A stretch of DNA of 64,000 nucleotides. Origin: Ardenticatenales bacterium. Lineage in GTDB: Bacteria; Chloroflexota; Anaerolineae; Promineifilales; Promineifilaceae. The notes beneath the pieces were generated by a model. It was not told the origin of the DNA, searched no databases, and saw only the letters and a list, made by a program, of their open reading frames with translations. Position numbers and translations under genes: made by a program. How positions within the stretch are numbered: position 1 is the stretch's first letter; each line of letters begins with the position of its first letter. Positions 1 to 64,000 of this stretch are shown piece after piece. The stretch spans positions 1 to 64,000 of the forward strand of contig JACKBM010000030.1 of NCBI GenBank assembly GCA_020634575.1, in the 5' to 3' direction.

Positions 1-1514
<1,514 letters not shown>

Positions 1515-1534
1515 AAGGCTGGTAGCCTCTTTTT

Positions 1535-2392
1535 ATGAAGCGCTATTGGGCGGTCATTCTGCTTTTGCTGCTCGGTTTGCTGGGTTGCCAGCAAGAGGCG
1601 CCGGTGACGATACCGGCCGGTCCCACCGTCACCCCACCGCCGCTCATCCTGCGTCTGGGTATCACCAGCAGCGCCGCCCCGTTTGCCGACCTCATCACCG
1701 CTGAAAGCTGGCCTCATGAAGCAGCCGCGCGCGTGCAGTTTATTCCCGGCAACACCGCCACTCTCTACGACGATCTGGCTCAGGGCAATCTGGATGGCAT
1801 CTTTGTCCACCGGGTGCCGCCCGAATTCGATGGCTATTTCACGCCGGTGGCGGTGGATGGGCTGGTCATTTTGGTGCCGCCGGACAGCCCGGTGACGGAG
1901 CTGACCATGGCCCAGGTACGGGCGCTGTTTAGCGGCCAGATCAGCAATTGGTCGGTACTGACTGGCACGGATATGCCCGTGCAGCCGCTGTCGCGAGCGC
2001 GTGGTTCGGGTAATCGGGAGATTTTCCAGCAGCGGGTGATGGTGGAGCTGCCGGTGACCATCAACGCGCCGGTGCCGGCGACCTACGAGCTGTTGCTGAG
2101 TGAGCTGGCGGCAACGCCCGGCGGCATCAGTTACGGGATGATGGGCGCTGTGGGGGCCAACCGGCCGGTCACCATCGCCGGCATCGCGGCGACGACGGCA
2201 ACCGTGACCCAGCAGCGTTATCCGTTGACGGTGCCCCTCTATTTTGTGAGCCTGGCGGAACCGGCCGGTACGCCTGAGACAACCACGGCGGCGACGGCCG
2301 AGCTGCGCGCCTATGTGGCCTGGTTGCAGTCGCCGGCGGGCCAGCGGCTGATCAGTGCCCACTACGGCACCGTCGCCCCGATCGTGCCGTAG
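1535..2392 (+). CDS. PstS-like periplasmic substrate-binding lipoprotein
   Basis: 285-aa lipoprotein with an N-terminal signal ending in LLGC (acylated Cys18). The mature part looks like a type II periplasmic binding protein of the phosphate-binding (PstS-like) group: VRALFSGQISNWS is the typical post-hinge motif and RARGSGNREIF matches the R-x-x-GSG anion-binding loop. No pst permease or ATPase genes are adjacent, so the ligand and transporter partner cannot be read from context; it may be an orphan sensor or scavenger. It follows uppP by 20 bp in the same orientation. Phosphate as ligand is family inference only. Confidence 0.8.
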   Translation: MKRYWAVILLLLLGLLGCQQEAPVTIPAGPTVTPPPLILRLGITSSAAPFADLITAESWPHEAAARVQFIPGNTATLYDDLAQGNLDGIFVHRVPPEFDGYFTPVAVDGLVILVPPDSPVTELTMAQVRALFSGQISNWSVLTGTDMPVQPLSRARGSGNREIFQQRVMVELPVTINAPVPATYELLLSELAATPGGISYGMMGAVGANRPVTIAGIAATTATVTQQRYPLTVPLYFVSLAEPAGTPETTTAATAELRAYVAWLQSPAGQRLISAHYGTVAPIVP

Positions 2393-2437
2393 CCAACGGC
2401 GTGCCAGGGCGCTGGCCGGTTGTCTGCGGCGGCTGGC

Positions 2438-3361
2438 TCAGCGGGCATAGGCGTTGAACGGATTGACATGGGTTAATTGGCTGATGGTCTTTTCAGCGAT
2501 GCCGGCTGCTCTCAATTTGGGCAGAAATTGGTTCGACAGATAGGTGTAGGGTTGGGGGACACCGCCACCGGGTTGGGCCGGATCGTACCAGCCCCGATCA
2601 TGGCTCAGCAACAGTTGCTTCTCGAATCCGGCCGCCAGCAATTGCTGAATATGCTGGATGTAGGTCTCGTCGGTCACAAACGCCTGGTTGCCAATCGCAT
2701 CATATTCCAGCCAGGCGCCGCGTCGTCCGATTTCCAGATGCAGCGCAAAATCAGGTTCTGCCTGGGTGTGAATCCAGATAAAACGTTCCGCGGTATACCC
2801 CGCGCTTTCGATGATGTCGAGCTGCTCCCGCACCACCCGACCCCGAATGGTATGACTGCCGATGATGGCGTTCGTCTGGCGCCCAGCCTGCGCTGCAGCG
2901 CGCAGGATTTTGCGCTCACAGGGGGTCAGCCCATCATCGCCGGCGCTCAGCTTGATCCAGGCGGCCCGGACGCCACTGGCCTCAATCTCATCTTCAAGCT
3001 CAGCCAGCATCCAGTCGACGATTTCTGCCTCAGAGGCGGCCTGGGCCCAATCAGGAATCCAGGGCTCGCGGTAGATGCCGGTGGGCACCACGATGGGCAT
3101 ACCGGTCGCTTCGGAGACAGCGCGATCAATGTCAGCGCGCCGACCAACGCCGACCGGGCTACATTCAACGATGGCGGTTACCCCGGCTGCCCGGGCGCGC
3201 TCGATTTCCGGCGTCATCAGGCGAATGACGTCGGCCGGGTCAGCTTCGGCGTAGCCCGGCTGATCCCAGGTGCGTAAATCGACAAAAATATGTTCGTGAG
3301 GCAGGATCAGGCCCAGCTCGTCGAGCTGTTTGGGGCCAAGGGTAGTGATCAGAGTGGTCAT
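2438..3361 (-). CDS. Phosphotriesterase-family metal-dependent hydrolase
   Basis: About 307 aa, amidohydrolase superfamily, closest in style to bacterial phosphotriesterase-homology proteins (PHP) and lactonase-like enzymes. Metal-binding landmarks are in the expected order: HEH at residues 22-24, a Lys in WIKLSAGDDG (bridging-ligand position), GSH, IHTQAE and the terminal Asp in SHDRGW. The start at 3361 is chosen because GAGGAT lies 8 nt upstream; an alternative ATG two codons earlier sits too close to that site. It is encoded against the flow of its neighbours and is probably monocistronic. The substrate is not predictable; lactone or ester hydrolysis is more likely than true phosphotriester hydrolysis. 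Confidence 0.85.
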   Translation of the reverse strand: MTTLITTLGPKQLDELGLILPHEHIFVDLRTWDQPGYAEADPADVIRLMTPEIERARAAGVTAIVECSPVGVGRRADIDRAVSEATGMPIVVPTGIYREPWIPDWAQAASEAEIVDWMLAELEDEIEASGVRAAWIKLSAGDDGLTPCERKILRAAAQAGRQTNAIIGSHTIRGRVVREQLDIIESAGYTAERFIWIHTQAEPDFALHLEIGRRGAWLEYDAIGNQAFVTDETYIQHIQQLLAAGFEKQLLLSHDRGWYDPAQPGGGVPQPYTYLSNQFLPKLRAAGIAEKTISQLTHVNPFNAYAR

Positions 3362-3560
3362 GTTCATATCCTCGAAAATAGCTGATGGTAGAAAGGCCAG
3401 CTGAAGGGGTCAGGGAGCAATGGCCAGAGTAATCGCGGCTAATTTGCTCACAAAGGTATTATAGACAGTGTTGGCCGGCATGGGGTGTTGGCGGCTGGTT
3501 AATGGGCGGAACGGCGCTACAATCGGCGGAGCTGCGGTTGGTAGGGTTCAGGAGAGTATC

Positions 3561-4421
3561 ATGCGTTTTGCCGAAGATGCGATTCAGGAATTGGTCTGTA
3601 CGGATGGGGTAAACCGGCCGGTTCATATCTGGCAGGGCGACGTCGTCGACGCGGTGTTTGTTGCCGTCCACGGCGGCATGGCCCATGCTGGTGACTGGGT
3701 GCAGGTCGGCCAATATTTCAAGCCGTTGGGCTACGCGACGGTTGCCCTGGACCAGCACGGCCATGATGGTCAGAAACGGGTGTTCATCCCCAGCTTCGAC
3801 ATTTTCCTCGACGACCTGGCCCTGCTGATTAGCTGGACCAAGCAGCAATACCCCGGCAAACCGATTATCCTGCTGGGCCACTCCATGGGCGGCCTCATCG
3901 TGACCCATTACGGCCTGCGCCGGTTGACGCAGCCGGACGCCCAGATTCTGGGCTTCATCCAATCCTCGCCTTACTACGTCAACGCGATTAAGGTGCCGTG
4001 GATCATGGAGCAGTTGTCCGGCCTCCTCTCAGCGGTGACGCCCGGTATGGCGGTGCCGATTGCTGATTTTACCGACGAGCTGACCCACGACCCCGCCATC
4101 ACCGCCCGCCACAAGCAGGATGCCGCCGACAATCTGCGCGCCACGGAAGTCTCGGCTCGTTTTGCCCGGGAGCTGTTGAATGCGCAGAGCTACATCCCTG
4201 AGAACATCGGACGCTGGTCACATTCCCTATTGACGTTCATCGCCGGCCAAGATAAGCTGGCAGACAGTCAGGCAACGGAGCGGCTTCTGGCCCGCATTTC
4301 CCCTGAACTGGTGACCGTCCATTCCTACCCGGACAATTATCACGAGAACTTTAATGAGACGAATCGCGAGGAACTATTCAGCATTATGCATGAATGGGTT
4401 CAGGGGCAGCGGCACGCCTGA
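3561..4421 (+). CDS. Alpha/beta hydrolase (monoacylglycerol lipase-like)
   Basis: 286-aa serine hydrolase of the alpha/beta fold. VFVAVHGGMAHAGDW gives the oxyanion-hole strand, LLGHSMGG the nucleophile elbow (Ser), and the C-terminal portion holds a plausible Asp (AGQDKLAD) and His (YPDNYHEN). This layout matches the Hydrolase_4/monoglyceride lipase group. The reading frame is open further upstream (ATG near 3480), but 3561 is preferred because CAGGAGAG lies just before it and homology begins there. No signal peptide, so cytoplasmic. The exact ester substrate is unknown. Confidence 0.85.
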   Translation: MRFAEDAIQELVCTDGVNRPVHIWQGDVVDAVFVAVHGGMAHAGDWVQVGQYFKPLGYATVALDQHGHDGQKRVFIPSFDIFLDDLALLISWTKQQYPGKPIILLGHSMGGLIVTHYGLRRLTQPDAQILGFIQSSPYYVNAIKVPWIMEQLSGLLSAVTPGMAVPIADFTDELTHDPAITARHKQDAADNLRATEVSARFARELLNAQSYIPENIGRWSHSLLTFIAGQDKLADSQATERLLARISPELVTVHSYPDNYHENFNETNREELFSIMHEWVQGQRHA

Positions 4422-4514
4422 TTAGCCAGAACATCTAGGGCCAACCGGCCGGTACCTCTGGGCAGCCGCGTCACAGCTGCCTCCCCAGCCTCCGATAAGC
4501 AAAAACGGTACATT

Positions 4515-5879
4515 ATGACGGATACAATTCTGAAGCGCTCTGCCCGCGTCAGTCTGACCTGGCAGGTGGCCACGCTGGCTGGCCCGCTGGTGCTGCAAAA
4601 CCTTTCGCAAACACTTCTTGGCGTGGTCGACACCTTCTTCGTTTCCCGTATTAGCACAGATTCGGTAGCGGCGGTCGGACTCGCCAGTGTCATGTTTTTT
4701 GCGGTGCTGATGCTGTTCCGCAGCACCGCCAATAGCACGGTTGTCTTTGTCGGCCGCGCCCACGGCGAGCGGGATGATGCCAAGGTGGGCCAGGCGGTCT
4801 GGCGTAGCCTGAACATGATTGGCTGGCTGTCGCTCATCGTCCTCGTCCTGCCTTTTCTTTTTAGTGCCGTGATGTCGGTGGCGGCGCCGGACGATGGCAG
4901 CGCGGTACGTGAACTCGGCACGCGCTACCTGCAGATTCGTGCTTTCGAGATCCCGCTGGTGATGTTCAGCGCTGTGGTCTGGGGCTTCCTGGTGGGGCGC
5001 GGCGATTCGCGCACGCCGATGATCCTGGCCTGGCTGACGGTGTTGCTCAATATAGGCCTTGACTGGCTGCTGGTCCTGGGCAACCTCGGTTTGCCGGCCA
5101 TGGGCGTTACCGGAGCTGCGTACGCAACCGTGATGGCCAACGGCGCCAACGTGCTGATGAGCGCCATCATCCTCTGGCGCAAGCCCAATCGGGAGCGCTT
5201 TGGCACGGGCAGCGCCCGCCGCGCTTCCTGGCCGGAAATTAAAGCCGGCCTGGCCATCGGCCTGCCGATGGGGATGGGGGATTTTATTGAAATCGCCTCC
5301 TTCAGCATGTTTTTTGCTTTGATCGCCCGCCTGGGTACGGACATCCTGGCAGCGAATCAGATCGCCTTGCAATATATGAGCGTTTCCTTTACTTTCGGAG
5401 TTGCCTTTGGCATGGCGGCCTCCAGCCTGGTTTCGCAATACCTGGGGGCGCGCGAGCCGGAGCTGGCTGAGAAAGCAGCTTATCGGGCCGCGATCCTGGC
5501 CGTTGTCGGTATGGGCCTAATCGGTTTGAGCTATCTGATCGCGCCGACTACGTTGATGGGGCTATTCAGCGACGAGCCTACCGTGATTGCCGCGGGCGTT
5601 TCTGTGCTGCGGCTGGTGGCGCTGTACCAGGTGATTGATGCGGTCGGCATCGTGATGGCCAGCTCGCTGAATGGGGCGGGCGACACCCGCTTCACGATGT
5701 GGACGAAGTCGCTGCTGGCCTGGGGCTTTTTCATCCCGCTCTCCTGGCTGCTGATTTTCCCGCTGAACAGCGGCATCTGGGGCGCCTGGCTGGGCGCATT
5801 GATTTATCTGGGCGGGCTGGCCATTGTCTACTTCTTACGTTTCCGGGCCGGCCGCTGGAAAGAGATCGAGTTGGTGTAG
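4515..5879 (+). CDS. MATE-family multidrug/toxin efflux transporter
   Basis: 454-aa polytopic membrane protein of the MATE (NorM/DinF-like) family, which exports cationic compounds using Na+ or H+ gradients. Two homologous halves are visible: the first begins LAGPLVLQNLSQTLLGVVDTFFVSRI and the second begins near KAGLAIGLPMGMGDFIEIASF. About twelve hydrophobic segments are spread along the length, as expected. It is followed after only 3 bp by an SDR gene, so the two are probably co-transcribed. Substrate range cannot be inferred from the sequence. Confidence 0.93.
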   Translation: MTDTILKRSARVSLTWQVATLAGPLVLQNLSQTLLGVVDTFFVSRISTDSVAAVGLASVMFFAVLMLFRSTANSTVVFVGRAHGERDDAKVGQAVWRSLNMIGWLSLIVLVLPFLFSAVMSVAAPDDGSAVRELGTRYLQIRAFEIPLVMFSAVVWGFLVGRGDSRTPMILAWLTVLLNIGLDWLLVLGNLGLPAMGVTGAAYATVMANGANVLMSAIILWRKPNRERFGTGSARRASWPEIKAGLAIGLPMGMGDFIEIASFSMFFALIARLGTDILAANQIALQYMSVSFTFGVAFGMAASSLVSQYLGAREPELAEKAAYRAAILAVVGMGLIGLSYLIAPTTLMGLFSDEPTVIAAGVSVLRLVALYQVIDAVGIVMASSLNGAGDTRFTMWTKSLLAWGFFIPLSWLLIFPLNSGIWGAWLGALIYLGGLAIVYFLRFRAGRWKEIELV

Positions 5880-5882
5880 GCT

Positions 5883-6638
5883 ATGTTTTCCTTGACGGGG
5901 CAGATCGCGATGGTGACCGGTGGGGGCCGGGGGCTGGGATTGGCCATCGGCCAGGGGCTGGCGGCGGCTGGCGCCACAGTGCTGTTGAACGGCCGGGATG
6001 AGGCCCAACTGGCGAGCGCCGTGGCTACCATCACGGCGGCCGGCGGCCAGGCCGAGGCGCTGCCCTTTGATATCACCGATGAGGTCGCGACAGCCGCCGC
6101 CTTTGCCCAGATTAAGGACCGGTACGGCCGGCTGGAGATCCTGGTAAACAATGTGGGTAACCGGGACCGGCGTGGCGTGATGGCCTTTGTTCGGGACGAT
6201 GTGCGCCGCTTGCTGGATGTGAATCTGGTCGCCCCCTTTGCCCTTTCCCAGCTGGCTGGTCAGATGATGATTGACAATGGTTATGGTCGCATCGTCAATA
6301 TCAGCTCCATCTCCGGCCAGATCGCCCGGCCGGATGACGCCATCTACTCCCTGGCCAAGGCGGGGCTGGACGCGATGACCCGGGTGCTCGCCGTCGATTT
6401 GGGCAAATTCGGCATCACGGCCAACGGCATTGCGCCCGGCTACTTTGCCACCGAAACCAATGCGCCGCTGGCCGCGCTGCCCGAGCACACGGAATGGCTG
6501 CAGATGCGCACCAGCCTGGGCCGCTGGGGCCGGCCGGAGGAAGTCGCCGGGGCCGTGGTCTTTCTGGCCTCACCGGCCGCTTCCTATATCACCGGGCAGG
6601 TGCTGGCCGTCGATGGCGGCTATCTCGCCCACTGGTAA
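5883..6638 (+). CDS. SDR-family NAD(P)-dependent oxidoreductase
   Basis: 251-aa classical short-chain dehydrogenase/reductase. The cofactor motif TGGGRGLG is at residues 12-19, the NNVG structural motif follows near residue 90, and the catalytic Ser-Tyr-Lys are in ISSISGQ and IYSLAKAG. The C-terminal segment (GRWGRPEEVAGAVVFLASPAASYITGQ) is typical of gluconate 5-dehydrogenase and 3-oxoacyl-ACP reductase relatives. The gene starts 3 bp after the MATE stop. NADP preference is possible because Arg lies in the glycine loop (GGRG). Substrate unknown. Confidence 0.92.
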   Translation: MFSLTGQIAMVTGGGRGLGLAIGQGLAAAGATVLLNGRDEAQLASAVATITAAGGQAEALPFDITDEVATAAAFAQIKDRYGRLEILVNNVGNRDRRGVMAFVRDDVRRLLDVNLVAPFALSQLAGQMMIDNGYGRIVNISSISGQIARPDDAIYSLAKAGLDAMTRVLAVDLGKFGITANGIAPGYFATETNAPLAALPEHTEWLQMRTSLGRWGRPEEVAGAVVFLASPAASYITGQVLAVDGGYLAHW

Positions 6639-6692
6639 CGATCCCGCCGGCGCCACACCAGTTTCAGGCTGGTCTGCGCCCAGGTTGAAACG

Positions 6693-7571
6693 ATGTTCAA
6701 GATTGGCGAATTTTCCCAACTCGGCCAGGTTTCCCCCCGCATGTTGCGGCATTACGATAAGCTGGGGCTATTGGTGCCCAAACATAATGACGCCTGGACA
6801 GGTTACCGCTATTACACCATCGACCAGCTGGCGCAGTTGCACCGAATCATCGCCCTCAAGGATCTGGGGCTGACCCTGGCTCAGATTGGCGAACTGTTGG
6901 CTGGCGAGGAAAACTTGCCGGCTGAACAGCTGCGCGGCATGTTGCGGTTGAAGCAGAACGAGCTCAGGCGCGAGCTGGCTGAGGGGTTGTGGCGGCTGCA
7001 AAGTGTGCAGGCCCGGCTGCAGGAGCTGGAAGGGGCTGAGCAGCCATCCCCCTACGAAATCGTGGTCAAAACGATGGCGCCCCAGCCGGCCGCGACCATT
7101 CGCATGGTGGTGCCGCACGTGACCGAGATGAGTTTTTATTGCCAGCATTTATTTGCCCAGTTGTATGCTGAGCTGGGGCGGCGCGGGATCCGGCCGGTTC
7201 AGCCGGAAATTGTCCTCTACCACAGCGGCGAATACCGCGAAACGGATTTGCCGGTAGAAGCGGCGCTCGGCGTCGACGAAGCGCATTGGGCACCGGCTGA
7301 GCCAGACAGCCCGCTGGGCTTTCGCCACCTGCCCGGCCACGCGATGGTCGCCTCGCTGATTTACGAGGGACCGTATGCCGATCTGACGGCGGCAGTGCTG
7401 GCGTTGCTGGGCTGGATTGGGCGGCAGGGTCACACGGTGGCCGGGCCGCTGCGCGAGATCCATTTGAGCGGCCCGGCCCATGAGAATCAAGGCGACGAGA
7501 AGGTGCCTGTGACTGAGCTGCTGGTCCCGATTCAGCGGGCGGCGCCCCCGACGCTACCGGCCGCGGCCTGA
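6693..7571 (+). CDS. MerR-family regulator with GyrI-like effector domain
   Basis: 292-aa transcription factor. Residues 1-70 form a MerR winged helix (MFKIGEFSQLGQVSPRMLRHYDKLGLL), followed by the coiled-coil dimerisation helix (LRLKQNELRRELAEGLWRLQ). The C-terminal ~150 residues (from about VVKTMAPQPAATIRMV) resemble the GyrI-like/BmrR-type ligand-binding domain. Such regulators typically bind organic cations and control efflux genes; the MATE exporter about 0.8 kb upstream is the obvious candidate target, but this is inference from proximity. It sits 54 bp after the SDR gene on the same strand. Confidence 0.9.
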   Translation: MFKIGEFSQLGQVSPRMLRHYDKLGLLVPKHNDAWTGYRYYTIDQLAQLHRIIALKDLGLTLAQIGELLAGEENLPAEQLRGMLRLKQNELRRELAEGLWRLQSVQARLQELEGAEQPSPYEIVVKTMAPQPAATIRMVVPHVTEMSFYCQHLFAQLYAELGRRGIRPVQPEIVLYHSGEYRETDLPVEAALGVDEAHWAPAEPDSPLGFRHLPGHAMVASLIYEGPYADLTAAVLALLGWIGRQGHTVAGPLREIHLSGPAHENQGDEKVPVTELLVPIQRAAPPTLPAAA

Positions 7572-7592
7572 ACTTCAAGAGGAGACATGCAG

Positions 7593-7982
7593 ATGATTCG
7601 AGAGATGGATGAAGGCGCCTTTGCCGATATGCTGGTGGCGGCCTCGCCTCAGGTGCAGAGCGTGGCCCGGGCGGCGCGGGCGTTACTGGCGGAGTCGTTG
7701 CCGGTGGTGGTGGAGGTTGTCTGGCCGCGCCAGAATATCGCCGGCTACGGTGTGGGGCCGCGCAAGATGTCGGAGCAATACTGTTATCTGGCCCTCTTTG
7801 CCGAGCGAATCAACCTCGGCTTTTACTACGGGGCGGATCTGCCGGATCCGGCCGGTCTCCTCGAAGGCAGCGGCGCCCTGATGCGCCACATCAAAATTAC
7901 TACCGCGGCACAGCTGGCGACCCCCGCCGTCCACGACCTGATCGCCGCCGCGGCCCGCCATTTGCCGCGTCTTAAGGGCTGA
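7593..7982 (+). CDS. DUF1801 domain-containing small protein
   Basis: 129-130 aa cytoplasmic protein matching the DUF1801/YdhG style: a helical N-terminus, the central WPRQNIAGYGVGP segment, then YLALFAERINLGFYYG and a terminal helix (RHIKITTAAQL). The molecular function of the family is not established. The start at 7593 is chosen over the in-frame ATG at 7587 because GGAG at 7581-7584 then has an 8-nt spacer. It is 21 bp downstream of the MerR gene and likely in the same transcript. Confidence 0.8.
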   Translation: MIREMDEGAFADMLVAASPQVQSVARAARALLAESLPVVVEVVWPRQNIAGYGVGPRKMSEQYCYLALFAERINLGFYYGADLPDPAGLLEGSGALMRHIKITTAAQLATPAVHDLIAAAARHLPRLKG

Positions 7983-8040
7983 CAGGCAAGCGAGACAAAG
8001 GAATTCGCCACCTTTAACCTATCACCAAAACATCCAAAAT

Positions 8041-8155
8041 GACGTCATCCCCGCGCAGGCGGGGATCCACTGTCTGGCCACGGCGGGGGTTTGGCGCTGA
8101 TGGGTACCGTATGGATCCCCGCGGGAGTTTACCCCTTTGGGGCGGGGATGACGTC
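8041..8155. repeat. REP/MITE-like extragenic hairpin element
   Basis: A 14-bp perfect inverted repeat, GACGTCATCCCCGC at 8041-8054 and GCGGGGATGACGTC at 8142-8155, bounds a 115-bp non-coding element. Internal arms GGGGATCCA (8061-8069) and TGGATCCCC (8112-8120) extend the pairing. Related GTCATCCCCGC-type extragenic palindromes occur in many bacteria. It fills most of the gap between the convergent DUF1801 and epimerase-like genes and could fold in mRNA from either strand. No T-tract follows, so it is not a classical terminator. Confidence 0.75.
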
Positions 8156-8211
8156 GGGATTGAGGCTGCTTGTTTGCGACCGCACGGTGAAGGGACATGT
8201 CAGAATGGGTC

Positions 8212-9168
8212 TCAGTAATTTGAAGCTATCGTCTGCCGGTACCAGGCCACCGTCTCGCGAATCCCGGCAGTGTGGGGCGTCGCTTGCGTCCCGAAACGAC
8301 TGGTGTACGCGCTGCTATCCACCACATAAGGCTCGGTAAACTCATACAACATCTCCACCGTTTCGCCGGCGCCGGGTGAGAAGAGGCCGACGAGGCGCAG
8401 GAGAAGGGGGCCGGCCAGGCGGACCTTGACAGGTTGACCCAGCTCGGCTTCGAGCAGGCGGATAAAGTCGCGGGTGGAACCGGCCGGTGCGTTGGGCACA
8501 TGCCAGGCGCGGCCGTAGGCGTCGTCATCGTGGGCCAGCTGGACCAGGGCACGGGCGAAGTCGCGGATGTAGGTGTAACTGTGCGGCTGGTCGAGGTCGC
8601 CGGCCAGGTTTGCTGCCTTGCCCTGCAGGGCGGCGGCGAACACCATCTCCCCCAGCGCCGATTGACGGACACGTGGCCCATAAAAGTCTGAGGCCCGGCC
8701 GATCACGACCGGGAGCTGGCCGGCGGCATGAGCGTTGAGGAGCATGTCGGCCATCTGGGCGCGCACTTTGCCCTTGCGCGTGTGGGCGGCGTATGGCGAT
8801 TGCTCGGTAAGCGGACGCCCGTTCGGCCGGCCGTACATGTAGGTGTTGCTGCCGAAGATCAGGCGGGCGCCGGTCGGGGCGACGCCGTTGATGACCGCCT
8901 CGGTCATGGCGGGGAATTCCTGGGGCCAGCGATGGTAAGCGGGCTGGGTGCACCAGAAAACGTGGCCGGCGCCCTGGCAGATTTTGGTCAGGGCGGCGCT
9001 GTCGGTGACATCAGCAGCGACGAGCCGGGTGTGGGCGGGTAATGGTTCGTGTAACCGGCCGGAGCGGTTTACCAGCGTGATGGGCAGCTTCTGGGCGGCC
9101 AGTTCATCCATGATGGCCAGCCCCAGCGGGCCGGTGCCGAGAATGATGTAGGGGGTTGTTGCGGACAT
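8212..9168 (-). CDS. NAD-dependent epimerase/dehydratase-family protein
   Basis: 318-aa extended SDR-like protein. It starts with a Rossmann glycine motif (IILGTGPLGLAIMDEL), then LVAADVTDSAAL (cofactor-adjacent Asp), and continues with FGSNTYMYG and IGRASDFYGP, as in nucleoside-diphosphate-sugar epimerases. A canonical Tyr-x3-Lys is not obvious (YAAHTRKGK is the nearest equivalent), so catalysis is uncertain and it may be an atypical NAD(P)-binding member. The ATG is preceded on its strand by GGAG with a 7-nt spacer. A promoter with an internal operator-like dyad lies upstream (9201-9229). Confidence 0.82.
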   Translation of the reverse strand: MSATTPYIILGTGPLGLAIMDELAAQKLPITLVNRSGRLHEPLPAHTRLVAADVTDSAALTKICQGAGHVFWCTQPAYHRWPQEFPAMTEAVINGVAPTGARLIFGSNTYMYGRPNGRPLTEQSPYAAHTRKGKVRAQMADMLLNAHAAGQLPVVIGRASDFYGPRVRQSALGEMVFAAALQGKAANLAGDLDQPHSYTYIRDFARALVQLAHDDDAYGRAWHVPNAPAGSTRDFIRLLEAELGQPVKVRLAGPLLLRLVGLFSPGAGETVEMLYEFTEPYVVDSSAYTSRFGTQATPHTAGIRETVAWYRQTIASNY

Positions 9169-9200
9169 TGCGATACTCCTTTCAGGTCATTTGTGGGGAG

Positions 9201-9229
9201 GATAAAGGTTGACACAGTGTCAGAGTCAA
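9201..9229 (-). promoter_or_regulatory. Candidate promoter with TetR-like operator in the spacer
   Basis: Read on the minus strand, TTGACT (9229-9224) and TTTATC (9206-9201) form a sigma70-like promoter with a 17-bp spacer for the epimerase-like gene at 8212-9168. The spacer contains a perfect 13-bp dyad, TGACAC-A-GTGTCA (9210-9222). This is the form often bound by TetR-type repressors and sits where a bound dimer would block polymerase. On the plus strand the same dyad overlaps a TTGACA that could serve the divergent DUF385 gene. No TetR gene lies in this neighbourhood. Confidence 0.5.
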
Positions 9230-9249
9230 GGGGTTGGTGAGGGGTCCCC

Positions 9250-9320
9250 ACCAACCCGACGGGTCCCTACCAACCCGACGGGTCCACCACCCGACGGGTC
9301 CACCACCCGACGGGTCCCCA
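9250..9320. repeat. Array A: four ACCCGACGGGT dyad units
   Basis: Four exact copies of the 11-bp dyad ACCCG-A-CGGGT at 9254, 9273, 9289 and 9305 (periods 19, 16 and 16 bp) with C/A-rich spacers, in the gap between divergent genes. Reading frames run through the array, but low-complexity TRRVPTN-type peptides there show no protein character. The same family recurs at 12.3, 28.4 and 32.7 kb. Confidence 0.8.
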
Positions 9321-9386
9321 ACCCCTCGCCGGGGCGGGACACGGGTTATAATGGCGGCTGGCAGTCGCGAACAGGATGTGAGACTT

Positions 9387-9755
9387 ATGGATAGCGAGAT
9401 TAAACAGGCTTTGGATAGGGATTTGACGATCGACATTACCACCTATGGCCGCAAATCGGGTGAGCCGCGGCGGGTGGAGATCTGGTTTAAGCGGGTGGGT
9501 GGGCGCACCTACATCACCGGGACGCCGGGGCCGCGCAGCTGGTATGCCAACATGCTGGCCCGGCCGGAGATCATTTTTCATCTCAAGGAAAGTGTGCGAG
9601 CGGATCTGCCGGCCACGGTCCGGCCGGTGCTGGATCCTGCCGAGCGCCAGCGTATCCTCAACGCCCCGGTCATGGATTGGTACCATCAAAACTCAGCCTC
9701 TGTAGCTGATTTCATCGCCCACGCGCCCCTGGTCGAGGTCGTTTTCGAGGATTAA
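9387..9755 (+). CDS. DUF385 / deazaflavin (F420)-dependent nitroreductase-family protein
   Basis: 122-aa split-barrel protein of the PF04075 group. The N-terminal ITTYGRKSGEPRRVEIWF matches the family signature (TTxGRKSGxPR, a cofactor phosphate-contacting region). It is followed by TYITGTPGPRSWYANMLARP and a C-terminal helix. Members bind F420 or related flavins and act as quinone or nitro reductases. ATG codons at 9351 and 9234 are in frame, but the latter lies before the dyad array, and homology begins near 9387. It is 2 bp upstream of the aldehyde dehydrogenase, so an operon is likely. Confidence 0.82.
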   Translation: MDSEIKQALDRDLTIDITTYGRKSGEPRRVEIWFKRVGGRTYITGTPGPRSWYANMLARPEIIFHLKESVRADLPATVRPVLDPAERQRILNAPVMDWYHQNSASVADFIAHAPLVEVVFED

Positions 9756-9757
9756 GT

Positions 9758-11179
9758 ATGTTTATTAATGGTGAATGGCTCGATGGCGAGCGGACTTTTC
9801 CCGTCTACAACCCGGCCACCGGCGAGTTGCTGGCCGAGGTGGCTGATGCTAGCCGGGCTGACGCGGCGCGGGCGATTCAGGCCGCCCACGAGGCGTTTGC
9901 GGGCTGGCGGCAGACGACGGCCTACGAGCGCGCCGCCATCCTCTACCGGGCCTACGAATTGATGCTGGCGCGCAAGGCAGAATTGGCTGAGCTGATGACC
10001 AAAGAGCAGGGCAAGCCGCTACGCACTGCCCAGATCGAGGTCCAGTACGGGGCTGATTTTCTGCTCTGGTTTGCCGAGGAAGCGAAGCGCGTTTATGGCG
10101 AAACCATCCCATCGAACCGGGCGAACCACCGTTTTCTGGTGCAATATCAGCCGGTGGGGGTGGTGGCGGCCATCACGCCGTGGAACTATCCCATTTCGAT
10201 GATCACCCGCAAGGTGGCGCCGGCATTGGCGGCTGGCTGCACCGTCGTGTTGAAACCGGCCGAAGCGACGCCGCTTTGTGCGATGGCTGTTTTCAAAATT
10301 CTGGTTGAGGCGGGGGCACCGGACGGCGTCATCAACCTGATCACCGTGGCTGACCCGCGCCCGATTGGCGAGGAGTTCTGCACCAATCCGCTGGTGCGTA
10401 AACTGACCTTTACCGGCTCCACCGCCGTCGGTCAGAAGCTGGCCCAGGACGCGGCGCCGCAGTTGCTGCGCGTCTCGATGGAGCTGGGCGGCCACGCGCC
10501 GTTTATCGTTTACGACGACGCCGACCCGGTCCATGCGGCCAAGGGGGCGGCTCTCGTCAAATTCCTGAACACCGGCCAGGCGTGTATCTGCCCCAACCGG
10601 ATTTACGTGCATCGTCGTTTAATGGAGCCGTTCGTGGCGACGTTTACGGAGCGGGTCGGCCGGCTGGTGGCCGGCAATGGGTTGACGCCGGGGGTGCAGG
10701 TCGGGCCGCTGGTCAATGAGGCGGCGGTCGCCAAGGTCGCCAACCAGGTCGAGGATGCGGTAGCGCATGGGGCGACCCTGCATCTGGGCGGCCAGCGGCT
10801 CACGGAGAACGGGCTGGCTCAGGGCCATTTTTATGCACCGACGGTGCTGGGAGACGTTACGCCGGAGATGTTGATTTACCGGGAAGAGACCTTTGGCCCG
10901 GTGGCCGGCATCATCCCCTTTGACGACGACGATGACGTGATTGCGATGGCCAACGACACCCATTACGGGCTGGCGGCCTACGTTTATACCCAGAACATCA
11001 GCCGGGCGCTGCGGACGTTTGAGGCGCTGGAGTTTGGCATCGTTGGCATCAACGACATTAACCCAACCAGCGCGGCGGTGCCGTTTGGCGGCATGAAGGC
11101 GAGCGGGCTGGGCCGGGAAGGGGCGCGTGAGGGGTTGAAAGAGTATCTGGAGACCAAGATCGCCGGGTTGGTGATTTAA
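9758..11179 (+). CDS. NAD(P)-dependent aldehyde dehydrogenase (succinate-semialdehyde type)
   Basis: 473-aa cytosolic aldehyde dehydrogenase. ITPWNYPISMITRKVAPAL and VVLKPAEATPL form the coenzyme pocket, FTGSTAVGQKL the glycine motif, MELGGHAPFIV supplies the general-base Glu, and NTGQACICPNRIYV carries the catalytic Cys. The C-terminal EFGIVGINDINPTSAAVPFGGMKASG is typical of the succinate-semialdehyde/glutarate-semialdehyde dehydrogenase group. It is tightly clustered: 2 bp after the DUF385 gene and 1 bp before the metallophosphoesterase. Substrate assignment is by family resemblance only; no GABA transaminase is nearby. Confidence 0.93.
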   Translation: MFINGEWLDGERTFPVYNPATGELLAEVADASRADAARAIQAAHEAFAGWRQTTAYERAAILYRAYELMLARKAELAELMTKEQGKPLRTAQIEVQYGADFLLWFAEEAKRVYGETIPSNRANHRFLVQYQPVGVVAAITPWNYPISMITRKVAPALAAGCTVVLKPAEATPLCAMAVFKILVEAGAPDGVINLITVADPRPIGEEFCTNPLVRKLTFTGSTAVGQKLAQDAAPQLLRVSMELGGHAPFIVYDDADPVHAAKGAALVKFLNTGQACICPNRIYVHRRLMEPFVATFTERVGRLVAGNGLTPGVQVGPLVNEAAVAKVANQVEDAVAHGATLHLGGQRLTENGLAQGHFYAPTVLGDVTPEMLIYREETFGPVAGIIPFDDDDDVIAMANDTHYGLAAYVYTQNISRALRTFEALEFGIVGINDINPTSAAVPFGGMKASGLGREGAREGLKEYLETKIAGLVI

Positions 11180-11180
11180 G

Positions 11181-11807
11181 ATGGCGCTGAAAATTGTGTT
11201 GATCAGCGACACGCATGGGTCGCATGAGGATCTGGTGGTACCGGCCGGTGACGTCCTGATCCACGCCGGCGATCTGACCCGAACAGGGACGTTAAGCGAG
11301 CTTGAGGCGTTTGCCGCTTGGCTGCGGCCCCTGCCGCACCGGCACAAATTGCTCATCGCCGGCAACCATGATTTCTGCTGCGAGCGCCAGCCCGAGGCGG
11401 CGCGAGACGTTTTGGCGGAGTTCAACTATCTGGTTGATGAGGCGGTGACGATTGAGGGCGTCCGGTTTTACGGCTCGCCCTGGACGCCGGAACATTTCGA
11501 CTGGGCCTTTCAGAAGCCGCGCGGTCCGGAGCTGGGGGCAGTTTGGGAGCGGATACCGGCCGGTACCGATATCCTCATCACCCACGGCCCGCCCAAAGGC
11601 ATCCTGGACTGGACCGTCTCGGGCGACCGGGCTGGCTGTGTGGAGTTGGCGGATGTGGTAGCCGAGCTGGCGCCCCGTTACCATGTGTTTGGCCACATTC
11701 ACGAGGCCGCTGGCCAGGAAACACATGGGGCGACGACCTATGTGAATGCGAGCAGTGTGGATTTGCGCTACCGGGTGGTGAATGAGCCGGTGGTGATTGA
11801 GGTTTAG
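11181..11807 (+). CDS. Calcineurin-like metallophosphoesterase
   Basis: 208-aa metal-dependent phosphoesterase with all five blocks: ISDTHG, HAGDLTR, AGNHD, THGPP and FGHIHEA. These supply the two-metal centre and catalytic His. The compact size, with no extra domain, fits the YfcE/MPPED-like group acting on phosphodiesters or nucleotides. It follows the aldehyde dehydrogenase by 1 bp and precedes RidA by 8 bp, so all are probably one transcript. The physiological substrate is not predictable. Confidence 0.92.
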   Translation: MALKIVLISDTHGSHEDLVVPAGDVLIHAGDLTRTGTLSELEAFAAWLRPLPHRHKLLIAGNHDFCCERQPEAARDVLAEFNYLVDEAVTIEGVRFYGSPWTPEHFDWAFQKPRGPELGAVWERIPAGTDILITHGPPKGILDWTVSGDRAGCVELADVVAELAPRYHVFGHIHEAAGQETHGATTYVNASSVDLRYRVVNEPVVIEV

Positions 11808-11815
11808 GGGGCGAA

Positions 11816-12217
11816 ATGAGCAAAGAGACAATTAATCCGCCGGAGCTATTCAACAGCCTGCAATATGGGTTTTCACAAGGGGTGGTGAGCACCGGCCGGA
11901 AAACCATCCACCTCTCCGGCCAGGTGGCCTGGAATGCGGATGAGGAAATTGAGGGGGCCGGCGACCTGGGCGTCCAGATGCGGGCTTCGTTGCGCAATGT
12001 TGCGATAGCGTTGCAGGCGGCCGGGGCGACACTGGCAGATGTCGTCTCGTTGCGTATCTACTTCCTCGACCGACTGCGCGATGACCTGAGCGGGATTGGG
12101 GCTGGCCTGCGCGAGTTTTTCCCGCAGGAACCACCGGCGACAACCTGGATCGGGGTGATGTCGCTGGCGGACCCGGCGTTTCTGGTTGAGGTGGAGGCGT
12201 TGGCTGTTGTTGATTAG
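11816..12217 (+). CDS. RidA/YjgF-family protein
   Basis: 133-aa member of the Rid family, whose best-known role is deaminating reactive enamine/imine intermediates from PLP enzymes. The features IHLSGQVAWNADEEI, LRNVAIALQAAGATLADVVSLRIYF and the terminal FLVEVEALAVV match the trimeric chorismate-mutase-like fold. The conserved RidA arginine position appears in SLRIYFLD. It is the last gene of the 9.4-12.2 kb cluster before a dyad repeat array. It may be one of the Rid2-7 subfamilies rather than archetypal RidA. Confidence 0.88.
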   Translation: MSKETINPPELFNSLQYGFSQGVVSTGRKTIHLSGQVAWNADEEIEGAGDLGVQMRASLRNVAIALQAAGATLADVVSLRIYFLDRLRDDLSGIGAGLREFFPQEPPATTWIGVMSLADPAFLVEVEALAVVD

Positions 12218-12259
12218 GGTTGGCCGCGTCGCGTCAGCGGCGCGCCAACTCTGGAGGAA

Positions 12260-12475
12260 ACTCCCCACCCGAGACAGGTACTCCAACCGACAACGCTGAC
12301 AGGTCCCCAACCCGACTGACAGCCGCCAACCCGACAGGTACGCCAACCCGGAGTACCCCCCAACACTTCAACCCGACAGGTCCCCCAACCCAGATGGACA
12401 GGGTCCCAACCTGACAGTACGCCAACCCGAGCAAGGTCACCCCTAACCACCCGACAGGTCCCCCAACCCTCGTCG
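12260..12475. repeat. Array B: degenerate ACCCGACAGGT dyad units (fills the 319-bp gap)
   Basis: The 319-bp gap before the Gfo/Idh gene is almost wholly this array. Exact ACCCGACAGGT cores lie at 12329, 12371 and 12449. At least four further imperfect copies occur (around 12268, 12295, 12310 and 12409), separated by CCCCAA-type spacers. Compared with array A the right arm is CAGGT rather than CGGGT. The decay suggests an older copy of the same element family. No gene is seen here. Confidence 0.75.
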
Positions 12476-12536
12476 TTGCCTTTCCCCTGGATTCAACGTA
12501 TAACACGCGCATTATTTTCAGTTTGAGGAGTTTGCC

Positions 12537-13583
12537 ATGTTGCGCTGGGGCATTTTGGGGCCGGGGAGTATCGCCCGGGTGTTTTGTAATGGGTTGCGTT
12601 TTACGGATAGTGGCCAGGCGGTGGCCGTGGCCAGCCGGGATCGGGCGCGGGCGGAGGCACTGGCCGGGCCGTTTGGGATTCCCAAGGTTTATGATAGCTA
12701 TGACGCGCTGCTGGCTGATCCGGACGTCGATGCGGTCTATGTCGCCAACATCCATCCGGCGCACCTGGAATGGGTGGTGAAGGCGGCGGAGGCGGGCAAG
12801 CATATCCTGGTGGAGAAGCCAATTGGGCTGAACCGGCCGGAAGCCGCCCAGATGATCGCCGCCGCCGAGCAGCATGATGTCTTCCTCATGGAAGCGTTTA
12901 TGTACCGCTGCCACCCGCAGATCGCCCGCGCCACCGAGCTGATCGCGAGCGGCGCCATCGGCCAGGTGCGGCTGATCCGCTCCGCTTTTGGTTACAACGC
13001 CGGCTCGAACTACGATGGCCGTGCCCTGAATCAATCCCTGGGCGGCGGCGGCATTTTGGATGTGGGCTGTTACCCGATTTCGGCGGCGCGCTGGCTGGCG
13101 GGCGCGGCCCAGGGGCAACCGTTCGCCGACCCGACCTCGTTCAAGGCCCATGGCGTCCTGGCGCCGACTGGCGTGGACCATTACACCGCCGCCACCATGG
13201 CTTTCCCCGGCGATATCATCGCCGAGGTGTCAACCGCTGTCGGCTGCAACATCCCGGGTGAGGTGACGGTCTTTGGCAGCGAGGGGACGCTCAGTATCGA
13301 CAATCCCTGGCTGCCCTCGTCGCCGTGCCGAAGTGCACGGGAGCCGTTGCCGCCCGAAACAACATTCCCTGCTGCCACCATCCAGCTAACTCGCGGTGGC
13401 AACCGGGAAACGATCACGGTACCGGCCGATCGCGACTTGTTCACCTATGAGGCGGACATGGTGGCGAACCACATCGCCGCCCGCCAGGCGCCGGCGATGA
13501 GCTGGGCTGATACACTGGGCAATATGGGGGCTCTGGACCAATGGCGCGCCGAAATTGGCGTGCGCTACGCCCAGGACGGCTGA
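12537..13583 (+). CDS. Gfo/Idh/MocA-family oxidoreductase
   Basis: 348-aa NAD(P)-dependent dehydrogenase of sugars or inositol-like substrates. The N-terminal Rossmann domain begins WGILGPGSIARVF. The family marker EKPIGLNRPEA (EKP, whose Lys contacts the substrate) is near residue 97. The C-terminal alpha/beta domain carries LGGGGILDVGCYPI, with the conserved DVG-CY segment. The ATG is preceded by GAGGAG with a 6-nt spacer. The gene lies directly downstream of dyad array B and 31 bp before the M20 amidohydrolase. Substrate unknown. Confidence 0.92.
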   Translation: MLRWGILGPGSIARVFCNGLRFTDSGQAVAVASRDRARAEALAGPFGIPKVYDSYDALLADPDVDAVYVANIHPAHLEWVVKAAEAGKHILVEKPIGLNRPEAAQMIAAAEQHDVFLMEAFMYRCHPQIARATELIASGAIGQVRLIRSAFGYNAGSNYDGRALNQSLGGGGILDVGCYPISAARWLAGAAQGQPFADPTSFKAHGVLAPTGVDHYTAATMAFPGDIIAEVSTAVGCNIPGEVTVFGSEGTLSIDNPWLPSSPCRSAREPLPPETTFPAATIQLTRGGNRETITVPADRDLFTYEADMVANHIAARQAPAMSWADTLGNMGALDQWRAEIGVRYAQDG

Positions 13584-13614
13584 TCTGTTTTTGTGAGAAC
13601 CGAGGAGTTTTGTC

Positions 13615-14784
13615 ATGCTGGAACGCGCTGAAGAACTGAAGGAAAAGTTGGTCCAGATTCGCCGGACCATCCACATGAACCCGGAAACCAGTTTTACCGA
13701 GTTCAAGACAGCGGCGCTGGTCTCGGAGACGTTGTCTGAGCTAGGTGTTGAGCATCAGAATGGGGTGGGCATCACCGGCGTCGTAGCCCGGTTGGGCAAT
13801 GGCAATGGGCCGGTCATCGGCATTCGCGCCGATATGGACGCCCTGCCGATTCAGGAGGCCAACGACGTCCCTTACAAATCCCAGGTGCCGGGCAAGATGC
13901 ATGCCTGCGGCCATGACGCCCACACGACGATGTTGCTGGGCGCGGCCATGCTGCTCAGCCAGGAGCAGTTTGATGGCGAGATTCGCCTGCTGTTCCAGCC
14001 GAGCGAGGAAGCCCAGGACAAAGAGGGCAAAAGCGGCGCGATGCGCATGATCGACGATGCGGCGATCGATGGGTTGGATGCGGTGCTGTCGCTGCATGTC
14101 TCGGGATCGCTGGATTGTGGCCAGGTCAGTCTGCGCGAGGGGTATTCGCTGGCCAATGTGGACACCGTCGACGCCAAAATCATCGGCAAGGGCGGCCACG
14201 GGGCGGCGCCCCACGCCTCGCGGGACCCGATTTTTATGCTGGCGCCAGTGTTGACGGCGCTGCACGGCATTGTTTCGCGCTGGGTGAGCCCGATTGAGCC
14301 GGCCGTTGTGACGGTCGGCAAGGTGGCTGCCGGGACGGTGCATAACGTCATCCCCAACGAGGCTGAGTTAATGCTGACGCTGCGCAGCGCGGATAGCGGT
14401 GTGCGCGAGCAGTTGCTCAAGGAAGTGGAGGCGGCGCTCTCCATCGCCCGTTCTCTGGGTGGTGATTACGAGATTAAGATCACCCGTGGCTACCCGGCGC
14501 TTTATAACGATCCGGCCGTTTCCGGCTGGATTCGGCAGACGGCGACGGATCTGCTTGGCGAAGAAAATGTCAAAACGGGCAGCCTGGTGATGGCTGGCGA
14601 GGATTTTGCCTACATGGCCCAGGCGAGCCGGGGGGCGATGATGAGCATCGGCGTGAAACGGCCGGATGGGCCGCCCCGTTTTGTCCATCATCCGGAGTTT
14701 GATATCGACGAGAATTGCCTGCCGATTGGCGCGGCTATTATGGCGGAAACGGCCCTGCGCTACGTGCGCGGGCAGTTGGGTTGA
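13615..14784 (+). CDS. M20-family amidohydrolase (peptidase M20D type)
   Basis: 389-aa dinuclear metal hydrolase of the IAA-amino-acid hydrolase/hippuricase group, which cleaves N-acyl amino acids. Landmarks are IRADMDALPIQE, MHACGHDAHTTMLLGAA (metal ligands), FQPSEEAQ (catalytic Glu and metal ligand), GKGGHGAAPHASRDP, and the C-terminal metal-binding HHPEFDIDE. No signal peptide. GAGGAG lies 9 nt upstream of the ATG. It is likely co-transcribed with the upstream Gfo/Idh gene; how the two would cooperate is unclear. Confidence 0.93.
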   Translation: MLERAEELKEKLVQIRRTIHMNPETSFTEFKTAALVSETLSELGVEHQNGVGITGVVARLGNGNGPVIGIRADMDALPIQEANDVPYKSQVPGKMHACGHDAHTTMLLGAAMLLSQEQFDGEIRLLFQPSEEAQDKEGKSGAMRMIDDAAIDGLDAVLSLHVSGSLDCGQVSLREGYSLANVDTVDAKIIGKGGHGAAPHASRDPIFMLAPVLTALHGIVSRWVSPIEPAVVTVGKVAAGTVHNVIPNEAELMLTLRSADSGVREQLLKEVEAALSIARSLGGDYEIKITRGYPALYNDPAVSGWIRQTATDLLGEENVKTGSLVMAGEDFAYMAQASRGAMMSIGVKRPDGPPRFVHHPEFDIDENCLPIGAAIMAETALRYVRGQLG

Positions 14785-14819
14785 ACCGGCCGGTAAGCAG
14801 GGGCAGGTAGGAGTTGCTT

Positions 14820-15473
14820 ATGCGACGCATTGGTTTGGGCGGGATTCTGCTGGGGCTGTTCCTGGCGCTGGCCTGCAACGCGCCGTTCGCCGAGCCGACG
14901 GTGCTGGCGCCGCCGACGCTGGCGGCCACGGCTGCGGGGGAAACACCAGCCAGTCCGACGGCAACAGCCACGCCGGCAAGTGCTGAAGCGACTACGGAAC
15001 CGGCCGGTTCCGACGAAACGGCGCCCGCCGCGACTGCTCCCGGCGATACCGCCACGCCGCGGCCCACCTTCACACCCATCCAACAGCCCACCCTGGCCAA
15101 TTCACCAACAGCGTTGCCCTCCAGCACGCCGCGAGCCACCAGCACCCCGCGCAGCGCCACAGCCACCGCGACAAAAACCGCCGGCAGTGGCGGGCCGCTG
15201 TCGTTGGATTACCAGGTGAGTTGGTCCCTTTCACCCGCGGACCCATTTAAAGCGATTGCGTCAGTCACCCTGACCGCTAATGGTGGCAGCGGCGTTTACA
15301 CCTATTACCACGACGACCTGGTTGTTCCCGGCCCGAATTTCACCTATGAGTGGGGCGCTTGCCGCGGCAACCCGGGCAGTTTCCGGGTTGATTCGTCGGA
15401 TGGGCAATCGGTGCGGGTGGATTATTTTGAAAATCCGCCCTGTCCGACGCCTACCCCGACCAGTAGTCCATAA
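14820..15473 (+). CDS. Thr/Pro-rich lipoprotein of unknown function
   Basis: 217-aa predicted lipoprotein: the signal ends LALAC (Cys19). Residues ~25-125 are a Thr/Pro/Ala linker (TATATP-like), probably an extended stalk. A small C-terminal domain (about 130-210) has an Ig-like strand pattern and two Cys residues (WGACRG, NPPCPT) that could form a disulfide. I recognise no family. ATG 14820 is preferred over TTG 14814 because AGGAG lies about 7 nt before it. It stands alone between the M20 gene and a terminator hairpin. Confidence 0.72.
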   Translation: MRRIGLGGILLGLFLALACNAPFAEPTVLAPPTLAATAAGETPASPTATATPASAEATTEPAGSDETAPAATAPGDTATPRPTFTPIQQPTLANSPTALPSSTPRATSTPRSATATATKTAGSGGPLSLDYQVSWSLSPADPFKAIASVTLTANGGSGVYTYYHDDLVVPGPNFTYEWGACRGNPGSFRVDSSDGQSVRVDYFENPPCPTPTPTSSP

Positions 15474-15479
15474 AACGAA

Positions 15480-15513
15480 AAGAACCCGTCTCCGGCTGGA
15501 GGCGGGTTCTTTC
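15480..15513. terminator. Rho-independent-type terminator hairpin
   Basis: A 14-bp stem, AAGAACCCGTCTCC (15480-15493) and GGAGGCGGGTTCTT (15498-15511), closes a 4-nt loop with one G-T pair and is followed by TTCTCT. It lies 7 bp after the lipoprotein stop. The A-rich sequence on its left means it could also terminate the minus-strand gene ending at 15580. Confidence 0.85.
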
Positions 15514-15579
15514 TCTGTAGGTTGGCTAAGAAGAATTATCAGGTGAATCGAGGCTGATTCGCCGCGTTCAAACTGTTGT

Positions 15580-16050
15580 CTAGCCGACTTTTATCTCCGG
15601 CTCGTCAAACTCATCATCTTCATTGATGACGCGCGCTTCCGGGGCGGCGGCTGCGGGCCGGCGCATGCGCTGGAAGAGGGCAAAAGCGCCGTAACCGGCC
15701 AGGGCCAGAATCGCTAGATGAATCATGCCACCGAAGATGGCGCCCAGGAAGAAGCCACGATGGCTGTGGTGGTGGAAATCACGGGGTGGGCGATGAAAGT
15801 CCTGGCGGACGACAACTTCACCGTTGCCAAACATATCACCGTGTACCCGGTCAAAGCGTTGAACTTCAACCGTCACCAACTCACCCGTTTCCGGTTCCAC
15901 TGCGGCAATGGCCATCTGCTGGCTGTTGCCGGCAAAATGACCGGCCAACATGCGCGCCCCAAAGGCAACGACCGAAAAGGCACCGAGGGCCAGAATAACC
16001 ACACCAATTAAACCGAGAATCTTTTTGCGCCGGGATGACCCGTCTTTCAT
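15580..16050 (-). CDS. Two-TM membrane protein with His-rich loop, unknown
   Basis: 156-aa protein. A basic N-terminus (SSRRKK) precedes a first TM segment (ILGLIGVVILALGAFSVVAFG). An extracytoplasmic region of ~70 residues follows, then a second TM segment (FLGAIFGGMIHLAILALAGYG) and an acidic C-tail. Just before TM2 there is a histidine cluster (RPPRDFHHHSHRG) that might bind metal. GGAGG precedes the ATG by 8 nt on its strand. I do not recognise the family, and the neighbours give no functional clue. Confidence 0.7.
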   Translation of the reverse strand: MKDGSSRRKKILGLIGVVILALGAFSVVAFGARMLAGHFAGNSQQMAIAAVEPETGELVTVEVQRFDRVHGDMFGNGEVVVRQDFHRPPRDFHHHSHRGFFLGAIFGGMIHLAILALAGYGAFALFQRMRRPAAAAPEARVINEDDEFDEPEIKVG

Positions 16051-16185
16051 AAATGTGTACCTCCGTCAGTGTCGCTGCTGCTCACACGACGCATTTTTGT
16101 CAATGTTAGGGAGAATAACACAACAGTTTGAAGAAAATCTGCAGATTACCTTAGAAACTTCTGATTATCTGCAGGGACGGGGTTG

Positions 16186-16887
16186 TCAGCTGCGGGCTTC
16201 GATGGTGGCGGCGATCTGTTCCAGGGTCTGGCCGTCGATCAGGGTGATCGGCTTGCCGTGGGCCCATTCGCGCGCGGCCGGGGAGATGCCGGCGGTGGTG
16301 ATCAGGAAGGCATGAGAGGCCCGTTCGTGGATCATGGTGCCGAACAGTTCGCGCACGATCTCGGCGCCGACGGTCTTGTTGTAACGCTTGCATTGGGCCA
16401 CGGCTTTGCGGCCATCAGCGCTGCGGATATCGAGGTCAACACCGCTGTCACCGCTGCGACCGCGGACCTTGACCTGGTACCCTTTCTGGCGGAAGAGAGC
16501 CGCAGAGTATTTCTCGAAATCGGCTGGGCTCAGCAGGTACATCTCGTCGGCGGTGAGGGCGGCCATTGGGTAGGGGCCATCGGCTCGTTTGGGCTGGGCG
16601 GGGCGGGCCTGCCGGTACATGAGCAGGCTCCAGAGGAAGACGAGGGTGAAGACGCTGCCGGCCTCGAGGAGCGTCATGAGCTCATAAAGGCCGTCGGAAA
16701 TGTGGTCGACCCAGACCGGCCGGATCAACCCCCGATACAAAAACCAGGCGATTAATATCCCGGTCCACAGACTGACCAGAACCCAGGCCCAGCGGCCACT
16801 CCCGGAGACATCAATCATTTTGTCCGGCGCCGTTGCCCAGGCCCAGAAGGCGTTGGGCCGGTCCACCAGTTTCGGCTTCTGCTTCAT
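16186..16887 (-). CDS. Membrane-anchored Mrr-like restriction endonuclease-fold protein
   Basis: About 233 aa. Two hydrophobic segments near the N-terminus (WAWVLVSLWTGILIAWFLYR and MTLLEAGSVFTLVFLWSLLM) precede a C-terminal Mrr_cat-like nuclease domain. That domain shows FRQKGYQVKVRGRSGDSGVDLDI then VAQCKRY, i.e. the PD-(D/E)xK pattern with GVD and Q-x-K, and an ITTAGISPAAREWA helix. Mrr proteins cut modified DNA, but TM-linked versions are widespread and of unknown role. The start at 16887 (MKQKPK) is chosen; an ATG 11 codons upstream is also in frame. Target unknown. Confidence 0.82.
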   Translation of the reverse strand: MKQKPKLVDRPNAFWAWATAPDKMIDVSGSGRWAWVLVSLWTGILIAWFLYRGLIRPVWVDHISDGLYELMTLLEAGSVFTLVFLWSLLMYRQARPAQPKRADGPYPMAALTADEMYLLSPADFEKYSAALFRQKGYQVKVRGRSGDSGVDLDIRSADGRKAVAQCKRYNKTVGAEIVRELFGTMIHERASHAFLITTAGISPAAREWAHGKPITLIDGQTLEQIAATIEARS

Positions 16888-16920
16888 AAATGAATTGTTG
16901 GATGCAAAATGCGAGAGCAT

Positions 16921-17244
16921 GCGGCCCCTTCGTATGATGCCGGGATGTTGGCTGGCGCCAGATCAGACTGGTTCCAGTTGGTTGTCATAATCCGCTACGA
17001 AGGGCTGCATTGTAATGGATTCAGGCAGATAATACAAGCACAAATGTTCAACTTTTGGCCGGCCGGCCGTGGCCCAATCATCAGGCTGGCGATGGCCTAA
17101 CGCAGCGTGTCGTACCTAGCAGTCTGGCCGCCGTTGCGTTAAAATCCCCGTTTGTTAGCGGTAACATTGGCGCCAGCTCAGGCGCTACCGTCTGCGACCG
17201 GGCCGCCCAGGCCGGATTGGTTTACCTGAACCAGGGAATTTATT
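16921..17244. other. 324-bp intergenic region with a 9-bp inverted repeat
   Basis: Between the divergent Mrr-like gene and rfbB no coding sequence is evident. CCCTTCGTA (16926-16934) and TACGAAGGG (16996-17004) form an inverted repeat whose flanks (ATGCGGCC and GCTGCAT) nearly extend the pairing, suggesting a small hairpin element or operator. Regulatory signals for rfbB presumably lie here, but no convincing -35/-10 pair was found. Confidence 0.4.
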
Positions 17245-18270
17245 GTGAAGAACATACTTGTCACCGGCGGCGCCGGCTTTATTGGCGCCAATTTTGTCAT
17301 TTATATGCTGGAAAAATATCCGGATTACCGGATCGTGGTCTATGACAAGCTGACCTATGCGGGCAACATGGATAATCTGTTGCCCGTCTCAGACGAGCCG
17401 CGGTTCAGCTTCACCAAAGGGGACATTTGTGACCCCGCCACGGTGCGCCAGACGATTCAGGCGCACAACATCGATACGATCGTCAATTTTGCGGCTGAGA
17501 CCCATGTTGATCGCTCGATTATGGACCCGGATGCGTTTATCCAGACTGGGGTGTATGGCACCTATGTGATGCTCGAGGCCGCGCGCGAGTTTGGCCTGGA
17601 GCGGTACCATCAAATCTCCACGGATGAGGTTTATGGGGATATACCGGCCGGTTACTCTTCCGTCGAATCAGACCCCCTGCGCCCGCGCAGCCCCTATTCG
17701 GCCAGCAAGGCCAGCGGTGACTTGCTGGTTGGTTCCTACTTCACCACCTATGAGCTGCCGGTCACCATTTCCCGCGGCTCCAACAACATCGGCCCATACC
17801 AGCATCTGGAAAAGGTGGTGCCGCTGTTTACCACCAATGCGCTCGAAAATAAGCCGCTGCCGCTTTATGGCGATGGCGGGCAGATGCGCGAATACCAATA
17901 CGTTGTGGATCATTGTGAAGCCATCGACCTGATCCTGCATCAGGGCCAGCTCGGCGAGATTTACAACGTGGGTACCGGCGTGGAAGTGACCAACCTGCGC
18001 ATGGTGGAGCTGCTGCTGGAGACGCTGGGCAAGCCGCAAAGCCTGGTCCGGCGGGTGACGGACCGGCCGGGGCATGACCGCCGCTACAGCATGAACATCG
18101 AAAAGATTCGTGCCCTGGGCTGGACGCCCCGTCATACGCCGGAAGAGGCCATCATTGAGGCCGTCAGCTGGTATCGCGATAATGAATGGTGGTGGCGTCG
18201 AGTCAAGAATGAGGAATTCGCCGCCTACTACGAGGCGCAATACGGTGATCGCCTGCGCCAGGACCAGTAA
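17245..18270 (+). CDS. rfbB: dTDP-glucose 4,6-dehydratase
   Basis: 341-aa extended SDR that converts dTDP-glucose to dTDP-4-keto-6-deoxyglucose, the entry to rhamnose and other deoxysugars for surface glycans. Features are GGAGFIGANF (NAD-binding), DKLTYAGNMDNL (family signature), ISTDEVYGD (Thr-Asp-Glu of the active site) and YSASKA (Tyr-x3-Lys). The initiation codon is GTG at 17245. The partner genes rfbA, rfbC and rfbD are not adjacent, so the pathway is dispersed. The closest alternative would be another NDP-sugar 4,6-dehydratase, but the signature is strongly RfbB. Confidence 0.93.
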   Translation: MKNILVTGGAGFIGANFVIYMLEKYPDYRIVVYDKLTYAGNMDNLLPVSDEPRFSFTKGDICDPATVRQTIQAHNIDTIVNFAAETHVDRSIMDPDAFIQTGVYGTYVMLEAAREFGLERYHQISTDEVYGDIPAGYSSVESDPLRPRSPYSASKASGDLLVGSYFTTYELPVTISRGSNNIGPYQHLEKVVPLFTTNALENKPLPLYGDGGQMREYQYVVDHCEAIDLILHQGQLGEIYNVGTGVEVTNLRMVELLLETLGKPQSLVRRVTDRPGHDRRYSMNIEKIRALGWTPRHTPEEAIIEAVSWYRDNEWWWRRVKNEEFAAYYEAQYGDRLRQDQ

Positions 18271-18336
18271 TACATCAGGTCACTTGCCTGAATGAGTTTT
18301 TTGAACGAAGAATTGCATTGAAGGAGAAGAAGATTT

Positions 18337-19464
18337 ATGAGCCAAGGACTAGCGGGCGCCGTCGTCGCCGACACCGCCCTGAGTATGGTTGACGGAGAAA
18401 AGGGCGAACTCATTTATCGTGGCTACGACATCGCTGAATTGGGGGCTAAGGCCAGCTTTGAAGAGGTCGTTTACCTGCTCTGGCATGGCGCCTTGCCGAA
18501 TCAGGCTCAGCTGGATGAGTTGAAGGGAGCGCTCAGCGCTCGGCGCGCGTTGCCGGCGCAGCTACTGCAACTGCTCAAAAGCCTGCCCGCCAGCGCCCAG
18601 CCGATGGCCGTGTTGCGGACAGCCGTTTCGGCGCTCAGCCTGTTTGATGAGACGGCCGACGACATTACCCCTGAAGGGGCACAAGAAAAAGCCCTGCTAC
18701 TGACCGCCATTATGCCGACGATGGTGGCGGCCTGGGAGCGGATTCGCAAGGGCCAGGAGCCCATCGAACCACGGGCTGATCTGGACCATGCCGCCAACTT
18801 CCTTTATATGCTCAGCGGCGCCGCACCTTCTGCGGAAGCGGCTGAAGCGATTGACGCTTACCTGGTCCTGCTGGCGGATCATGGCTTCAACGCCTCAACC
18901 TTCGCCACTCGCGTCACGACCGGGACCCTGGCCGATGTTTATTCAGCGGTTGTGAGTGGTCTGGGCACGTTGAAGGGGCCGGCCCACGGTGGCGCCACGC
19001 AGCGAGCCATGGAGCAGTTCATTGAAGCCGCCGAGAGCGGCGATGTGACGGCCTGGTATCATGCGGCCCGGGAATCCGGCCGGCGGGTGATGGGTATCGG
19101 CCACCGCGTTTACAAGGTGGAAGATCCGCGGGCCAAGATTTTGCGCCCCATGGCCCAACGTCTGGCGGGCGCGGATGGTCAGGGTGATTGGTTTAGTGTC
19201 GCCCAGACCATTGAGCAGCTGACCCGGCAGGATGATTACTTCGTCGAGCGGAATCTCTTCGCCAATGTGGATTATTACTCAGCCGTTGTCCTCTATATGA
19301 TTGGTCTGCCCACGGACCAGTTCACCTGTCTGTTTGCCATGAGCCGGATCGCCGGCTGGACGGCCAACATTCTCGAGCAGCTGGCCAACAACCGGCTGAT
19401 TCGCCCGCGCGCCAACTACGTTGGGCCGCGTGATCTGACCTACGTGCCCGTGAGTGAGCGCTAG
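18337..19464 (+). CDS. Citrate synthase family protein (citrate/2-methylcitrate synthase)
   Basis: 375-aa enzyme condensing acetyl-CoA (or propionyl-CoA) with oxaloacetate. The short, Gram-positive/archaeal-type form is indicated by length and by GELIYRGYDIAEL at the N-terminus. Catalytic residues are visible: His in KGPAHGGATQ, His in MGIGHRVYK and Asp in ANVDYYSAVVLYMIG. A strong AAGGAG site precedes the ATG. It is followed by a good terminator at 19558, so it is probably monocistronic. Sequence alone does not separate citrate from 2-methylcitrate synthase; no prp genes are adjacent. Confidence 0.93.
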   Translation: MSQGLAGAVVADTALSMVDGEKGELIYRGYDIAELGAKASFEEVVYLLWHGALPNQAQLDELKGALSARRALPAQLLQLLKSLPASAQPMAVLRTAVSALSLFDETADDITPEGAQEKALLLTAIMPTMVAAWERIRKGQEPIEPRADLDHAANFLYMLSGAAPSAEAAEAIDAYLVLLADHGFNASTFATRVTTGTLADVYSAVVSGLGTLKGPAHGGATQRAMEQFIEAAESGDVTAWYHAARESGRRVMGIGHRVYKVEDPRAKILRPMAQRLAGADGQGDWFSVAQTIEQLTRQDDYFVERNLFANVDYYSAVVLYMIGLPTDQFTCLFAMSRIAGWTANILEQLANNRLIRPRANYVGPRDLTYVPVSER

Positions 19465-19557
19465 GCAAGATAGCTGACGCAAAGTAAGAGCAAAATTATT
19501 AGCCAGGCCCGATAACTGATGGCGGCTTGGCAACAAATGCACATTTCAGTATCGTTG

Positions 19558-19597
19558 GCAGAAGCGGGCATTTAGCCTGCTTCTGCTCTTTTTTTCT
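19558..19597 (+). terminator. Rho-independent terminator after citrate synthase
   Basis: GCAGAAGCGGGC (19558-19569) pairs with GCCTGCTTCTGC (19575-19586) around a 5-nt loop with one G-T pair, followed immediately by TCTTTTTTTCT. It lies 94 bp beyond the citrate synthase stop. It also overlaps the upstream open frame of the next ORF, supporting the later start at 19641 for that gene. Confidence 0.92.
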
Positions 19598-19640
19598 ACT
19601 GTTCCCGGTCTTGCCCCCGGCCTGTTTCAAGAGGTATACG

Positions 19641-21011
19641 ATGTCCTTCTTTCGTCCTGTCTTGTTGCTTCTGCTGGCCTTGCTGCTATTCGGCTGCAAT
19701 GGCGAAACTGAAACCGTTGTGACGCCACCCATCGCCCCGGCCAATACGCCGGAACCGGCCGGTGAAGCGGTGGCGACCGCGGCTCCGGCTGAATCACCAA
19801 CTTCCGTGGTGATCGTCATTGACTCGACCGAACCCACGGCTGCAGCCGAAAGCGGCGACGTTGTGACGGCCACTGAGGCCCCGGCCGATCTGCCAACTGA
19901 AGAACCGGCCATCGTGATGCCAGCCTTCCCCGCAGCAGCCAATTTGATTGGCGCCATCCGCCTGGTACCGGTCGCCTCCGGGCTCTGGAACATGACCAAT
20001 ATGGCTCATGCCGGCGACGAGCGCATTTTTGTGACTGGCCAGGGGGGCCAGGTCTGGATCATCGAGAATGGCGCCGTGCTCGGTGAGCCGTTTCTGGACG
20101 TCAGCAGCTTGACTGACCTGACGGATGCGACTGAGCGCGGTCTGCTGGATATCGCTTTCCACCCTGATTACAGCGAAAACGGCTATTTCTACATCAACTA
20201 CACCGATCTGAACGGCCACTCTGTGGTCTCGCGCTGGCAGGTCAGCGATGACCCGAATCGGGCGGACCCGAACAGCGAGTCAATTATTTTGCAGGTGCAG
20301 CAGCCCTACAACAACCACAATGGCGGTCAGATCGAATTTGGGCCGGACGGCTATCTCTACATTGGGTTCGGGGATGGCGGCAATCAGGGGGATACGGAGG
20401 GCAATGGCCAGAACCCCCAGACGCTGTTGGGCGCCATCCTGCGTATCGACGTGGACAGCGCCTCACCTTACGCCATCCCGGCCGATAACCCGTTTGTCAA
20501 TGACGATAATGTCCGCAACGAGATCTGGGCTTATGGCGTGCGCAACCCCTGGGGGCTGCAATTCGACAGTTTGACCGGCGACCTCTATTTTGCCGATGTG
20601 GGGCAGGATCTGTGGGAAGAGGTGAACTGGCAACCGGCCGGTGTCGGCGGCCAGAATTATGGCTGGAATATCCTGGAAGCGACCCATTGTTATGGGGCGG
20701 AGAATTGCGACGAGACCGGCCTGACCCTGCCCATTCACGAATATAACCATGATATTGGCGCCTGTTCCATCACCGGCGGCGCTATCTACCGGGGCGACGA
20801 GTACCCGCAGATGCAGGGCAACTACTTCTTTGGTGATCTTTGCCTGGGCAGCATCTGGGCGATGGTGTCTAACGGGGATGGCACCTGGAGCGTGCGGGCG
20901 GTGCAGCCGCAATGGGTCAGCTCGGTGGTCTTCGCTGCTGATGCCGCCGGCAATCTTTATGTCGGCGACCGGGGTACGGACACGTTGTTCCGCATTGAAC
21001 CGGCCGGTTAG
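19641..21011 (+). CDS. PQQ-dependent sugar dehydrogenase lipoprotein (paralogue 1)
   Basis: 456-aa predicted lipoprotein: the signal ends LLFGC (Cys19), then a Thr/Pro/Glu-rich linker to about residue 110. The six-bladed GSDH-type propeller (PF07995) follows. The soluble-GDH catalytic signature is present as NHNGGQIEFGPDGYLYIG, followed by VRNPWGLQFD and QNYGWN, consistent with PQQ/Ca2+ binding. It would oxidise aldose sugars at the cell surface. ATG 19641 has GAGG upstream; the longer frame from 19527 runs through a terminator. It is the first of four tandem paralogues and the only one that is a lipoprotein. Confidence 0.88.
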   Translation: MSFFRPVLLLLLALLLFGCNGETETVVTPPIAPANTPEPAGEAVATAAPAESPTSVVIVIDSTEPTAAAESGDVVTATEAPADLPTEEPAIVMPAFPAAANLIGAIRLVPVASGLWNMTNMAHAGDERIFVTGQGGQVWIIENGAVLGEPFLDVSSLTDLTDATERGLLDIAFHPDYSENGYFYINYTDLNGHSVVSRWQVSDDPNRADPNSESIILQVQQPYNNHNGGQIEFGPDGYLYIGFGDGGNQGDTEGNGQNPQTLLGAILRIDVDSASPYAIPADNPFVNDDNVRNEIWAYGVRNPWGLQFDSLTGDLYFADVGQDLWEEVNWQPAGVGGQNYGWNILEATHCYGAENCDETGLTLPIHEYNHDIGACSITGGAIYRGDEYPQMQGNYFFGDLCLGSIWAMVSNGDGTWSVRAVQPQWVSSVVFAADAAGNLYVGDRGTDTLFRIEPAG

Positions 21012-21128
21012 GCAGCAGCGTCAATCTCTGAATGTGATGAACTTTACTGTCCCCAGGTAACGCCTGGCACTGCTGCCCGTCACCTGACCTTCTAGAGTAA
21101 ACGCTTGCCGTTTTGAATGAGGACTGAG

Positions 21129-22376
21129 ATGAATGCTGATCGCCCCCGTACCGGCCGGTTTTTCTGGCTGCCTGTCCTGGTACTGGCCCTGGTTTTCCTG
21201 ACAGCCAACCAGCTCTACGCTACCCAGCTGCGTGACGAGACGCCCGAATCCGCCCCGGAAGCGCCATCCATCAGCCTGGACTTTGTGGTTAATGGTCTTT
21301 TTGCGCCGGTGGCGGTGACCCATGCCGGTGATGAACGGCTTTTTGTGGTTGAACAGCCGGGCGTCATTCAGATTGTGCAAAATGGGGTGCTGTTGGGTAC
21401 GCCGTTCCTGGATATCAATGATCGGGTGGCCTTCGGCGGCGAAATGGGGTTATTGGGCCTGGTCTTTGCCCCAGACTATGCCACCAGCGGCGCCTTTTAC
21501 GTGAACTACACTTTTTTTGACGGCAGTTCGCTGCATACCCGCATCGCCCGTTATCATGTCACAGCCAATCCCAATGTCGCCAGCCGCACTGAAGAGACGG
21601 TGCTGATCATTCAGCAAGATGCCACCAACCACAACGGCGGCGATATGCACTTTGGCCCGGATGGCTATCTCTACATTGGTATGGGTGATGGCGGCAATCA
21701 GAATGACCCGCTGGGCCATGCCCAGGATGGCGCCTCACTCAAAGGCAAGATCCTGCGCATTGACGTGACTGGCCAGGCGACCTATGCCATCCCACCTGAC
21801 AATCCCTACGTAAATAACCCTGACGTCCTGGATGAGATTTGGGCGTTCGGCTTGCGCAATCCGTGGCGCTGGAGCTTTGACCGCGGCACGGGCGCGATGT
21901 GGATTGGCGACGTGGGCCAGGGTAGCTGGGAAGAGGTCAACTACGTTCCCTACGGCAGCAGCGGTCGCAATTATGGCTGGAACTGTTTTGAGGGCACTCA
22001 TGTATTTCCGCTGGCCGGCCCCCTGTGTTCGCCAGGCATCAACCATACGCCGCCCATTCATGAATACTCGCATTCAGTTGGCCACGCCATTACCGGCGGA
22101 TATGTCTATCGGGGCACGGAGTATCCACGGATGGGTGGGTACTATTTCTTTGCCGATTTTTCATTCAGCAAACTGTGGACGCTCAATTGGAACGGCACGG
22201 GCTGGCATCTGACGGAATATTCGCCCAGCATTGTCAATCCGAGCTCTTTTGGCGAGGGCGTCAACGGTGAGCTTTACCTTTTGAGTCACAACGGTTCCCT
22301 GTTCGAGATTACTGAGACCAACGGCAATGCGGGGCTAACGCCGCGCGTCTATTTGCCCCTGGTCACGACGCCCTGA
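21129..22376 (+). CDS. Secreted PQQ-dependent sugar dehydrogenase (paralogue 2)
   Basis: 415-aa exported protein: an N-terminal hydrophobic segment (FWLPVLVLALVFLTANQLYA) precedes a GSDH propeller. NHNGGDMHFGPDGYLYIGMG carries the catalytic His, with LRNPWRWSFD and GRNYGWNCFEG downstream. It ends RVYLPLVTTP, a short C-terminal motif shared with its neighbours. ATG 21129 is chosen for GGACTGAG just upstream; another ATG four codons earlier is in frame. It is 26 bp upstream of paralogue 3, so co-transcription is likely. Confidence 0.88.
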   Translation: MNADRPRTGRFFWLPVLVLALVFLTANQLYATQLRDETPESAPEAPSISLDFVVNGLFAPVAVTHAGDERLFVVEQPGVIQIVQNGVLLGTPFLDINDRVAFGGEMGLLGLVFAPDYATSGAFYVNYTFFDGSSLHTRIARYHVTANPNVASRTEETVLIIQQDATNHNGGDMHFGPDGYLYIGMGDGGNQNDPLGHAQDGASLKGKILRIDVTGQATYAIPPDNPYVNNPDVLDEIWAFGLRNPWRWSFDRGTGAMWIGDVGQGSWEEVNYVPYGSSGRNYGWNCFEGTHVFPLAGPLCSPGINHTPPIHEYSHSVGHAITGGYVYRGTEYPRMGGYYFFADFSFSKLWTLNWNGTGWHLTEYSPSIVNPSSFGEGVNGELYLLSHNGSLFEITETNGNAGLTPRVYLPLVTTP

Positions 22377-22402
22377 GACGGACGTCTGGAGGAAATTCCA
22401 TT

Positions 22403-23638
22403 ATGAATAAAGTGAAGAAGCTTCTGGCGGTTGCTGGAATGCTTGCTATTGTGCTGGGTGCAGCCGGGTTGTTGCTGGTAGCGACGCCTGTGGCGGCTCA
22501 GACCGGTGCGGGAGAGAAGGCACCGGCCGGTAACGACATCAGCGCCGAACTGGTCGCCAATGGCTTTACCGCCCCAACCGCCCTGGCCAGCACAGGCAGC
22601 AACAACGACGATCGGCTGTTTGTTGTCGAAAAAGCGGGCATCATCAAGATTATCGCCGATGTGGATACGGGCAATGTGCTGGCGACCCCTTTTCTGAACA
22701 TCACCAGCCTGGTTGATTCTAATTCCGAGCGCGGATTGCTGGGGCTGGCCTTCTCGCCAGACTATGCCAGCAGCGGCGAATTCTATCTTTACTATACCCG
22801 TACCGGTGATGGCCACATCGTCATTGCCCGTTATACTGTCAGCGGCAACCCGAATGTGGCGGATGCTGGCAGCGCCGAGATCGTCCTGACGATCCCGCAG
22901 AACCAGAACTTCCACAACGGCGGCCATCTTGCTTTCGGGCCGGATGGCTACCTGTACATCGGCACCGGCGACGATGGTGCCGCCGGCAATGCGCAGGACG
23001 GTAACGTCCTGGTTGGCAAGATGCTGCGCCTCGACGTGGTTGGGGAGACGACCTATGTCATTCCGGCGAACAATCCTTTTGTTGGTGTAGCCGGCACCGC
23101 CGATGAAATCTGGGCGCTGGGTTTGCGTAACCCGTGGCGCTGGAGCTTCGATGCCAACAACGGCAATCTGTGGATCGCCGACGTCGGCGATGACACGCGC
23201 GAAGAGGTGAACCGACAGCTGGCTTCCAGCCCTGGTGGCGAAAACTATGGCTGGCCTTGCTTTGAGGGGACCTTGAATGTCAATGGGTTTGGCTGTCCAG
23301 GCACCATCAACCACACGCCGCCCGTCTTTGATTACGCCCATACGGGTGGCAACGGCTCCATCACCGGCGGCTATGTCTACCGGGGCAGCCGCTATGCCAA
23401 CATGCAGGGTTGGTACTTTTATGGCGACTTCAACTCGGGCAACTACGGGATGTTGTCGCCCGGTCTGAGCCATACGCCCCTGGGCAACCTGGGTATTCCA
23501 GGTAGCCCGACCAGCTTTGGCGAAGACAGCGCAAACGAGCTGTATATCGCAACCTTTGGCGGCTCGGTATATCACCTGGTTGGCACAAGCTTTACGCCAA
23601 CCGAGTTTGTCTATTTGCCGCTAATCAGTAAGCCTTAA
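22403..23638 (+). CDS. Secreted PQQ-dependent sugar dehydrogenase (paralogue 3)
   Basis: 411-aa protein with a type I signal peptide (cleavage likely after VAA, about residue 32). The GSDH propeller includes FHNGGHLAFGPDGYLYIG (catalytic His), LRNPWRWSFD and ENYGWPCFEG, with paired Cys in the CFEG/GCPG segment. The C-terminus is TEFVYLPLISKP. GGAGG lies 9 nt before the ATG. It is closest to paralogue 4, with which it shares long stretches such as SERGLLGLAFSPD, indicating a recent duplication. Confidence 0.88.
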   Translation: MNKVKKLLAVAGMLAIVLGAAGLLLVATPVAAQTGAGEKAPAGNDISAELVANGFTAPTALASTGSNNDDRLFVVEKAGIIKIIADVDTGNVLATPFLNITSLVDSNSERGLLGLAFSPDYASSGEFYLYYTRTGDGHIVIARYTVSGNPNVADAGSAEIVLTIPQNQNFHNGGHLAFGPDGYLYIGTGDDGAAGNAQDGNVLVGKMLRLDVVGETTYVIPANNPFVGVAGTADEIWALGLRNPWRWSFDANNGNLWIADVGDDTREEVNRQLASSPGGENYGWPCFEGTLNVNGFGCPGTINHTPPVFDYAHTGGNGSITGGYVYRGSRYANMQGWYFYGDFNSGNYGMLSPGLSHTPLGNLGIPGSPTSFGEDSANELYIATFGGSVYHLVGTSFTPTEFVYLPLISKP

Positions 23639-23651
23639 CGCTTTCCCGTTT

Positions 23652-23695
23652 CCGGGCGCTGCGCTGCGGTGGCATGAGCGCAGCGCAGCGCCCGG
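23652..23695. repeat. 17-bp perfect intercistronic hairpin
   Basis: CCGGGCGCTGCGCTGCG (23652-23668) and its exact complement (23679-23695) enclose a 10-nt loop between paralogues 3 and 4. No T-tract follows. It may stabilise the upstream mRNA or attenuate read-through. TTCCCGTT occurs just outside each arm (23643 and 23700 region), resembling a short target duplication. Confidence 0.75.
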
Positions 23696-23736
23696 GACAT
23701 TCCCGTTCTGTAACAACAGTTTCGCAAGGAGAAAAT

Positions 23737-25179
23737 ATGCCCACCACCAACCTGCGGCGCAATGCAGCGCTGCCTATTTTGTTCATCCTGCTCGCCCTGG
23801 GCGCAGCGGGATACTTTCTGGTCCAGCCCCTGGTGCGGGCTGAGTCAGGGGGCTTGGCACCGGCCGGTAGCCCCAACATCAGCGCCGACCTGGTCGCCAG
23901 CGGTTTCAACACCCCAACTGACCTGGCCAGCACCGGCATCAATGGCGATGATCGCCTCTTTGTCGCCCAGAAAGGGGGCATTATTCGCATCATCTCTGAC
24001 CCGGCCAATGGCACCATTCTGGCTACCCCCTTCCTCAACATCACCAGTCTGGTCGATTCCTCAAGTGAGCGAGGGCTGCTGGGGCTGGCTTTTTCACCTG
24101 ACCACGCCACGAGCGGCGAGTTCTACGTGTATTACACCCGCAGTAGCGATGGCGACATCGTGATTGCCCGCTACACCGTCAGCGGCGACCCCAATGTGGC
24201 CAATGCGGGTAGCGCCGAGACCGTCCTGGTGATTCCGCAGAACCAGAATTACCATAACGGTGGTCACCTGGCCTTTGGCCCGGATGGTTATCTGTACATT
24301 GGCACTGGCGATGATGGCGCCGCTGGCAATTCGCAGACCGGCAGCAATCTGTTGGGTAAGATGCTGCGCATCGATGTGGTTGGCGAAGCGACCTATGCCA
24401 TTCCGGGGAACAATCCATTTGTGGGCGTGTCTGGCACCGACGACGAAATCTGGGCGTTGGGGCTGCGCAACCCGTGGCGCTGGAGCTTCGACCGCCAGAA
24501 CGGCGCCCTCTGGATTGCTGATGTCGGCGATGATTCACGGGAAGAGGTGAATCGTCAGGTGGCCGGCAGTGTTGGTGGGCAAAATTATGGCTGGCCCTGC
24601 TATGAAGGGACGCTAAACGTGAATGGTTTTGGCTGCCCGGGCGCCATTAACCACACGCCGCCGATTCATGAGTACAACCATAGTGCGGGTACCTCGATTA
24701 CGGGGGGGTATGTTTATCGAGGGAGCAGTTATCCGGTTATTAACGGTTACTACTTCTTTGGTGATTTTACGTTTGGCACGTACTGGACGTTGTCACCGGC
24801 CGGTGGCGGCGGCTGGACCGTCACTTCCCTCGGCAACCTGAGCGTAAGTGGCGGTCCCACGACCTTTGGCGAGGACAGCAGCGGTGAGCTTTACCTGGCT
24901 ACTCTCAGCGGCAACGTTTATCAGATCCAGGAAAGTACGGTTCTGCCGACGCCGACAAATACAGCCACGGCGACAAACACCGCCACACCGGTCGGGCCAA
25001 CCGCCACAGCGACAAACACCGCCACAGCGACAAACACCGCGACGCCAACAAATACGGCCACACCGGTCGGGCCAACCGCCACGGCAACCCATACGCCTAC
25101 TGTCGGCCCATCACCGACCGCGACGGCCACGCCGGTGCGCGATCAGTTCCAGCATCTGCCGATTGTGACCCACCCGTAA
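23737..25179 (+). CDS. Secreted PQQ-dependent sugar dehydrogenase with Thr-rich tail (paralogue 4)
   Basis: 480-aa exported protein. The signal-anchor-like segment is ALPILFILLALGAAGYFLV, followed by a GSDH propeller with YHNGGHLAFGPDGYLYIG, LRNPWRWSFD and QNYGWPCYEG. Unlike paralogue 3 it carries a ~55-residue Thr/Asn/Ala/Pro repeat tail (TNTATATNTATP units, imperfect 18-24 bp DNA repeats at about 24955-25100), then QHLPIVTHP. AAGGAG precedes ATG 23737. The tail is probably a glycosylated wall spacer. Confidence 0.88.
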   Translation: MPTTNLRRNAALPILFILLALGAAGYFLVQPLVRAESGGLAPAGSPNISADLVASGFNTPTDLASTGINGDDRLFVAQKGGIIRIISDPANGTILATPFLNITSLVDSSSERGLLGLAFSPDHATSGEFYVYYTRSSDGDIVIARYTVSGDPNVANAGSAETVLVIPQNQNYHNGGHLAFGPDGYLYIGTGDDGAAGNSQTGSNLLGKMLRIDVVGEATYAIPGNNPFVGVSGTDDEIWALGLRNPWRWSFDRQNGALWIADVGDDSREEVNRQVAGSVGGQNYGWPCYEGTLNVNGFGCPGAINHTPPIHEYNHSAGTSITGGYVYRGSSYPVINGYYFFGDFTFGTYWTLSPAGGGGWTVTSLGNLSVSGGPTTFGEDSSGELYLATLSGNVYQIQESTVLPTPTNTATATNTATPVGPTATATNTATATNTATPTNTATPVGPTATATHTPTVGPSPTATATPVRDQFQHLPIVTHP

Positions 25180-25187
25180 CACAAAAA

Positions 25188-25218
25188 ATGGGGTGACCAA
25201 TGCCACTGGTCACCCCAT
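25188..25218. terminator. Bidirectional terminator between convergent genes
   Basis: A perfect 12-bp stem, ATGGGGTGACCA (25188-25199) and TGGTCACCCCAT (25207-25218), encloses a 7-nt loop. Six A residues on the left become a T-tract on the minus strand, so termination of the gene ending at 25249 should be strongest. It also lies 9 bp after paralogue 4. Confidence 0.88.
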
Positions 25219-25248
25219 TCCCAATTCAACTGAATGTCCCCAACCCGA

Positions 25249-26877
25249 CTATTCGCGCACGGTGGGGAGGTGGATCAAGTTGTTCAGCTCGAAGGCAGGG
25301 GAGAACATCGGCCCGGTGAAGCAGGGGTAAGTCTCAGGAGTCGGTTCGCCCGTGACTGTCCAGCAATACATGTTGCCGCTTGAAGTGTCGGTCAGGGCTT
25401 GCGAAACGTACCAGAGGACGATGTTTTCGCCCGCCACGTTTTCCCCGTCGACGAACTGATCCGGACCCTGCTGGTGGTCATCGTTACAGCAGCTGCCAAT
25501 GACGCCCAGGTCGGTGGCTCCTTCGGCGGCTTTGTACTGGGTGACATAGACAAAGGGATTATCGCCACGGCCGCCATCAGCAAACTGGCCCTGGCTTGGT
25601 TCGATGAAGTAGCCCAGGCCACCATCCCGCACAGTCAGAGCATAGAGGCCGGAGAAATATTGCAGGTCGGTGGGCAGGAACCAGCGCTCGGTATCCACAC
25701 TGGCCCAGGTGCTACCGTCCCAGTAAGAGAGCGAGTCATTTTCCTGGCCATTGAGGGCGATGTCGATGCGGACAACCGGCCGGTACAGCGCATTGCTGCC
25801 GCAGCCCCGCCCATAAGCGCCGGTCACGACGCGGAAGCGGCCATCCGTGAAGAATTGATAGTGCTGTTCATAACGATAATTACAGTTGGCGCCCCAGTTA
25901 CCCATCCGGAAATCCTGGACGATTTCAAAGCCGACCGGGTCGGGCCCTTCAAAGAGCGTATTCTGGACCGTATCGCCGAAGGGGAAGATAGAGAAGCCGC
26001 CCCCGCCGCCGGTGCAGCCGGTTTCATCGCGAAAGCCGGATGAACCGTAGTCGGCGTGCCACTCGACTACTTTGCTGGAGTTGAGGATGGTCAGCCCATT
26101 GTAAGTCACATCATAAACGCGCAGGCCATCATGGTTGGTGACTTCGTGGTTAACCACCCAGCCATCCTGGTTGATGGTGCCGCCTTCCGGGCAACCGCCA
26201 TCCGGGACCCAGGTTACCGGCTCGGTCTGTGGCGGAAAGTCGGTGTAGTTGAGGCCGACGAATTTCTGGTCAGTCAGGTCCACAATCATCCAGAGTACGC
26301 GGCGTTCCAGGTTAATTGTCGGGCCGACGCAATAATGCCCTTCATCGCAGATGGTGCCGACGAAGTCACTGGGGACGGGCGCCATGTCGACGGCAACCGG
26401 CCGGAAGCCGAGCACCTCGCGTACCTCCGGCGCAGCCATCGCAATTTCCAGCGCCAGGTCGATATTGCGCTGGTTAAGGCCCGGCCGGATGCCCGGTTGA
26501 TAGAGGACTTCGACTACCTCGTTAGCATCAGTGTTTACGAGCGCGGTGATGCCGGCATCCTCATTCCAGTTGTAAATTTCGACCTGCCAGCAGGTTGCCG
26601 TCGCGCACACCTCGCTGCCTTCAGGAAAATGCATCCCGACGGTGCTGATACCCATCACCTCGGAGCGCTTGCCTTGCGTGTGGGCCTGGACGCGGGGGTC
26701 GGTCAGGGCCAGCTCCTGGGCGGCCAGCTGGGCTTCGCTGAGCTCTGTTTCCAGGGGAACGGCCGGTGATTTGCCGGTGACCGTCTGGACCGGCAGAAAA
26801 TACCGGCTGGAGAGCAGCAGGGTCGGTACTGCGAGCAGCAGCAGGACCAGTATCGACAAAACGCGCTTATTCTTCAT
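25249..26877 (-). CDS. Secreted copper-amine-oxidase-like protein
   Basis: 542-aa exported protein (signal-like LSILVLLLLAVPTLLL). The order of segments resembles copper amine oxidases: an N-terminal small domain (about 45-190), then a beta-rich domain with GLRVYDVTYNGLTILNSSKV and WHADYG. A later block is ANCNYRYEQHYQFFTDG, where the topaquinone motif N-Y-(D/E) would fall, but it reads N-Y-R-Y. PVVRIDIALNG corresponds to the usual RLDxDVDG strand. Several Cys pairs are present, and the protein ends LIHLPTVRE. A divergent or non-canonical amine oxidase is the best guess; activity is doubtful until the metal-site His residues are checked. Confidence 0.55.
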   Translation of the reverse strand: MKNKRVLSILVLLLLAVPTLLLSSRYFLPVQTVTGKSPAVPLETELSEAQLAAQELALTDPRVQAHTQGKRSEVMGISTVGMHFPEGSEVCATATCWQVEIYNWNEDAGITALVNTDANEVVEVLYQPGIRPGLNQRNIDLALEIAMAAPEVREVLGFRPVAVDMAPVPSDFVGTICDEGHYCVGPTINLERRVLWMIVDLTDQKFVGLNYTDFPPQTEPVTWVPDGGCPEGGTINQDGWVVNHEVTNHDGLRVYDVTYNGLTILNSSKVVEWHADYGSSGFRDETGCTGGGGGFSIFPFGDTVQNTLFEGPDPVGFEIVQDFRMGNWGANCNYRYEQHYQFFTDGRFRVVTGAYGRGCGSNALYRPVVRIDIALNGQENDSLSYWDGSTWASVDTERWFLPTDLQYFSGLYALTVRDGGLGYFIEPSQGQFADGGRGDNPFVYVTQYKAAEGATDLGVIGSCCNDDHQQGPDQFVDGENVAGENIVLWYVSQALTDTSSGNMYCWTVTGEPTPETYPCFTGPMFSPAFELNNLIHLPTVRE

Positions 26878-26935
26878 GAAACACCTGCATCCGTATAAGT
26901 TGATTGCGTCAGCGGCGCTACCGAGCCGCCTGAGA

Positions 26936-26963
26936 ATTATACGGACTCACCTAGTTATGCCAA
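26936..26963 (-). promoter_or_regulatory. Candidate sigma70 promoter for the amine-oxidase-like gene
   Basis: On the minus strand TTGGCA (26963-26958) and TATAAT (26941-26936) are separated by 16 bp, about 60 bp upstream of the start at 26877. The -35 element lies inside the 3' end of the upstream GHL10 gene, suggesting the two minus-strand genes have separate promoters. Confidence 0.55.
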
Positions 26964-28303
26964 TTGATAGGCGGTACCACTGCGGGTTCAGCATAGGGCC
27001 CATTGGCCAGATCATCGAAGTAACCATGCGAAAGCAGGCTGCTGTAGGAGAACAGAGCGTGACCGGCTGTACCGATAGCCCGGGCTGCTTCAATCCGATT
27101 CTCGATCTCGCTGAAGGTGCAATACCCTGTCCCAATCCCCGGGACCACATAACGTCCATTCGCATCGGACTGGAAGTCGGCGACCAGGGTCTGCCAGCGG
27201 CTGAAGGTCCAGAAGCTGTTGTCCGGGCAGTTAAAGGTGCTGGGATAGATCATCGGCGAAATGATGTCGATGTAGCCGCCGGCGACCCAGGCTTTGGAAT
27301 CCTGATAATAGGTGTGGTAGCCCTGCAGGCCGCCCCAACCCCAATAATCAATGTAAATGGGCCAGACGGCGGCGGAAAGGGCCAGGCCCGAGTTGGCCAG
27401 AATGATGTCATCATAAAAGCGATTGACGGTGCCGCTGACCTGGGCGCGCTGCCAATCAGCATAGCCTGAGGTGAAGCAATCGCCGCCCCAGCGTGATTCG
27501 CTGACGGGGTCACAGGAGGCGTTGGAGGCGCCGTAGCGAATATGGTCCAGATGGATGCCATCGATGTCATAGCGATTGACCAGGTCCTGGCCGACGGCAA
27601 TCAGGTGATTGTCGACGTCGATTGAGGCGGGGGTGGCCCGCTGGTAGCCGGAGCAGGACAGTTGATAGCTTGTGTTCCATTGCAGCCCGTTGAGCAAACC
27701 GTTGGTGGTGCCGTGGATGTCCCGCAGATCCCAGTAGAAATGGCGCGGCGAGGTGTTGCTGGCTGGGGCCGAGCCACAATCCCAGACCGGGTAGACATTG
27801 ATGTAGGCGTGCAGTTCGATACCAGCCGCATGTGCTTTTTGCACAAAGTAGGCCAGCGGATCCCAGAATGGATTGGGCGCCTGGCCCAGGCTACCGCCGC
27901 TGACCCGCTGCGCCCATGGCTCCAGGCCCGGTGCATAGTAGGCATCAGCGGTGCCGCGGACCTGGAAGAAGATGGCGTTAAAGCCGGCAAAGTCGGCATT
28001 GTCGACGATTTCGTCGATCTTACTGGGGCTGGCGGGTTGGCCGAAGCTGGTCCAGTCAAACCGGGTCACCCAGAGGCCGCGCAACTCCTGCATGGCCGGC
28101 GGGGGGGGCGGTTCGGCCCGGAAAATCGTCGGCAGATAGATTGCCGAGCCGCCTTCAAGACCTTCGCTAGCATCCTCCTGCGCGGCCAGTTTGTCAGCAG
28201 CCAGGAAGTAGGTCAGCGCCATCAGCAGGGCAAAAAGGGACAGATAGCGCCACGGTAAAACCGGCCGGTGCCGCAAATTATTACGCTGTAACACGGAACG
28301 CAT
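26951..28303 (-). CDS. GHL10 (PF02638) glycoside-hydrolase-like protein
   Basis: 450-aa exported protein. A basic N-terminus and a TM/signal segment (LSLFALLMALTYFLAADKLAA) precede a linker that includes AIYLPTIF. The GHL10 TIM barrel then follows: ELRGLWVTRFDWTSFG, FNAIFFQVRGTADAYY, GIELHAYINVYPVW and DIDGIHLDHIRYG (a likely catalytic Asp region), then WGWGGLQGYHTYYQDSKAW. The start at 28303 is chosen because GAGGAG precedes it; an upstream open frame to 28405 has no such site. Members are thought to cleave cell-wall or exopolysaccharide glycans. Confidence 0.88.
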   Translation of the reverse strand: MRSVLQRNNLRHRPVLPWRYLSLFALLMALTYFLAADKLAAQEDASEGLEGGSAIYLPTIFRAEPPPPPAMQELRGLWVTRFDWTSFGQPASPSKIDEIVDNADFAGFNAIFFQVRGTADAYYAPGLEPWAQRVSGGSLGQAPNPFWDPLAYFVQKAHAAGIELHAYINVYPVWDCGSAPASNTSPRHFYWDLRDIHGTTNGLLNGLQWNTSYQLSCSGYQRATPASIDVDNHLIAVGQDLVNRYDIDGIHLDHIRYGASNASCDPVSESRWGGDCFTSGYADWQRAQVSGTVNRFYDDIILANSGLALSAAVWPIYIDYWGWGGLQGYHTYYQDSKAWVAGGYIDIISPMIYPSTFNCPDNSFWTFSRWQTLVADFQSDANGRYVVPGIGTGYCTFSEIENRIEAARAIGTAGHALFSYSSLLSHGYFDDLANGPYAEPAVVPPINWHN

Positions 28304-28423
28304 ATTGACTCCTCGAAGCAGCCACAAATTCATCGTGAGCGCGCCCATTATGACACGCTTTGGCCGCGGCGGCGTGAAGAACGGGTTGATCCTTTGTGAA
28401 AACAAAGGGGAGAGGTTGGTGGG

Positions 28424-28504
28424 ACCTGACAGGTTGGTGGGACCTGACAGGTTGGTGGGACCTGACAGGTTGGCGAACCCGACAGGTTGGCGAACCCGAC
28501 AGGT
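28424..28504. repeat. Array C: five ACC(T/C)GACAGGT dyad units
   Basis: Cores at 28424, 28442 and 28460 are ACCTGACAGGT, a perfect 5+1+5 dyad. Cores at 28477 and 28494 are ACCCGACAGGT. The period is 18 then 17 bp, with TTGGTGGG or TTGGCGA spacers. The array lies in the divergent gap between the GHL10 gene and the MBL-fold gene, about 70 bp upstream of the latter. Confidence 0.82.
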
Positions 28505-28572
28505 TGGGTAGTATAGTTAGACTCGGCTTCCCGGGCGCCGCCGCGCCACGGGTCCCGCAATGAGCATACGAT

Positions 28573-29580
28573 ATGATGGATATTTCCCGACATCTGACAT
28601 CTGACGGCCGCCGCATCTACGGCATTCCCGTGCAGAGCTTCCCCGAACTGGTCTCGATTGTTTACGTCATCAGCGACGGCACTAAATTGATCCTCGTAGA
28701 TAGCGGCTCCGGCCGGCAGGAATCCAATGAGCAGCTCCTGGCCGGCATCACGCGCATCAGCGAACAGTTTGGTGAATCTGTCACGCTCGCCGGCATCGAC
28801 GAAATCTGGATCACGCATGGCCATATCGACCATTTTGGTGGCCTTCCTTTCGTACGCCAGTTCAGCCAGGCGCCGATTGGCGTCCATGTTCTGGACCGGC
28901 GCGTCATCTCTAATCATGAGGAGCGGCGTGTGGTCGCTTCGCGCTGGCTGGACGAGTTTCTGGAAGGGGCCGGCATCGCCGAAGAGCAGCGCCAGAATCT
29001 GATGCAGATGTATCTCTATTCCAAAAATTTCTATCATTCGACGCCCACTCAATTCCTGATTGAGGAAGGCGAGCCGCTGTATGGCGGCGTGATCCCCTAT
29101 CACACGCCCGGCCATTGCCCCGGTCAGGTCTGCCTCATGATAGACGATGTGATGTTGACGGCGGACCATGTTCTGTCGCGCATCACGCCGCACCAGGCGC
29201 CGGAGATCATCACCCGCAATATGGGGCTGGGGCATTATCTCGATGCCCTGGACAAGATAAAGAAGGTCCCCGGCATTCGGCTGGGGCTGGGCAACCATGA
29301 AGCGCCAATGCCGGATGTATACAGTCGCATCGACGAGATCAAGGCGGCCCACGACGTTCGTCTCAATCGGGTCATGGAGATCTGCGCTGAGCCGCGCACG
29401 ACAGCGGAAGTGAGCAAAATGCTGTTTGGTGCTGTATCCAGTTATCATGTGTTGCTTGCTCTGGAAGAGGCTGGCGCTCATGTTGAATACCTTTACCAGC
29501 GCGGTGAACTGATCGCCGTGAACCTGGAGGAAATCGAGCGGACGCCTCATCCTGTTATTCGCTACATTGCGGCGCATTAG
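28573..29580 (+). CDS. MBL-fold metallo-hydrolase
   Basis: 335-aa metallo-beta-lactamase-fold hydrolase. The metal-site motif is WITHGHIDHFGG (HxHxDH), then HTPGHCPGQV (third His) and LTADHVLS (bridging Asp). The C-terminal ~70 residues form a winged-helix-like tail (AEVSKMLFGAVSSYHVLLALEEAGAH), as in LACTB2-type members. An alternative start is ATG 28576. Substrates in this family range from thioesters to nucleic acids, and none can be chosen here. It is followed by a truncated haemoglobin. Confidence 0.88.
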   Translation: MMDISRHLTSDGRRIYGIPVQSFPELVSIVYVISDGTKLILVDSGSGRQESNEQLLAGITRISEQFGESVTLAGIDEIWITHGHIDHFGGLPFVRQFSQAPIGVHVLDRRVISNHEERRVVASRWLDEFLEGAGIAEEQRQNLMQMYLYSKNFYHSTPTQFLIEEGEPLYGGVIPYHTPGHCPGQVCLMIDDVMLTADHVLSRITPHQAPEIITRNMGLGHYLDALDKIKKVPGIRLGLGNHEAPMPDVYSRIDEIKAAHDVRLNRVMEICAEPRTTAEVSKMLFGAVSSYHVLLALEEAGAHVEYLYQRGELIAVNLEEIERTPHPVIRYIAAH

Positions 29581-29620
29581 CGGACAATTGATAGGACCAG
29601 AGGCTGCTTTATTGGATCTT

Positions 29621-30088
29621 ATGAACAGTGATTTTTACGTTCCCCCTGGCGGCCCACCTCAGGTCGCCCCGCCCAGCCGGGATATCTATGCCTTGATGGG
29701 TGAAGAGAATATCTTTCGCATGTTGGCCGATTTTTATGCCGAACTGGCCAACTCACCGATTCGGAGCATGTTCCCCAATGATATGGAACGCGCCTCGCGC
29801 AAATCGGCTATGTTTTTTGTCGGCTTGTTGGGCGGTCCGCCGCTTTATCAGCAGAAATATGGCTCGCCGATGCTGCGCGCCCGTCATACGCCTTTTCCTA
29901 TTAATGAAGAGGCGCGCGAGATCTGGGTCGATTGTTTTGAGCGTGTGCTGGCAGAAGCACCGGCCAAATACAATTTCCCGGCCCAGCATCTGCCCATTTT
30001 TCAGACCTTTATTCGCGAATTTTCCGGCTGGATGGTGAATAAACGCTCGCCAAACCAGACCGATGAGGGGAGCATGCGAATCTTATGA
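29621..30088 (+). CDS. Truncated haemoglobin (group II-like globin)
   Basis: 155-aa globin. The B-helix ADFYAEL gives the distal Tyr, and LRARHTPFPI is the characteristic group II proximal-His segment. EEAREIWVDCFERVL supplies the G-helix Trp, and a C-terminal helix (FQTFIREFSGWMV) follows. Such proteins bind O2 or NO and assist redox or nitrosative stress handling. The N-terminal ~20 residues are Pro-rich and may be disordered. ATG 29621 is preferred over a TTG at 29567 inside the upstream gene. The stop overlaps the galE start by 4 bp (ATGA). Confidence 0.86.
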   Translation: MNSDFYVPPGGPPQVAPPSRDIYALMGEENIFRMLADFYAELANSPIRSMFPNDMERASRKSAMFFVGLLGGPPLYQQKYGSPMLRARHTPFPINEEAREIWVDCFERVLAEAPAKYNFPAQHLPIFQTFIREFSGWMVNKRSPNQTDEGSMRIL

Positions 30089-31098
30089 AAGTTCTGGTTA
30101 CAGGCGGCGCCGGCTATATCGGCAGCCATACCTGCATCGAGTTGCTGGCCTCTGGCCATGAAGTGATTGTTGTGGACAGTCTGGTCAACAGCCAGCGTGA
30201 GGCGCTGAATCGGGTTGAAGAAATCAGCGGTCAACGTTGCCCATTCTATCAGCTGGATCTGCGCGATAAGGTTGGCCTTGAGGCGATTTTCCAGGTCCAT
30301 GAGATCGATGCCGTTATTCACTTCGCGGCGTTAAAAGCGGTGGGTGAATCCGTGGCCAAACCGCTGGCCTACTATCACAACAATCTACTCAGCACGCTGG
30401 TTTTGTGCGAAGTGATGGTGGCGCACGGGGTCAAGAACTTCGTCTTCAGCTCGTCGGCCACGGTGTATGGCGAGCCGGAGAAGATGCCCATCCGCGAGGA
30501 CGCGCCGCTGAGCGCCACCAATCCGTACGGCCGCACCAAGCTGATGATCGAGCAGATTCTGACTGATTTGCATCACTCCGATGAAGCGTGGAATGTCGCC
30601 CTGCTCCGTTATTTCAATCCGATTGGCGCCCATCCCAGCGGCCGGATTGGCGAGATGCCCAATGGCATTCCTAACAACCTGGTCCCTTACCTGGCGCAGG
30701 TTGCGGTTGGCAAGCTGGATAAGTTGCGCGTCTTTGGCGACGATTATCCGACGCCGGACGGCACCGGTGTGCGCGACTACATCCATGTGGTGGACCTGGC
30801 CAAAGGGCATGTGCGGGCGCTGGATCGTCTGACGCAAAACCCGGGTGTGGAGGCATTCAACCTGGGGACTGGGCAAGGGTATTCTGTCCTGGATGTGATT
30901 GAAGCGTTTGAGGAAGCATCCAACCGGCCGATTCCCTACGAAGTCGTTGCTCGCCGCCCCGGCGACGTGCCGGCGCTCTATGCAGACGCTTCCAAAGCCA
31001 GGGAACTCCTGGGCTGGCAGGCTGAGAAGAATATCATGGACATGTGCGTGGATGTCTGGCGCTGGCAGTCAGGTAATCCGAATGGGTATGAGGATTAA
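30085..31098 (+). CDS. galE: UDP-glucose 4-epimerase
   Basis: 337-aa extended SDR interconverting UDP-glucose and UDP-galactose. Features are TGGAGYIGSHT (NAD site), FSSSATVYG (catalytic Ser/Thr), NPYGRTK (Tyr-x3-Lys), LLRYFNPIGAH, and the substrate-loop/hinge PDGTGVRDYIHVVDLAKGH. Length and motif order match canonical GalE. Translation is probably coupled to the globin gene by the ATGA overlap. The product likely feeds exopolysaccharide or glycoconjugate synthesis together with the RfbB pathway. Confidence 0.95.
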   Translation: MKVLVTGGAGYIGSHTCIELLASGHEVIVVDSLVNSQREALNRVEEISGQRCPFYQLDLRDKVGLEAIFQVHEIDAVIHFAALKAVGESVAKPLAYYHNNLLSTLVLCEVMVAHGVKNFVFSSSATVYGEPEKMPIREDAPLSATNPYGRTKLMIEQILTDLHHSDEAWNVALLRYFNPIGAHPSGRIGEMPNGIPNNLVPYLAQVAVGKLDKLRVFGDDYPTPDGTGVRDYIHVVDLAKGHVRALDRLTQNPGVEAFNLGTGQGYSVLDVIEAFEEASNRPIPYEVVARRPGDVPALYADASKARELLGWQAEKNIMDMCVDVWRWQSGNPNGYED

Positions 31099-31147
31099 GC
31101 TCTGGTCACACACTTGATTCGCTTTGTTAGTTGGCTGGATCGAGCTA

Positions 31148-31528
31148 ATGTCACTTCTAAGAAAAATCCTACTTGGGCTGATGGCTTTCAGTTTATTTCT
31201 GGCTATTTTGATTTGGCTGGCCTGGCCTAAAATGGAGTTTCGGCTTATTCGACAGGAACTCAGTCGGGCTGAGGATTGTAAGGCCCTTAACGTACCGATG
31301 TACCTTTACCCAAAGGTCGAAAAGGATCCTGCTCGCGTAACGGTTGCCGGTACCGAAATGACAGTTGGTGACAAAGTAAAAACGGAATTGCCACCTGATG
31401 TTCGGGCAACGTTGTGGTTGATGGAGCTAAACGAAAGGGACGCTATCTTCCTCTATCATTACCTACCGGACAAATCCTGGCGCTTTGCCCCGATATCCTG
31501 TCGCATGGTGTTTGATGTTGATGGGTAA
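31148..31528 (+). CDS. Single-TM small hypothetical protein
   Basis: 126-aa protein with one N-terminal TM segment (ILLGLMAFSLFLAILIWLAW) and an extracytoplasmic domain of about 95 residues containing two Cys (AEDCKAL and PISCRM). I recognise no family. The coding sequence is less G+C-rich than its neighbours. ATG 31148 is chosen; an upstream TTG at 31124 is possible. Its 3' end overlaps the start of mutY by 8-14 bp, depending on the mutY start. Confidence 0.6.
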   Translation: MSLLRKILLGLMAFSLFLAILIWLAWPKMEFRLIRQELSRAEDCKALNVPMYLYPKVEKDPARVTVAGTEMTVGDKVKTELPPDVRATLWLMELNERDAIFLYHYLPDKSWRFAPISCRMVFDVDG

Positions 31529-32627
31529 TAATGATCTGATACTGCGCCAACCAGTCAATAAGGCCCTGCTGGCCTGGTGGGACGCCGGCCACGCCGATCT
31601 GCCCTGGCGGCGCACCAAAGACCCGTATGCCATCTGGATCTCCGAGATCATGCTGCAGCAGACCCAGATCGCCACGGTGATTCCTTATTATGAACGCTGG
31701 CTGGATCGCTTTCCCACGGTGCAGGCGCTGGCCGCGGCGCCCCTGGCTGATGTGCTAAAGCTCTGGGAAGGGTTGGGGTATTACAGCCGGGCCCGCAATC
31801 TCCATGCGGCGGCGCAAACGGTGGTGGCTGAGTATGATGGCCAGTTTCCGCAGACGGCGGCCGGGCTGCAAAAGCTCAAGGGGATTGGGCGCTACACGGC
31901 GGGCGCTATCGCCTCTATTGCCTTTGGCGAGCCGGCGCCGGTGCTGGACGGTAACGTCATCCGCGTCCTGAGCCGCCTCACCGATTTGCCCGACGATACC
32001 ACGACAACGGCGACAAAAAATAAACTGTGGGCGCTGGCTGAGCAGCTGGTGGCGCCGGACCGGCCGGGCGCCTACAACCAGGCGCTGATGGAGCTTGGCC
32101 AAACAATCTGCTTGCCCCGGGCGCCGCGCTGTCACGATTGTCCCCTGGCCGACCTTTGCCTGGCGCGGGCGCGGGGGACCCAGATGGAGCGGCCGGTGCG
32201 CCCGCCCCGCCGCCAGACGCCCCATTATGACGTTGTTGCCGCCATCATCTGGCGCGACGCCAGCACTTTTCTCATCGCCCAGCGACCGCTGGATGGCCTG
32301 CTGGGCGGCTTATGGGAGTTCCCGGGCGGCAAGCTTGAGGCTGGTGAAACCCAGCCAGTCGCTTTGGTGCGGGAAATCCAGGAAGAGCTGGCGCTCACGG
32401 TCCGCGTGCGTGGTTACCTGACCTCCATCAAGCACGCCTATACCCACTTCCGCATAACCCTTCACGCCTACCACGTTGACTACCTGGGCGGCGCTCCGCA
32501 ACACCTCGGCGTAGCCGACCATCGCTGGGTGACCCTGGCGGATGTCGACCAATACGCCTTCGCCAAAACTGACCTGCAAATTATCGCGGCGCTGCGTTCT
32601 GACCAGCCCCGTTTGCCGTTGGGCTGA
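31521..32627 (+). CDS. mutY: A/G-specific adenine glycosylase
   Basis: About 368-aa base-excision repair glycosylase that removes adenine opposite 8-oxoguanine. The HhH-GPD domain shows EIMLQQTQIATVIPYYERW (catalytic Glu at the start) and LKGIGRYTAGAI (helix-hairpin-helix). VLDGNVIRVLSRL carries the catalytic Asp. The 4Fe-4S loop is intact as C-x6-C-x2-C-x5-C (CLPRAPRCHDCPLADLC). The C-terminal NUDIX-like recognition domain includes GLWEFPGGKLEAGE. Starts at 31515 or 31521 both overlap the upstream gene. Confidence 0.95.
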   Translation: MGNNDLILRQPVNKALLAWWDAGHADLPWRRTKDPYAIWISEIMLQQTQIATVIPYYERWLDRFPTVQALAAAPLADVLKLWEGLGYYSRARNLHAAAQTVVAEYDGQFPQTAAGLQKLKGIGRYTAGAIASIAFGEPAPVLDGNVIRVLSRLTDLPDDTTTTATKNKLWALAEQLVAPDRPGAYNQALMELGQTICLPRAPRCHDCPLADLCLARARGTQMERPVRPPRRQTPHYDVVAAIIWRDASTFLIAQRPLDGLLGGLWEFPGGKLEAGETQPVALVREIQEELALTVRVRGYLTSIKHAYTHFRITLHAYHVDYLGGAPQHLGVADHRWVTLADVDQYAFAKTDLQIIAALRSDQPRLPLG

Positions 32628-32644
32628 CGAGGGGCGCGTGAGCG

Positions 32645-32787
32645 CCCCGACGGGTCCCCCACCCGACGGGTCCCCCACCCGACGGGTCCCCCACCCGACG
32701 GGGGTCCCCCCCACCCGACGGGTCCCCCACCCGACGGGTCCCCCACCCGACGGGTCCCCCACCCGACGGGTCCCCCACCCGACGGGT
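32645..32787. repeat. Array D: nine ACCCGACGGGT dyad units, 16-bp period
   Basis: Nine units of ACCCGACGGGT plus a CCCCC spacer (starts 32645, 32661, 32677, 32693, 32713, 32729, 32745, 32761, 32777). Units are nearly identical, except that the first begins with C and the fourth has extra G/C bases. This is the most homogeneous array, so probably the most recent expansion. The rest of the 448-bp gap to the BTAD gene (32788-33075) holds no evident gene. Confidence 0.85.
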
Positions 32788-33075
32788 CCATTTGGCGAAA
32801 TTTTGCGCTGGGGTGCGTTTATTCCTTTAGTTGGTGTGGCTGCCGGGGTGATCTGTCTGGGCTGATACGCTGGCTGTGAAAAATTCGTGATTGCGCTGGT
32901 CCGGTAAAGATGATACAAAGTAGTTGCCATCCCCGCCCAAAGGGTGGCCGGTAGCCTGATTTGCCGTGACGGAGCCTGTCTCAATTGACTATTTGCCACT
33001 ACTGCGGATGGGCCGGCAATTACTTCAGGTACTATCGTTGACAGTGCGGCCCTGGAATCTTGGAGGGATTTCTGC

Positions 33076-33960
33076 ATGGACTGTTTGCGTGTGAATGCTT
33101 TTGGCAAGCTCCGCATGCAATTCAATGGTGCAGAGTTGACAGCTTTTCCCACGCGCCACGTGGAGGAATTGCTGGGTTTCCTGCTACTCCATCCCCAACA
33201 GCATCACAACCGCGAAAAACTGATCGAAATGCTCTGGCCCCATGCCAGCCGCGTCAATGTACGGGCGCGCTTTTCGACTGTGCTCTGGCGCTTGCGGCGC
33301 TCTCTGGACAGCATTGGTCTGGAGGCGGATGACTGCCTCGAGGTTAGCCGGCAAGCGCTCTGTTTCCTGCCCCCGGCCGATTGGTCCTTCGACGTGCAGG
33401 AATTCCAGGATGCCCTGCAATGCCTGCGCCGCCAGGAAGATGATCGCGAACGCGAGCAGATCCTGCTGCGCGTCGTCGCCAGCTATCGCGGTGAGTTGTT
33501 CGATGGCCTTTACGCCAACTGGTGCCTGCTGGAACGGGAACGCCTGGCCCGCCTCTACCTGCGCGCCGCTGGCCAGCTGATGCTCCTGCTCATGCGCCGC
33601 AAAGCCTATGAAGAAGCCCTGACCTACGGCCATTCTATCCTGGAACATGACCCCCTGCGCGAAGAGGTTCACCGGGCCTTGATGTACTGTTACTGGCAGC
33701 TAGGGCAATTCACTTATGCCACTGAACAGTATCAAACCTGTGCCGAACTGCTCATGAATGAGCTGCGTATCCTCCCGCGTCAGGCTACGGTTGATCTCTA
33801 CCAGCAAATCATGACCGACCGCTTTGCCACCAGCCAGACTGAAGCCGATGTGGATGATCCGGCCCACGTCCAATTGCAACATGCCTTTGCCGAATTTCAG
33901 ATGGCCGGCCAGCGGTTGAGCCGAATGCTTATTGATCTGGAGACTCATCAAACGGAGTGA
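33076..33960 (+). CDS. SARP/BTAD-type transcriptional activator
   Basis: 294-aa regulator. Residues 1-95 form an OmpR-type winged helix typical of SARPs (VNAFGKLRMQFNG, then REKLIEMLWPHASRVNVRARFSTVLWRLRRSL). Residues ~100-245 are the bacterial transcriptional activator domain, a TPR-like bundle (FDVQEFQDAL, YGHSILEHDPLREEVHRALMYCYW). No ATPase domain is attached, so it is a stand-alone small SARP. GGAGGG precedes the ATG. It is the gene immediately before the injection-system operon on the same strand, and a candidate direct-repeat operator follows at 33993-34056. Control of the cluster is inference. Confidence 0.85.
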   Translation: MDCLRVNAFGKLRMQFNGAELTAFPTRHVEELLGFLLLHPQQHHNREKLIEMLWPHASRVNVRARFSTVLWRLRRSLDSIGLEADDCLEVSRQALCFLPPADWSFDVQEFQDALQCLRRQEDDREREQILLRVVASYRGELFDGLYANWCLLERERLARLYLRAAGQLMLLLMRRKAYEEALTYGHSILEHDPLREEVHRALMYCYWQLGQFTYATEQYQTCAELLMNELRILPRQATVDLYQQIMTDRFATSQTEADVDDPAHVQLQHAFAEFQMAGQRLSRMLIDLETHQTE

Positions 33961-33992
33961 TTAGCCCGCCGGTGCAGGGTCCGGCTTGTTTT

Positions 33993-34056
33993 TCTCACAG
34001 CCAATCACAAGAGTCCAATTTTGCTGTGAGAGTTTTGTGATAACAAGAGCTAGAAT
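33993..34056 (+). promoter_or_regulatory. Candidate SARP-type operator/promoter of the injection-system operon
   Basis: TGTGAG (34025) and TGTGAT (34036) are direct repeats with an 11-bp period. They are followed 9 bp later by a TAGAAT -10-like box (34051-34056). Complementary copies TCACAG (33995) and TCACAA (34005) lie upstream. SARP activators classically bind heptamer direct repeats of 11-bp period positioned about 8 bp before the -10 box, so the layout fits the adjacent BTAD gene. The first gene of the cluster starts 139 bp downstream. Confidence 0.5.
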
Positions 34057-34194
34057 GTTACTTGTTCAATGTTTACCGCTGCTCCCTGACTGTGCCGCAC
34101 CCTGGGTCACAGCAGCCTGATAACATCGTCCGAGCCAAATTGAGGCGACCATTCTCTTTCGCATATCAGCCTGCCTTTGCCAATGGGAGTATTT

Positions 34195-34461
34195 ATGGCT
34201 GACCAATCTCAAGACATGATGTCTCTTTTTGAATCGGAGTCGCACTCCTTTGTGATGCGTCTCTGGCAAGAGCATGGCGACAGCAACCCCGCGGACAGTG
34301 AGTGGCGCGGCTGGGTGGAACATGTCCAATCTGGCCAGCGCTTTTATTTTCGCGATTTTAGCGATATCAAGCAGATTGTCGGGAATTTCCTGGAAGACCA
34401 ACAAGAGCGTGCTAAAGATCAACTGTTTGAACCGATTCAAGCTCCTCATGAGGAAGATTGA
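34195..34461 (+). CDS. Small conserved acidic protein coupled to the ATPase gene
   Basis: 88-aa cytoplasmic protein. It has an acidic N-terminus (MMSLFESES), a central WRGWVEHVQSGQRFYFRDFSDIKQIVGNFL resembling short beta-strands plus a helix, and a charged tail. The (E/W)WRG-x-(V/I)xHVxSGxxxYF pattern recalls small proteins found beside regulators and kinases in this phylum, but no function is known to me. Its stop shares one base with the ATPase start (TGATG), so translation is coupled, suggesting a partner or chaperone role with the AAA+ protein. ATG 34195 has GGGAG upstream. Confidence 0.65.
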   Translation: MADQSQDMMSLFESESHSFVMRLWQEHGDSNPADSEWRGWVEHVQSGQRFYFRDFSDIKQIVGNFLEDQQERAKDQLFEPIQAPHEED

Positions 34462-36632
34462 TGGCTAAGGTCAGCACTCAGGTTCAACCTTTTCAGAATA
34501 GCCGCGAACAGCTGATGGCGGCCCTGGCTTATATTGACCTTTGCGTCAAATGGGCCGTTGCCCGGGCGCGGGCCCATGGGCTTAATCCGGAAGATGAGTT
34601 TCGTGGTCTTTACATTTCTGATGAACAGGTTGACACGCTGCTGAATAGCGGGGTTGGCTCGACGCTCTGGGCTGCTAACGGCAATGGCACGCTGCCGGGC
34701 GTGGATGGCCCGGCCATGTTGCAGCAAGCCCGGGCCAACTGGCAGGCGCAGACTGAGGTCTCGCGCCAGGCCGGCATCCCGATGTTGCTGGATCAGCTGG
34801 TTGAGACCTTCTGCCTGACCCCGGCCGAAACGGATGCCCTGCTCATGGTCCTGGCGCCGGAGCTGGACCCACGCTATGAACGGCTCTTTGCCTACCTCCA
34901 GGACGATGTCACCCGCAAACGGCCCAGTGTTGACCTGGTCCTGAACCTGCTGACTGGCTCATTTAGCGAAAAGCTTTCGTTGCGCGAACTGTTTGCGCCG
35001 CACGGCACGCTGCTCGGCTCCCAACTGGTGAACATATTTGCCGATAGCGGGGCGCGCGAAGCGACGTTACTGGCCCATTATTTGCGACCGGCCGGTAACG
35101 TCATCGCCTTCCTCCTCGGCCAGCACGGGCTGGATGAGCAGTTGGGTGGTTATGCTCGCCTCAGCGACAGCCGCCAATTCCGGCCCTCGCCGCGGGTCCA
35201 ATATGACCTGGTCGAGAAATTGGCCTCGGTAGCCGCGGAAAAGCCGTTGCTCTCGTTCCGCGGCAGCTACGGTGTGGGCCGCGAAGAAACGGCCCTTTGC
35301 CTGGCGCACCAGCTCGGTCGGCCATTGCTGACCCTGGATCTGGAAGCGTTAGGGGCCAGTAACCTGGGTCTGGGCGGCGGTCTGGCGTTGGCGCTGCGCG
35401 ATGGCCGTTTACACAGCGCCATCCTATATCTGACCGGCTGGGATTCCCTGTTAAAGGATGATCGCTCGCCGGAAAGCACCTTGCGCCAGTTATTGGCTTA
35501 CCCGGAACTGGTCATTTTGACGGGTGAGCAGGATTGGCAACCGGCCGGTCGTGACTACAGCACCGACGGCCTGCGCCGGCGCCATATCTTCCAGGTCCAT
35601 TTTGATGTACCCAATTTTGAGAATCGTCTCTCGGTCTGGGAACATTATCTCGGCGAGCGCGAGCTGGATCTCTCTCAGGTGGCCAATCATTTTCGCTTCT
35701 CACCTGGCCAGATCGAAGACGCCATCGCCACCGCCCAGGACCTGGCGCGCTGGGAAGATGAACCACTGGCTGAAGCCCATCTTTTTGAGGCCAGCCGCAT
35801 CCATTCCAATCAGAAGCTGGCGACCCTGGCCACCAAAATCCGGCCGCGCTACACCTGGAACGACATCATCCTGCCGGGTGACACCTTCCAGCAGCTGCAC
35901 GAGATGGTCAATACCGTGGCTCGCAAACATATCGTCTACGGCCAATGGGGCTTTGACGCCAAGCTGGCTCTCGGCAAGGGGCTTCACGCCCTCTTCGCCG
36001 GTGAACCGGGCACCGGCAAAACGATGTCCGCCGAAATCATGGCCAATGAGCTGGGGCTGGACCTGTACAAGGTCGACCTTTCGACTCTGGTCAGCAAATA
36101 TATCGGCGAGACGGAGAAGAACCTGGATAAGATCTTCTCCGAGGCAGCCACCAGCAACGCCATCCTCTTCTTTGACGAGGCGGATGCGATCTTTGGCAAG
36201 CGCTCCGAGGTCAAGGATGCCCATGATCGTTACGCCAACATCGAAGTCAGCTATCTGCTGCAGCGGATGGAGACCTACGATGGTGTGGTGATCCTGGCCA
36301 CCAATCTGCGAGCCAATTTGGATGAGGCCTTTACCCGCCGGTTGCACTTCGCCATCGAATTCCCGTTCCCCGAACCGGTGGATCGGGAGCGCATCTGGCG
36401 CGTGACCTTCCCCAAAAAGACACCGATTGGGGAAGATGTGGATTTCAAGGTGCTGTCGCAGCGCTTCCGCCTGGCCGGTGGCAACATCAAAAACATCATC
36501 CTGGCTGCCGCCTTCCTGGCAGCCGAGAACGAAAATGCGGTGAGCATGGTCCATCTGCTCCATGCCGCTCGCCGGGAATATCAGAAGATGGGCCGTTTGA
36601 TCGAGGAATCGTTATTTAGCTGGAATGAATAG
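34461..36632 (+). CDS. AAA+ ATPase of the contractile injection system (Afp15/Pvc15-like)
   Basis: 723-aa ATPase. The N-terminal ~240 residues are helical. A first AAA-like module near residues 250-420 looks degenerate: FRGSYGVGREETA replaces a Walker A. A second module is canonical, with GEPGTGKT at about 514-521, ILFFDEAD at about 568-575, a sensor VVILATN and the arginine-rich DEAFTRRL. This arrangement matches the eCIS AAA+ component, proposed to assist assembly or recycling of the particle. The ATG shares a base with the preceding TGA. In Afp/PVC clusters the ATPase is near the 3' end; here it leads the operon. Confidence 0.88.
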   Translation: MAKVSTQVQPFQNSREQLMAALAYIDLCVKWAVARARAHGLNPEDEFRGLYISDEQVDTLLNSGVGSTLWAANGNGTLPGVDGPAMLQQARANWQAQTEVSRQAGIPMLLDQLVETFCLTPAETDALLMVLAPELDPRYERLFAYLQDDVTRKRPSVDLVLNLLTGSFSEKLSLRELFAPHGTLLGSQLVNIFADSGAREATLLAHYLRPAGNVIAFLLGQHGLDEQLGGYARLSDSRQFRPSPRVQYDLVEKLASVAAEKPLLSFRGSYGVGREETALCLAHQLGRPLLTLDLEALGASNLGLGGGLALALRDGRLHSAILYLTGWDSLLKDDRSPESTLRQLLAYPELVILTGEQDWQPAGRDYSTDGLRRRHIFQVHFDVPNFENRLSVWEHYLGERELDLSQVANHFRFSPGQIEDAIATAQDLARWEDEPLAEAHLFEASRIHSNQKLATLATKIRPRYTWNDIILPGDTFQQLHEMVNTVARKHIVYGQWGFDAKLALGKGLHALFAGEPGTGKTMSAEIMANELGLDLYKVDLSTLVSKYIGETEKNLDKIFSEAATSNAILFFDEADAIFGKRSEVKDAHDRYANIEVSYLLQRMETYDGVVILATNLRANLDEAFTRRLHFAIEFPFPEPVDRERIWRVTFPKKTPIGEDVDFKVLSQRFRLAGGNIKNIILAAAFLAAENENAVSMVHLLHAARREYQKMGRLIEESLFSWNE

Positions 36633-36718
36633 TGCACAATGGCGCGCTGGTTGGTCCGGGAAAAGGCGCCTTCCGGGCCGGCTGAAACATAGCGAGCCAG
36701 ATTCCAGAGGAGTCCGCC

Positions 36719-37609
36719 ATGGCAACTGATTTTTCATTTGACGACAAAGGGAATGTAAGACCGAAAGCGGAGGAGGCGGCTGCCCCTCAAAAAAGCAATC
36801 CGCCGCTGACCATGTCTGAGGTCAAGGGACAGTTAAAGCCCAATACCCTGAACCGGATGCAGCAGACGTTGGGCAACCAGGCTGTGCAGCGGCTCATCGC
36901 CCAGCGCAGTGGTGGCGAGGGCGCGTCCGAGCTGGACGACGAGACCAGCAGCGCCATCAACAACCGGCGCGGCCAGGGTGGCCAGCTTGATGAAGGGATG
37001 GCCGCCAAAGCCGGTGCAGCTATGGGCCAGGATTTTAGCAATGTCAACGTGCACACGGATAGCCAGGCTGACAATCTCAGCCGGGCCGTCAACGCCAAGG
37101 CGTTCACCGTGGGCAATGATGTCTTCTTCAAGCAAGGTGAATACAGCCCGAGCACGGCCAGTGGTCAGCACCTCATTGCCCATGAACTGACCCACGTGGT
37201 GCAGCAAGGGGCCAGCACACCCAATGTCCAGGGCAAGATGACCGTTAATGACCCCAACGACGCCTTTGAAAAAGAGGCGGATTCCGTGGCGGATTCGGTC
37301 ATGAAGATGGACGAAGACGAAATGGTCCAGGGCAAGGCTGACGTGCAACGAGATGCCATGGAAGAAGACGAGATGGTCCAGGGCAAAGCGGATGTCCAGC
37401 GCCAGGAAGAAGATGAGCTGCTTCAGGGCAAGCAAGAGGTGCAACGCCAGGAAGAAGACGAATTGCTCCAGGGCAAGCAAGAGGTGCAGCGTCAGGAAGA
37501 AGATGAACTGCTCCAGGGCAAGGCGGATGTGCAGCGCGATGCCATGGAAGAAGACGAGATGGTTCAAGGTAAAGCCGATATTCAGCGCCACGAGGAGCAC
37601 GATCTCTAG
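36719..37609 (+). CDS. DUF4157 (eCIS-core) HExxH protein with C-terminal acidic/QGK repeats
   Basis: 296-aa protein. A disordered N-terminus precedes MQQTLGNQAVQRL, then a DUF4157 domain (about 95-170) with GAAMGQDFSNVNVHTD and the zinc-protease motif HELTH (about 155-159). DUF4157 is the hallmark domain of proteins encoded with extracellular injection systems, often fused to toxins. No C-terminal effector is present here. Instead, residues ~198-296 are six tandem units of the form EEDE(L/M)(L/V)QGK-x2-(V/I)QR, mirrored as ~45-bp DNA repeats (37310-37607). GAGGAG precedes the ATG. A cargo-loading factor or processing protease is plausible. Confidence 0.88.
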   Translation: MATDFSFDDKGNVRPKAEEAAAPQKSNPPLTMSEVKGQLKPNTLNRMQQTLGNQAVQRLIAQRSGGEGASELDDETSSAINNRRGQGGQLDEGMAAKAGAAMGQDFSNVNVHTDSQADNLSRAVNAKAFTVGNDVFFKQGEYSPSTASGQHLIAHELTHVVQQGASTPNVQGKMTVNDPNDAFEKEADSVADSVMKMDEDEMVQGKADVQRDAMEEDEMVQGKADVQRQEEDELLQGKQEVQRQEEDELLQGKQEVQRQEEDELLQGKADVQRDAMEEDEMVQGKADIQRHEEHDL

Positions 37610-37636
37610 AACGGCGTTTAGCTAACCGGATTTCTT

Positions 37637-38491
37637 ATGATTACCGATCTTGACGAGACCATTCGCAACATTCTCCGGGCAGAGCTTCCTATCAAAAACG
37701 GGGAGATCGACGTCAAATTTGACCAGCCCAAGCGGGAATGGAGCGCCCGGCTCAACAAACCGACCATCAATCTTTATCTGTATGATGTGCGGGAAAACAA
37801 TGTGTTGCGTACCCACCAGTGGGAGCGCATGCCACCGAAAAATGGCAAGCTCAACATTGCTGAGATGAAGCGGACACCGCTGCGGGTGGATTGTTTTTAC
37901 ATGATGACGGTCTGGGCTTCGGAGCCGGAAGATGAACACCGCTTGCTGACACGTAGCATGCTGGCCCTCTTCCGCCACCCCGTCCTGCCTAAACCAATGA
38001 TGGCCGGCTCATTGGACCAGCAGCCCTACGAGTTGCGTTCCAAGCTGGCCAGCCATGACAAGCTGACCAATCCGGCCGAAGTGTGGAGCGCCCTGGATAA
38101 TGAGATTCGCCCCAGTGTCTCCTACATCGTCACGCTGGCGCTGGATCCCTGGACCGAGATCGAGGGGCCGGTGGTGCGCAACTTCACTATTCGCACCGGC
38201 CGCGCCTCCCGCTTACCGGATTACCAGGAACTGGACGAGGATGGCCGCCTGGCCGACAAACATTACGTCGGCGGCACCGTGCGTTCCAAGAGCAAAGATA
38301 AGGAGCCGCTGGGCGGTGTCCAGGTCGCGGTCAAGGGAACTGGCTTTTTTGCCACGACAGACGGCGACGGCCAGTTTACGCTCGGCCCCCTGTTGGATGG
38401 CGAACATACCCTGGTGGCCTGGCCAGAGAAGGGTAAACCGATTGAGAAGAAGGTCGATGTCCCAGGCAGCGACTTTGATTTGGAAATGTAG
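37637..38491 (+). CDS. DUF4255 / Pvc16-like tail-terminator protein with carboxypeptidase-regulatory-like domain
   Basis: 284-aa protein. Residues 1-185 match the Pvc16_N/DUF4255 fold (MITDLDETIRNILRAEL, then PTINLYLYDVRENNVLR), the cap that ends the contractile tail in PVC/Afp particles. Residues ~205-284 form an added beta-sandwich of the CarboxypepD_reg type (GGVQVAVKGTGFFATTDGDG and FTLGPLLDGEHTLVA), probably exposed at the distal end. It lies 27 bp after the DUF4157 gene and 206 bp before the sheath. The extra domain might decorate or anchor the particle. Confidence 0.87.
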   Translation: MITDLDETIRNILRAELPIKNGEIDVKFDQPKREWSARLNKPTINLYLYDVRENNVLRTHQWERMPPKNGKLNIAEMKRTPLRVDCFYMMTVWASEPEDEHRLLTRSMLALFRHPVLPKPMMAGSLDQQPYELRSKLASHDKLTNPAEVWSALDNEIRPSVSYIVTLALDPWTEIEGPVVRNFTIRTGRASRLPDYQELDEDGRLADKHYVGGTVRSKSKDKEPLGGVQVAVKGTGFFATTDGDGQFTLGPLLDGEHTLVAWPEKGKPIEKKVDVPGSDFDLEM

Positions 38492-38652
38492 TTTGAGTAG
38501 GGTGGCACTCCCCGGCGCGGCGAGGTCACTGCAGGAGATGTGATGAGCAGAACAACTGACGGTCAGACGCGCGCCCCGCCGCGAGTTCATGAACCCCCAT
38601 GACCGGCCGGTGCCCCTGACCGACCACTCGTTTTTCGTTAACTCCACCATTT

Positions 38653-38680
38653 TTGGTGCAAAAATGAGCCTGTGTATTAA
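38653..38680 (+). promoter_or_regulatory. Candidate internal promoter upstream of the sheath gene
   Basis: TTGGTG (38653-38658) and TATTAA (38675-38680) are separated by 16 bp, 17 bp before the sheath ATG, inside a 206-bp gap. A 19-codon ORF (38543-38602), with GCAGGAG before its ATG, also lies in this leader. A separate strong promoter would suit the high copy number of sheath and tube subunits. The match to consensus is moderate. Confidence 0.35.
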
Positions 38681-38697
38681 TTCTTAAGGAGAGAAAC

Positions 38698-40248
38698 ATG
38701 GCTACAAGTTACCAGACTAAGGCCCCAGGTGTCTATGTCGAGGAACTCCAAAGCGCGGTTAAACCAATCGCGGCCGTAGGGACATCCATTACGGCGTTCG
38801 TCGGCATCACAGCTGAGGCGAGCCGGAAGGCGCTGAACCCCGAAACCGGGGCCCGCGAACCGGTTGAATCCCGTCTTAACAAGGCCACCCTGGTCACCAG
38901 CTGGACCCAATACGTGGATACCTTTGGTGGCTTCCTGGCTGATGCCTATCTGCCGGATGCTGTCTATGGTTTCTACAACAACGGTGGTGGCCCCTGCTAC
39001 GTCGTCAGTTTACGGGCCGTCGCAGAAGATGCTTCCAACGCCAAATCAGCTTCGGTTGACGTGACGGCTGGTGGCAAGAAAGCGTTCACCGTTACGGCGA
39101 CCACCGCCGGCGAGAGCGGCAACAACCTCTCGGTCACCGTCAAGAATGACGTCGACAAAGATGGTAAGCCCACTGGCACCTTCTCCCTGACCATCGGCGG
39201 CGAGACCAAAGCGGGTCTGGCGATGAAGAAAGGCGACGGTCATGTTGGCGATGCTGAATTTGCCGCCGCCTCGATCAGTGGCGTGACCGGCACGGCCGCC
39301 CCGGATGATGGCACCTACAACCTCTCCGGTGGTGGTATGCCCCCGCTGGATGTGGCCGATTTCGTTGGTGATGCCCTCGAGCGTACCGGCCTGGCCGGCC
39401 TCGAAGCGCTGGATGACGTCAGCCTGTTGGCCTGCCCGGATATCTTCTCCGGCTACGATGGCTCCGACAAGGCAAAAGAGCGCGTTAAATCCATTCAGAC
39501 CGCGATGATTACCCATTGCGAATTGATGGGCTACCGCTTTGCCCTGCTGGATACCCCGCCCGGGATGAATGCCCAGCAAGCCAAAGAATGGCGCAACTAT
39601 TGCAACTATGACACGTCCTATGCGGCGATGTACTATCCCTGGATCACGGTTCCGGATCTGACCGGCAGCGACAGCACCAGCCGTAACATTCCGCCCAGCG
39701 GTTATGTGGTTGGCGTCTACAACCGGACGGACTCCGAGCGCGGCGTTCACAAGGCCCCGGCCAACGAAATCGTCCGCGGCGCCATCGACCTGGAGCTGAA
39801 CCTCTCCCGTGGTGAGCAGGATACGCTCAACCCGATTGGTGTGAACTGCATCCGTGCCTTCACCGGCCGGGGCATCCGCATCTGGGGCGCTCGTACGCTC
39901 AGCAGCGACACATCCTGGCGTTACATCAACGTCCGCCGTCTCTTCATCATGATTGAGGCGTCGATGGATCAGGGTCTGCAATGGGTGGTCTTCGAGCCGA
40001 ACGACTATGACCTCTGGCAGCGGGTTCGCCGCGACGTCACGACCTTCCTGCGGATGGTCTGGCGCAGTGGCGCGCTCTTCGGCCGGACTGAGGATGAAGC
40101 CTTCTATGTGAAGGTGGACGAAGAACTCAATCCGTCTGAAGTCCGCGACCTGGGTATGTTGATCATCGAGGCAGGTGTCTGCCCGGTGAAACCGGCCGAA
40201 TTCGTCATCTTCCGGATTAGCCAGTGGGCTGGTCCGAACGCTGGCTAA
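38698..40248 (+). CDS. Contractile tail sheath protein
   Basis: 516-aa sheath subunit of the phage/eCIS family. The N-terminal APGVYVEELQSAVKPIAAVGTSITAFVGI is the conserved handshake strand region. A beta-rich insertion (about 105-215, VDVTAGGKKAFTVTATTAGE) follows. The conserved core contains LLACPDIF and WRNYCNYDTSYAAMYYPWI, and the C-terminal domain carries WRYINVRRLFIMIEASM and the interlocking ISQW end. It forms the outer contracting cylinder. Afp/PVC have three sheath paralogues; here there is one. AAGGAG precedes the ATG. Confidence 0.95.
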   Translation: MATSYQTKAPGVYVEELQSAVKPIAAVGTSITAFVGITAEASRKALNPETGAREPVESRLNKATLVTSWTQYVDTFGGFLADAYLPDAVYGFYNNGGGPCYVVSLRAVAEDASNAKSASVDVTAGGKKAFTVTATTAGESGNNLSVTVKNDVDKDGKPTGTFSLTIGGETKAGLAMKKGDGHVGDAEFAAASISGVTGTAAPDDGTYNLSGGGMPPLDVADFVGDALERTGLAGLEALDDVSLLACPDIFSGYDGSDKAKERVKSIQTAMITHCELMGYRFALLDTPPGMNAQQAKEWRNYCNYDTSYAAMYYPWITVPDLTGSDSTSRNIPPSGYVVGVYNRTDSERGVHKAPANEIVRGAIDLELNLSRGEQDTLNPIGVNCIRAFTGRGIRIWGARTLSSDTSWRYINVRRLFIMIEASMDQGLQWVVFEPNDYDLWQRVRRDVTTFLRMVWRSGALFGRTEDEAFYVKVDEELNPSEVRDLGMLIIEAGVCPVKPAEFVIFRISQWAGPNAG

Positions 40249-40283
40249 ACTTAACATGAAGAGCATAATCTTGGAGGTACAAA

Positions 40284-40751
40284 ATGCCTGCTGCTCATAA
40301 TATGGTAGATACCGCTCGTGAAGACCCGCTTGTTGGGTTCCATTTCGCCGTTGAGATCCAGGGCATGGTGTCCGGTTATTTCACCGAATGCTCCGGTCTG
40401 GGTTCCGAAAATGAAGTGATCGAACACAAGGTCGTCAACGAGAAAGGCGTCGAAGTTGTTCTCAAGATCCCGGGCCGCCTGAAGTGGGAGAATATCGTGC
40501 TGAAGCGCGGTATCACCAGCAACATGGACATCTGGGAATGGCGTAAAATGGTTGAAGACGGTGACGTCGCTGGCGCTCGCCAGAACGGTTCCGTCGTCAT
40601 GTATGACCAGACCCTGGCTGAGGTCGCCCGTTGGAACTTTGAAAACGCGTGGCCCGTCAAGGTGACCGGTCCTTCCGTCAAATCAGACGGCAATGAAATC
40701 GGGGTTGAGGAATTGACCATCGCCCACGAGTTCATTGAGCGTTTGGCATAA
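40284..40751 (+). CDS. Inner tube protein (gp19-like), first copy
   Basis: 155-aa tail-tube subunit (T4 gp19/Pvc1 family). HFAVEIQGMVSGYFTECSGLGSENEVIEHK is the diagnostic strand-turn region, followed by IPGRLKWENIVLKRGITSNMDIW and a C-terminal ELTIAHEFIERLA. It polymerises into the hollow tube expelled on sheath contraction. It is preceded by GGAGG and lies 35 bp after the sheath; a perfect hairpin follows at 40763. It is longer than the second tube paralogue (146 aa) mainly at the N-terminus. Confidence 0.95.
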   Translation: MPAAHNMVDTAREDPLVGFHFAVEIQGMVSGYFTECSGLGSENEVIEHKVVNEKGVEVVLKIPGRLKWENIVLKRGITSNMDIWEWRKMVEDGDVAGARQNGSVVMYDQTLAEVARWNFENAWPVKVTGPSVKSDGNEIGVEELTIAHEFIERLA

Positions 40752-40762
40752 ATTGAATGGCA

Positions 40763-40794
40763 AGGCAGGCCGGCATGAAAATGCCGGCCTGCCT
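40763..40794 (+). ncRNA. 14-bp perfect stem with GAAA tetraloop (mRNA structure)
   Basis: AGGCAGGCCGGCAT (40763-40776), loop GAAA (40777-40780) and ATGCCGGCCTGCCT (40781-40794) form a perfect hairpin capped by a GNRA tetraloop, 11 bp after the tube stop. No U-tract follows, so it is more likely an RNA-stability or partial-attenuation element than a full terminator. It would set sheath/tube message above the downstream baseplate genes. Confidence 0.65.
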
Positions 40795-40814
40795 CCTGCC
40801 GCGGCGGATCAACT

Positions 40815-41177
40815 ATGAGCTTTCAGATGGAATTTGATTTTGTCCTGCCACGGGGCTATGTGGATGCGACAGGCCAATTGCACCGCGAAGGGCGCATGCG
40901 CCTGGCCACCACCCTGGATGAAGTGGAACCGGCCCAGGATCCACGGGTTCGGGCTAATGAAGCCTACTTGCCAGTCCTGCTGCTGGCCCGCGTCGTGACC
41001 CGGCTCGGCAATCTGCCTGCAGTGACGCCGCGCGTGATCGAAGGGCTTTTTGCCTCGGACCTGGCCTATCTGGAAGATCTCTATCAACGCATCAACAGCA
41101 GTGAATCTGTGGTGGTCGGCGCGGTTTGTCCGCACTGCCAACAACAGTTCCAGCTGGAAGTGGCCCCGTTGGGCTAG
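40815..41177 (+). CDS. Tail-assembly-like protein with C-terminal Cys pair
   Basis: 120-aa protein between the two tube genes. FEFDFVLPRGYVDATGQLHREG opens a strand-rich N-terminus. The middle is helical (YLPVLLLARVVTRLGN and VIEGLFASDLAYLEDLYQRIN). The C-terminus VCPHCQQQF is a CxxC knuckle that could bind zinc. Size and position resemble phage tail-assembly chaperones and gp51-like hub assembly proteins of contractile systems. Assembly role is inference; location in the operon is the strongest evidence. Confidence 0.7.
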   Translation: MSFQMEFDFVLPRGYVDATGQLHREGRMRLATTLDEVEPAQDPRVRANEAYLPVLLLARVVTRLGNLPAVTPRVIEGLFASDLAYLEDLYQRINSSESVVVGAVCPHCQQQFQLEVAPLG

Positions 41178-41192
41178 GCCAGGAATAGATTA

Positions 41193-41372
41193 ATGGCCCG
41201 GAACAGCAGTTCAAATGAGCAGAGTACCCCGGCAAAGCAAGAGCAGGAACTCGTGCGCAAGGTAACTGAAAGGGTGTATGAGATGATGATGCGCGAACTA
41301 CGCATCGAATCTGAGCGCCAGCGTTTCAGTGACAAAATCACGGCGCAGACCAGGCGACCAGGAGGGTGGTGA
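41193..41372 (+). CDS. 59-aa helical protein (Pvc6-position small protein)
   Basis: Short gene from ATG 41193 to TGA 41370-41372. The product begins with a polar disordered stretch (MARNSSSNEQ), followed by an amphipathic helix, VRKVTERVYEMMMRELRIE, and then SERQRFSDK. Its stop shares a base with the ATG of the next tube gene (TGATG). PVC/Afp clusters carry a comparably small gene here (afp6/pvc6). Its helix matches the C-terminal helix of the 1198-aa protein (10 of 20 identical: K..E.VY....R.LR.E.ER). Translational coupling on both sides and conservation of the motif support it being real. Confidence 0.8.
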   Translation: MARNSSSNEQSTPAKQEQELVRKVTERVYEMMMRELRIESERQRFSDKITAQTRRPGGW

Positions 41373-41812
41373 TGCCAGTTTCCCACAGAGCTTATCCCAC
41401 CTTTCGCTTTATTGTCGAGATCAACGGCAAGGCGGTCGGGGCGTTTACGGAATGCACTATGCCGTCTCTGGAATGGGATATTCTGGATGTGGAAGAGGGC
41501 GGCCAAAATCGGTTCGTCCACAGCCTGCCTGGCCGGCGCAAGAAAGCGACGCTGACGCTGAAGAGTGGTATCGCCCTGGCGCCAGATATGCTGCGATGGT
41601 ACAAGGATGCCCTCACAGAAAAGTGGCAGCCAGCACCTACCCGTTCTGTCACTATCAAATTGATGGATGAATACGGCACGCAGGTGATGTTAATGGGCAT
41701 CGAGCGTTGTGTGCCGGTCAAATGGACCGGCCCCGCTTTGAAGCCGGATGAGAATGTCATCGCCATCCAGACCCTTGAGCTGGCTTGCGGTGAAGTGAGT
41801 TGGGATATTTAG
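41372..41812 (+). CDS. Inner tube protein (gp19-like), second copy
   Basis: 146-aa tail-tube paralogue (Pvc5-like). FRFIVEINGKAVGAFTECTMPS corresponds to the FTECSGL region of copy 1, and LPGRRKKATLTLKSGIAL and QTLELACGEVSWDI complete the fold. In PVC/Afp the second tube forms the first ring on the baseplate spike, so this one probably initiates tube growth. AGGAGG lies just before the start. The ATG overlaps the previous TGA. A 16-bp palindrome (41813-41828) immediately follows the stop. Confidence 0.93.
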   Translation: MPVSHRAYPTFRFIVEINGKAVGAFTECTMPSLEWDILDVEEGGQNRFVHSLPGRRKKATLTLKSGIALAPDMLRWYKDALTEKWQPAPTRSVTIKLMDEYGTQVMLMGIERCVPVKWTGPALKPDENVIAIQTLELACGEVSWDI

Positions 41813-41842
41813 CAGATCAGCTGATCTGTTTTGAGTTGACTT

Positions 41843-44800
41843 ATGGCTGGACGAACCAATCGACTCCTGCAGCGTGTACAGCGCCATGCCAACCTCTCGG
41901 TATTATTTCGCCGGGCAGGAGCACCTCGTACAGCCGGGGTGGCGTCAGCCTCGAATGTGGGCGGACCGCGGGTACGGGCGACGACGTTGCCAGACTTTGT
42001 GAATGGCCAGCCAGCCGGGCAGCTGCCATTTGGTGAGACGATGCCAGCCGAGATGGTGGCGCCCGCAAGCGCGTATGCTGCCCCGGTGGCGCAGGCGTCA
42101 GCAGACGAGGCCATTCAACGCCAGATCGCCCAGGCAGAGCAATTTAGCCCTGTTGCCCCGGCCGGTCCCGCTATCACGCCGCCGTTACAACGGGCAGAAT
42201 CACCATTGGTACGCCCGCCGGGCCAGTTGCCCGGTATCAGTACACCGATAGCTCCGGCAACCCCAGCGTCGCCCCCGGCATTCGCCCCGGTGACACCGCC
42301 GGTGCCATCTGCACCAACTGCCCCGACGCCGGCGGCTGCCGCGCCAACAGCTATGCCAGCCGTAGCGGCGCCAATCCAGCGTACAGCTGTGCAGGCTACA
42401 GCGGCGCCAATTCAGCGCGCTGAGTCACCGCTGGTCCGCGATCCGCAGCAGCTGCCGGGCCTGAGCGCCCCGGCTGCCAGCGTTGCGCCCGCGTCAACGC
42501 CGGCCACGAGCGGACCGGCCATTCAGCGTAGCCCCGTCCAACCGCCAGCGGCGCAGCCGCCAGTTGGACAACCAGCCGTGTCGTCGCCAATGGTGACACC
42601 CATTTCCGAGCAATCATTGGCAACACAACCCGCTGTGCCGGCAGCGCCGATCACGCCAGCCCAGCCAGCGCCAGGGCCGCAGCCCCGCGATCCGGCCCAA
42701 CCGCCCCAGGCGGCGGCGCCAGTCCAGCGTCAGGCGGATGTGGCTGGGACGCCACCGGCTGCTGCACCACCGGCACCTTCGGTGGATGCGCCCGCGTCGG
42801 CCGCGCCGTACCGGCCGGATCCCTACAACATGATGCCGGTTGAAGATCCGAACGCCACCATCGAAGATCCCAACGTCTGGAGCCGGCTCTCCAACATCAT
42901 GCGCAAACACCAGGAACAGCCGGCCGATGCGCCAACTCGCAGGGCCAAGCCGGAAGCGCCCTGGTTGCAGCGGGCGGTAGAAGATCATCAGGAACGGATG
43001 CAACGGACGCCGCGCCGTAAGGCGCCGTCTGAGCGTTCCGCTGACGTGCAACGCGAGATCGAGCGGCCTGTGCAGCCGCGCGGCCCGCGCCGTTCTGAAT
43101 TTACCTATTTGACCGGCCAGCCACCCGGCGCCACACCGCCGCTCCCGGGTTTGCCGGGCACACCAGCGGCCAGCACGCCGCTACAGCGCCAGCCGGAGGA
43201 ACAGCCGGCTGCGCCAGACGAGTCGCCGAGCGAAACGCCGCCGGCTGTGGCTGAGGGCTTGGAGACTGCGGCGCCGTTGGCGGCCACGCCAGACCAGGCA
43301 GCGCCGCCGGTACAACGTCTGGTCGAGCCACAACAAACACCAACTACAGAGGGGCCAGCAGCGCCAGGCGCCGTTGCCGCGGAATCGCCCGCAACCCAAA
43401 TACAGCGCCAGGCAGAGCCGGAGTCAGCGGGGCCTGCTGAAACAGAAGCCGATGGCCTGATGGCGACACCTGTGACATCTGGCGACGCGAGCTCGCAAGA
43501 CGCCGCCGCGGCTATTGCGGCGGCTGAAAGTGCGCCTGCGCCTGACGCGCCGTCTCCGACAGCGGCTGTGCAGCGTCAGCCGGCTGAAGTGGCCGCCAAC
43601 ACACCGGCCGGTGAACCGGGTCTGCCGACACCCGTAACGGGCCAGACTGTGACCATACAACGCCAGGCTGAGCCAGGTCAATCGGCCCTTGCCGGTAGCC
43701 CTACAGTCAGTGAGCCTGAACATACTATTGAGCCCGCTGAGCAACCCGCTAGCCCGGCTGCAGACGTGTCAGAGCAGATTCAGCGCCAGCCGGATGTGAC
43801 GGCTGCCCCGCCAGGCGCAGCGCCCGGTGTGAGCGCGGCCATCGCCCGGGCCGAAGCCAGCCCGGCGACGGATATGCCGGGCGTAACGACGCCGGCAGGT
43901 CCCGCTGCGCCGGCAAGTGGGCTCGCGCCTGCGGCGCCGAGCAGGCCCGAAGCGGCAGCGCCGGCAGCGTCCGGGACACCCGGCGCTGTGCAGCGGACCC
44001 CCGCGCCCGAGCGGGCAGCTAGCGAACCGAATACACCAGTGGCCGCGCCGCTTCCGCCTCAGGCTGCGGGCGAGACCACGGTCATTGCCCGCCAGGTGGC
44101 TGCCGCGCCAACTTCGGGCGCGAGTTGGCCAACTGAGCAGACAGAAACAGCACCGCCGGCGACCACTGCGGCATTGTCTACGGCGGCACCATTGGCGGAG
44201 ACGCCATCTGCTGAAGTTTCAGATCTGCCCGTTGTTCGGGCCACAACGGCGCCGCTGCAACGGCAGGCGGAACCGGCCGGAACTGAACCCATGCCGGCCG
44301 CGGAGCAGGCTGCAACGACGCCGCCAATCGCCATCCAGCGGGCGGTAGACAGTCCGCCCCAACCAGCGACTGTGGCTCAACCTGAGTTTGTGAATGACGT
44401 ACCGCCTGTTCTGCCGGCTGCGGAGCAAGCGCCAACGACGCCGATCACGGCAGCACCTATGCCCCAGGTGAGCCGGCAGGCTGAGGTGACGGCGCCGCCG
44501 GTCGGGCCTGCGCCGCTTGCGAACCAGCCGGCTTCGCCCGCTGAACCGCCAGTCGCTGGCCGGCCAATGGCCAGCCCAGCAGCTTCGCCTGAGCCAACTG
44601 CGCCCCACCAGCCCACAGCCGACTTATCTGAGTTGGACACTATCGTGCAGCGGGTGCCACAGACACCAGCCGCGCCATCGGTGGCCGCACCACCGGCCCG
44701 GGCTGAGGCGCCGGCCGATAACCGCCCGTCGCTTGAATCGATCTGGCCTGTCGAACGCATTGATGGGCCGGATGAAGATGACGATTACAAGCCGCCGCCA

Positions 44801-45439
44801 CCCCAGCCACCGGCGCTGCGGTTGGACCAGGAAAAAGATGTGATTCGCCGGGCACTGGCTGATGTCCAGCCCGGTGAGGGGACCCGGGCCAAGGTTGATT
44901 TGCAACTGCCCCGTCGTGGCCGTCCTCAGCGGACGCCCGATGCCTCGCCGCCGCCACCAGCGCCCCGGCAGCAGCCGGAGAACCATTTCCCGGCGCCTGG
45001 TGCCGCTGCGCCCACGCTGGCGCCAGCCGCGCCTGTCACGATACAACGCGCGGTAGACCAGGCGGAAGCGCCGGCCCGCTCGGAGCTGGTACAAACTGAA
45101 GTGGGCGCTTTGCCGTCTGACCTCTGGGGTTACCTGGGTGAAAGAGCGCCGATTGACACCCAGGCGACGCAGCACAGCAGCAATGATTTGATGCGCTTTT
45201 TTGATAGGGCGCAACCGGCCGGTCGGGAAATGGGCGACGTCATGCCGCCGCAAATTCAGCGTGCGGTCGAAATTGATGAAGTCAATACGCGCGTAGAGCA
45301 AAGCCCGGCTGATGAGGAGCAGGCGGCGGAAGAGGGGGCAGCCGAGCCCGATATTGAGAAAATAGCCGAGCAGGTCTACGCTGAGCTAAAGCGGCGCCTG
45401 CGTCTGGAGTGGGAACGTGCCCATGGTCGTTTCCGTTGA
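41843..45439 (+). CDS. 1198-aa Pro/Ala-rich protein with repeated (I/V/L)QRQ motifs
   Basis: Largely disordered, Pro/Ala/Thr/Glu-rich protein with about 20 spaced copies of a short (I/V/L)QR(Q/A/T) motif, often IQRQAEP or VQRQ. More ordered patches are a 360-430 segment (YNMMPVEDPNATIEDPNVW and SRLSNIMRKHQ) and the C-terminal helix IEKIAEQVYAELKRRLRLEW (about 1170-1190). I recognise no enzyme domain. Its slot between the second tube and the LysM adaptor is not occupied by such a gene in Afp/PVC. Possible roles are tape-measure substitute, scaffold or cargo-recruiting polymer. The same QRQ motif occurs in the DUF4157 protein. No clear RBS is seen. Confidence 0.75.
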   Translation: MAGRTNRLLQRVQRHANLSVLFRRAGAPRTAGVASASNVGGPRVRATTLPDFVNGQPAGQLPFGETMPAEMVAPASAYAAPVAQASADEAIQRQIAQAEQFSPVAPAGPAITPPLQRAESPLVRPPGQLPGISTPIAPATPASPPAFAPVTPPVPSAPTAPTPAAAAPTAMPAVAAPIQRTAVQATAAPIQRAESPLVRDPQQLPGLSAPAASVAPASTPATSGPAIQRSPVQPPAAQPPVGQPAVSSPMVTPISEQSLATQPAVPAAPITPAQPAPGPQPRDPAQPPQAAAPVQRQADVAGTPPAAAPPAPSVDAPASAAPYRPDPYNMMPVEDPNATIEDPNVWSRLSNIMRKHQEQPADAPTRRAKPEAPWLQRAVEDHQERMQRTPRRKAPSERSADVQREIERPVQPRGPRRSEFTYLTGQPPGATPPLPGLPGTPAASTPLQRQPEEQPAAPDESPSETPPAVAEGLETAAPLAATPDQAAPPVQRLVEPQQTPTTEGPAAPGAVAAESPATQIQRQAEPESAGPAETEADGLMATPVTSGDASSQDAAAAIAAAESAPAPDAPSPTAAVQRQPAEVAANTPAGEPGLPTPVTGQTVTIQRQAEPGQSALAGSPTVSEPEHTIEPAEQPASPAADVSEQIQRQPDVTAAPPGAAPGVSAAIARAEASPATDMPGVTTPAGPAAPASGLAPAAPSRPEAAAPAASGTPGAVQRTPAPERAASEPNTPVAAPLPPQAAGETTVIARQVAAAPTSGASWPTEQTETAPPATTAALSTAAPLAETPSAEVSDLPVVRATTAPLQRQAEPAGTEPMPAAEQAATTPPIAIQRAVDSPPQPATVAQPEFVNDVPPVLPAAEQAPTTPITAAPMPQVSRQAEVTAPPVGPAPLANQPASPAEPPVAGRPMASPAASPEPTAPHQPTADLSELDTIVQRVPQTPAAPSVAAPPARAEAPADNRPSLESIWPVERIDGPDEDDDYKPPPPQPPALRLDQEKDVIRRALADVQPGEGTRAKVDLQLPRRGRPQRTPDASPPPPAPRQQPENHFPAPGAAAPTLAPAAPVTIQRAVDQAEAPARSELVQTEVGALPSDLWGYLGERAPIDTQATQHSSNDLMRFFDRAQPAGREMGDVMPPQIQRAVEIDEVNTRVEQSPADEEQAAEEGAAEPDIEKIAEQVYAELKRRLRLEWERAHGRFR

Positions 45440-45462
45440 TGCATGAGATCAGGTAAATCGCC

Positions 45463-46140
45463 ATGCCAATGACAAAAAGCGGTCTCGTCGCGGCGAGAAT
45501 CTACGAAGTTGATGATAGCGGTAACCCCAAAGGGGGGCTGGCTGTCTCCTTCATGTTCAACCCAAAAGAATATTCAGTTACACAGCAGAACAGCTACTCC
45601 AAAGCGGAGACCGGTGACGCCAACGCCAAAGTTGAGTTGAGCAGCGCCGGCTATCAGAAGCTGACGCTGAAACAGCTAGTCTTTGATACGTATGATTTGG
45701 GCACCGATGTGACGTTGATCACCAAGTTGCTCTGGGACCTGATGAAGCCGGTGCCGCCCGAGGGTGGCGGCGACGACGCCAAACCCACGGCCCGTTACGT
45801 CGCTTTTGAATGGGGCTCGTTCCGCTTTGTCTCGGTTATCACCAGCGTTACCCAGAACTTCACCCTGTTCACCCAGGAGGGTGTGCCGGTGCGGGCGATG
45901 GTGGATGTCAGTTTTGAGCAGTTCACCAACCGGGATAACTGGCCTGGCCAGAACCCGACCTCCGGCGGCGGGCCACTGGAGCGTGTCTGGCGCGTAAAAG
46001 CCGGCGACCGGCTGGATTACATCTCCGCTGATGTCTACGGCGATGCGACGCTCTGGCGCAATATTGCGGAATACAACAAAATTGAAGATCCGTTCCGGCT
46101 ACGGCCGGGCAGTGAGTTAAGTATTCCGCCACAGGATTGA
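45463..46140 (+). CDS. LysM-domain baseplate/tube adaptor (Pvc7/Afp7-like)
   Basis: 225-aa protein. The N-terminal ~160 residues (LAVSFMFNPKEYSVTQQNSY and YVAFEWGSFRFVSVITSVTQ) match the CIS adaptor/gp53-like domain. A C-terminal LysM module follows: VWRVKAGDRLDYISADVYGD and LWRNIAEYNKIEDPF. In Afp/PVC this protein joins the hub to the tube; LysM in this setting is structural and does not necessarily bind peptidoglycan. ATG 45463 has AGGT upstream; ATG 45469 is also possible. The spike gene follows by 9 bp. Confidence 0.92.
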   Translation: MPMTKSGLVAARIYEVDDSGNPKGGLAVSFMFNPKEYSVTQQNSYSKAETGDANAKVELSSAGYQKLTLKQLVFDTYDLGTDVTLITKLLWDLMKPVPPEGGGDDAKPTARYVAFEWGSFRFVSVITSVTQNFTLFTQEGVPVRAMVDVSFEQFTNRDNWPGQNPTSGGGPLERVWRVKAGDRLDYISADVYGDATLWRNIAEYNKIEDPFRLRPGSELSIPPQD

Positions 46141-46149
46141 TAAGTTTTT

Positions 46150-47904
46150 ATGTCAGAACAAGCGCAATCTGGCAATCTGGCCAGTCAGTTTGAGATTAAG
46201 GTAGCTGGCACGGCGCTGGCGGCGGACCAGGAAGCCAATGTAATGGATGTCCTGGTTGAACAGCATACTCATCTGCCTGCCTATTTTCAGATAACGGTAT
46301 ATGACGAAAAATTTGAATATGCTAATGGTAAAAAGGCGTTTGATCTGACGAAAGAGGTCGAAATAGCCGGTTTCAAGGAAGATGGCAGCCGGGCTGTTCT
46401 GGTCAAAGGTGAAATTACGGCCATTGAGCCAATGTTCCAGGAAGGAATGATCGCGCACACGATCATTTCCGGTTATGACAAATCGCACCGGCTGTATCGC
46501 GAGAGCAAGAGCCAGGCCTTTCTAAATATTAAGGACAGTGACCTGGCCTCGCAGATTGCCAGCAATGCGGGTTTGTCGTCTCAAATAGATGCGACGACGA
46601 CGGTTTACGACCATATCTACCAGGATAACCAGACAGATATTGCTTTTCTGCGGCAACGCGCCTGGCGCATTGGTTATGAGTGTTTTGTCCAGGACGGTAA
46701 ACTCTATTTTCGTAAACCACCCTCCAGCGGGAATGCTGCAGCTATGAGCTGGGGGCAGGAGTTGATTGAGTTTCGCCCCCGTTTGACGCTGGCTGAACAA
46801 GTTGATGAGGTTCAGGTTAAGGGTTGGGACCCACAGAAAAAGGAAGCGATCCTGGGTAAGGCGACCAAAGGTACGCTTTACCCGCAGATTGGGGATTCTA
46901 AGGTAGGCAGCTGGGCGAGCAGTTTTGGTACCGGCAAACATATATTGGTGGACGTGCCTGTCGTTTCCCAGGCGGAAGCAGACAAAATTGCCCAGGCGCG
47001 GCTGGATGAAATCTCTGGTGCTGAGGTTGAGGCCGAGGGCAAAGCTTTCAGGCGACCCGACATACTGGCTGGCGCTTTTGTCGAGATCAAGAACGTTGGC
47101 AGTCGCTTCAGCGGCAAATACCTGGTGACCCGGGCGCAGCATCGCCTTAACAAAGAAGGTTTGTATACGACCTTTTCCGTGAAGGGGGCCCGCACCGGCC
47201 TGATGGCTGATGAAATGCTGCACCAGCGTCCACTCAATCGTTGGCCGGGCGCCGTGGTGGCCATTGTAACCAACACCGACGATCCGGAAGATTGGGGGCG
47301 CGTCAAGGTTAAATACCCCTGGATGACGGATGACGCCGAGAGCTGGTGGGCACGTCTGGCGGGTCCGGGTGCTGGGCCAGAGGCTGGCTTCATCAATATC
47401 CCTGAAGTGGATGATGAGGTGCTGGTCGTCTTTGAACATGGGGATTTTAACCAGCCGATCATCGTCGGCGGTCTCTGGAACGGCAAAAACGCCATCCCGC
47501 CGCCAACGGCCGGCGCTGGTCAGGGTGAAAAGCCCAAGGTGCGTACCTGGCAGACACTCAAGGGCCATTGGATTGCCATGTATGACAACGCCGATGACAA
47601 AATCGAGATAGTAACCGTCAGCGGCCACATCATGGTTTTTGATGACCAGAATAAGATGATCGAAATCAATAGCTCTGGTGGCCATAAGATGGTCATTGAC
47701 GACCAGGGTAAAAAGATCGAGATTACAAGCTCCGGCGGCCATAAGATTGTCCTGGACGATAATGGTCGCAAAGCGTCGGTAGAGAGTATCGGTGATGTTC
47801 AGGTCAAGGCGGCGATGAATATGAAGCTGGAGGCAAGCGCCAACATTGATATTCAGGCCAATGGTATGGTGAACATCAAGGGCTCAATGGTGAATATTAA
47901 TTAG
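46150..47904 (+). CDS. VgrG/gpD-gp5-like spike hub (Pvc8/Afp8-like)
   Basis: 584-aa spike protein. Residues 1-~350 are the phage late control D/gp27-like hub (VLVEQHTHLPAYFQITVYDE, DIAFLRQRAWRIGYECFV). An OB-fold around 365-450 follows (WPGAVVAIVTNTDDPEDWGR, FINIPEVDDEVLVVFEHGD). The C-terminal triple beta-helix consists of ~20-residue repeats (GHKIVLDDNGRK and IEITSSGGHK). It would trimerise to form the puncturing needle. No fused effector domain and no separate PAAR tip gene are evident; the beta-helix ends with VNIKGSMVNIN. Confidence 0.94.
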   Translation: MSEQAQSGNLASQFEIKVAGTALAADQEANVMDVLVEQHTHLPAYFQITVYDEKFEYANGKKAFDLTKEVEIAGFKEDGSRAVLVKGEITAIEPMFQEGMIAHTIISGYDKSHRLYRESKSQAFLNIKDSDLASQIASNAGLSSQIDATTTVYDHIYQDNQTDIAFLRQRAWRIGYECFVQDGKLYFRKPPSSGNAAAMSWGQELIEFRPRLTLAEQVDEVQVKGWDPQKKEAILGKATKGTLYPQIGDSKVGSWASSFGTGKHILVDVPVVSQAEADKIAQARLDEISGAEVEAEGKAFRRPDILAGAFVEIKNVGSRFSGKYLVTRAQHRLNKEGLYTTFSVKGARTGLMADEMLHQRPLNRWPGAVVAIVTNTDDPEDWGRVKVKYPWMTDDAESWWARLAGPGAGPEAGFINIPEVDDEVLVVFEHGDFNQPIIVGGLWNGKNAIPPPTAGAGQGEKPKVRTWQTLKGHWIAMYDNADDKIEIVTVSGHIMVFDDQNKMIEINSSGGHKMVIDDQGKKIEITSSGGHKIVLDDNGRKASVESIGDVQVKAAMNMKLEASANIDIQANGMVNIKGSMVNIN

Positions 47905-47929
47905 CTAATAGCTGATAGCTAATAGCTGA
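47902..47929. repeat. Tandem 14-bp repeat between spike and gp25 genes
   Basis: TAGCTAATAGCTGA occurs twice in exact tandem (47902-47915 and 47916-47929), beginning with the spike stop codon and ending at the gp25 ribosome binding site. Each unit also contains the internal AGCT repeat. It could be slippage-prone and adjust the spacing or accessibility of the GAAGGA site. Confidence 0.8.
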
Positions 47930-47939
47930 AGGAACTTTC

Positions 47940-48335
47940 ATGCCAAAAGATATTGTTGGTCGCGGTTGGACATTTCCGCCCAAAATTGGCCCGCAGGGTG
48001 GGATTTCTCTGACCAGCGAACGCAGCGAAATTGATCAGGCAATCTATATCATTTTGACAACCTCGCCGGGTGAACGGGTGATGCGGCCCACATTTGGCTG
48101 CCGGCTGCATGAGCTGGTTTTTGCCCCCAATGACGCGAACACGGCGTCGCGTGCGGTCACCTTTGTCGAAGAGGCCCTGGCGATGTGGGAGCCGCGCATC
48201 CGTCTGATTGACGTCTTTGCCCGGCCGGATCCCAATGGGCCGGAACGGTTGTCAATTGAAATTCGCTACGAGATCAAGGCGACGCATGATAAACGCAGCC
48301 TTGTCCATCCTTTCTATCTGATTCCCGAGGAGTAA
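47940..48335 (+). CDS. gp25/GPW-like baseplate wedge protein (Pvc9/Afp9-like)
   Basis: 131-aa protein of the gpW/gp25 family. The characteristic segment is IDQAIYIILTTSPGERVMRP, then FGCRLHELVFAPND, ending with LSIEIRYEIKATHD. In contractile systems gp25 nucleates the sheath on the baseplate via an EPR-like motif; the corresponding helix-strand region here is EEALAMWEPRIRLIDV, with the EPRI tetrad intact. GAAGGA precedes the ATG by 6-7 nt. It is 6 bp upstream of the baseplate J-like gene. Confidence 0.94.
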   Translation: MPKDIVGRGWTFPPKIGPQGGISLTSERSEIDQAIYIILTTSPGERVMRPTFGCRLHELVFAPNDANTASRAVTFVEEALAMWEPRIRLIDVFARPDPNGPERLSIEIRYEIKATHDKRSLVHPFYLIPEE

Positions 48336-48341
48336 CAGCCC

Positions 48342-50345
48342 ATGGCACTACCGGCTCCACGCTTGGACGACCGCCATTTTCAGGACATTGTCGACGAGGC
48401 TAAAAAGCGCATCCCTCATTACTGTGAAGAGTGGACGGATCATAACGTCAGCGATCCGGGCGTCACCTTAATCGAGCTGTTTGCCTGGATGACGGACATG
48501 ATTTTGTACCGTTTGAACCAGGTGCCGGATCGGCATTACATCAAATTTATGGAGATGCTGGGCATTCGGCTGCGTGAGCCGGTGCCGGCCCGAGCGCCGG
48601 TAACGTTCTGGCTGTCGGCGCCACAAGAGACGAAGGCGTTGATACCGGCCGGTACCGAAGTTGCCTCCACCCAGACAGAAAACGAAGCCTCCATCGTGTT
48701 TACCACTGACGAGAACTTCATCGTCCATCCCGCTGACCTGACGGCAGTCATTACTCGCGTGGCGACGCGCGAACCGGGCAAGAAGCAGTACAACACCCAT
48801 AACCTGCGCCGGCTTGCTTCCGGTTTTGAAGGGTTTGAGATCTATTCACGCGTTCCTCAGATCGATGACGCCCTTTATTTCGGCTTCAAAGAGGATATGA
48901 GCCATCACCTCATTGGCCTGGATCTCGATTATGACCAGGCCGGCGGCGCCGGTATTGACCCGACACTACCTCCCTACACCTGGGAAGCATCCAGTGCCCA
49001 GAAAGGGATTCGTTGGGAACCGTGCGAGCTGGAGATGGATACAACCAAAGGCATGAACTCCGCCGGGCGCATCATGTTGCACCTGCCCCGCATGGCTAAA
49101 CTCAGTGTCAACGAGGAAAACTATTACTGGATTCGGGCCCGCGTCAAGGACATCACACCGCGTGAAGAGACGGAAGGGATGGCGCCCTATCAGGTCAGCC
49201 CCAAGCTGCGCCAGGCAGCCGTCGCCTCCTGGGGTGGCACCACGATGGCCACCCATCGGCAGCAAGCCAAGGACGAGTTCCTGGGCCGCAGTGATGGCTC
49301 CGCCGGCCAACGTTTTTACCTGCAATCAACGCCGCTGCTGGACCGCAAGCCGGGTGAGCAATTGTTGGTCCACGTCGAAGGGCGCGGCCGTGAGATCTGG
49401 CAGGAGGTCAGGGATTTTGCTGAATCCCGTTCTACAGACAATCATTACATGCTGGACAGCGCCACTGGCGAAATCCGTTTTGGCCCGGCTATTCGCCAGC
49501 CAGATGGGACCATCAAGCTGTATGGCAACATTCCACCACGGGGCGCCAACCTGATTTTTGAACGGTACAGCTTTGGCGGCGGGCAGGATGGCAATGTGCA
49601 GCGCGGCGTCATCAACACGCTGAAGACCGCCATCCCCTACATCTCCCGCGTCAGTAATCGCCGGCCGGCCTGGGGCGGCATGGACGCTGAGAGCCTGGAA
49701 TCGGCGATGATGCGGGCGCCTTTGCTGCTCCGCTCTCGCGACCGGGCAGTGACGGAAAGCGACTTCGAATTCCTGGCGATGCAGGCGCTGCCGGCCTCCA
49801 TTGGCCGCGTCAAATGTTTGCAGCCGCGGCCGGCTGACGAAGGCCGGGTGGTGCCGGGCCAGATTTACGTACTGGTTGTGCCCAAGGTGCCGCGGCCCTC
49901 TGATTACCTGGATCCTAATCAGCTGGAACTGAAGAAAGATGATATGGATCTGCTGTCAGCTTTTATGGATGAGCGCCGGCTGCTGACGACACGCGTCAGC
50001 GTGCGCGAGCCGGCCTACACCTGGGTGGCTGTCAAAGCGATGCTCCGTCCCGCTCCCGGCGCCGACCCGCGTGCTCTGGAAAACGAAATCCTGCGTCGTC
50101 TCTACGCCTTCCTCAACCCGCTGACCGGTGGGACCGATGGCAAGGGTTGGCCCTTTGGCCGTGACCTGTTTGTTTCTGATGTCTATCAATGTTTGCAGGG
50201 AACGCCCAATGTACAGTTTATCCGCGGGGTAGAGATGTATGCCGCCCAGCCCGGTGGGGCTGCTGCCGGCAAGCCGCTGGAGCAGATTGATATTGTGGCG
50301 CACGGCGTTGTCGCCTCTGGCTTACATGTCGTTGAGTTCGTGTAG
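48342..50345 (+). CDS. Baseplate J-like wedge protein (Pvc11/Afp11-like)
   Basis: 667-aa putative baseplate assembly protein. The N-terminus has EEWTDHNVSDPGVTLIELF and a long helix DMILYRLNQVPDRHYIKF. The middle is beta-rich, with HYMLDSATGEIRFG, and the C-terminal gpJ-like core includes AMMRAPLLLRSRDRAVTESD and RGVINTLKTAIPYISRVSNR. It builds the wedge ring linking gp25 to the hub. GAGGAG precedes the ATG. It is the last gene before the terminator at 50375. Confidence 0.93.
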   Translation: MALPAPRLDDRHFQDIVDEAKKRIPHYCEEWTDHNVSDPGVTLIELFAWMTDMILYRLNQVPDRHYIKFMEMLGIRLREPVPARAPVTFWLSAPQETKALIPAGTEVASTQTENEASIVFTTDENFIVHPADLTAVITRVATREPGKKQYNTHNLRRLASGFEGFEIYSRVPQIDDALYFGFKEDMSHHLIGLDLDYDQAGGAGIDPTLPPYTWEASSAQKGIRWEPCELEMDTTKGMNSAGRIMLHLPRMAKLSVNEENYYWIRARVKDITPREETEGMAPYQVSPKLRQAAVASWGGTTMATHRQQAKDEFLGRSDGSAGQRFYLQSTPLLDRKPGEQLLVHVEGRGREIWQEVRDFAESRSTDNHYMLDSATGEIRFGPAIRQPDGTIKLYGNIPPRGANLIFERYSFGGGQDGNVQRGVINTLKTAIPYISRVSNRRPAWGGMDAESLESAMMRAPLLLRSRDRAVTESDFEFLAMQALPASIGRVKCLQPRPADEGRVVPGQIYVLVVPKVPRPSDYLDPNQLELKKDDMDLLSAFMDERRLLTTRVSVREPAYTWVAVKAMLRPAPGADPRALENEILRRLYAFLNPLTGGTDGKGWPFGRDLFVSDVYQCLQGTPNVQFIRGVEMYAAQPGGAAAGKPLEQIDIVAHGVVASGLHVVEFV

Positions 50346-50374
50346 CAAAAACCCGGATATTATCGAGGAATCAG

Positions 50375-50422
50375 AACAGCATCTGTCTGCCGCTGTGCCG
50401 GCGGACAGATGCTGTTATTTTT
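50375..50422 (+). terminator. Rho-independent terminator ending the structural operon
   Basis: An 18-bp stem, AACAGCATCTGTCTGCCG (50375-50392) and CGGCGGACAGATGCTGTT (50399-50416), with one G-T pair and a 6-nt loop, is followed by ATTTTT. It lies 30 bp after the baseplate J-like stop. A TATAAT box at 50465-50470, 39 bp before the first kinase, suggests re-initiation for the kinase genes, though no good -35 is visible. Confidence 0.92.
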
Positions 50423-50508
50423 GGCAAATTGCCGGCGTAACTGCGGTAAACGTCATTCGTTGTATATAATGTAAGCACGAAACCACCGGAACCAGGCGGG
50501 CCAAAGCA

Positions 50509-52143
50509 ATGTTGCCAGACAGGATAGCACATTACGAAATCAAAGAGAAAGCTGGTGAAGGGGGAATGGCGCGTGTCTACAAGGCGTATGACACTCATTA
50601 TCGGCGCGATGTGGCTATCAAGATCATGTTGCGGCGCCATCTGGATAATGCCAATTTGCGCGTTCGTTTCAACCGGGAAGCGCAGACCATTGCCAAATTG
50701 AGCCATCCCACCATCGTGCCTCTGTACGATTATGGGGAATTTGGTGCAGAACGGCTGCCTTTTCTGGTGATGGGCTATATGCCCCGTGGCTCTTTAAAAG
50801 ATCGCATCAAGGGACCGATGCAGGTGAATGAGGTCCTGAAAGTGATGCAGCGAATCGGCCGGGCGCTGGATTATGCCCATAGCCTGGATGTTATTCATCG
50901 TGATATCAAGCCGGGCAATATCCTCTACAGCGCTGAAGATCACCCGCACCTGACGGATTTTGGCATTGCGTTGCTTAGCCAGGCCGGGGTGGCGGCGATC
51001 AATGGCGAAAGCGTGACGGTATTGAGCGGTGACAAGTTGCTGGTCGGTACGCCTCACTATATGTCGCCTGAACAGGCTCGCGGTGATGATCTGGATGCGC
51101 GCAGCGATGTTTATTCCCTGGGCGTTGTCCTGTTTGAGATGTTGACGGGCAAGCGGCCCTACGAGGACAAGACACCGCTGACGCCGCTGGCGATCATCAT
51201 GCGCCATGCCCAGTTCCCGATTCCTAATATCCTGGAGCATAATCCCGGTTTGCCGGAAGGCTACCGGCAGGTCATCGAAAAGGCGATTGCCAAGGATCGC
51301 GAGGATCGCTATGTCTCCGCCACGGAGATGATCGAGGATTTGCGGCAGAAGTCGCGCCCGGCGCAGCCTGTGGTGGTGCAAGCACCGGCCGGTACAACGC
51401 CTCAGCCTCCTGCTACGCCTGCCGCATCCAGCCCGCCCAAACGGCGGACCCCGCTGCTGGCACTTTTCGGCTTCGTCGGCCTGATTCTGCTGGTCGCCCT
51501 GTGTGGTGGCGGTGGCTACATGGCCTATTCCCAGGGCTGGCTGACGACTGACGCGACAGCGACCAGTTTGCCGGCAACCAGCACGGCGCTACCGGAGCCC
51601 ACCGAACCGGCTGCCGGCGTAGACGATGAAGCGGTCGAGGCGCCGACGCGCAGTAGTAATGTGGCGGCCACGGTCGGCGCGAGCGAAGCGAACCCGACCG
51701 CCATTCCGGGGACAGATAATCCCAAGGAAACGCCGATTCTGCGGCCGACGTTGGCCATTTTGCCAACCGCCACGCAGCCGGTGCAATCTGGTTCGGGCAG
51801 CCAGACGCTTTTTCTGCGCAATCTGACGAACTGCAATCCCGGCCAGATCGCTGAGTTTCGCCCAGGTGACCAGGTCGGTTTTGAATGGCGTTGGACAGAC
51901 AGTCTGGCGCCGGGTGAATATGTTGAAATTCGGGTCGGACCGGCCGGTCGCGACCCGTTACCCATTGTCGGTGGCCAGCTACCGCTGTCACTGGCTAATG
52001 GCGAAAACTGGTTCCAGCGTCTGCAAGTGACCAGTTTTTATGTGAGTGGTGTGGTTGAATACGAATGGCAGGTGGCCCACATGGCGGCGGATGAATCGAT
52101 CATCCATTTGTCCGCCCGGGGCTGCCTGAATGTTTTACCCTGA
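50509..52143 (+). CDS. Receptor-type Ser/Thr protein kinase 1 (no FHA)
   Basis: 544-aa Hanks-type kinase. Residues ~8-265 hold the kinase: GEGGMARVY (P-loop), VAIKIML (Lys), VIHRDIKPGN, DFGIALL, GTPHYMSPEQA and DVYSLGVVLFEM, all catalytic residues intact. A single TM segment (LLALFGFVGLILLVALCGGGG, about 314-335) follows. Next come a Thr/Pro/Glu linker and a C-terminal extracellular Ig-like domain (about 432-544) with two Cys (NLTNCNPG and ARGCLNV). It is the first gene after the structural operon terminator and precedes two larger kinases. Confidence 0.93.
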   Translation: MLPDRIAHYEIKEKAGEGGMARVYKAYDTHYRRDVAIKIMLRRHLDNANLRVRFNREAQTIAKLSHPTIVPLYDYGEFGAERLPFLVMGYMPRGSLKDRIKGPMQVNEVLKVMQRIGRALDYAHSLDVIHRDIKPGNILYSAEDHPHLTDFGIALLSQAGVAAINGESVTVLSGDKLLVGTPHYMSPEQARGDDLDARSDVYSLGVVLFEMLTGKRPYEDKTPLTPLAIIMRHAQFPIPNILEHNPGLPEGYRQVIEKAIAKDREDRYVSATEMIEDLRQKSRPAQPVVVQAPAGTTPQPPATPAASSPPKRRTPLLALFGFVGLILLVALCGGGGYMAYSQGWLTTDATATSLPATSTALPEPTEPAAGVDDEAVEAPTRSSNVAATVGASEANPTAIPGTDNPKETPILRPTLAILPTATQPVQSGSGSQTLFLRNLTNCNPGQIAEFRPGDQVGFEWRWTDSLAPGEYVEIRVGPAGRDPLPIVGGQLPLSLANGENWFQRLQVTSFYVSGVVEYEWQVAHMAADESIIHLSARGCLNVLP

Positions 52144-52234
52144 TGAGCTGGCCGCCAGCATGGCGGAATGTCGCCTGGCGGCTCGTTTATCAGGGAGAGC
52201 ACAGGGGCGACCCTGAATTGTAGGACGATTTTTC

Positions 52235-55200
52235 ATGTCTAACCTTGTTGGCCAACAGATAGAACAATATCAGATCCAGAAGCTTCTCGGCGAAGGCGGG
52301 ATGGGATCGGTCTATCAAGCCTATGATCTGAACCTGGCGCGCATTGTGGCGCTGAAAGTGACGCATCCCCAGCTGGCCCGCCAGCCGCAGTTCCAACAAC
52401 GCTTCATGCAGGAAGCGCGCGCGGCGGCCCGGTTGAAACATCCTTCCATTGTCGATATCTACCATTTTGGCACCTATCGCGACATGCTCTACATGGTGAT
52501 GGAGTTTGTCGAAGGCGCCAGCCTGGGCGCTTATATCCGCCAGTTACAGCGGTCCGGTCAGGTTATTGAGCTGCGGGAGACGCTGTTCATCCTGGCTCAG
52601 GTCGCTGAGGCGCTGGGTTACGCGCACCGGCAGGGGGTGGTTCACCGGGATATCAAGCCGGACAATGTGCTGCTGCGCAAGCTGGATGACCCGGAGCAAC
52701 CGGGCCAGCCGCCAATCCGCGCCAAGGTGACGGATTTTGGTCTGGCCAAACTGTTGGAAGGCGGGCTGGAGACGGCGACAGGTACCTTTATGGGTACGCT
52801 GCCGTACATGTCCCCGGAACAATGCCTGGGCCAGGAGCTGGATGGTCGTTCTGACCTCTACTCGCTGGGAGTGATGTTGTTCCAGATGGCGACCGGCCGG
52901 TTGCCATTTGATATCCGCACACCCACCGAAGCGGTCATGAAACATATGAAAGAGGCGCCGCCCGCGCCGCGGACCATTAACCCCGGCCTGCCGCGCCCGG
53001 TAGAGCGGGTGATTGAGCAGTCGCTGGCCAAAAGCCCCGGCGACCGCTACGCCACGGGCAGCGAGTTTGCCCGGGCCATGCGGAGCGTGATGGGCGAGCT
53101 GACCTCAGCCGATGTGACCCAATTTGCCGCCGGCAACACCGTCATGAGCCTCATGACCCAGTTGGATACGGGTTCCGCGGCCCCCATGCCCAGCCGCATG
53201 GGCGCGGACCTGACGGCGCCCCCCGGTTCCGAGCAACTGATCATCACCCGCAAAGGGCAGGAGCCGCGCTCCTATCCGCTGGACCGTGAATCTTTCACGA
53301 TTGGCCGAACCCAGGAAAATGACATTGTCCTGAACGTGTCCGGCGTCTCACGCCAACATGCCAAGATCGAACGGAGCGGTGCCGGCTTCACGGTAACGGA
53401 CCTCAACAGCACCAACGGCTCGTTTCTGGACGACCAGAAGTTACTGCCCGGCATCCCGGAGCCCTGGGATAGTGGCCGGATGTTGCGGATTGGCTCCTAC
53501 TTCCTGAGCTGGCGCCGTGGCGCCGGGGCAGCCCCGGCGGCGGGCGCGATCTCGCCGGGCCAACTGCCGGTTCAGAAGCCGCCGATTGCCGAGGCGCCAA
53601 CTTACTCGCCAGGTCAGGGCCAGGGCACTTACGCGGCGACACAACCGGCCGGTCCCAGCCGCCCCGTCCCTGTCGGCGCCACCCAGATGCTGAGCCGCAG
53701 CGGTGAAATGAGCCTCACCATCAACCCGACCAATGTCAAGGTTGAGCCGGGCGGTCGCCAGATCATCCAGGTAGACCTGCTCAATACCGGGGCAACGGTG
53801 GACCATTTTATGGTCAACGTTCACGGCATCCCGGCTGATTGGTACACAGAGCCGGGCAATGCGGTCCATCTGATGCCTGGCGCCTCGTCGATGGTATCCG
53901 TTACTTTCCACCCGCCACGCCAGAGCAGCACCCGGGCGGGTGACTATGATTATGAGATTGTGGCGCGTTCGCAGTCCCGGCCCAACGAATCGGCGTCGGT
54001 GACCGGCCGGTTGACGGTTGGCGCTTTCCACGATTTCCGCACCGATATGCGGCCGGCGACGGTGCGCAGCGGCCGCAATGTGCGCCTCCTGGTGCAGAAC
54101 ACGGGGAATGCGCCGATGAGCTATGTGGCCATCGCCCGCGATCCGTCGGACACCATTCAGTTTGAGGGCAACAATCGCCGGCTGGAAGTGCAGCCGGGTG
54201 AGCGGCAGACGGCGGATATCCGCGTCTCCGCCGCCAAACGCCCCTTCATCGGCAGTACCACCACCCAGCCATTCTCGGTGGAGCTAGCGGCCGGGGACGG
54301 TGCCCAAAAGGCCCAGCAGGGGCAGCTGCAGATCCGGCCGATCCTGCCGACCTGGATTATTCCCCTGGCGGCCTTCTTCCTGATTGGCCTCTGTGCCATT
54401 TCTCTGTTTGGCATCAATTTCTACCGTAACCTGCAGAATGACAATGCCACGCTGACGGCTGAGTTTGTCGCTAACATCAACCTGGCGACCGCTGATGTGC
54501 TGACGCGCCAGTTTGAGGAGCAGCAAGTCGCGGCTCAGGAAGAACAGGCGCAAAATGCGACCGCCACCGCCCTCTACCTCACCGCCCAGGCGGAAGGGGA
54601 TGATGACAACGACGGTCTCAGCAACAACCAGGAAGCGGCCCTCGGCACCCAGCCGGACAATCCCGATACCGATGGCGATGGTCTCTCCGATGGTGAAGAG
54701 GTCAACCGGTACGGCACCCAGCCCAAGAACATCGACACCGATGGTGATGGTCTGGTAGATGGCGCCGAGGTGGAAGCGGGGACCAGCCCCATCAACCCGG
54801 ACTCCGACGGCGATGGTGTGCCCGACGGCCTGGACGATCAGCCATTGGCCACGCCCATTCCAACCGATACACCGACCGGAACGCCGACGCCAACGACAGA
54901 ACCGACGGAGACGTTCACACCCACGCCGACAACCGAATTCACGCCGACACCAACCGCCACCGTAACGCCGACGGCGACGGCAACCGAGCCTCTTGAGCAG
55001 GACCGCAGCAGCGAAGTTTCGGTGGTCAATAACCGGACCATCTACTACATTCGGCTGACCGAGCCGGGGCTTATCACCGTCAATGCTTCCTGGACAGGTG
55101 CGCAAAGCCAGTTGAGCTTGCTTATCAACGGGCCGGGTCAGCAAGGATTCTACGCCCGCCAGGATGGCTCCAGCGAGCTGTCGGTGAGCTACCAGGTCAC

Positions 55201-55618
55201 GGCGGATGACTTCGATGATGGTGATGAATGGCGGGTGACGGTGGCCAGCTTCGGCAGCGACCGGGCCGATGGCACGATTACGATTTCGTACCCCAGCGGT
55301 TCGACCGATGGTGCCTTTGAAACGACCTTTGTCGTGGTGCCCAGTTCAGGTTCAGCGGTGAAGGTGCTGGTCTTAAATGATGCCGGCCCCATCGAGGCTG
55401 AGGCCGAGTGGAACGGTGATCCCAACAGCCTGGCGCTGATCGTCAATGGCCCGGGGCAGGTTAACGCTTATGCGCGCCAGGATAGCGACAGCCCGGTTTC
55501 TGTAAATTACACGGTGACTGCGTCTGACTTTTCGGCCGGTGATTACTGGCGGGTTAGTCTGACCACCTTTAGCGTCATAGACAGCCTGACGGCAACTATG
55601 ACATTGACACATCCGTAG
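52235..55618 (+). CDS. Receptor-type Ser/Thr kinase 2 with FHA, Ig-like, TM and Ca-repeat domains
   Basis: 1127 aa. Domains in order: kinase (about 10-265; GEGGMGSVY, VVHRDIKPDN, DFGLAKL, intact) and FHA (about 345-425; FTIGRTQEND, VSRQHAKIE, NSTNGSF). Two Ig-like/NEW3-type domains follow (about 490-700), then TM (WIIPLAAFFLIGLCAISLFG, about 706-727). Beyond the TM are thrombospondin-type-3-like calcium repeats (DTDGDGLSDGEEV-type, about 790-868), a Thr/Pro linker, and two tandem ~95-residue beta domains at the C-terminus. The topology puts kinase, FHA and the Ig-like domains in the cytoplasm and the Ca-repeats outside. It is paralogous to kinase 3 up to the Ca-repeats. Confidence 0.92.
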   Translation: MSNLVGQQIEQYQIQKLLGEGGMGSVYQAYDLNLARIVALKVTHPQLARQPQFQQRFMQEARAAARLKHPSIVDIYHFGTYRDMLYMVMEFVEGASLGAYIRQLQRSGQVIELRETLFILAQVAEALGYAHRQGVVHRDIKPDNVLLRKLDDPEQPGQPPIRAKVTDFGLAKLLEGGLETATGTFMGTLPYMSPEQCLGQELDGRSDLYSLGVMLFQMATGRLPFDIRTPTEAVMKHMKEAPPAPRTINPGLPRPVERVIEQSLAKSPGDRYATGSEFARAMRSVMGELTSADVTQFAAGNTVMSLMTQLDTGSAAPMPSRMGADLTAPPGSEQLIITRKGQEPRSYPLDRESFTIGRTQENDIVLNVSGVSRQHAKIERSGAGFTVTDLNSTNGSFLDDQKLLPGIPEPWDSGRMLRIGSYFLSWRRGAGAAPAAGAISPGQLPVQKPPIAEAPTYSPGQGQGTYAATQPAGPSRPVPVGATQMLSRSGEMSLTINPTNVKVEPGGRQIIQVDLLNTGATVDHFMVNVHGIPADWYTEPGNAVHLMPGASSMVSVTFHPPRQSSTRAGDYDYEIVARSQSRPNESASVTGRLTVGAFHDFRTDMRPATVRSGRNVRLLVQNTGNAPMSYVAIARDPSDTIQFEGNNRRLEVQPGERQTADIRVSAAKRPFIGSTTTQPFSVELAAGDGAQKAQQGQLQIRPILPTWIIPLAAFFLIGLCAISLFGINFYRNLQNDNATLTAEFVANINLATADVLTRQFEEQQVAAQEEQAQNATATALYLTAQAEGDDDNDGLSNNQEAALGTQPDNPDTDGDGLSDGEEVNRYGTQPKNIDTDGDGLVDGAEVEAGTSPINPDSDGDGVPDGLDDQPLATPIPTDTPTGTPTPTTEPTETFTPTPTTEFTPTPTATVTPTATATEPLEQDRSSEVSVVNNRTIYYIRLTEPGLITVNASWTGAQSQLSLLINGPGQQGFYARQDGSSELSVSYQVTADDFDDGDEWRVTVASFGSDRADGTITISYPSGSTDGAFETTFVVVPSSGSAVKVLVLNDAGPIEAEAEWNGDPNSLALIVNGPGQVNAYARQDSDSPVSVNYTVTASDFSAGDYWRVSLTTFSVIDSLTATMTLTHP

Positions 55619-55712
55619 GCAGGCGGCAGGGGGAATAGTAGGCTGGTCCCCCTGCCGTAAAATTCACGCCCTTTCTGCTCTGCTGCCGGTGGGATGCTGA
55701 TACAATTTGCTT

Positions 55713-58700
55713 ATGCCAAATTTGATCGGGACCCAATTGGACCAATATCGTCTGGATTCGTTGCTGGGCGAAGGGGGTATGGGAGCCGTATACCGGGCTT
55801 ATGACATCAACCTGGCGCGTACAGTCGCCGTCAAGGTGATGCATTCGCACCTGGCCCAGCAACGTCAATTTCAGCGCCGCTTTATGACGGAGGCTCGAGC
55901 TGCGGCTCGCCTCAAGCATCCTTCAATCGTCGATATCTATCATTTCGGCAATCAGCTGGGCATGCTCTACATGGTGATGGAGTATGTGCAGGGCTTGAGC
56001 CTGGGCGCCTACATTCGCCGGCTGCATCAGAGTGGCCAGGTCATTGAGCTGCGCGAGACGCTGCTCATGCTGGCCCAGGTGGCTGACGCCCTCGGCTACG
56101 CGCACCGGCAAGGTGTCGTCCATCGGGATATCAAGCCAGATAATATTTTGCTCGCCCGCCTTGACGAGCCGGATGAGGAAAGTGAGATCCCCTTACGCGC
56201 CAAGGTGACAGATTTTGGCCTGGCCAGACTGGTTGAAGGCGAACAAATCACGGCGACGGGGACATTTATGGGCACGCTGCCCTACATGTCGCCGGAGCAA
56301 TGTCTGGGGCAGGAGCTGGATGGGCGTTCCGATCTGTATTCGCTGGGCGTGATGTTGTATGAGCTGACTACCGGCCGGTTACCCTTTGACATCCGCACCC
56401 CCACCGATGCCGTCGTCAAACATATGGAATCGGAACCGCTGCCGCCGCGGGAAGCCAATCCGCAGCTGCCGTCGGTGATTGAAGCTGTCATCCTCAAGGC
56501 AATCGCCCGTGACCCGGCCCAGCGTTTTGCCACCGGTGGTCACATGTCGCGTGTTCTGCGCGCCGCCGCCGGCAAATTGACGGCCAACGAAGTTACCCGC
56601 TTCAGCGCTGTTGGTCCAATCTCCAGCCTGGTGACGGAACTCCAGCACGAGGCAGCCCCCATCCCCACGCAGATGGGTGATGAGTTGACCTTGCCACCGG
56701 GTAAATGCCAGCTTATCGTCGCCCGCAAAGGGGAAAAGCCGCGCCGCATCGAAATGAGCGGCGATACGATCCATATCGGGCGTACCAATGATAACCAGGT
56801 TGTGCTGACGCAGTCCGGCATTTCCCGGCAGCATGCCCGGGTGGAACGGACACCGGCCGGTTGGCAGATTACCGACCTGGGCAGCACCAACGGAACTTTT
56901 CTGGATCGGCAGAAATTGCTATCTGGTATTCCGGAATTGTGGGAAGAAGGGACACCGGTACGGATTGGTCCCTTTTTCATGACCTGGCGCGAGACGGGGC
57001 CGGCGGAGATAGCACCGGCCAGCAACGGTCGCGAAAACAGCTCCACCTACCTGGCCAATCGGCGTGCTGCGCTCAGCAATGAGGCGTCGCAAATCTTTAG
57101 CCAATCCGGCCGCCTCAGCCTGATCCTGGAGCCAAACCTGGTCAAAGTAACGCCAGGTGAGCGAGCTGACGTCAACCTGGAACTATTCAACCAGGGTTCC
57201 GCCGTTGATCATTTTAAGGTGGTGATAACTGAGCTGCCCGGCGAATGGTTTACCCTGGCCCAGGACTCTATCCAGCTGATGCCGGGTTCCCATGCGACCC
57301 TCTCGTTCACTATCCATCCGCCACGCAGCCCCAGCGCCGGCGTAGGCAAGCATCGCTATCAGATTGAGGTCCGTTCAACCAGCAATACGCTGGAGTCAGC
57401 GGCTGTGACCGGACAGGTGGAGATATCGCCTTTTGCCGAATTTTCTACCGACTTGCGGCCCGCGCAACTGCCCCATGGCAGTGTGGCTCAGCTGGTGGTG
57501 CAGAATAATGGCAACGCCCCGGCCAATTACAGCATCGTCGGGCGTGATCCAAGTGAGCAAATCTTGTTCATGGCTGCAGAGGAGAAAGTCTCCGTCCTGC
57601 CCGGCGAACGGCGTGTTGTTGATATTCAGATCAACGGCCGGCAGCAGCCCCTGTTTGGCCGGCAGCAGCAGCTACCTTTTTCCCTCCATGTGTTGCCCAT
57701 TGGCGATGCGGCAGAGCTGCAGAGTGGTCAATCCTTGCCTGGTTTGCTGGATGTGCGGCCGCGGCTGCCGCGCTGGCTGCTGCCCGTTGGTATCGGTCTG
57801 CTCATATTTCTCTGCTTGATCGCCATCGGCGCCTCCGTCTTCTTTAACGAACGGACCAATACGGCCAGTCTGACGGCAACCGCCGCCTTCGTGGCTGATA
57901 TTTCCCTGACTCAGGAAAGCGATGTTGACGGCGATGGCCTCACCTTTGCGGAAGAAACCCGCCTCAATACCAACCCTGACGTCGCGGATAGCGACAACGA
58001 TGGCGTCGACGATGGTGCCGAGGTGGCGGCCGGTCTTGATCCCAACGACCCGGATGGCGATGATGACGGCCTGAATGACGGTGACGAGTTGGCGCGTGGC
58101 ACTGACCCGAAGCGTGTCGATTCAGATGGTGATGGTATTGGCGACGGAGAAGAAGTGCTGGGCGGCACGGACCCAACCAAGGCGGATACAGATGGCGATG
58201 GTCTGGATGATGGCGAAGACCCGGACCCGGGCCAGGCCCCCACACTGACTCCCACACCCATTCCTGACCCGCCCACGAATACGCCGGCGCCCAACACAGC
58301 CACACCGACCGATACGCCAACGGCAACGCCGTCGCCGACCATGACGGCCACTTCCAACATCCCGCCGCCCGGGCCGCCGCCGGCGGCTATTCCGGCTGAA
58401 GTTGCCTACATCGACGATGGCAACCTCTATTTCATGGTGTTGGGTAGCGCTGGTGGTGAGTTGTACGAGGTCCTGGATGAACGGCAGTTGACCAATGGTA
58501 ACAACACCGTGGCCGCGGCCATATCGCCCGATGGCGCCTATGTAGCCGTCCTGAATGTCTTTTTCCAGCAATACGAGCTGGCGGTGGTCTCCAGCGACGG
58601 CTCCAGCTTTAGTAGCCTGGTGGCGCCGGCCGATCTCTACACCGGCGACTTTGACCCGCCTGAAGAAGGTGTTACCCGCACGATCCAGCAGATCGCCTGG

Positions 58701-59564
58701 GCACCGGATGGCGAGACCATTCTGTTCAACACCGTTGGCAACTTCCAGTTTGGTGCGGTGCCGCAATCAGATCTGTGGACGGTCACGCTGGACGGAGAGC
58801 TGACTGAGCTATTTGCCCCATTTGAAGCCGGCGCATTTGCCATATCCGCCAAGGGCGAACTATTGATCGCCACGGATAGCGAACTATTCCGTACCGACCT
58901 GACCCGTAGCTTCAATGAAACATTGTTGTCCTTTGTCCCGGTGGTTACCTATTCGGAATATGTTTACCAGCCGCAGCCGGTCTGGACAGCGGATGGGGAG
59001 ATGGCGTATCTGGTCTTGCCAAGCAGTGATCCGCTGGCTGACAATCCATTTGTGGATTTGTGGCAGATACCGGCCGGTGGTGCAGCAGAGCTGGCTGGCA
59101 CCATCCTCAACAGCAGCTTCACGCTGGCCGATCATTATCTACTGTCTGCCACTGGTGCGCTGGCCTATGTTCAGCAGCCCCAGGATGACCCGGATATCAA
59201 CCTGCTTTACTTCGGGCCGGCTGATGCTCTGCTAGAATATGACAGTGGTACCCAGTTGCAGCTATTTGGCTGGAGTCCGGCCGGTGAGCGGCTCCTGTAT
59301 GCTGAGAGTGGGGATGGCAGTTGGGCCGACGCCGATTTGAATTTCCGGATCGCTGATCAGGATGGGAATGTGGATGCCTACTTTACCGGATTGGGCGCAT
59401 TCCGGGCGGGCTATTGGCTGACCGAGAGCCAATTCCTGCTGGTCGCCAGCGAGGATGGCCAGGCAGCGACGATCTACATCGCCAACCTGGAAGGCGCCAT
59501 TGCCAGCCTGAAGCTGATTCAGCTGGAGCCGGGGTTAGTAGTGGATGTCCATCTGCCCGGCTAA
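55713..59564 (+). CDS. Receptor-type Ser/Thr kinase 3 with FHA, TM, Ca-repeats and beta-propeller
   Basis: 1283 aa with the same cytoplasmic architecture as kinase 2: intact kinase (GEGGMGAVY, VVHRDIKPDN, DFGLARL) and FHA (IHIGRTNDNQ, ISRQHARVE, GSTNGTF). Ig-like domains and a TM segment follow (WLLPVGIGLLIFLCLIAIGA, about 687-706). Outside, longer calcium repeats (VDGDGLTFAEE, DSDGDGIGDGEE; about 736-838) and a Pro/Thr linker lead to a ~390-residue WD40/TolB-like propeller (AAISPDGAYVAVLN, AWAPDGETILFNT, LFGWSPAGERLLY). Kinases 2 and 3 thus share the signalling half but differ in the sensor. ATG 55713 is chosen over TTG 55707. Confidence 0.92.
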   Translation: MPNLIGTQLDQYRLDSLLGEGGMGAVYRAYDINLARTVAVKVMHSHLAQQRQFQRRFMTEARAAARLKHPSIVDIYHFGNQLGMLYMVMEYVQGLSLGAYIRRLHQSGQVIELRETLLMLAQVADALGYAHRQGVVHRDIKPDNILLARLDEPDEESEIPLRAKVTDFGLARLVEGEQITATGTFMGTLPYMSPEQCLGQELDGRSDLYSLGVMLYELTTGRLPFDIRTPTDAVVKHMESEPLPPREANPQLPSVIEAVILKAIARDPAQRFATGGHMSRVLRAAAGKLTANEVTRFSAVGPISSLVTELQHEAAPIPTQMGDELTLPPGKCQLIVARKGEKPRRIEMSGDTIHIGRTNDNQVVLTQSGISRQHARVERTPAGWQITDLGSTNGTFLDRQKLLSGIPELWEEGTPVRIGPFFMTWRETGPAEIAPASNGRENSSTYLANRRAALSNEASQIFSQSGRLSLILEPNLVKVTPGERADVNLELFNQGSAVDHFKVVITELPGEWFTLAQDSIQLMPGSHATLSFTIHPPRSPSAGVGKHRYQIEVRSTSNTLESAAVTGQVEISPFAEFSTDLRPAQLPHGSVAQLVVQNNGNAPANYSIVGRDPSEQILFMAAEEKVSVLPGERRVVDIQINGRQQPLFGRQQQLPFSLHVLPIGDAAELQSGQSLPGLLDVRPRLPRWLLPVGIGLLIFLCLIAIGASVFFNERTNTASLTATAAFVADISLTQESDVDGDGLTFAEETRLNTNPDVADSDNDGVDDGAEVAAGLDPNDPDGDDDGLNDGDELARGTDPKRVDSDGDGIGDGEEVLGGTDPTKADTDGDGLDDGEDPDPGQAPTLTPTPIPDPPTNTPAPNTATPTDTPTATPSPTMTATSNIPPPGPPPAAIPAEVAYIDDGNLYFMVLGSAGGELYEVLDERQLTNGNNTVAAAISPDGAYVAVLNVFFQQYELAVVSSDGSSFSSLVAPADLYTGDFDPPEEGVTRTIQQIAWAPDGETILFNTVGNFQFGAVPQSDLWTVTLDGELTELFAPFEAGAFAISAKGELLIATDSELFRTDLTRSFNETLLSFVPVVTYSEYVYQPQPVWTADGEMAYLVLPSSDPLADNPFVDLWQIPAGGAAELAGTILNSSFTLADHYLLSATGALAYVQQPQDDPDINLLYFGPADALLEYDSGTQLQLFGWSPAGERLLYAESGDGSWADADLNFRIADQDGNVDAYFTGLGAFRAGYWLTESQFLLVASEDGQAATIYIANLEGAIASLKLIQLEPGLVVDVHLPG

Positions 59565-59702
59565 GGCGGCAACACGCTGATCCCTGGTGGTCGTTACCGC
59601 CAGTGTGCCCATCAGAATCAGGCAGTTGCGGCAGCAGGGCCAAATAGCTGGAAGTTAGCTCGATTCCCGAGTAGAATTAAACGGAGAAACAGCGAGGGGA
59701 GT

Positions 59703-60680
59703 ATGGCCCAGGATTTCATCATTCAACTTAAGATAGAAGGTCCGGACATGTCGGAGACGATGGCGCTGCCCGTGGGCAGTTCCGTGGTTGGCCGGCAGCG
59801 CGAGGCTGATATCCCTTTGCCCAGCCCGATGATTTCGCGACGTCACGCCCAGTTTGATGTGACGGACAGTGGTTGCACGGTCACCGACCTGGAAAGCGCC
59901 AATGGCACCGTCCTCAACGGCCAGGCATTGACCGGCAAGGTGCCCATGACCTTAAGCCACGGTGATGTGCTGGAGATCGGTCCGTTCCGCCTGACCTACG
60001 AGCAGATCCCGATTGCCCGGCCGGTTGCTGCTCCGGAACCGCCGCCGGAACCCCCCAAGCAAGAAGTTGAACCCAAGGTCAAGGTTGAGAAAAAGGCGCC
60101 ACCCAAAGAAGTTGCGCCAGCGCCGCCGCCCTCCTTTTTCATCGAGCCTGCGTTCCAGCCGGAATATGATAAGGCGCCGCCCGGTTTGTCGATGACCGAC
60201 AGCCGCTACCTGGATTATTTGCCCAGCAGTTATCAGAACGATTTTATGGCTCGCTTTTTGGCCTTGTTTGAGTCGATTCTGGGGCCAATTGAGTGGGGGG
60301 CAAACAATTTTGACATGTATCTGAGCCCGCGGACGACACCGGCCGGTTTTATTCCCTGGCTGGCCAGCTGGTTTGACCTGGAATTTGATTCCACCTGGTC
60401 AGAACCACAGAAACGTCTGCTCCTGACTGAGGCGCACCAGCTTTTTGCCCGGCGGGGCACCAAATATTCGCTCAGCCGTCTGCTCGAGATCTATACGGGC
60501 GACAAGCCAGAAATCGAGGATTTGCAGTCAGAACAAGATTCCTTCATTTTCACGGTGAACTTGCCCGTTGCCGAGGACAGTGTGAATCGCAACTTGATTG
60601 AACGTATGATTGAGGCGAATAAACCTGCCCATACGAGTTACGAACTACAATTCAAGCGGTCAGCCCGTGCCCGAAAATAA
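59703..60680 (+). CDS. FHA domain fused to P2 gpI-like baseplate protein
   Basis: 325 aa. Residues 1-100 are an FHA domain with the phosphothreonine-binding residues (SVVGRQREAD, ISRRHAQFD, ESANGTV). Residues ~105-155 are a Pro/Glu/Lys linker (PEPPPEPPKQEVEPKVKVEK). Residues ~165-325 match the tail protein I/P2 gpI family (RYLDYLPSSYQNDFMARFLA, PAGFIPWLASWFDLEFD, FARRGTKYSLSRLLEIYTG), a baseplate-periphery component of contractile tails. It sits after the kinases, separated from the other structural genes. A phospho-reader on the baseplate would physically link kinase signalling to the particle. Confidence 0.92.
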   Translation: MAQDFIIQLKIEGPDMSETMALPVGSSVVGRQREADIPLPSPMISRRHAQFDVTDSGCTVTDLESANGTVLNGQALTGKVPMTLSHGDVLEIGPFRLTYEQIPIARPVAAPEPPPEPPKQEVEPKVKVEKKAPPKEVAPAPPPSFFIEPAFQPEYDKAPPGLSMTDSRYLDYLPSSYQNDFMARFLALFESILGPIEWGANNFDMYLSPRTTPAGFIPWLASWFDLEFDSTWSEPQKRLLLTEAHQLFARRGTKYSLSRLLEIYTGDKPEIEDLQSEQDSFIFTVNLPVAEDSVNRNLIERMIEANKPAHTSYELQFKRSARARK

Positions 60681-60772
60681 TGCTGTCCTGACCCTGATTT
60701 GTCATTAAAAAGTCATAGATTTCCCGGGCTATTACAGGAGGTGACCCCGTCTTCACGGCGGTTTACACTTCA

Positions 60773-60800
60773 TTGACACCTCTGAGGCCCTGTGTATAAT
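60773..60800 (+). promoter_or_regulatory. Strong sigma70-type promoter with long leader
   Basis: TTGACA (60773-60778) and TATAAT (60795-60800) are perfect consensus hexamers with a 16-bp spacer. The downstream peptide-transporter ATPase starts more than 540 bp later, leaving an unusually long leader that contains a possible small ORF (60918-61232). The promoter is 92 bp after the FHA-gpI stop; no clear terminator was found between them. Confidence 0.8.
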
Positions 60801-60917
60801 TGCGCCAAAATAGGTGTTAGCCTATTTGCCCTTTGTTTGGCCTGGAAGTTCGCAGCAGGCGAATCAGTTGGGGTGGGGTGCCTGGCACTCCTGCAGTTTA
60901 TGAGGAGAGGTTACTAC

Positions 60918-61232
60918 ATGGCAGCCGTGATGAACAATCATGTTCGTCGCTTGCCGTTTTTGCCGATCCCCAAGGTTGTTACAATTTTGGTTCACTCAAA
61001 CAAGTTGATCTTGACGGTGCCGGTGTCGGCACCCTGGTTTCTGTGCGAACCACGCTCAGTAAAAGGGCGTGTTAGTATGCCTGTTGAACGACACCTTCAC
61101 GACCGTCTGTATGATCGTCACCCACTATCTAACCATGCCAGGACGCCATTGCTTGCGAGTCGCCTGAAACAGGGGCAGAGGTTTTGGCGCCTATCGGTAG
61201 GGCCGAGCGTAGGTTCTGGCGGTAGGGCATGA
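60918..61232 (+). CDS. Doubtful 104-aa leader ORF
   Basis: Open frame in the transporter leader with AGGAGAGG 9-10 nt before its ATG. The product (MAAVMNNHVRRLPFLPIPKV then a basic, Arg/His-rich stretch) has no recognisable domain, and its composition is unlike neighbouring proteins. It may be a small regulatory leader peptide, or non-coding DNA with a chance ribosome site. The remaining leader up to 61356 shows nothing else definite. Confidence 0.25.
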   Translation: MAAVMNNHVRRLPFLPIPKVVTILVHSNKLILTVPVSAPWFLCEPRSVKGRVSMPVERHLHDRLYDRHPLSNHARTPLLASRLKQGQRFWRLSVGPSVGSGGRA

Positions 61233-61356
61233 AGAATGAACCAGGCTTTACAGGTATTGCTAATGCCGCGGCCAGACATGAAGGTTGGTTGGGCAACTGC
61301 CAGAGCGGCGGGAAGCTGGTTCCGGCCGGTTTAACTGCCCAGCGGAGTTAAGGAGA

Positions 61357-62349
61357 ATGGCGCATCTACTCGAGGTAAACAATCTAGTCACCCGCTTTTA
61401 CACAGAAGAGGGTACTGTTCATGCCGTAAACGGCATCTCCTACACCCTGGATGAAGGCGAATCTGTCGCCATCGTGGGGGAGAGCGGTTGCGGTAAATCT
61501 GTAGGCGTTCTATCCGTATTGCGTCTTATCCCTTCGCCGCCTGGCCGTATCGCCGGCGGCGAAGTTTTTTACGCTGGCCGAGACCTGCTCCAGGTCTCTG
61601 AAGAAGAGATGCGCAGCGTTCGGGGGCGGGAAATCGCCATGATTTTCCAGGATCCGATGACCTCGCTTAACCCGGTGCTGACCATTGAACGTCAGATGCG
61701 CGACGGTCTGGAATACCACCTGGGGATGAATAAGGAACAAGCCCGGGAGCGCTCCGCTGAGATGCTGGCCCTGGTTGGTATTGCCAATCCCCTGGACCGC
61801 TTGAGCGACTATCCGCACCAGTTCTCCGGTGGCCAGCGCCAGCGCATCATGATCGCGATGGCTCTCGCCTGTAACCCCTCCATCCTCATTGCTGATGAGC
61901 CGACAACCGCCCTGGATGTCACCATTCAGGCACAGATTACGGAGTTGGTGACTCAGCTTAAAGAGAAGATGGGTATGGCGGTCATCTGGATTACCCATGA
62001 CCTGGGCGTTGTCGCCGGTCTGGTAGAAAAAGTGATCGTCATGTACGCTGGCTTCATCGTGGAGATGGCCAATGTCCGTGATATTTACAAGGACACAAGC
62101 CATCCCTACACACTGGGCTTGCTGCAATCATTGCCGAAAGTAAATGCCCGTGATCGTCAACGGCTGGTACCCATCAAGGGGCTGCCGCCGGATCTTTTGA
62201 GTGAGCCGACCTTCTGTCCTTATGCGCCCCGCTGTCCTTTTGCTATTGAAAAGTGCTGGCAAGAATTACCAACTTTGATTGAGGTGGGTGAGGGGCATAC
62301 TGCCGCCTGCTTCAGGACGGCGGAAGTGCGCGGCGCCAAACTGGGCTGA
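61357..62349 (+). CDS. Oligopeptide ABC transporter ATP-binding protein (OppD/DppD type)
   Basis: 330-aa ABC ATPase. Features are GESGCGKS (Walker A), FSGGQRQR (signature), [14 protein letters not shown] (Walker B) and WITHDLGVV (switch His). The C-terminal oligo_HPY extension has the Cys pattern [15 protein letters not shown] and AACF. It energises uptake of peptides or nickel-type substrates with its partner ATPase. The homologous sequence begins at ATG 61357. It is followed by OppF (78-bp gap); no permease genes lie in this window. Confidence 0.93.
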
Positions 62350-62427
62350 TAGAGTGGCGTAGAAAAAGGCTGGCTGTGCTGTCTGGCGACCGGGTAACAT
62401 GTGGAAGAGAAGCAGGGATTAGGATCA

Positions 62428-63435
62428 ATGAGTAAACAGGAAGGCAAAGAAGCCCTCGTCAAAGTTAGAGACTTGAAAATGCACTTTCCGATTCGTCGCG
62501 GCGTGTTCAAGCGGCAGGTTGGGGCAATTCAGGCAGTTGATGGTGTCTCGTTTGATATTTTCCGTGGCGAGACGCTGGGGCTGGTAGGAGAGAGTGGTTG
62601 TGGCAAATCCACAACTGGCCGGGCCATTTTGCAGTTGCTAACACCAACTGATGGCAATGTTTATTTTGGCGATGAAAATCTGATCGGGATGCCTCGTGCC
62701 AAGTTGCGTGAGGCCCGGCGCCACATGCAGATGATCTTTCAGGATCCCTATGCGTCGCTGAACCCGCGAATGACCATTGGCCAGATTATCAGCGAACCTC
62801 TGGCGATTCAAGGCATTGGCGATTACACCAGTCGCCGTGAGCGGGTCAAAGAGTTGTTGGAACTGGTTGGCCTGAACCCGCGCTATGTGCGCCGTTTCCC
62901 TCACGAATTTTCCGGCGGGCAACGGCAGCGTATCGGTATCGCTCGCGCCCTGTCCACTAACCCGACCTTTATCGTGGCTGATGAGCCCATCTCGGCGCTG
63001 GACGTCTCGGTACAGGCCCAGGTGGTGAACCTGCTGGACGACTTGAAGAAAGACCTTGGTCTGACCTATCTGTTTATCGCCCACGATCTTTCGATGGTGC
63101 GTTACATCAGCGACCGGGTTGCGGTCATGTATCTTGGGCGTATTGTTGAACTGGGTTTTCGGGATGAGGTTTATGATCATCCGCTACACCCCTATTCTCA
63201 GGCTCTACTCTCGGCTATCCCGGTCGCGGACCCGGATATCGAGTTAGAAAGAAAGCGGATTATTCTGGAGGGCGATGTCCCCAGCCCGGCAAACCCGCCG
63301 TCTGGCTGTCGTTTTCACCCCCGCTGCCGCTTCGCGACCGAAGTATGCCAGCAGGAAGATCCGCTGTTTCGTGAATTGAGCACGGGGGACACCCAGCATT
63401 GGGTGGCCTGCCACCATGCTGAAGATTTTCTGTAA
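62428..63435 (+). CDS. Oligopeptide ABC transporter ATP-binding protein (OppF/DppF type)
   Basis: 335-aa partner ATPase. [20 protein letters not shown] is the OppF-style N-terminus, then GESGCGKST (Walker A), [22 protein letters not shown] and FIAHDLSMV. The oligo_HPY C-terminus has [15 protein letters not shown] and WVACH. ATG 62428 with AGGA upstream is preferred over GTG 62401. It forms a heterodimer with the upstream ATPase. The substrate-binding lipoprotein gene begins 155 bp downstream. Confidence 0.93.
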
Positions 63436-63590
63436 AGGTTTCAATCTTTAACGTCTTGTTCGGGAGGTGAAGAGGCAAAAAGATCAGAAATTGTTTCCAA
63501 TTGTGCCGGCCGATGTGACAGGGACTGCCTGCTCGGGATGCCGGACCATTGCTAAGTTTGTGTTAGTTTGCTCATAACAGGAGAAGCATT

Positions 63591-64000
63591 ATGTTTAGCA
63601 ACAAAAAAGCCTTGGCTTTAGTAGGGCTGCTCCTTCTTTCGCTGCTGGCAGTTGCCTGCCAGCCGGAAGAGGTTGTGGTCACCTCTGTGGTCGAGGTAGA
63701 GAAAGAGGTAACCCGCGTGGTTACCGAAACCGAAATGGTTGAAGGCGAGGCGGTTGAAGTAACCCGTGTCGTCACCGAGACGGTTGTCGAAGAAGTCGTC
63801 GTCACCGCCGCCCCTGAAGGCGAAGAGATGATGTCTTTCGACCAGGCGCCGGACCCGACCACTTATACCTCAATGACCATTGGGGATATCGACACGATGG
63901 ACCCGAACCTGGCCTATGATACAGCCAGCGGCAGCCTCATCGAAAACGTAATGGAAGGGTTAATCTACTATAACCATACGGATGGCACCAGTTATATTCC
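63591..64000 (+). CDS. Peptide ABC transporter substrate-binding lipoprotein, 5' part
   Basis: The gene runs off the window; 136 codons are visible. The signal ends LLAVAC (Cys23). Next comes a ~55-residue repetitive Val/Thr/Glu stalk (VEKEVTRVVTETEMVE and VTRVVTETVVEEVVV). The SBP_bac_5 domain then starts: MTIGDIDTMDPNLAYDTASG and VMEGLIYYNH. ACAGGAG precedes the ATG. With the two ATPases upstream it forms an Opp/Dpp-type importer; permeases are presumably beyond the window. Confidence 0.93.
   Translation, partial: MFSNKKALALVGLLLLSLLAVACQPEEVVVTSVVEVEKEVTRVVTETEMVEGEAVEVTRVVTETVVEEVVVTAAPEGEEMMSFDQAPDPTTYTSMTIGDIDTMDPNLAYDTASGSLIENVMEGLIYYNHTDGTSYI

What the first reader, a model, noticed from the sequence alone, without database searches (positions are those of the whole stretch)
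33076..60680. A contractile injection system wired to three receptor kinases and FHA readers
Seen: eCIS structural genes (sheath, two tubes, LysM adaptor, spike, gp25, gpJ, Pvc16-like cap, AAA+ ATPase, DUF4157 protein) followed by three intact transmembrane Ser/Thr kinases and an FHA-gpI fusion. Known: in T6SS, PpkA kinase and Fha1 control assembly by threonine phosphorylation; classical Afp/PVC systems lack this. Inferred: this eCIS is anchored or fired at the membrane in response to an extracellular signal sensed by the kinases. That would be a signalling-controlled, cell-associated CIS distinct from freely released particles.
Basis: partly seen in the sequence, partly recalled or inferred. 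Interest (0 to 1): 0.95.

Follow-up and report, generated by a model that had tools for sequence, protein, structure and literature searches.

The report
Kinase-gated injection machine of Chloroflexota
In this DNA, likely from a Chloroflexota bacterium, a phage-tail-like injection machine is encoded beside three protein kinases predicted to span the cell membrane, and its baseplate protein carries a phosphothreonine-reading type of domain with intact binding residues, so an outside signal likely brings the machine to the membrane and fires it.

Summary
Window 33076-60680 encodes a contractile injection system (CIS) closest to the Streptomyces cytoplasmic CIS, three kinases with intact catalytic motifs, and an FHA-gpI baseplate fusion. 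It is not a one-off: 318 proteins match FHA-gpI, and the phosphothreonine-site residues are intact in 118 of 120 scored rows. A kinase lies in the fetched flanks of 38 of 44 FHA-gpI loci but 1 of 39 loci whose gpI lacks FHA. Most of this is one deep clade, so these are not independent events.

Unexpected: a membrane protein family (two Ig-like domains, then one transmembrane segment) accompanies this CIS type, in 52 of 55 Chloroflexota genomes with it and 12 of 345 others. It occurs bare, with FHA, or with kinase plus FHA (window K2, K3). The kinase-FHA linker holds a conserved threonine.

Most likely, phosphorylated receptor kinases recruit the CIS through its baseplate FHA domains and let it fire, a role like that of CisA, whose close homologues Roseiflexus is reported to lack. 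Roseiflexus particles were imaged free in the cytoplasm, so standing anchoring is unlikely. Phosphorylation, binding and firing are untested.

The parts
33076..33960 (+). BTAD-domain transcriptional regulator, likely regulator of the cluster
   Evidence: PF03704 E 4.8e-19; BTAD genes near CIS genes in L002-L005, L007, L013, L077-L081; BTAD named among eCIS-adjacent regulators in PMC8213781 (passage)
34458..36632 (+). AAA+ ATPase with WHD (Cis15/Pvc15-like)
   Evidence: PF00004 and PF22977
36719..37609 (+). eCIS_core (DUF4157) protein with a C-terminal repeat array
   Evidence: PF13699 E 1.3e-31; tandem array 37309-37541
37637..38491 (+). Pvc16-like cap protein
   Evidence: PF14065 E 2e-36
38698..40248 (+). 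sheath
   Evidence: PF04984, PF17482; best solved match is the S. coelicolor CIS sheath, 8bky/9gtp, E 7e-137
40284..40751 (+). inner tube protein
   Evidence: PF06841
40815..41177 (+). small protein with a CPHC motif near its C-terminus, unassigned
   Evidence: no Pfam match; relatives between the two tube genes in L014, L016, L024, L028
41366..41812 (+). second tube protein (tube initiator-like)
   Evidence: PF06841
41843..45439 (+). 1198-aa Pro/Ala/Gln-rich protein, unassigned
   Evidence: no Pfam match; several relatives have an eCIS_core ORF in this slot
45463..46140 (+). CIS_tube + LysM adaptor (Cis7-like)
   Evidence: PF19266, PF01476
46150..47904 (+). spike (Cis8/VgrG-like)
   Evidence: PF04717, PF05954; best solved match 9gtr_q E 1.7e-48
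47940..48335 (+). gp25-like baseplate protein (Cis9-like)
   Evidence: PF04965
48342..50345 (+). gpJ baseplate wedge protein (Cis11-like)
   Evidence: PF04865; 9gtp_1K E 1.6e-145, next best E 1e-09
50375..50416 (+). terminator-like hairpin between structural genes and kinase block
   Evidence: 18-pair stem, consensus scan only
50509..52143 (+). K1: Ser/Thr kinase, one TM segment, ectodomain, no FHA
   Evidence: PF00069 E 2.4e-48; intact motifs, TM near residue 316; ectodomain relatives beside FHA-gpI in G001, G002, G003 and G008, 4 of 15 genomes searched
52235..55618 (+). K2: kinase - linker - FHA - Ig - Ig - TM - TSP3 - ectodomain
   Evidence: PF00069 E 1.1e-49, PF00498 E 2.6e-15, PF18884; motifs and TM; FHA-Ig-Ig-TM model, mean pLDDT 85.7
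53156..53158 (+). K2 Thr308 (SLMTQL): candidate phospho-docking site, predicted
   Evidence: T in 34 of 38 rows with a letter, 44 rows aligned; shuffle control 0 of 60
53702..54424 (+). Ig-Ig-TM module of K2
   Evidence: family A3; 52 of 55 CIS genomes against 12 of 345 others
55707..59564 (+). K3: kinase - linker - FHA - Ig - Ig - TM - TSP3 - C-terminal ectodomain
   Evidence: PF00069 E 2.3e-48, PF00498 E 6.6e-15, PF18884; FHA-to-TM part aligns with K2's at 42% identity
56634..56636 (+). K3 Thr310 (SLVTEL): equivalent candidate site, predicted
   Evidence: alignment
59703..60017 (+). FHA domain of FHA-gpI
60195..60680 (+). gpI baseplate wedge domain (Cis12-like) of FHA-gpI; the only Tail_P2_I hit among the 20 ORFs scanned
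   Evidence: PF09684; 9gtp_E E 8.5e-15 over residues 177-322; Foldseek 9gtp_A E 1.2e-9, but rmsd 15.3 over 164 columns

Best explanation
A contractile injection system of cytoplasmic type, whose baseplate protein gpI carries an FHA domain, is encoded together with three kinases predicted to span the membrane, and kinase autophosphorylation on a signal likely creates phosphothreonine sites that would dock the baseplate at the membrane and allow firing. Shown by sequence: the gene set; the match of the gpI half to a six-chain protein of the solved S. coelicolor baseplate (taken here to be Cis12); intact phosphothreonine-site residues in the FHA domains of gpI, K2 and K3; the conserved linkage; and a CIS-associated Ig-Ig-TM module to which FHA and kinase domains are fused. 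Inferred: extended particles wait free in the cytoplasm; the ectodomains of K1-K3 sense an outside or envelope signal; the kinases phosphorylate the conserved linker threonine (K2 T308, K3 T310); up to six FHA domains on flexible linkers of 50-60 residues bind clustered phosphorylated receptors with avidity; the baseplate then contacts the membrane and the sheath contracts. This would do the job that CisA does in Streptomyces and could end in lysis of the producing cell or injection across the envelope; the sequence does not tell which.
For: Family: 318 homologues at E<=1e-3, all 120 listed carrying both FHA and Tail_P2_I; six pThr-site residues intact in 118 of 120 rows with letters there, the listed proteins plus the window. 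Linkage: a kinase in the fetched flanks of 38 of 44 FHA-gpI loci against 1 of 39 bare-gpI loci, within 200 bp in 23 (two truncated loci dropped, both with an adjacent kinase-FHA gene); in the regions from the even Chloroflexota sample alone, 19 of 23 against 0 of 17. Closest CIS: gpJ, sheath and spike match the S. coelicolor models best; the gpI match there is 190 aa with the gpI part starting at residue 22, so the FHA is an added N-terminal part. Ig-Ig-TM family in 52 of 55 CIS genomes against 12 of 345 others, all 63 same-contig matches within 28.3 kb of gpJ. Topology: no hydrophobic segment before Ig in 112 of 113 homologues of the bare form, exactly one after in 105. Linker Thr: 34 of 38 rows with a letter, 44 aligned; 0.74 of 34 less-redundant rows against a shuffle maximum of 0.50, 0 of 60 shuffles reaching it. 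Gap in knowledge: the Roseiflexus CIS is cytoplasmic and lacks close cisA homologues (PMC12998442, section 24), yet three genomes whose sheath is 95, 94 and 85% identical to its published 138-aa antigen carry FHA-gpI and two kinase-FHA-TM genes each. Precedent: CisA is a single-pass protein needed for contraction (PMC12237407); the T6SS kinase PpkA with Fha recruits T6SS parts at the membrane (PMC12607579, passages).
Against: No biochemical, localisation or expression data. The linkage is essentially one or a few evolutionary events: the gpJ tree needs 3-5 changes of the FHA label and the independent-pairs test has only 3 pairs. The 39 bare-gpI loci include other phyla and other CIS types (L030, L031, L035, L037-L039, L041-L043, L045), which widens the contrast. 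L088 has FHA-gpI with over 9 kb on both sides and no kinase; L006 and L017 have none in 10 kb downstream, with only 2-3 kb upstream held; L093, L096 and L099 end early. L024 has a kinase without FHA on gpI. Kinase-FHA-Ig-TM proteins also exist with no gpI in the 19.9 kb fetched around them (L140, L141), and 12 genomes have the Ig family without strong gpJ. Two genomes with split gpJ matches below my cut (G241, G323) have no strong Ig match; counting them gives 52 of 57. Only the top few candidates per genome were scored (5, 6 and 3), so absences are soft. Six of 42 kinase-FHA copies lack HRD and DFG motifs. The linker Thr is absent or gapped in 10 of 44 rows. The CisA partner predicted in PMC12237407 is Cis11, not Cis12. 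No PP2C-type phosphatase among the 20 window ORFs, and one near CIS in only 4 of 20 relatives. The hairpin at 50375-50416 may uncouple expression. Roseiflexus particles were seen unanchored.
Confidence: 0.5

Rival explanations
1. T6SS-like assembly control: the kinases phosphorylate a CIS or accessory protein and the FHA on gpI gates completion of the baseplate, that is building rather than docking.
For: In T6SS, PpkA phosphorylation of Fha promotes membrane-complex and baseplate assembly (PMC12607579 and PMC6082577, passages); gpI matches a wedge component; K1-K3 and FHA-gpI follow one another downstream of the hairpin.
Against: Roseiflexus particles are fully assembled and extended in intact cells (PMC12998442), which points to a step after assembly; the kinase-FHA receptors carry a CIS-associated Ig-Ig-TM module also found without any kinase.
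Confidence: 0.2
2. Safety lock: phosphorylated receptors or cargo hold the CIS inactive, and loss of phosphate releases it for firing.
For: Firing is thought to be lethal to the producer in Streptomyces, so a checkpoint is expected (PMC12237407 discussion); some copies look like pseudokinases; PP2C genes lie about 20 kb downstream of FHA-gpI in three L002-type genomes (G001, G002, G005).
Against: A PP2C gene lies within about 22 kb of the CIS in only 4 of 20 genomes searched, and imaged particles are not membrane-bound.
Confidence: 0.12
3. The FHA on gpI reads phosphorylated cargo or another CIS protein, and the kinases modify that partner; membrane recruitment is not involved.
For: eCIS_core genes lie beside FHA-gpI in L011, L020 and L096, and a match below the cut-off in L006; the FHA ligand is unknown.
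Against: The conserved linker threonine lies in the receptors themselves; the Ig-Ig-TM membrane module accompanies nearly every such CIS.
Confidence: 0.1
4. Ordinary released eCIS with generic neighbouring kinases that act on unrelated targets.
For: Kinase-FHA-Ig-TM proteins also occur away from CIS (L140, L141), and the linkage largely reflects one clade.
Against: 38 of 44 against 1 of 39, domain fusion of FHA into the baseplate, conserved binding residues, CIS-associated Ig-Ig-TM module, no tail-fibre domain hit, closest kin is a cytoplasmic CIS.
Confidence: 0.06

Closest known systems
Streptomyces coelicolor cytoplasmic CIS with CisA (PDB 9GTP/9GTR/9GTS; PMC12237407)
   Same: Closest sheath, gpJ and spike; no tail-fibre domain hit here; accessory membrane protein with cytoplasmic N-terminus, one TM and an extracytoplasmic C-terminal domain, needed for firing there and predicted here.
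   Different: The gpI match (190 aa) has no room for FHA; CisA has a largely unstructured N-terminus; its predicted partner is Cis11; the main text has no hit for kinase, FHA or phosphorylat.
Roseiflexus castenholzii cytoplasmic CIS (PMC12998442)
   Same: Its sheath antigen is 95, 94 and 85% identical to sheaths in genomes with FHA-gpI and kinase-FHA genes; Chloroflexota.
   Different: A word search of the paper's main text finds neither 'kinase' nor 'FHA'; its membrane and firing partner was left open.
T6SS threonine phosphorylation pathway (PpkA, PppA, Fha)
   Same: Transmembrane Ser/Thr kinase plus FHA protein controlling a contractile machine at the membrane.
   Different: Here FHA is fused to the baseplate wedge and to the receptors; no TssJLM or TssK and no phosphatase among the 20 scanned ORFs; one sheath gene.
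Thylakoid-anchored CIS of Anabaena (named in PMC12237407 and PMC12998442; details recalled)
   Same: A CIS that meets a membrane inside its own cell.
   Different: Anchored by a baseplate extension; sequence matches of the window proteins are far weaker (7b5h: gpJ E 0.00016, sheath E 1.6e-51).

Membership tests
Cytoplasmic CIS lineage (subtype IId) | Structural proteins closest to S. coelicolor CIS | tested here: met
   gpJ E 1.6e-145 against 1e-09 for the next; sheath E 7e-137; spike E 1.7e-48; PDB ids 9GTP/9GTR/9GTS tied to the paper. Solved structures only; no tree with named subtypes was built
Cytoplasmic CIS lineage (subtype IId) | No tail-fibre gene | tested here: inconclusive
   No fibre domain in 20 ORFs, but the 120-aa and 1198-aa ORFs have no match
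Cytoplasmic CIS lineage (subtype IId) | CisA homologue | not tested
   No CisA sequence was compared; the paper reports no close homologue in Roseiflexus
Cytoplasmic CIS lineage (subtype IId) | Particles in the cytoplasm that fire in the producer | not testable with these tools
   Needs cryo-tomography
Type VI secretion system | TssJLM membrane complex and TssK | tested here: not met
   No such Pfam family among the 20 ORFs of 33076-63435
T6SS threonine phosphorylation pathway | Transmembrane Ser/Thr kinase | tested here: met
   Three kinases with intact motifs and one predicted TM each
T6SS threonine phosphorylation pathway | PppA-type phosphatase in the cluster | tested here: not met
   No PP2C match in the 20 ORFs; the window upstream of 33076 was not scanned
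T6SS threonine phosphorylation pathway | Stand-alone Fha scaffold protein | tested here: not met
   FHA occurs only fused to gpI, K2 and K3 among the 20 ORFs
Phosphothreonine-binding FHA domain | Conserved Arg, Ser, Arg/His and Asn of the binding site | tested here: met
Released eCIS (Afp/PVC) | Closest sequence kin and tail fibres | tested here: not met
   Best Afp and Pvc sheath matches E 1.6e-50 and 4.4e-50, Afp11 E 5.4e-07, against S. coelicolor 7e-137 and 1.6e-145; no fibre domain hit

The most novel reading that the evidence does not exclude
Chloroflexota evolved a phospho-switched receptor system for a cytoplasmic injection machine: the symmetric baseplate carries six FHA readers that dock on autophosphorylated, Ig-stalked receptor kinases in the cell membrane. 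It arose stepwise from a plain Ig-Ig-TM membrane partner, first by adding FHA, then kinase, and it convergently resembles the T6SS kinase-Fha pathway while filling the place of CisA.
Probability: 0.42. Interest if true: 0.93.

Novelty: new variant of a known kind. Interest (0 to 1): 0.87.

Why it matters
What tells a cytoplasmic CIS to meet its own membrane and fire is open: CisA answers it in part for Streptomyces, and the Roseiflexus paper states that the mechanism there may differ. This work names specific candidates (FHA-gpI, the kinase-FHA-Ig-Ig-TM receptors, and one conserved threonine) that can be tested in vitro and by phosphoproteomics of a species already shown to make particles. If right, phosphothreonine reading would be built into the baseplate of a phage-tail-like machine, and kinase control of contractile machines would have arisen twice. 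The Ig-Ig-TM family also gives a marker for candidate membrane partners of CIS across Chloroflexota.

Tried and rejected

Independent co-gain test of FHA-gpI and kinase: uninformative, only 3 pairs. I therefore give the Fisher p-values (5e-16, 1e-49) only as size of association, not as independent events.

PP2C search for a PppA analogue: hits in 20 of 20 genomes, but near the CIS only in G001, G002 and G005 (about 20-22 kb downstream; same contig by coordinates) and G182 (15 kb upstream).

K1 as a conserved core part: its ectodomain is beside FHA-gpI in only 4 of 15 genomes; two weaker matches lie elsewhere.

Fold search with the K2 model: the Ig pair matches ASH/MSP-type domains of ciliary and CEP192 proteins at low TM-scores (0.18-0.27 by query length); fits cytosolic Ig domains but shows no function. 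In the VIA second look the listed rows cover only the FHA part. In the Foldseek list the S. coelicolor baseplate chain ranks second but superposes loosely (rmsd 15.3).

Literature for prior description: searches over the held open PMC library. Word searches of main texts: PMC12998442 (0 hits for kinase and FHA), PMC12237407 (0 for kinase, FHA, phosphorylat), PMC10066040, PMC10598620, PMC12210884 (0 for kinase and FHA), PMC8213781 (3 kinase hits: a histidine kinase, a general remark on regulators, a reference title; 0 for forkhead). Whole sections were read only in PMC12998442 and PMC12237407, abstracts of both; of PMC12607579 and PMC6082577 passages only. Subscription papers such as Chen 2019 and all supplements were not read, so a prior mention there is not excluded.

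Full report
What is there. The window carries, on one strand, a contractile injection system (CIS) gene set from a BTAD regulator (33076) to gpJ (50345), then three Ser/Thr kinases (50509-59564) and a protein with an N-terminal FHA domain and a C-terminal Tail_P2_I (gpI) domain (59703-60680). The kinases keep the motifs expected of active enzymes, and each has one hydrophobic segment. K2 and K3 have kinase, linker, FHA, Ig-like part, TM, then TSP3 repeats and an ectodomain; K1 has kinase, TM and ectodomain only. No genome is held for the window. A partial protein identical to K2 over 88% of the region searched is named Anaerolineales, so the host is probably an Anaerolineales member (Chloroflexota).

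The FHA-gpI fusion is a maintained family. 318 proteins match at E<=1e-3; all 120 listed have both domains, and those with an organism name come from Chloroflexota. Six residues of the phosphothreonine site are intact in 118 of 120 rows with letters there.

Kinase linkage. Mapping 85 loci with HMMs grown from the window proteins, and dropping two whose gpI start lies off the contig (both have an adjacent kinase-FHA gene), 38 of 44 FHA-gpI loci hold a kinase in the fetched flanks (23 within 200 bp; 28 with a kinase-FHA protein), against 1 of 39 loci whose gpI lacks FHA. Some of the 39 are other phyla and other CIS types; in the regions from the even Chloroflexota sample the counts are 19 of 23 against 0 of 17, and with gpJ present and at least 8 kb downstream 18 of 19 against 1 of 21. 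Of the six exceptions, L088 is a real one (over 9 kb on both sides), L006 and L017 lack upstream sequence, and L093, L096, L099 end early. A gpJ tree of 56 rows shows that this is mostly one deep clade (3-5 changes) and that an independent-pairs test cannot decide. Order, number and type of kinases vary: before gpI in the window, after it in most; L002-type loci use a VWA-FHA protein, a kinase without FHA or TM, a TM kinase and a YukD-FHA protein. The link was thus kept through rearrangement, which I read as selection, an inference.

A membrane partner family. Searching genomes with the FHA-to-TM region of the CIS kinases (A2) showed that its Ig-Ig-TM part occurs at CIS loci even without FHA or kinase. 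The family (A3) has two Ig-like domains followed by one TM; of 113 homologues of the bare form, 112 have no hydrophobic segment before the Ig part and 105 have exactly one after (hydropathy only). In the 400-genome sample there is a gap between strong matches (E<=3.1e-39) and the rest (E>=1.5e-25). Strong matches occur in 52 of 55 genomes with the window-type gpJ (single stretch at E<=3.1e-80) and in 12 of 345 others; of 103 strong matches, 63 lie on a gpJ contig, all within 28.3 kb, 27 on other contigs of such genomes, 13 in genomes without it. Only six and three candidates per genome were scored, so the counts are floors. G241 and G323 have split gpJ matches below the cut and no strong Ig match; with them it is 52 of 57. 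Forms seen: bare Ig-Ig-TM (L095, L103, L106, L130, L132), FHA or FHA-FHA plus Ig-Ig-TM (L025, L094, L107-L109, L111), and kinase-FHA-Ig-Ig-TM (window K2 and K3; 28 of 44 FHA-gpI loci have a kinase-FHA protein). An Acidobacteria CIS has one directly after gpI (L028). Two kinase-FHA-Ig-TM proteins lie with no gpI in the 19.9 kb fetched (L140, L141). The stepwise order is a reading of this series, not a dated history.

A candidate phosphosite. The linker between kinase and FHA is poorly conserved except for one threonine (window K2 T308 in SLMTQL, K3 T310 in SLVTEL): T in 34 of 38 rows with a letter there, out of 44. In 34 less-redundant rows T fills 0.74 (28 have a letter); shuffling each linker and realigning gave at most 0.50 in 60 trials. 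The alignment program can favour such columns; the shuffle control addresses that only in part. Columns of L, A and R at the kinase end are equally or nearly as conserved.

Link to an imaged system. PMC12998442 (abstract, sections 21, 22 and 24 read) shows cytoplasmic, unanchored CIS in Roseiflexus castenholzii, places it in subtype IId with Streptomyces, and says the firing mechanism may differ because close cisA homologues are absent. Its printed 138-aa sheath antigen is 95, 94 and 85% identical to sheaths in genomes G187, G362 and G351. Their loci carry FHA-gpI and two kinase-FHA-TM genes each (L084-L086); G187 has FHA-gpI about 11 kb downstream of the sheath, two kinase-FHA-TM genes, one kinase-FHA gene without a TM hit, two FHA-TM genes and the start of a further kinase (L122, L123). 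The paper's main text has no hit for kinase or FHA. [quoted passage not shown]). The Ig-Ig-TM receptors are predicted to have the same layout.

Mechanism. Putting these together, I think the kinases are the receptors that call a free cytoplasmic CIS to the membrane: a signal on the ectodomain, phosphorylation of the linker threonine, capture by up to six FHA domains on the baseplate, contact, firing. Every step after the gene set is inferred. The T6SS kinase-Fha pathway is a working precedent (PMC12607579 and PMC6082577, passages), but this is not a T6SS: no TssJLM or TssK is found among the 20 ORFs. Rivals are assembly control, a phosphate-dependent lock, reading of phosphorylated cargo, and chance neighbours; the last is the least likely.

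Verdict. Observation confirmed; interpretation partly supported and sharpened. Novelty: a new variant of a known kind, cytoplasmic-type CIS with phosphothreonine reading built into the baseplate. Interest is high because it gives concrete, testable candidates for an open question in a lineage already under cryo-tomography.

Noticed in passing
window 32646-32789: About nine copies of a 16-bp direct repeat between a MutY-like gene (by eye) and the BTAD gene.
   Followed up: no
window 50375-50416: Terminator-like hairpin with an 18-pair stem between gpJ and K1; may split the cluster into two transcripts.
   Followed up: partly
window 41843-45439: 1198-aa Pro/Ala/Gln-rich ORF with repeated IQR/VQR motifs that resemble the tail of the DUF4157 protein; several relatives have an eCIS_core domain in this slot.
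   Followed up: partly
L012:4791-8084, L019:11217-14510, L015:7176-10574, L011:12153-14459: Kinase-FHA paralogues without HRD and DFG motifs, probably pseudokinases, in the same loci as a kinase-FHA gene that keeps them.
   Followed up: no
L002:11243-18876 and like loci L003-L005, L007, L013: A different signalling cassette beside FHA-gpI: BTAD, VWA-FHA, kinase without FHA, TM kinase, YukD-FHA, with a PP2C gene about 20 kb downstream in three genomes.
   Followed up: partly
L107:5523-6506, L109:8929-10446: gpI of these loci has a weak Ig-like match (33 bits) at its N-terminus, where others carry FHA.
   Followed up: no
L107:3845-5596: FHA-DUF4159 protein directly after a bare gpI, with an FHA-FHA-Ig-Ig-TM gene next.
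   Followed up: no
L138:1-14874: Very large Ig-TM proteins (frames of 2078 and 2880 aa) about 20-36 kb from a CIS in genome G309.
   Followed up: no
L002:429-3605: Gene upstream of FHA-gpI with an Aspzincin_M35 peptidase domain, a possible cargo.
   Followed up: no
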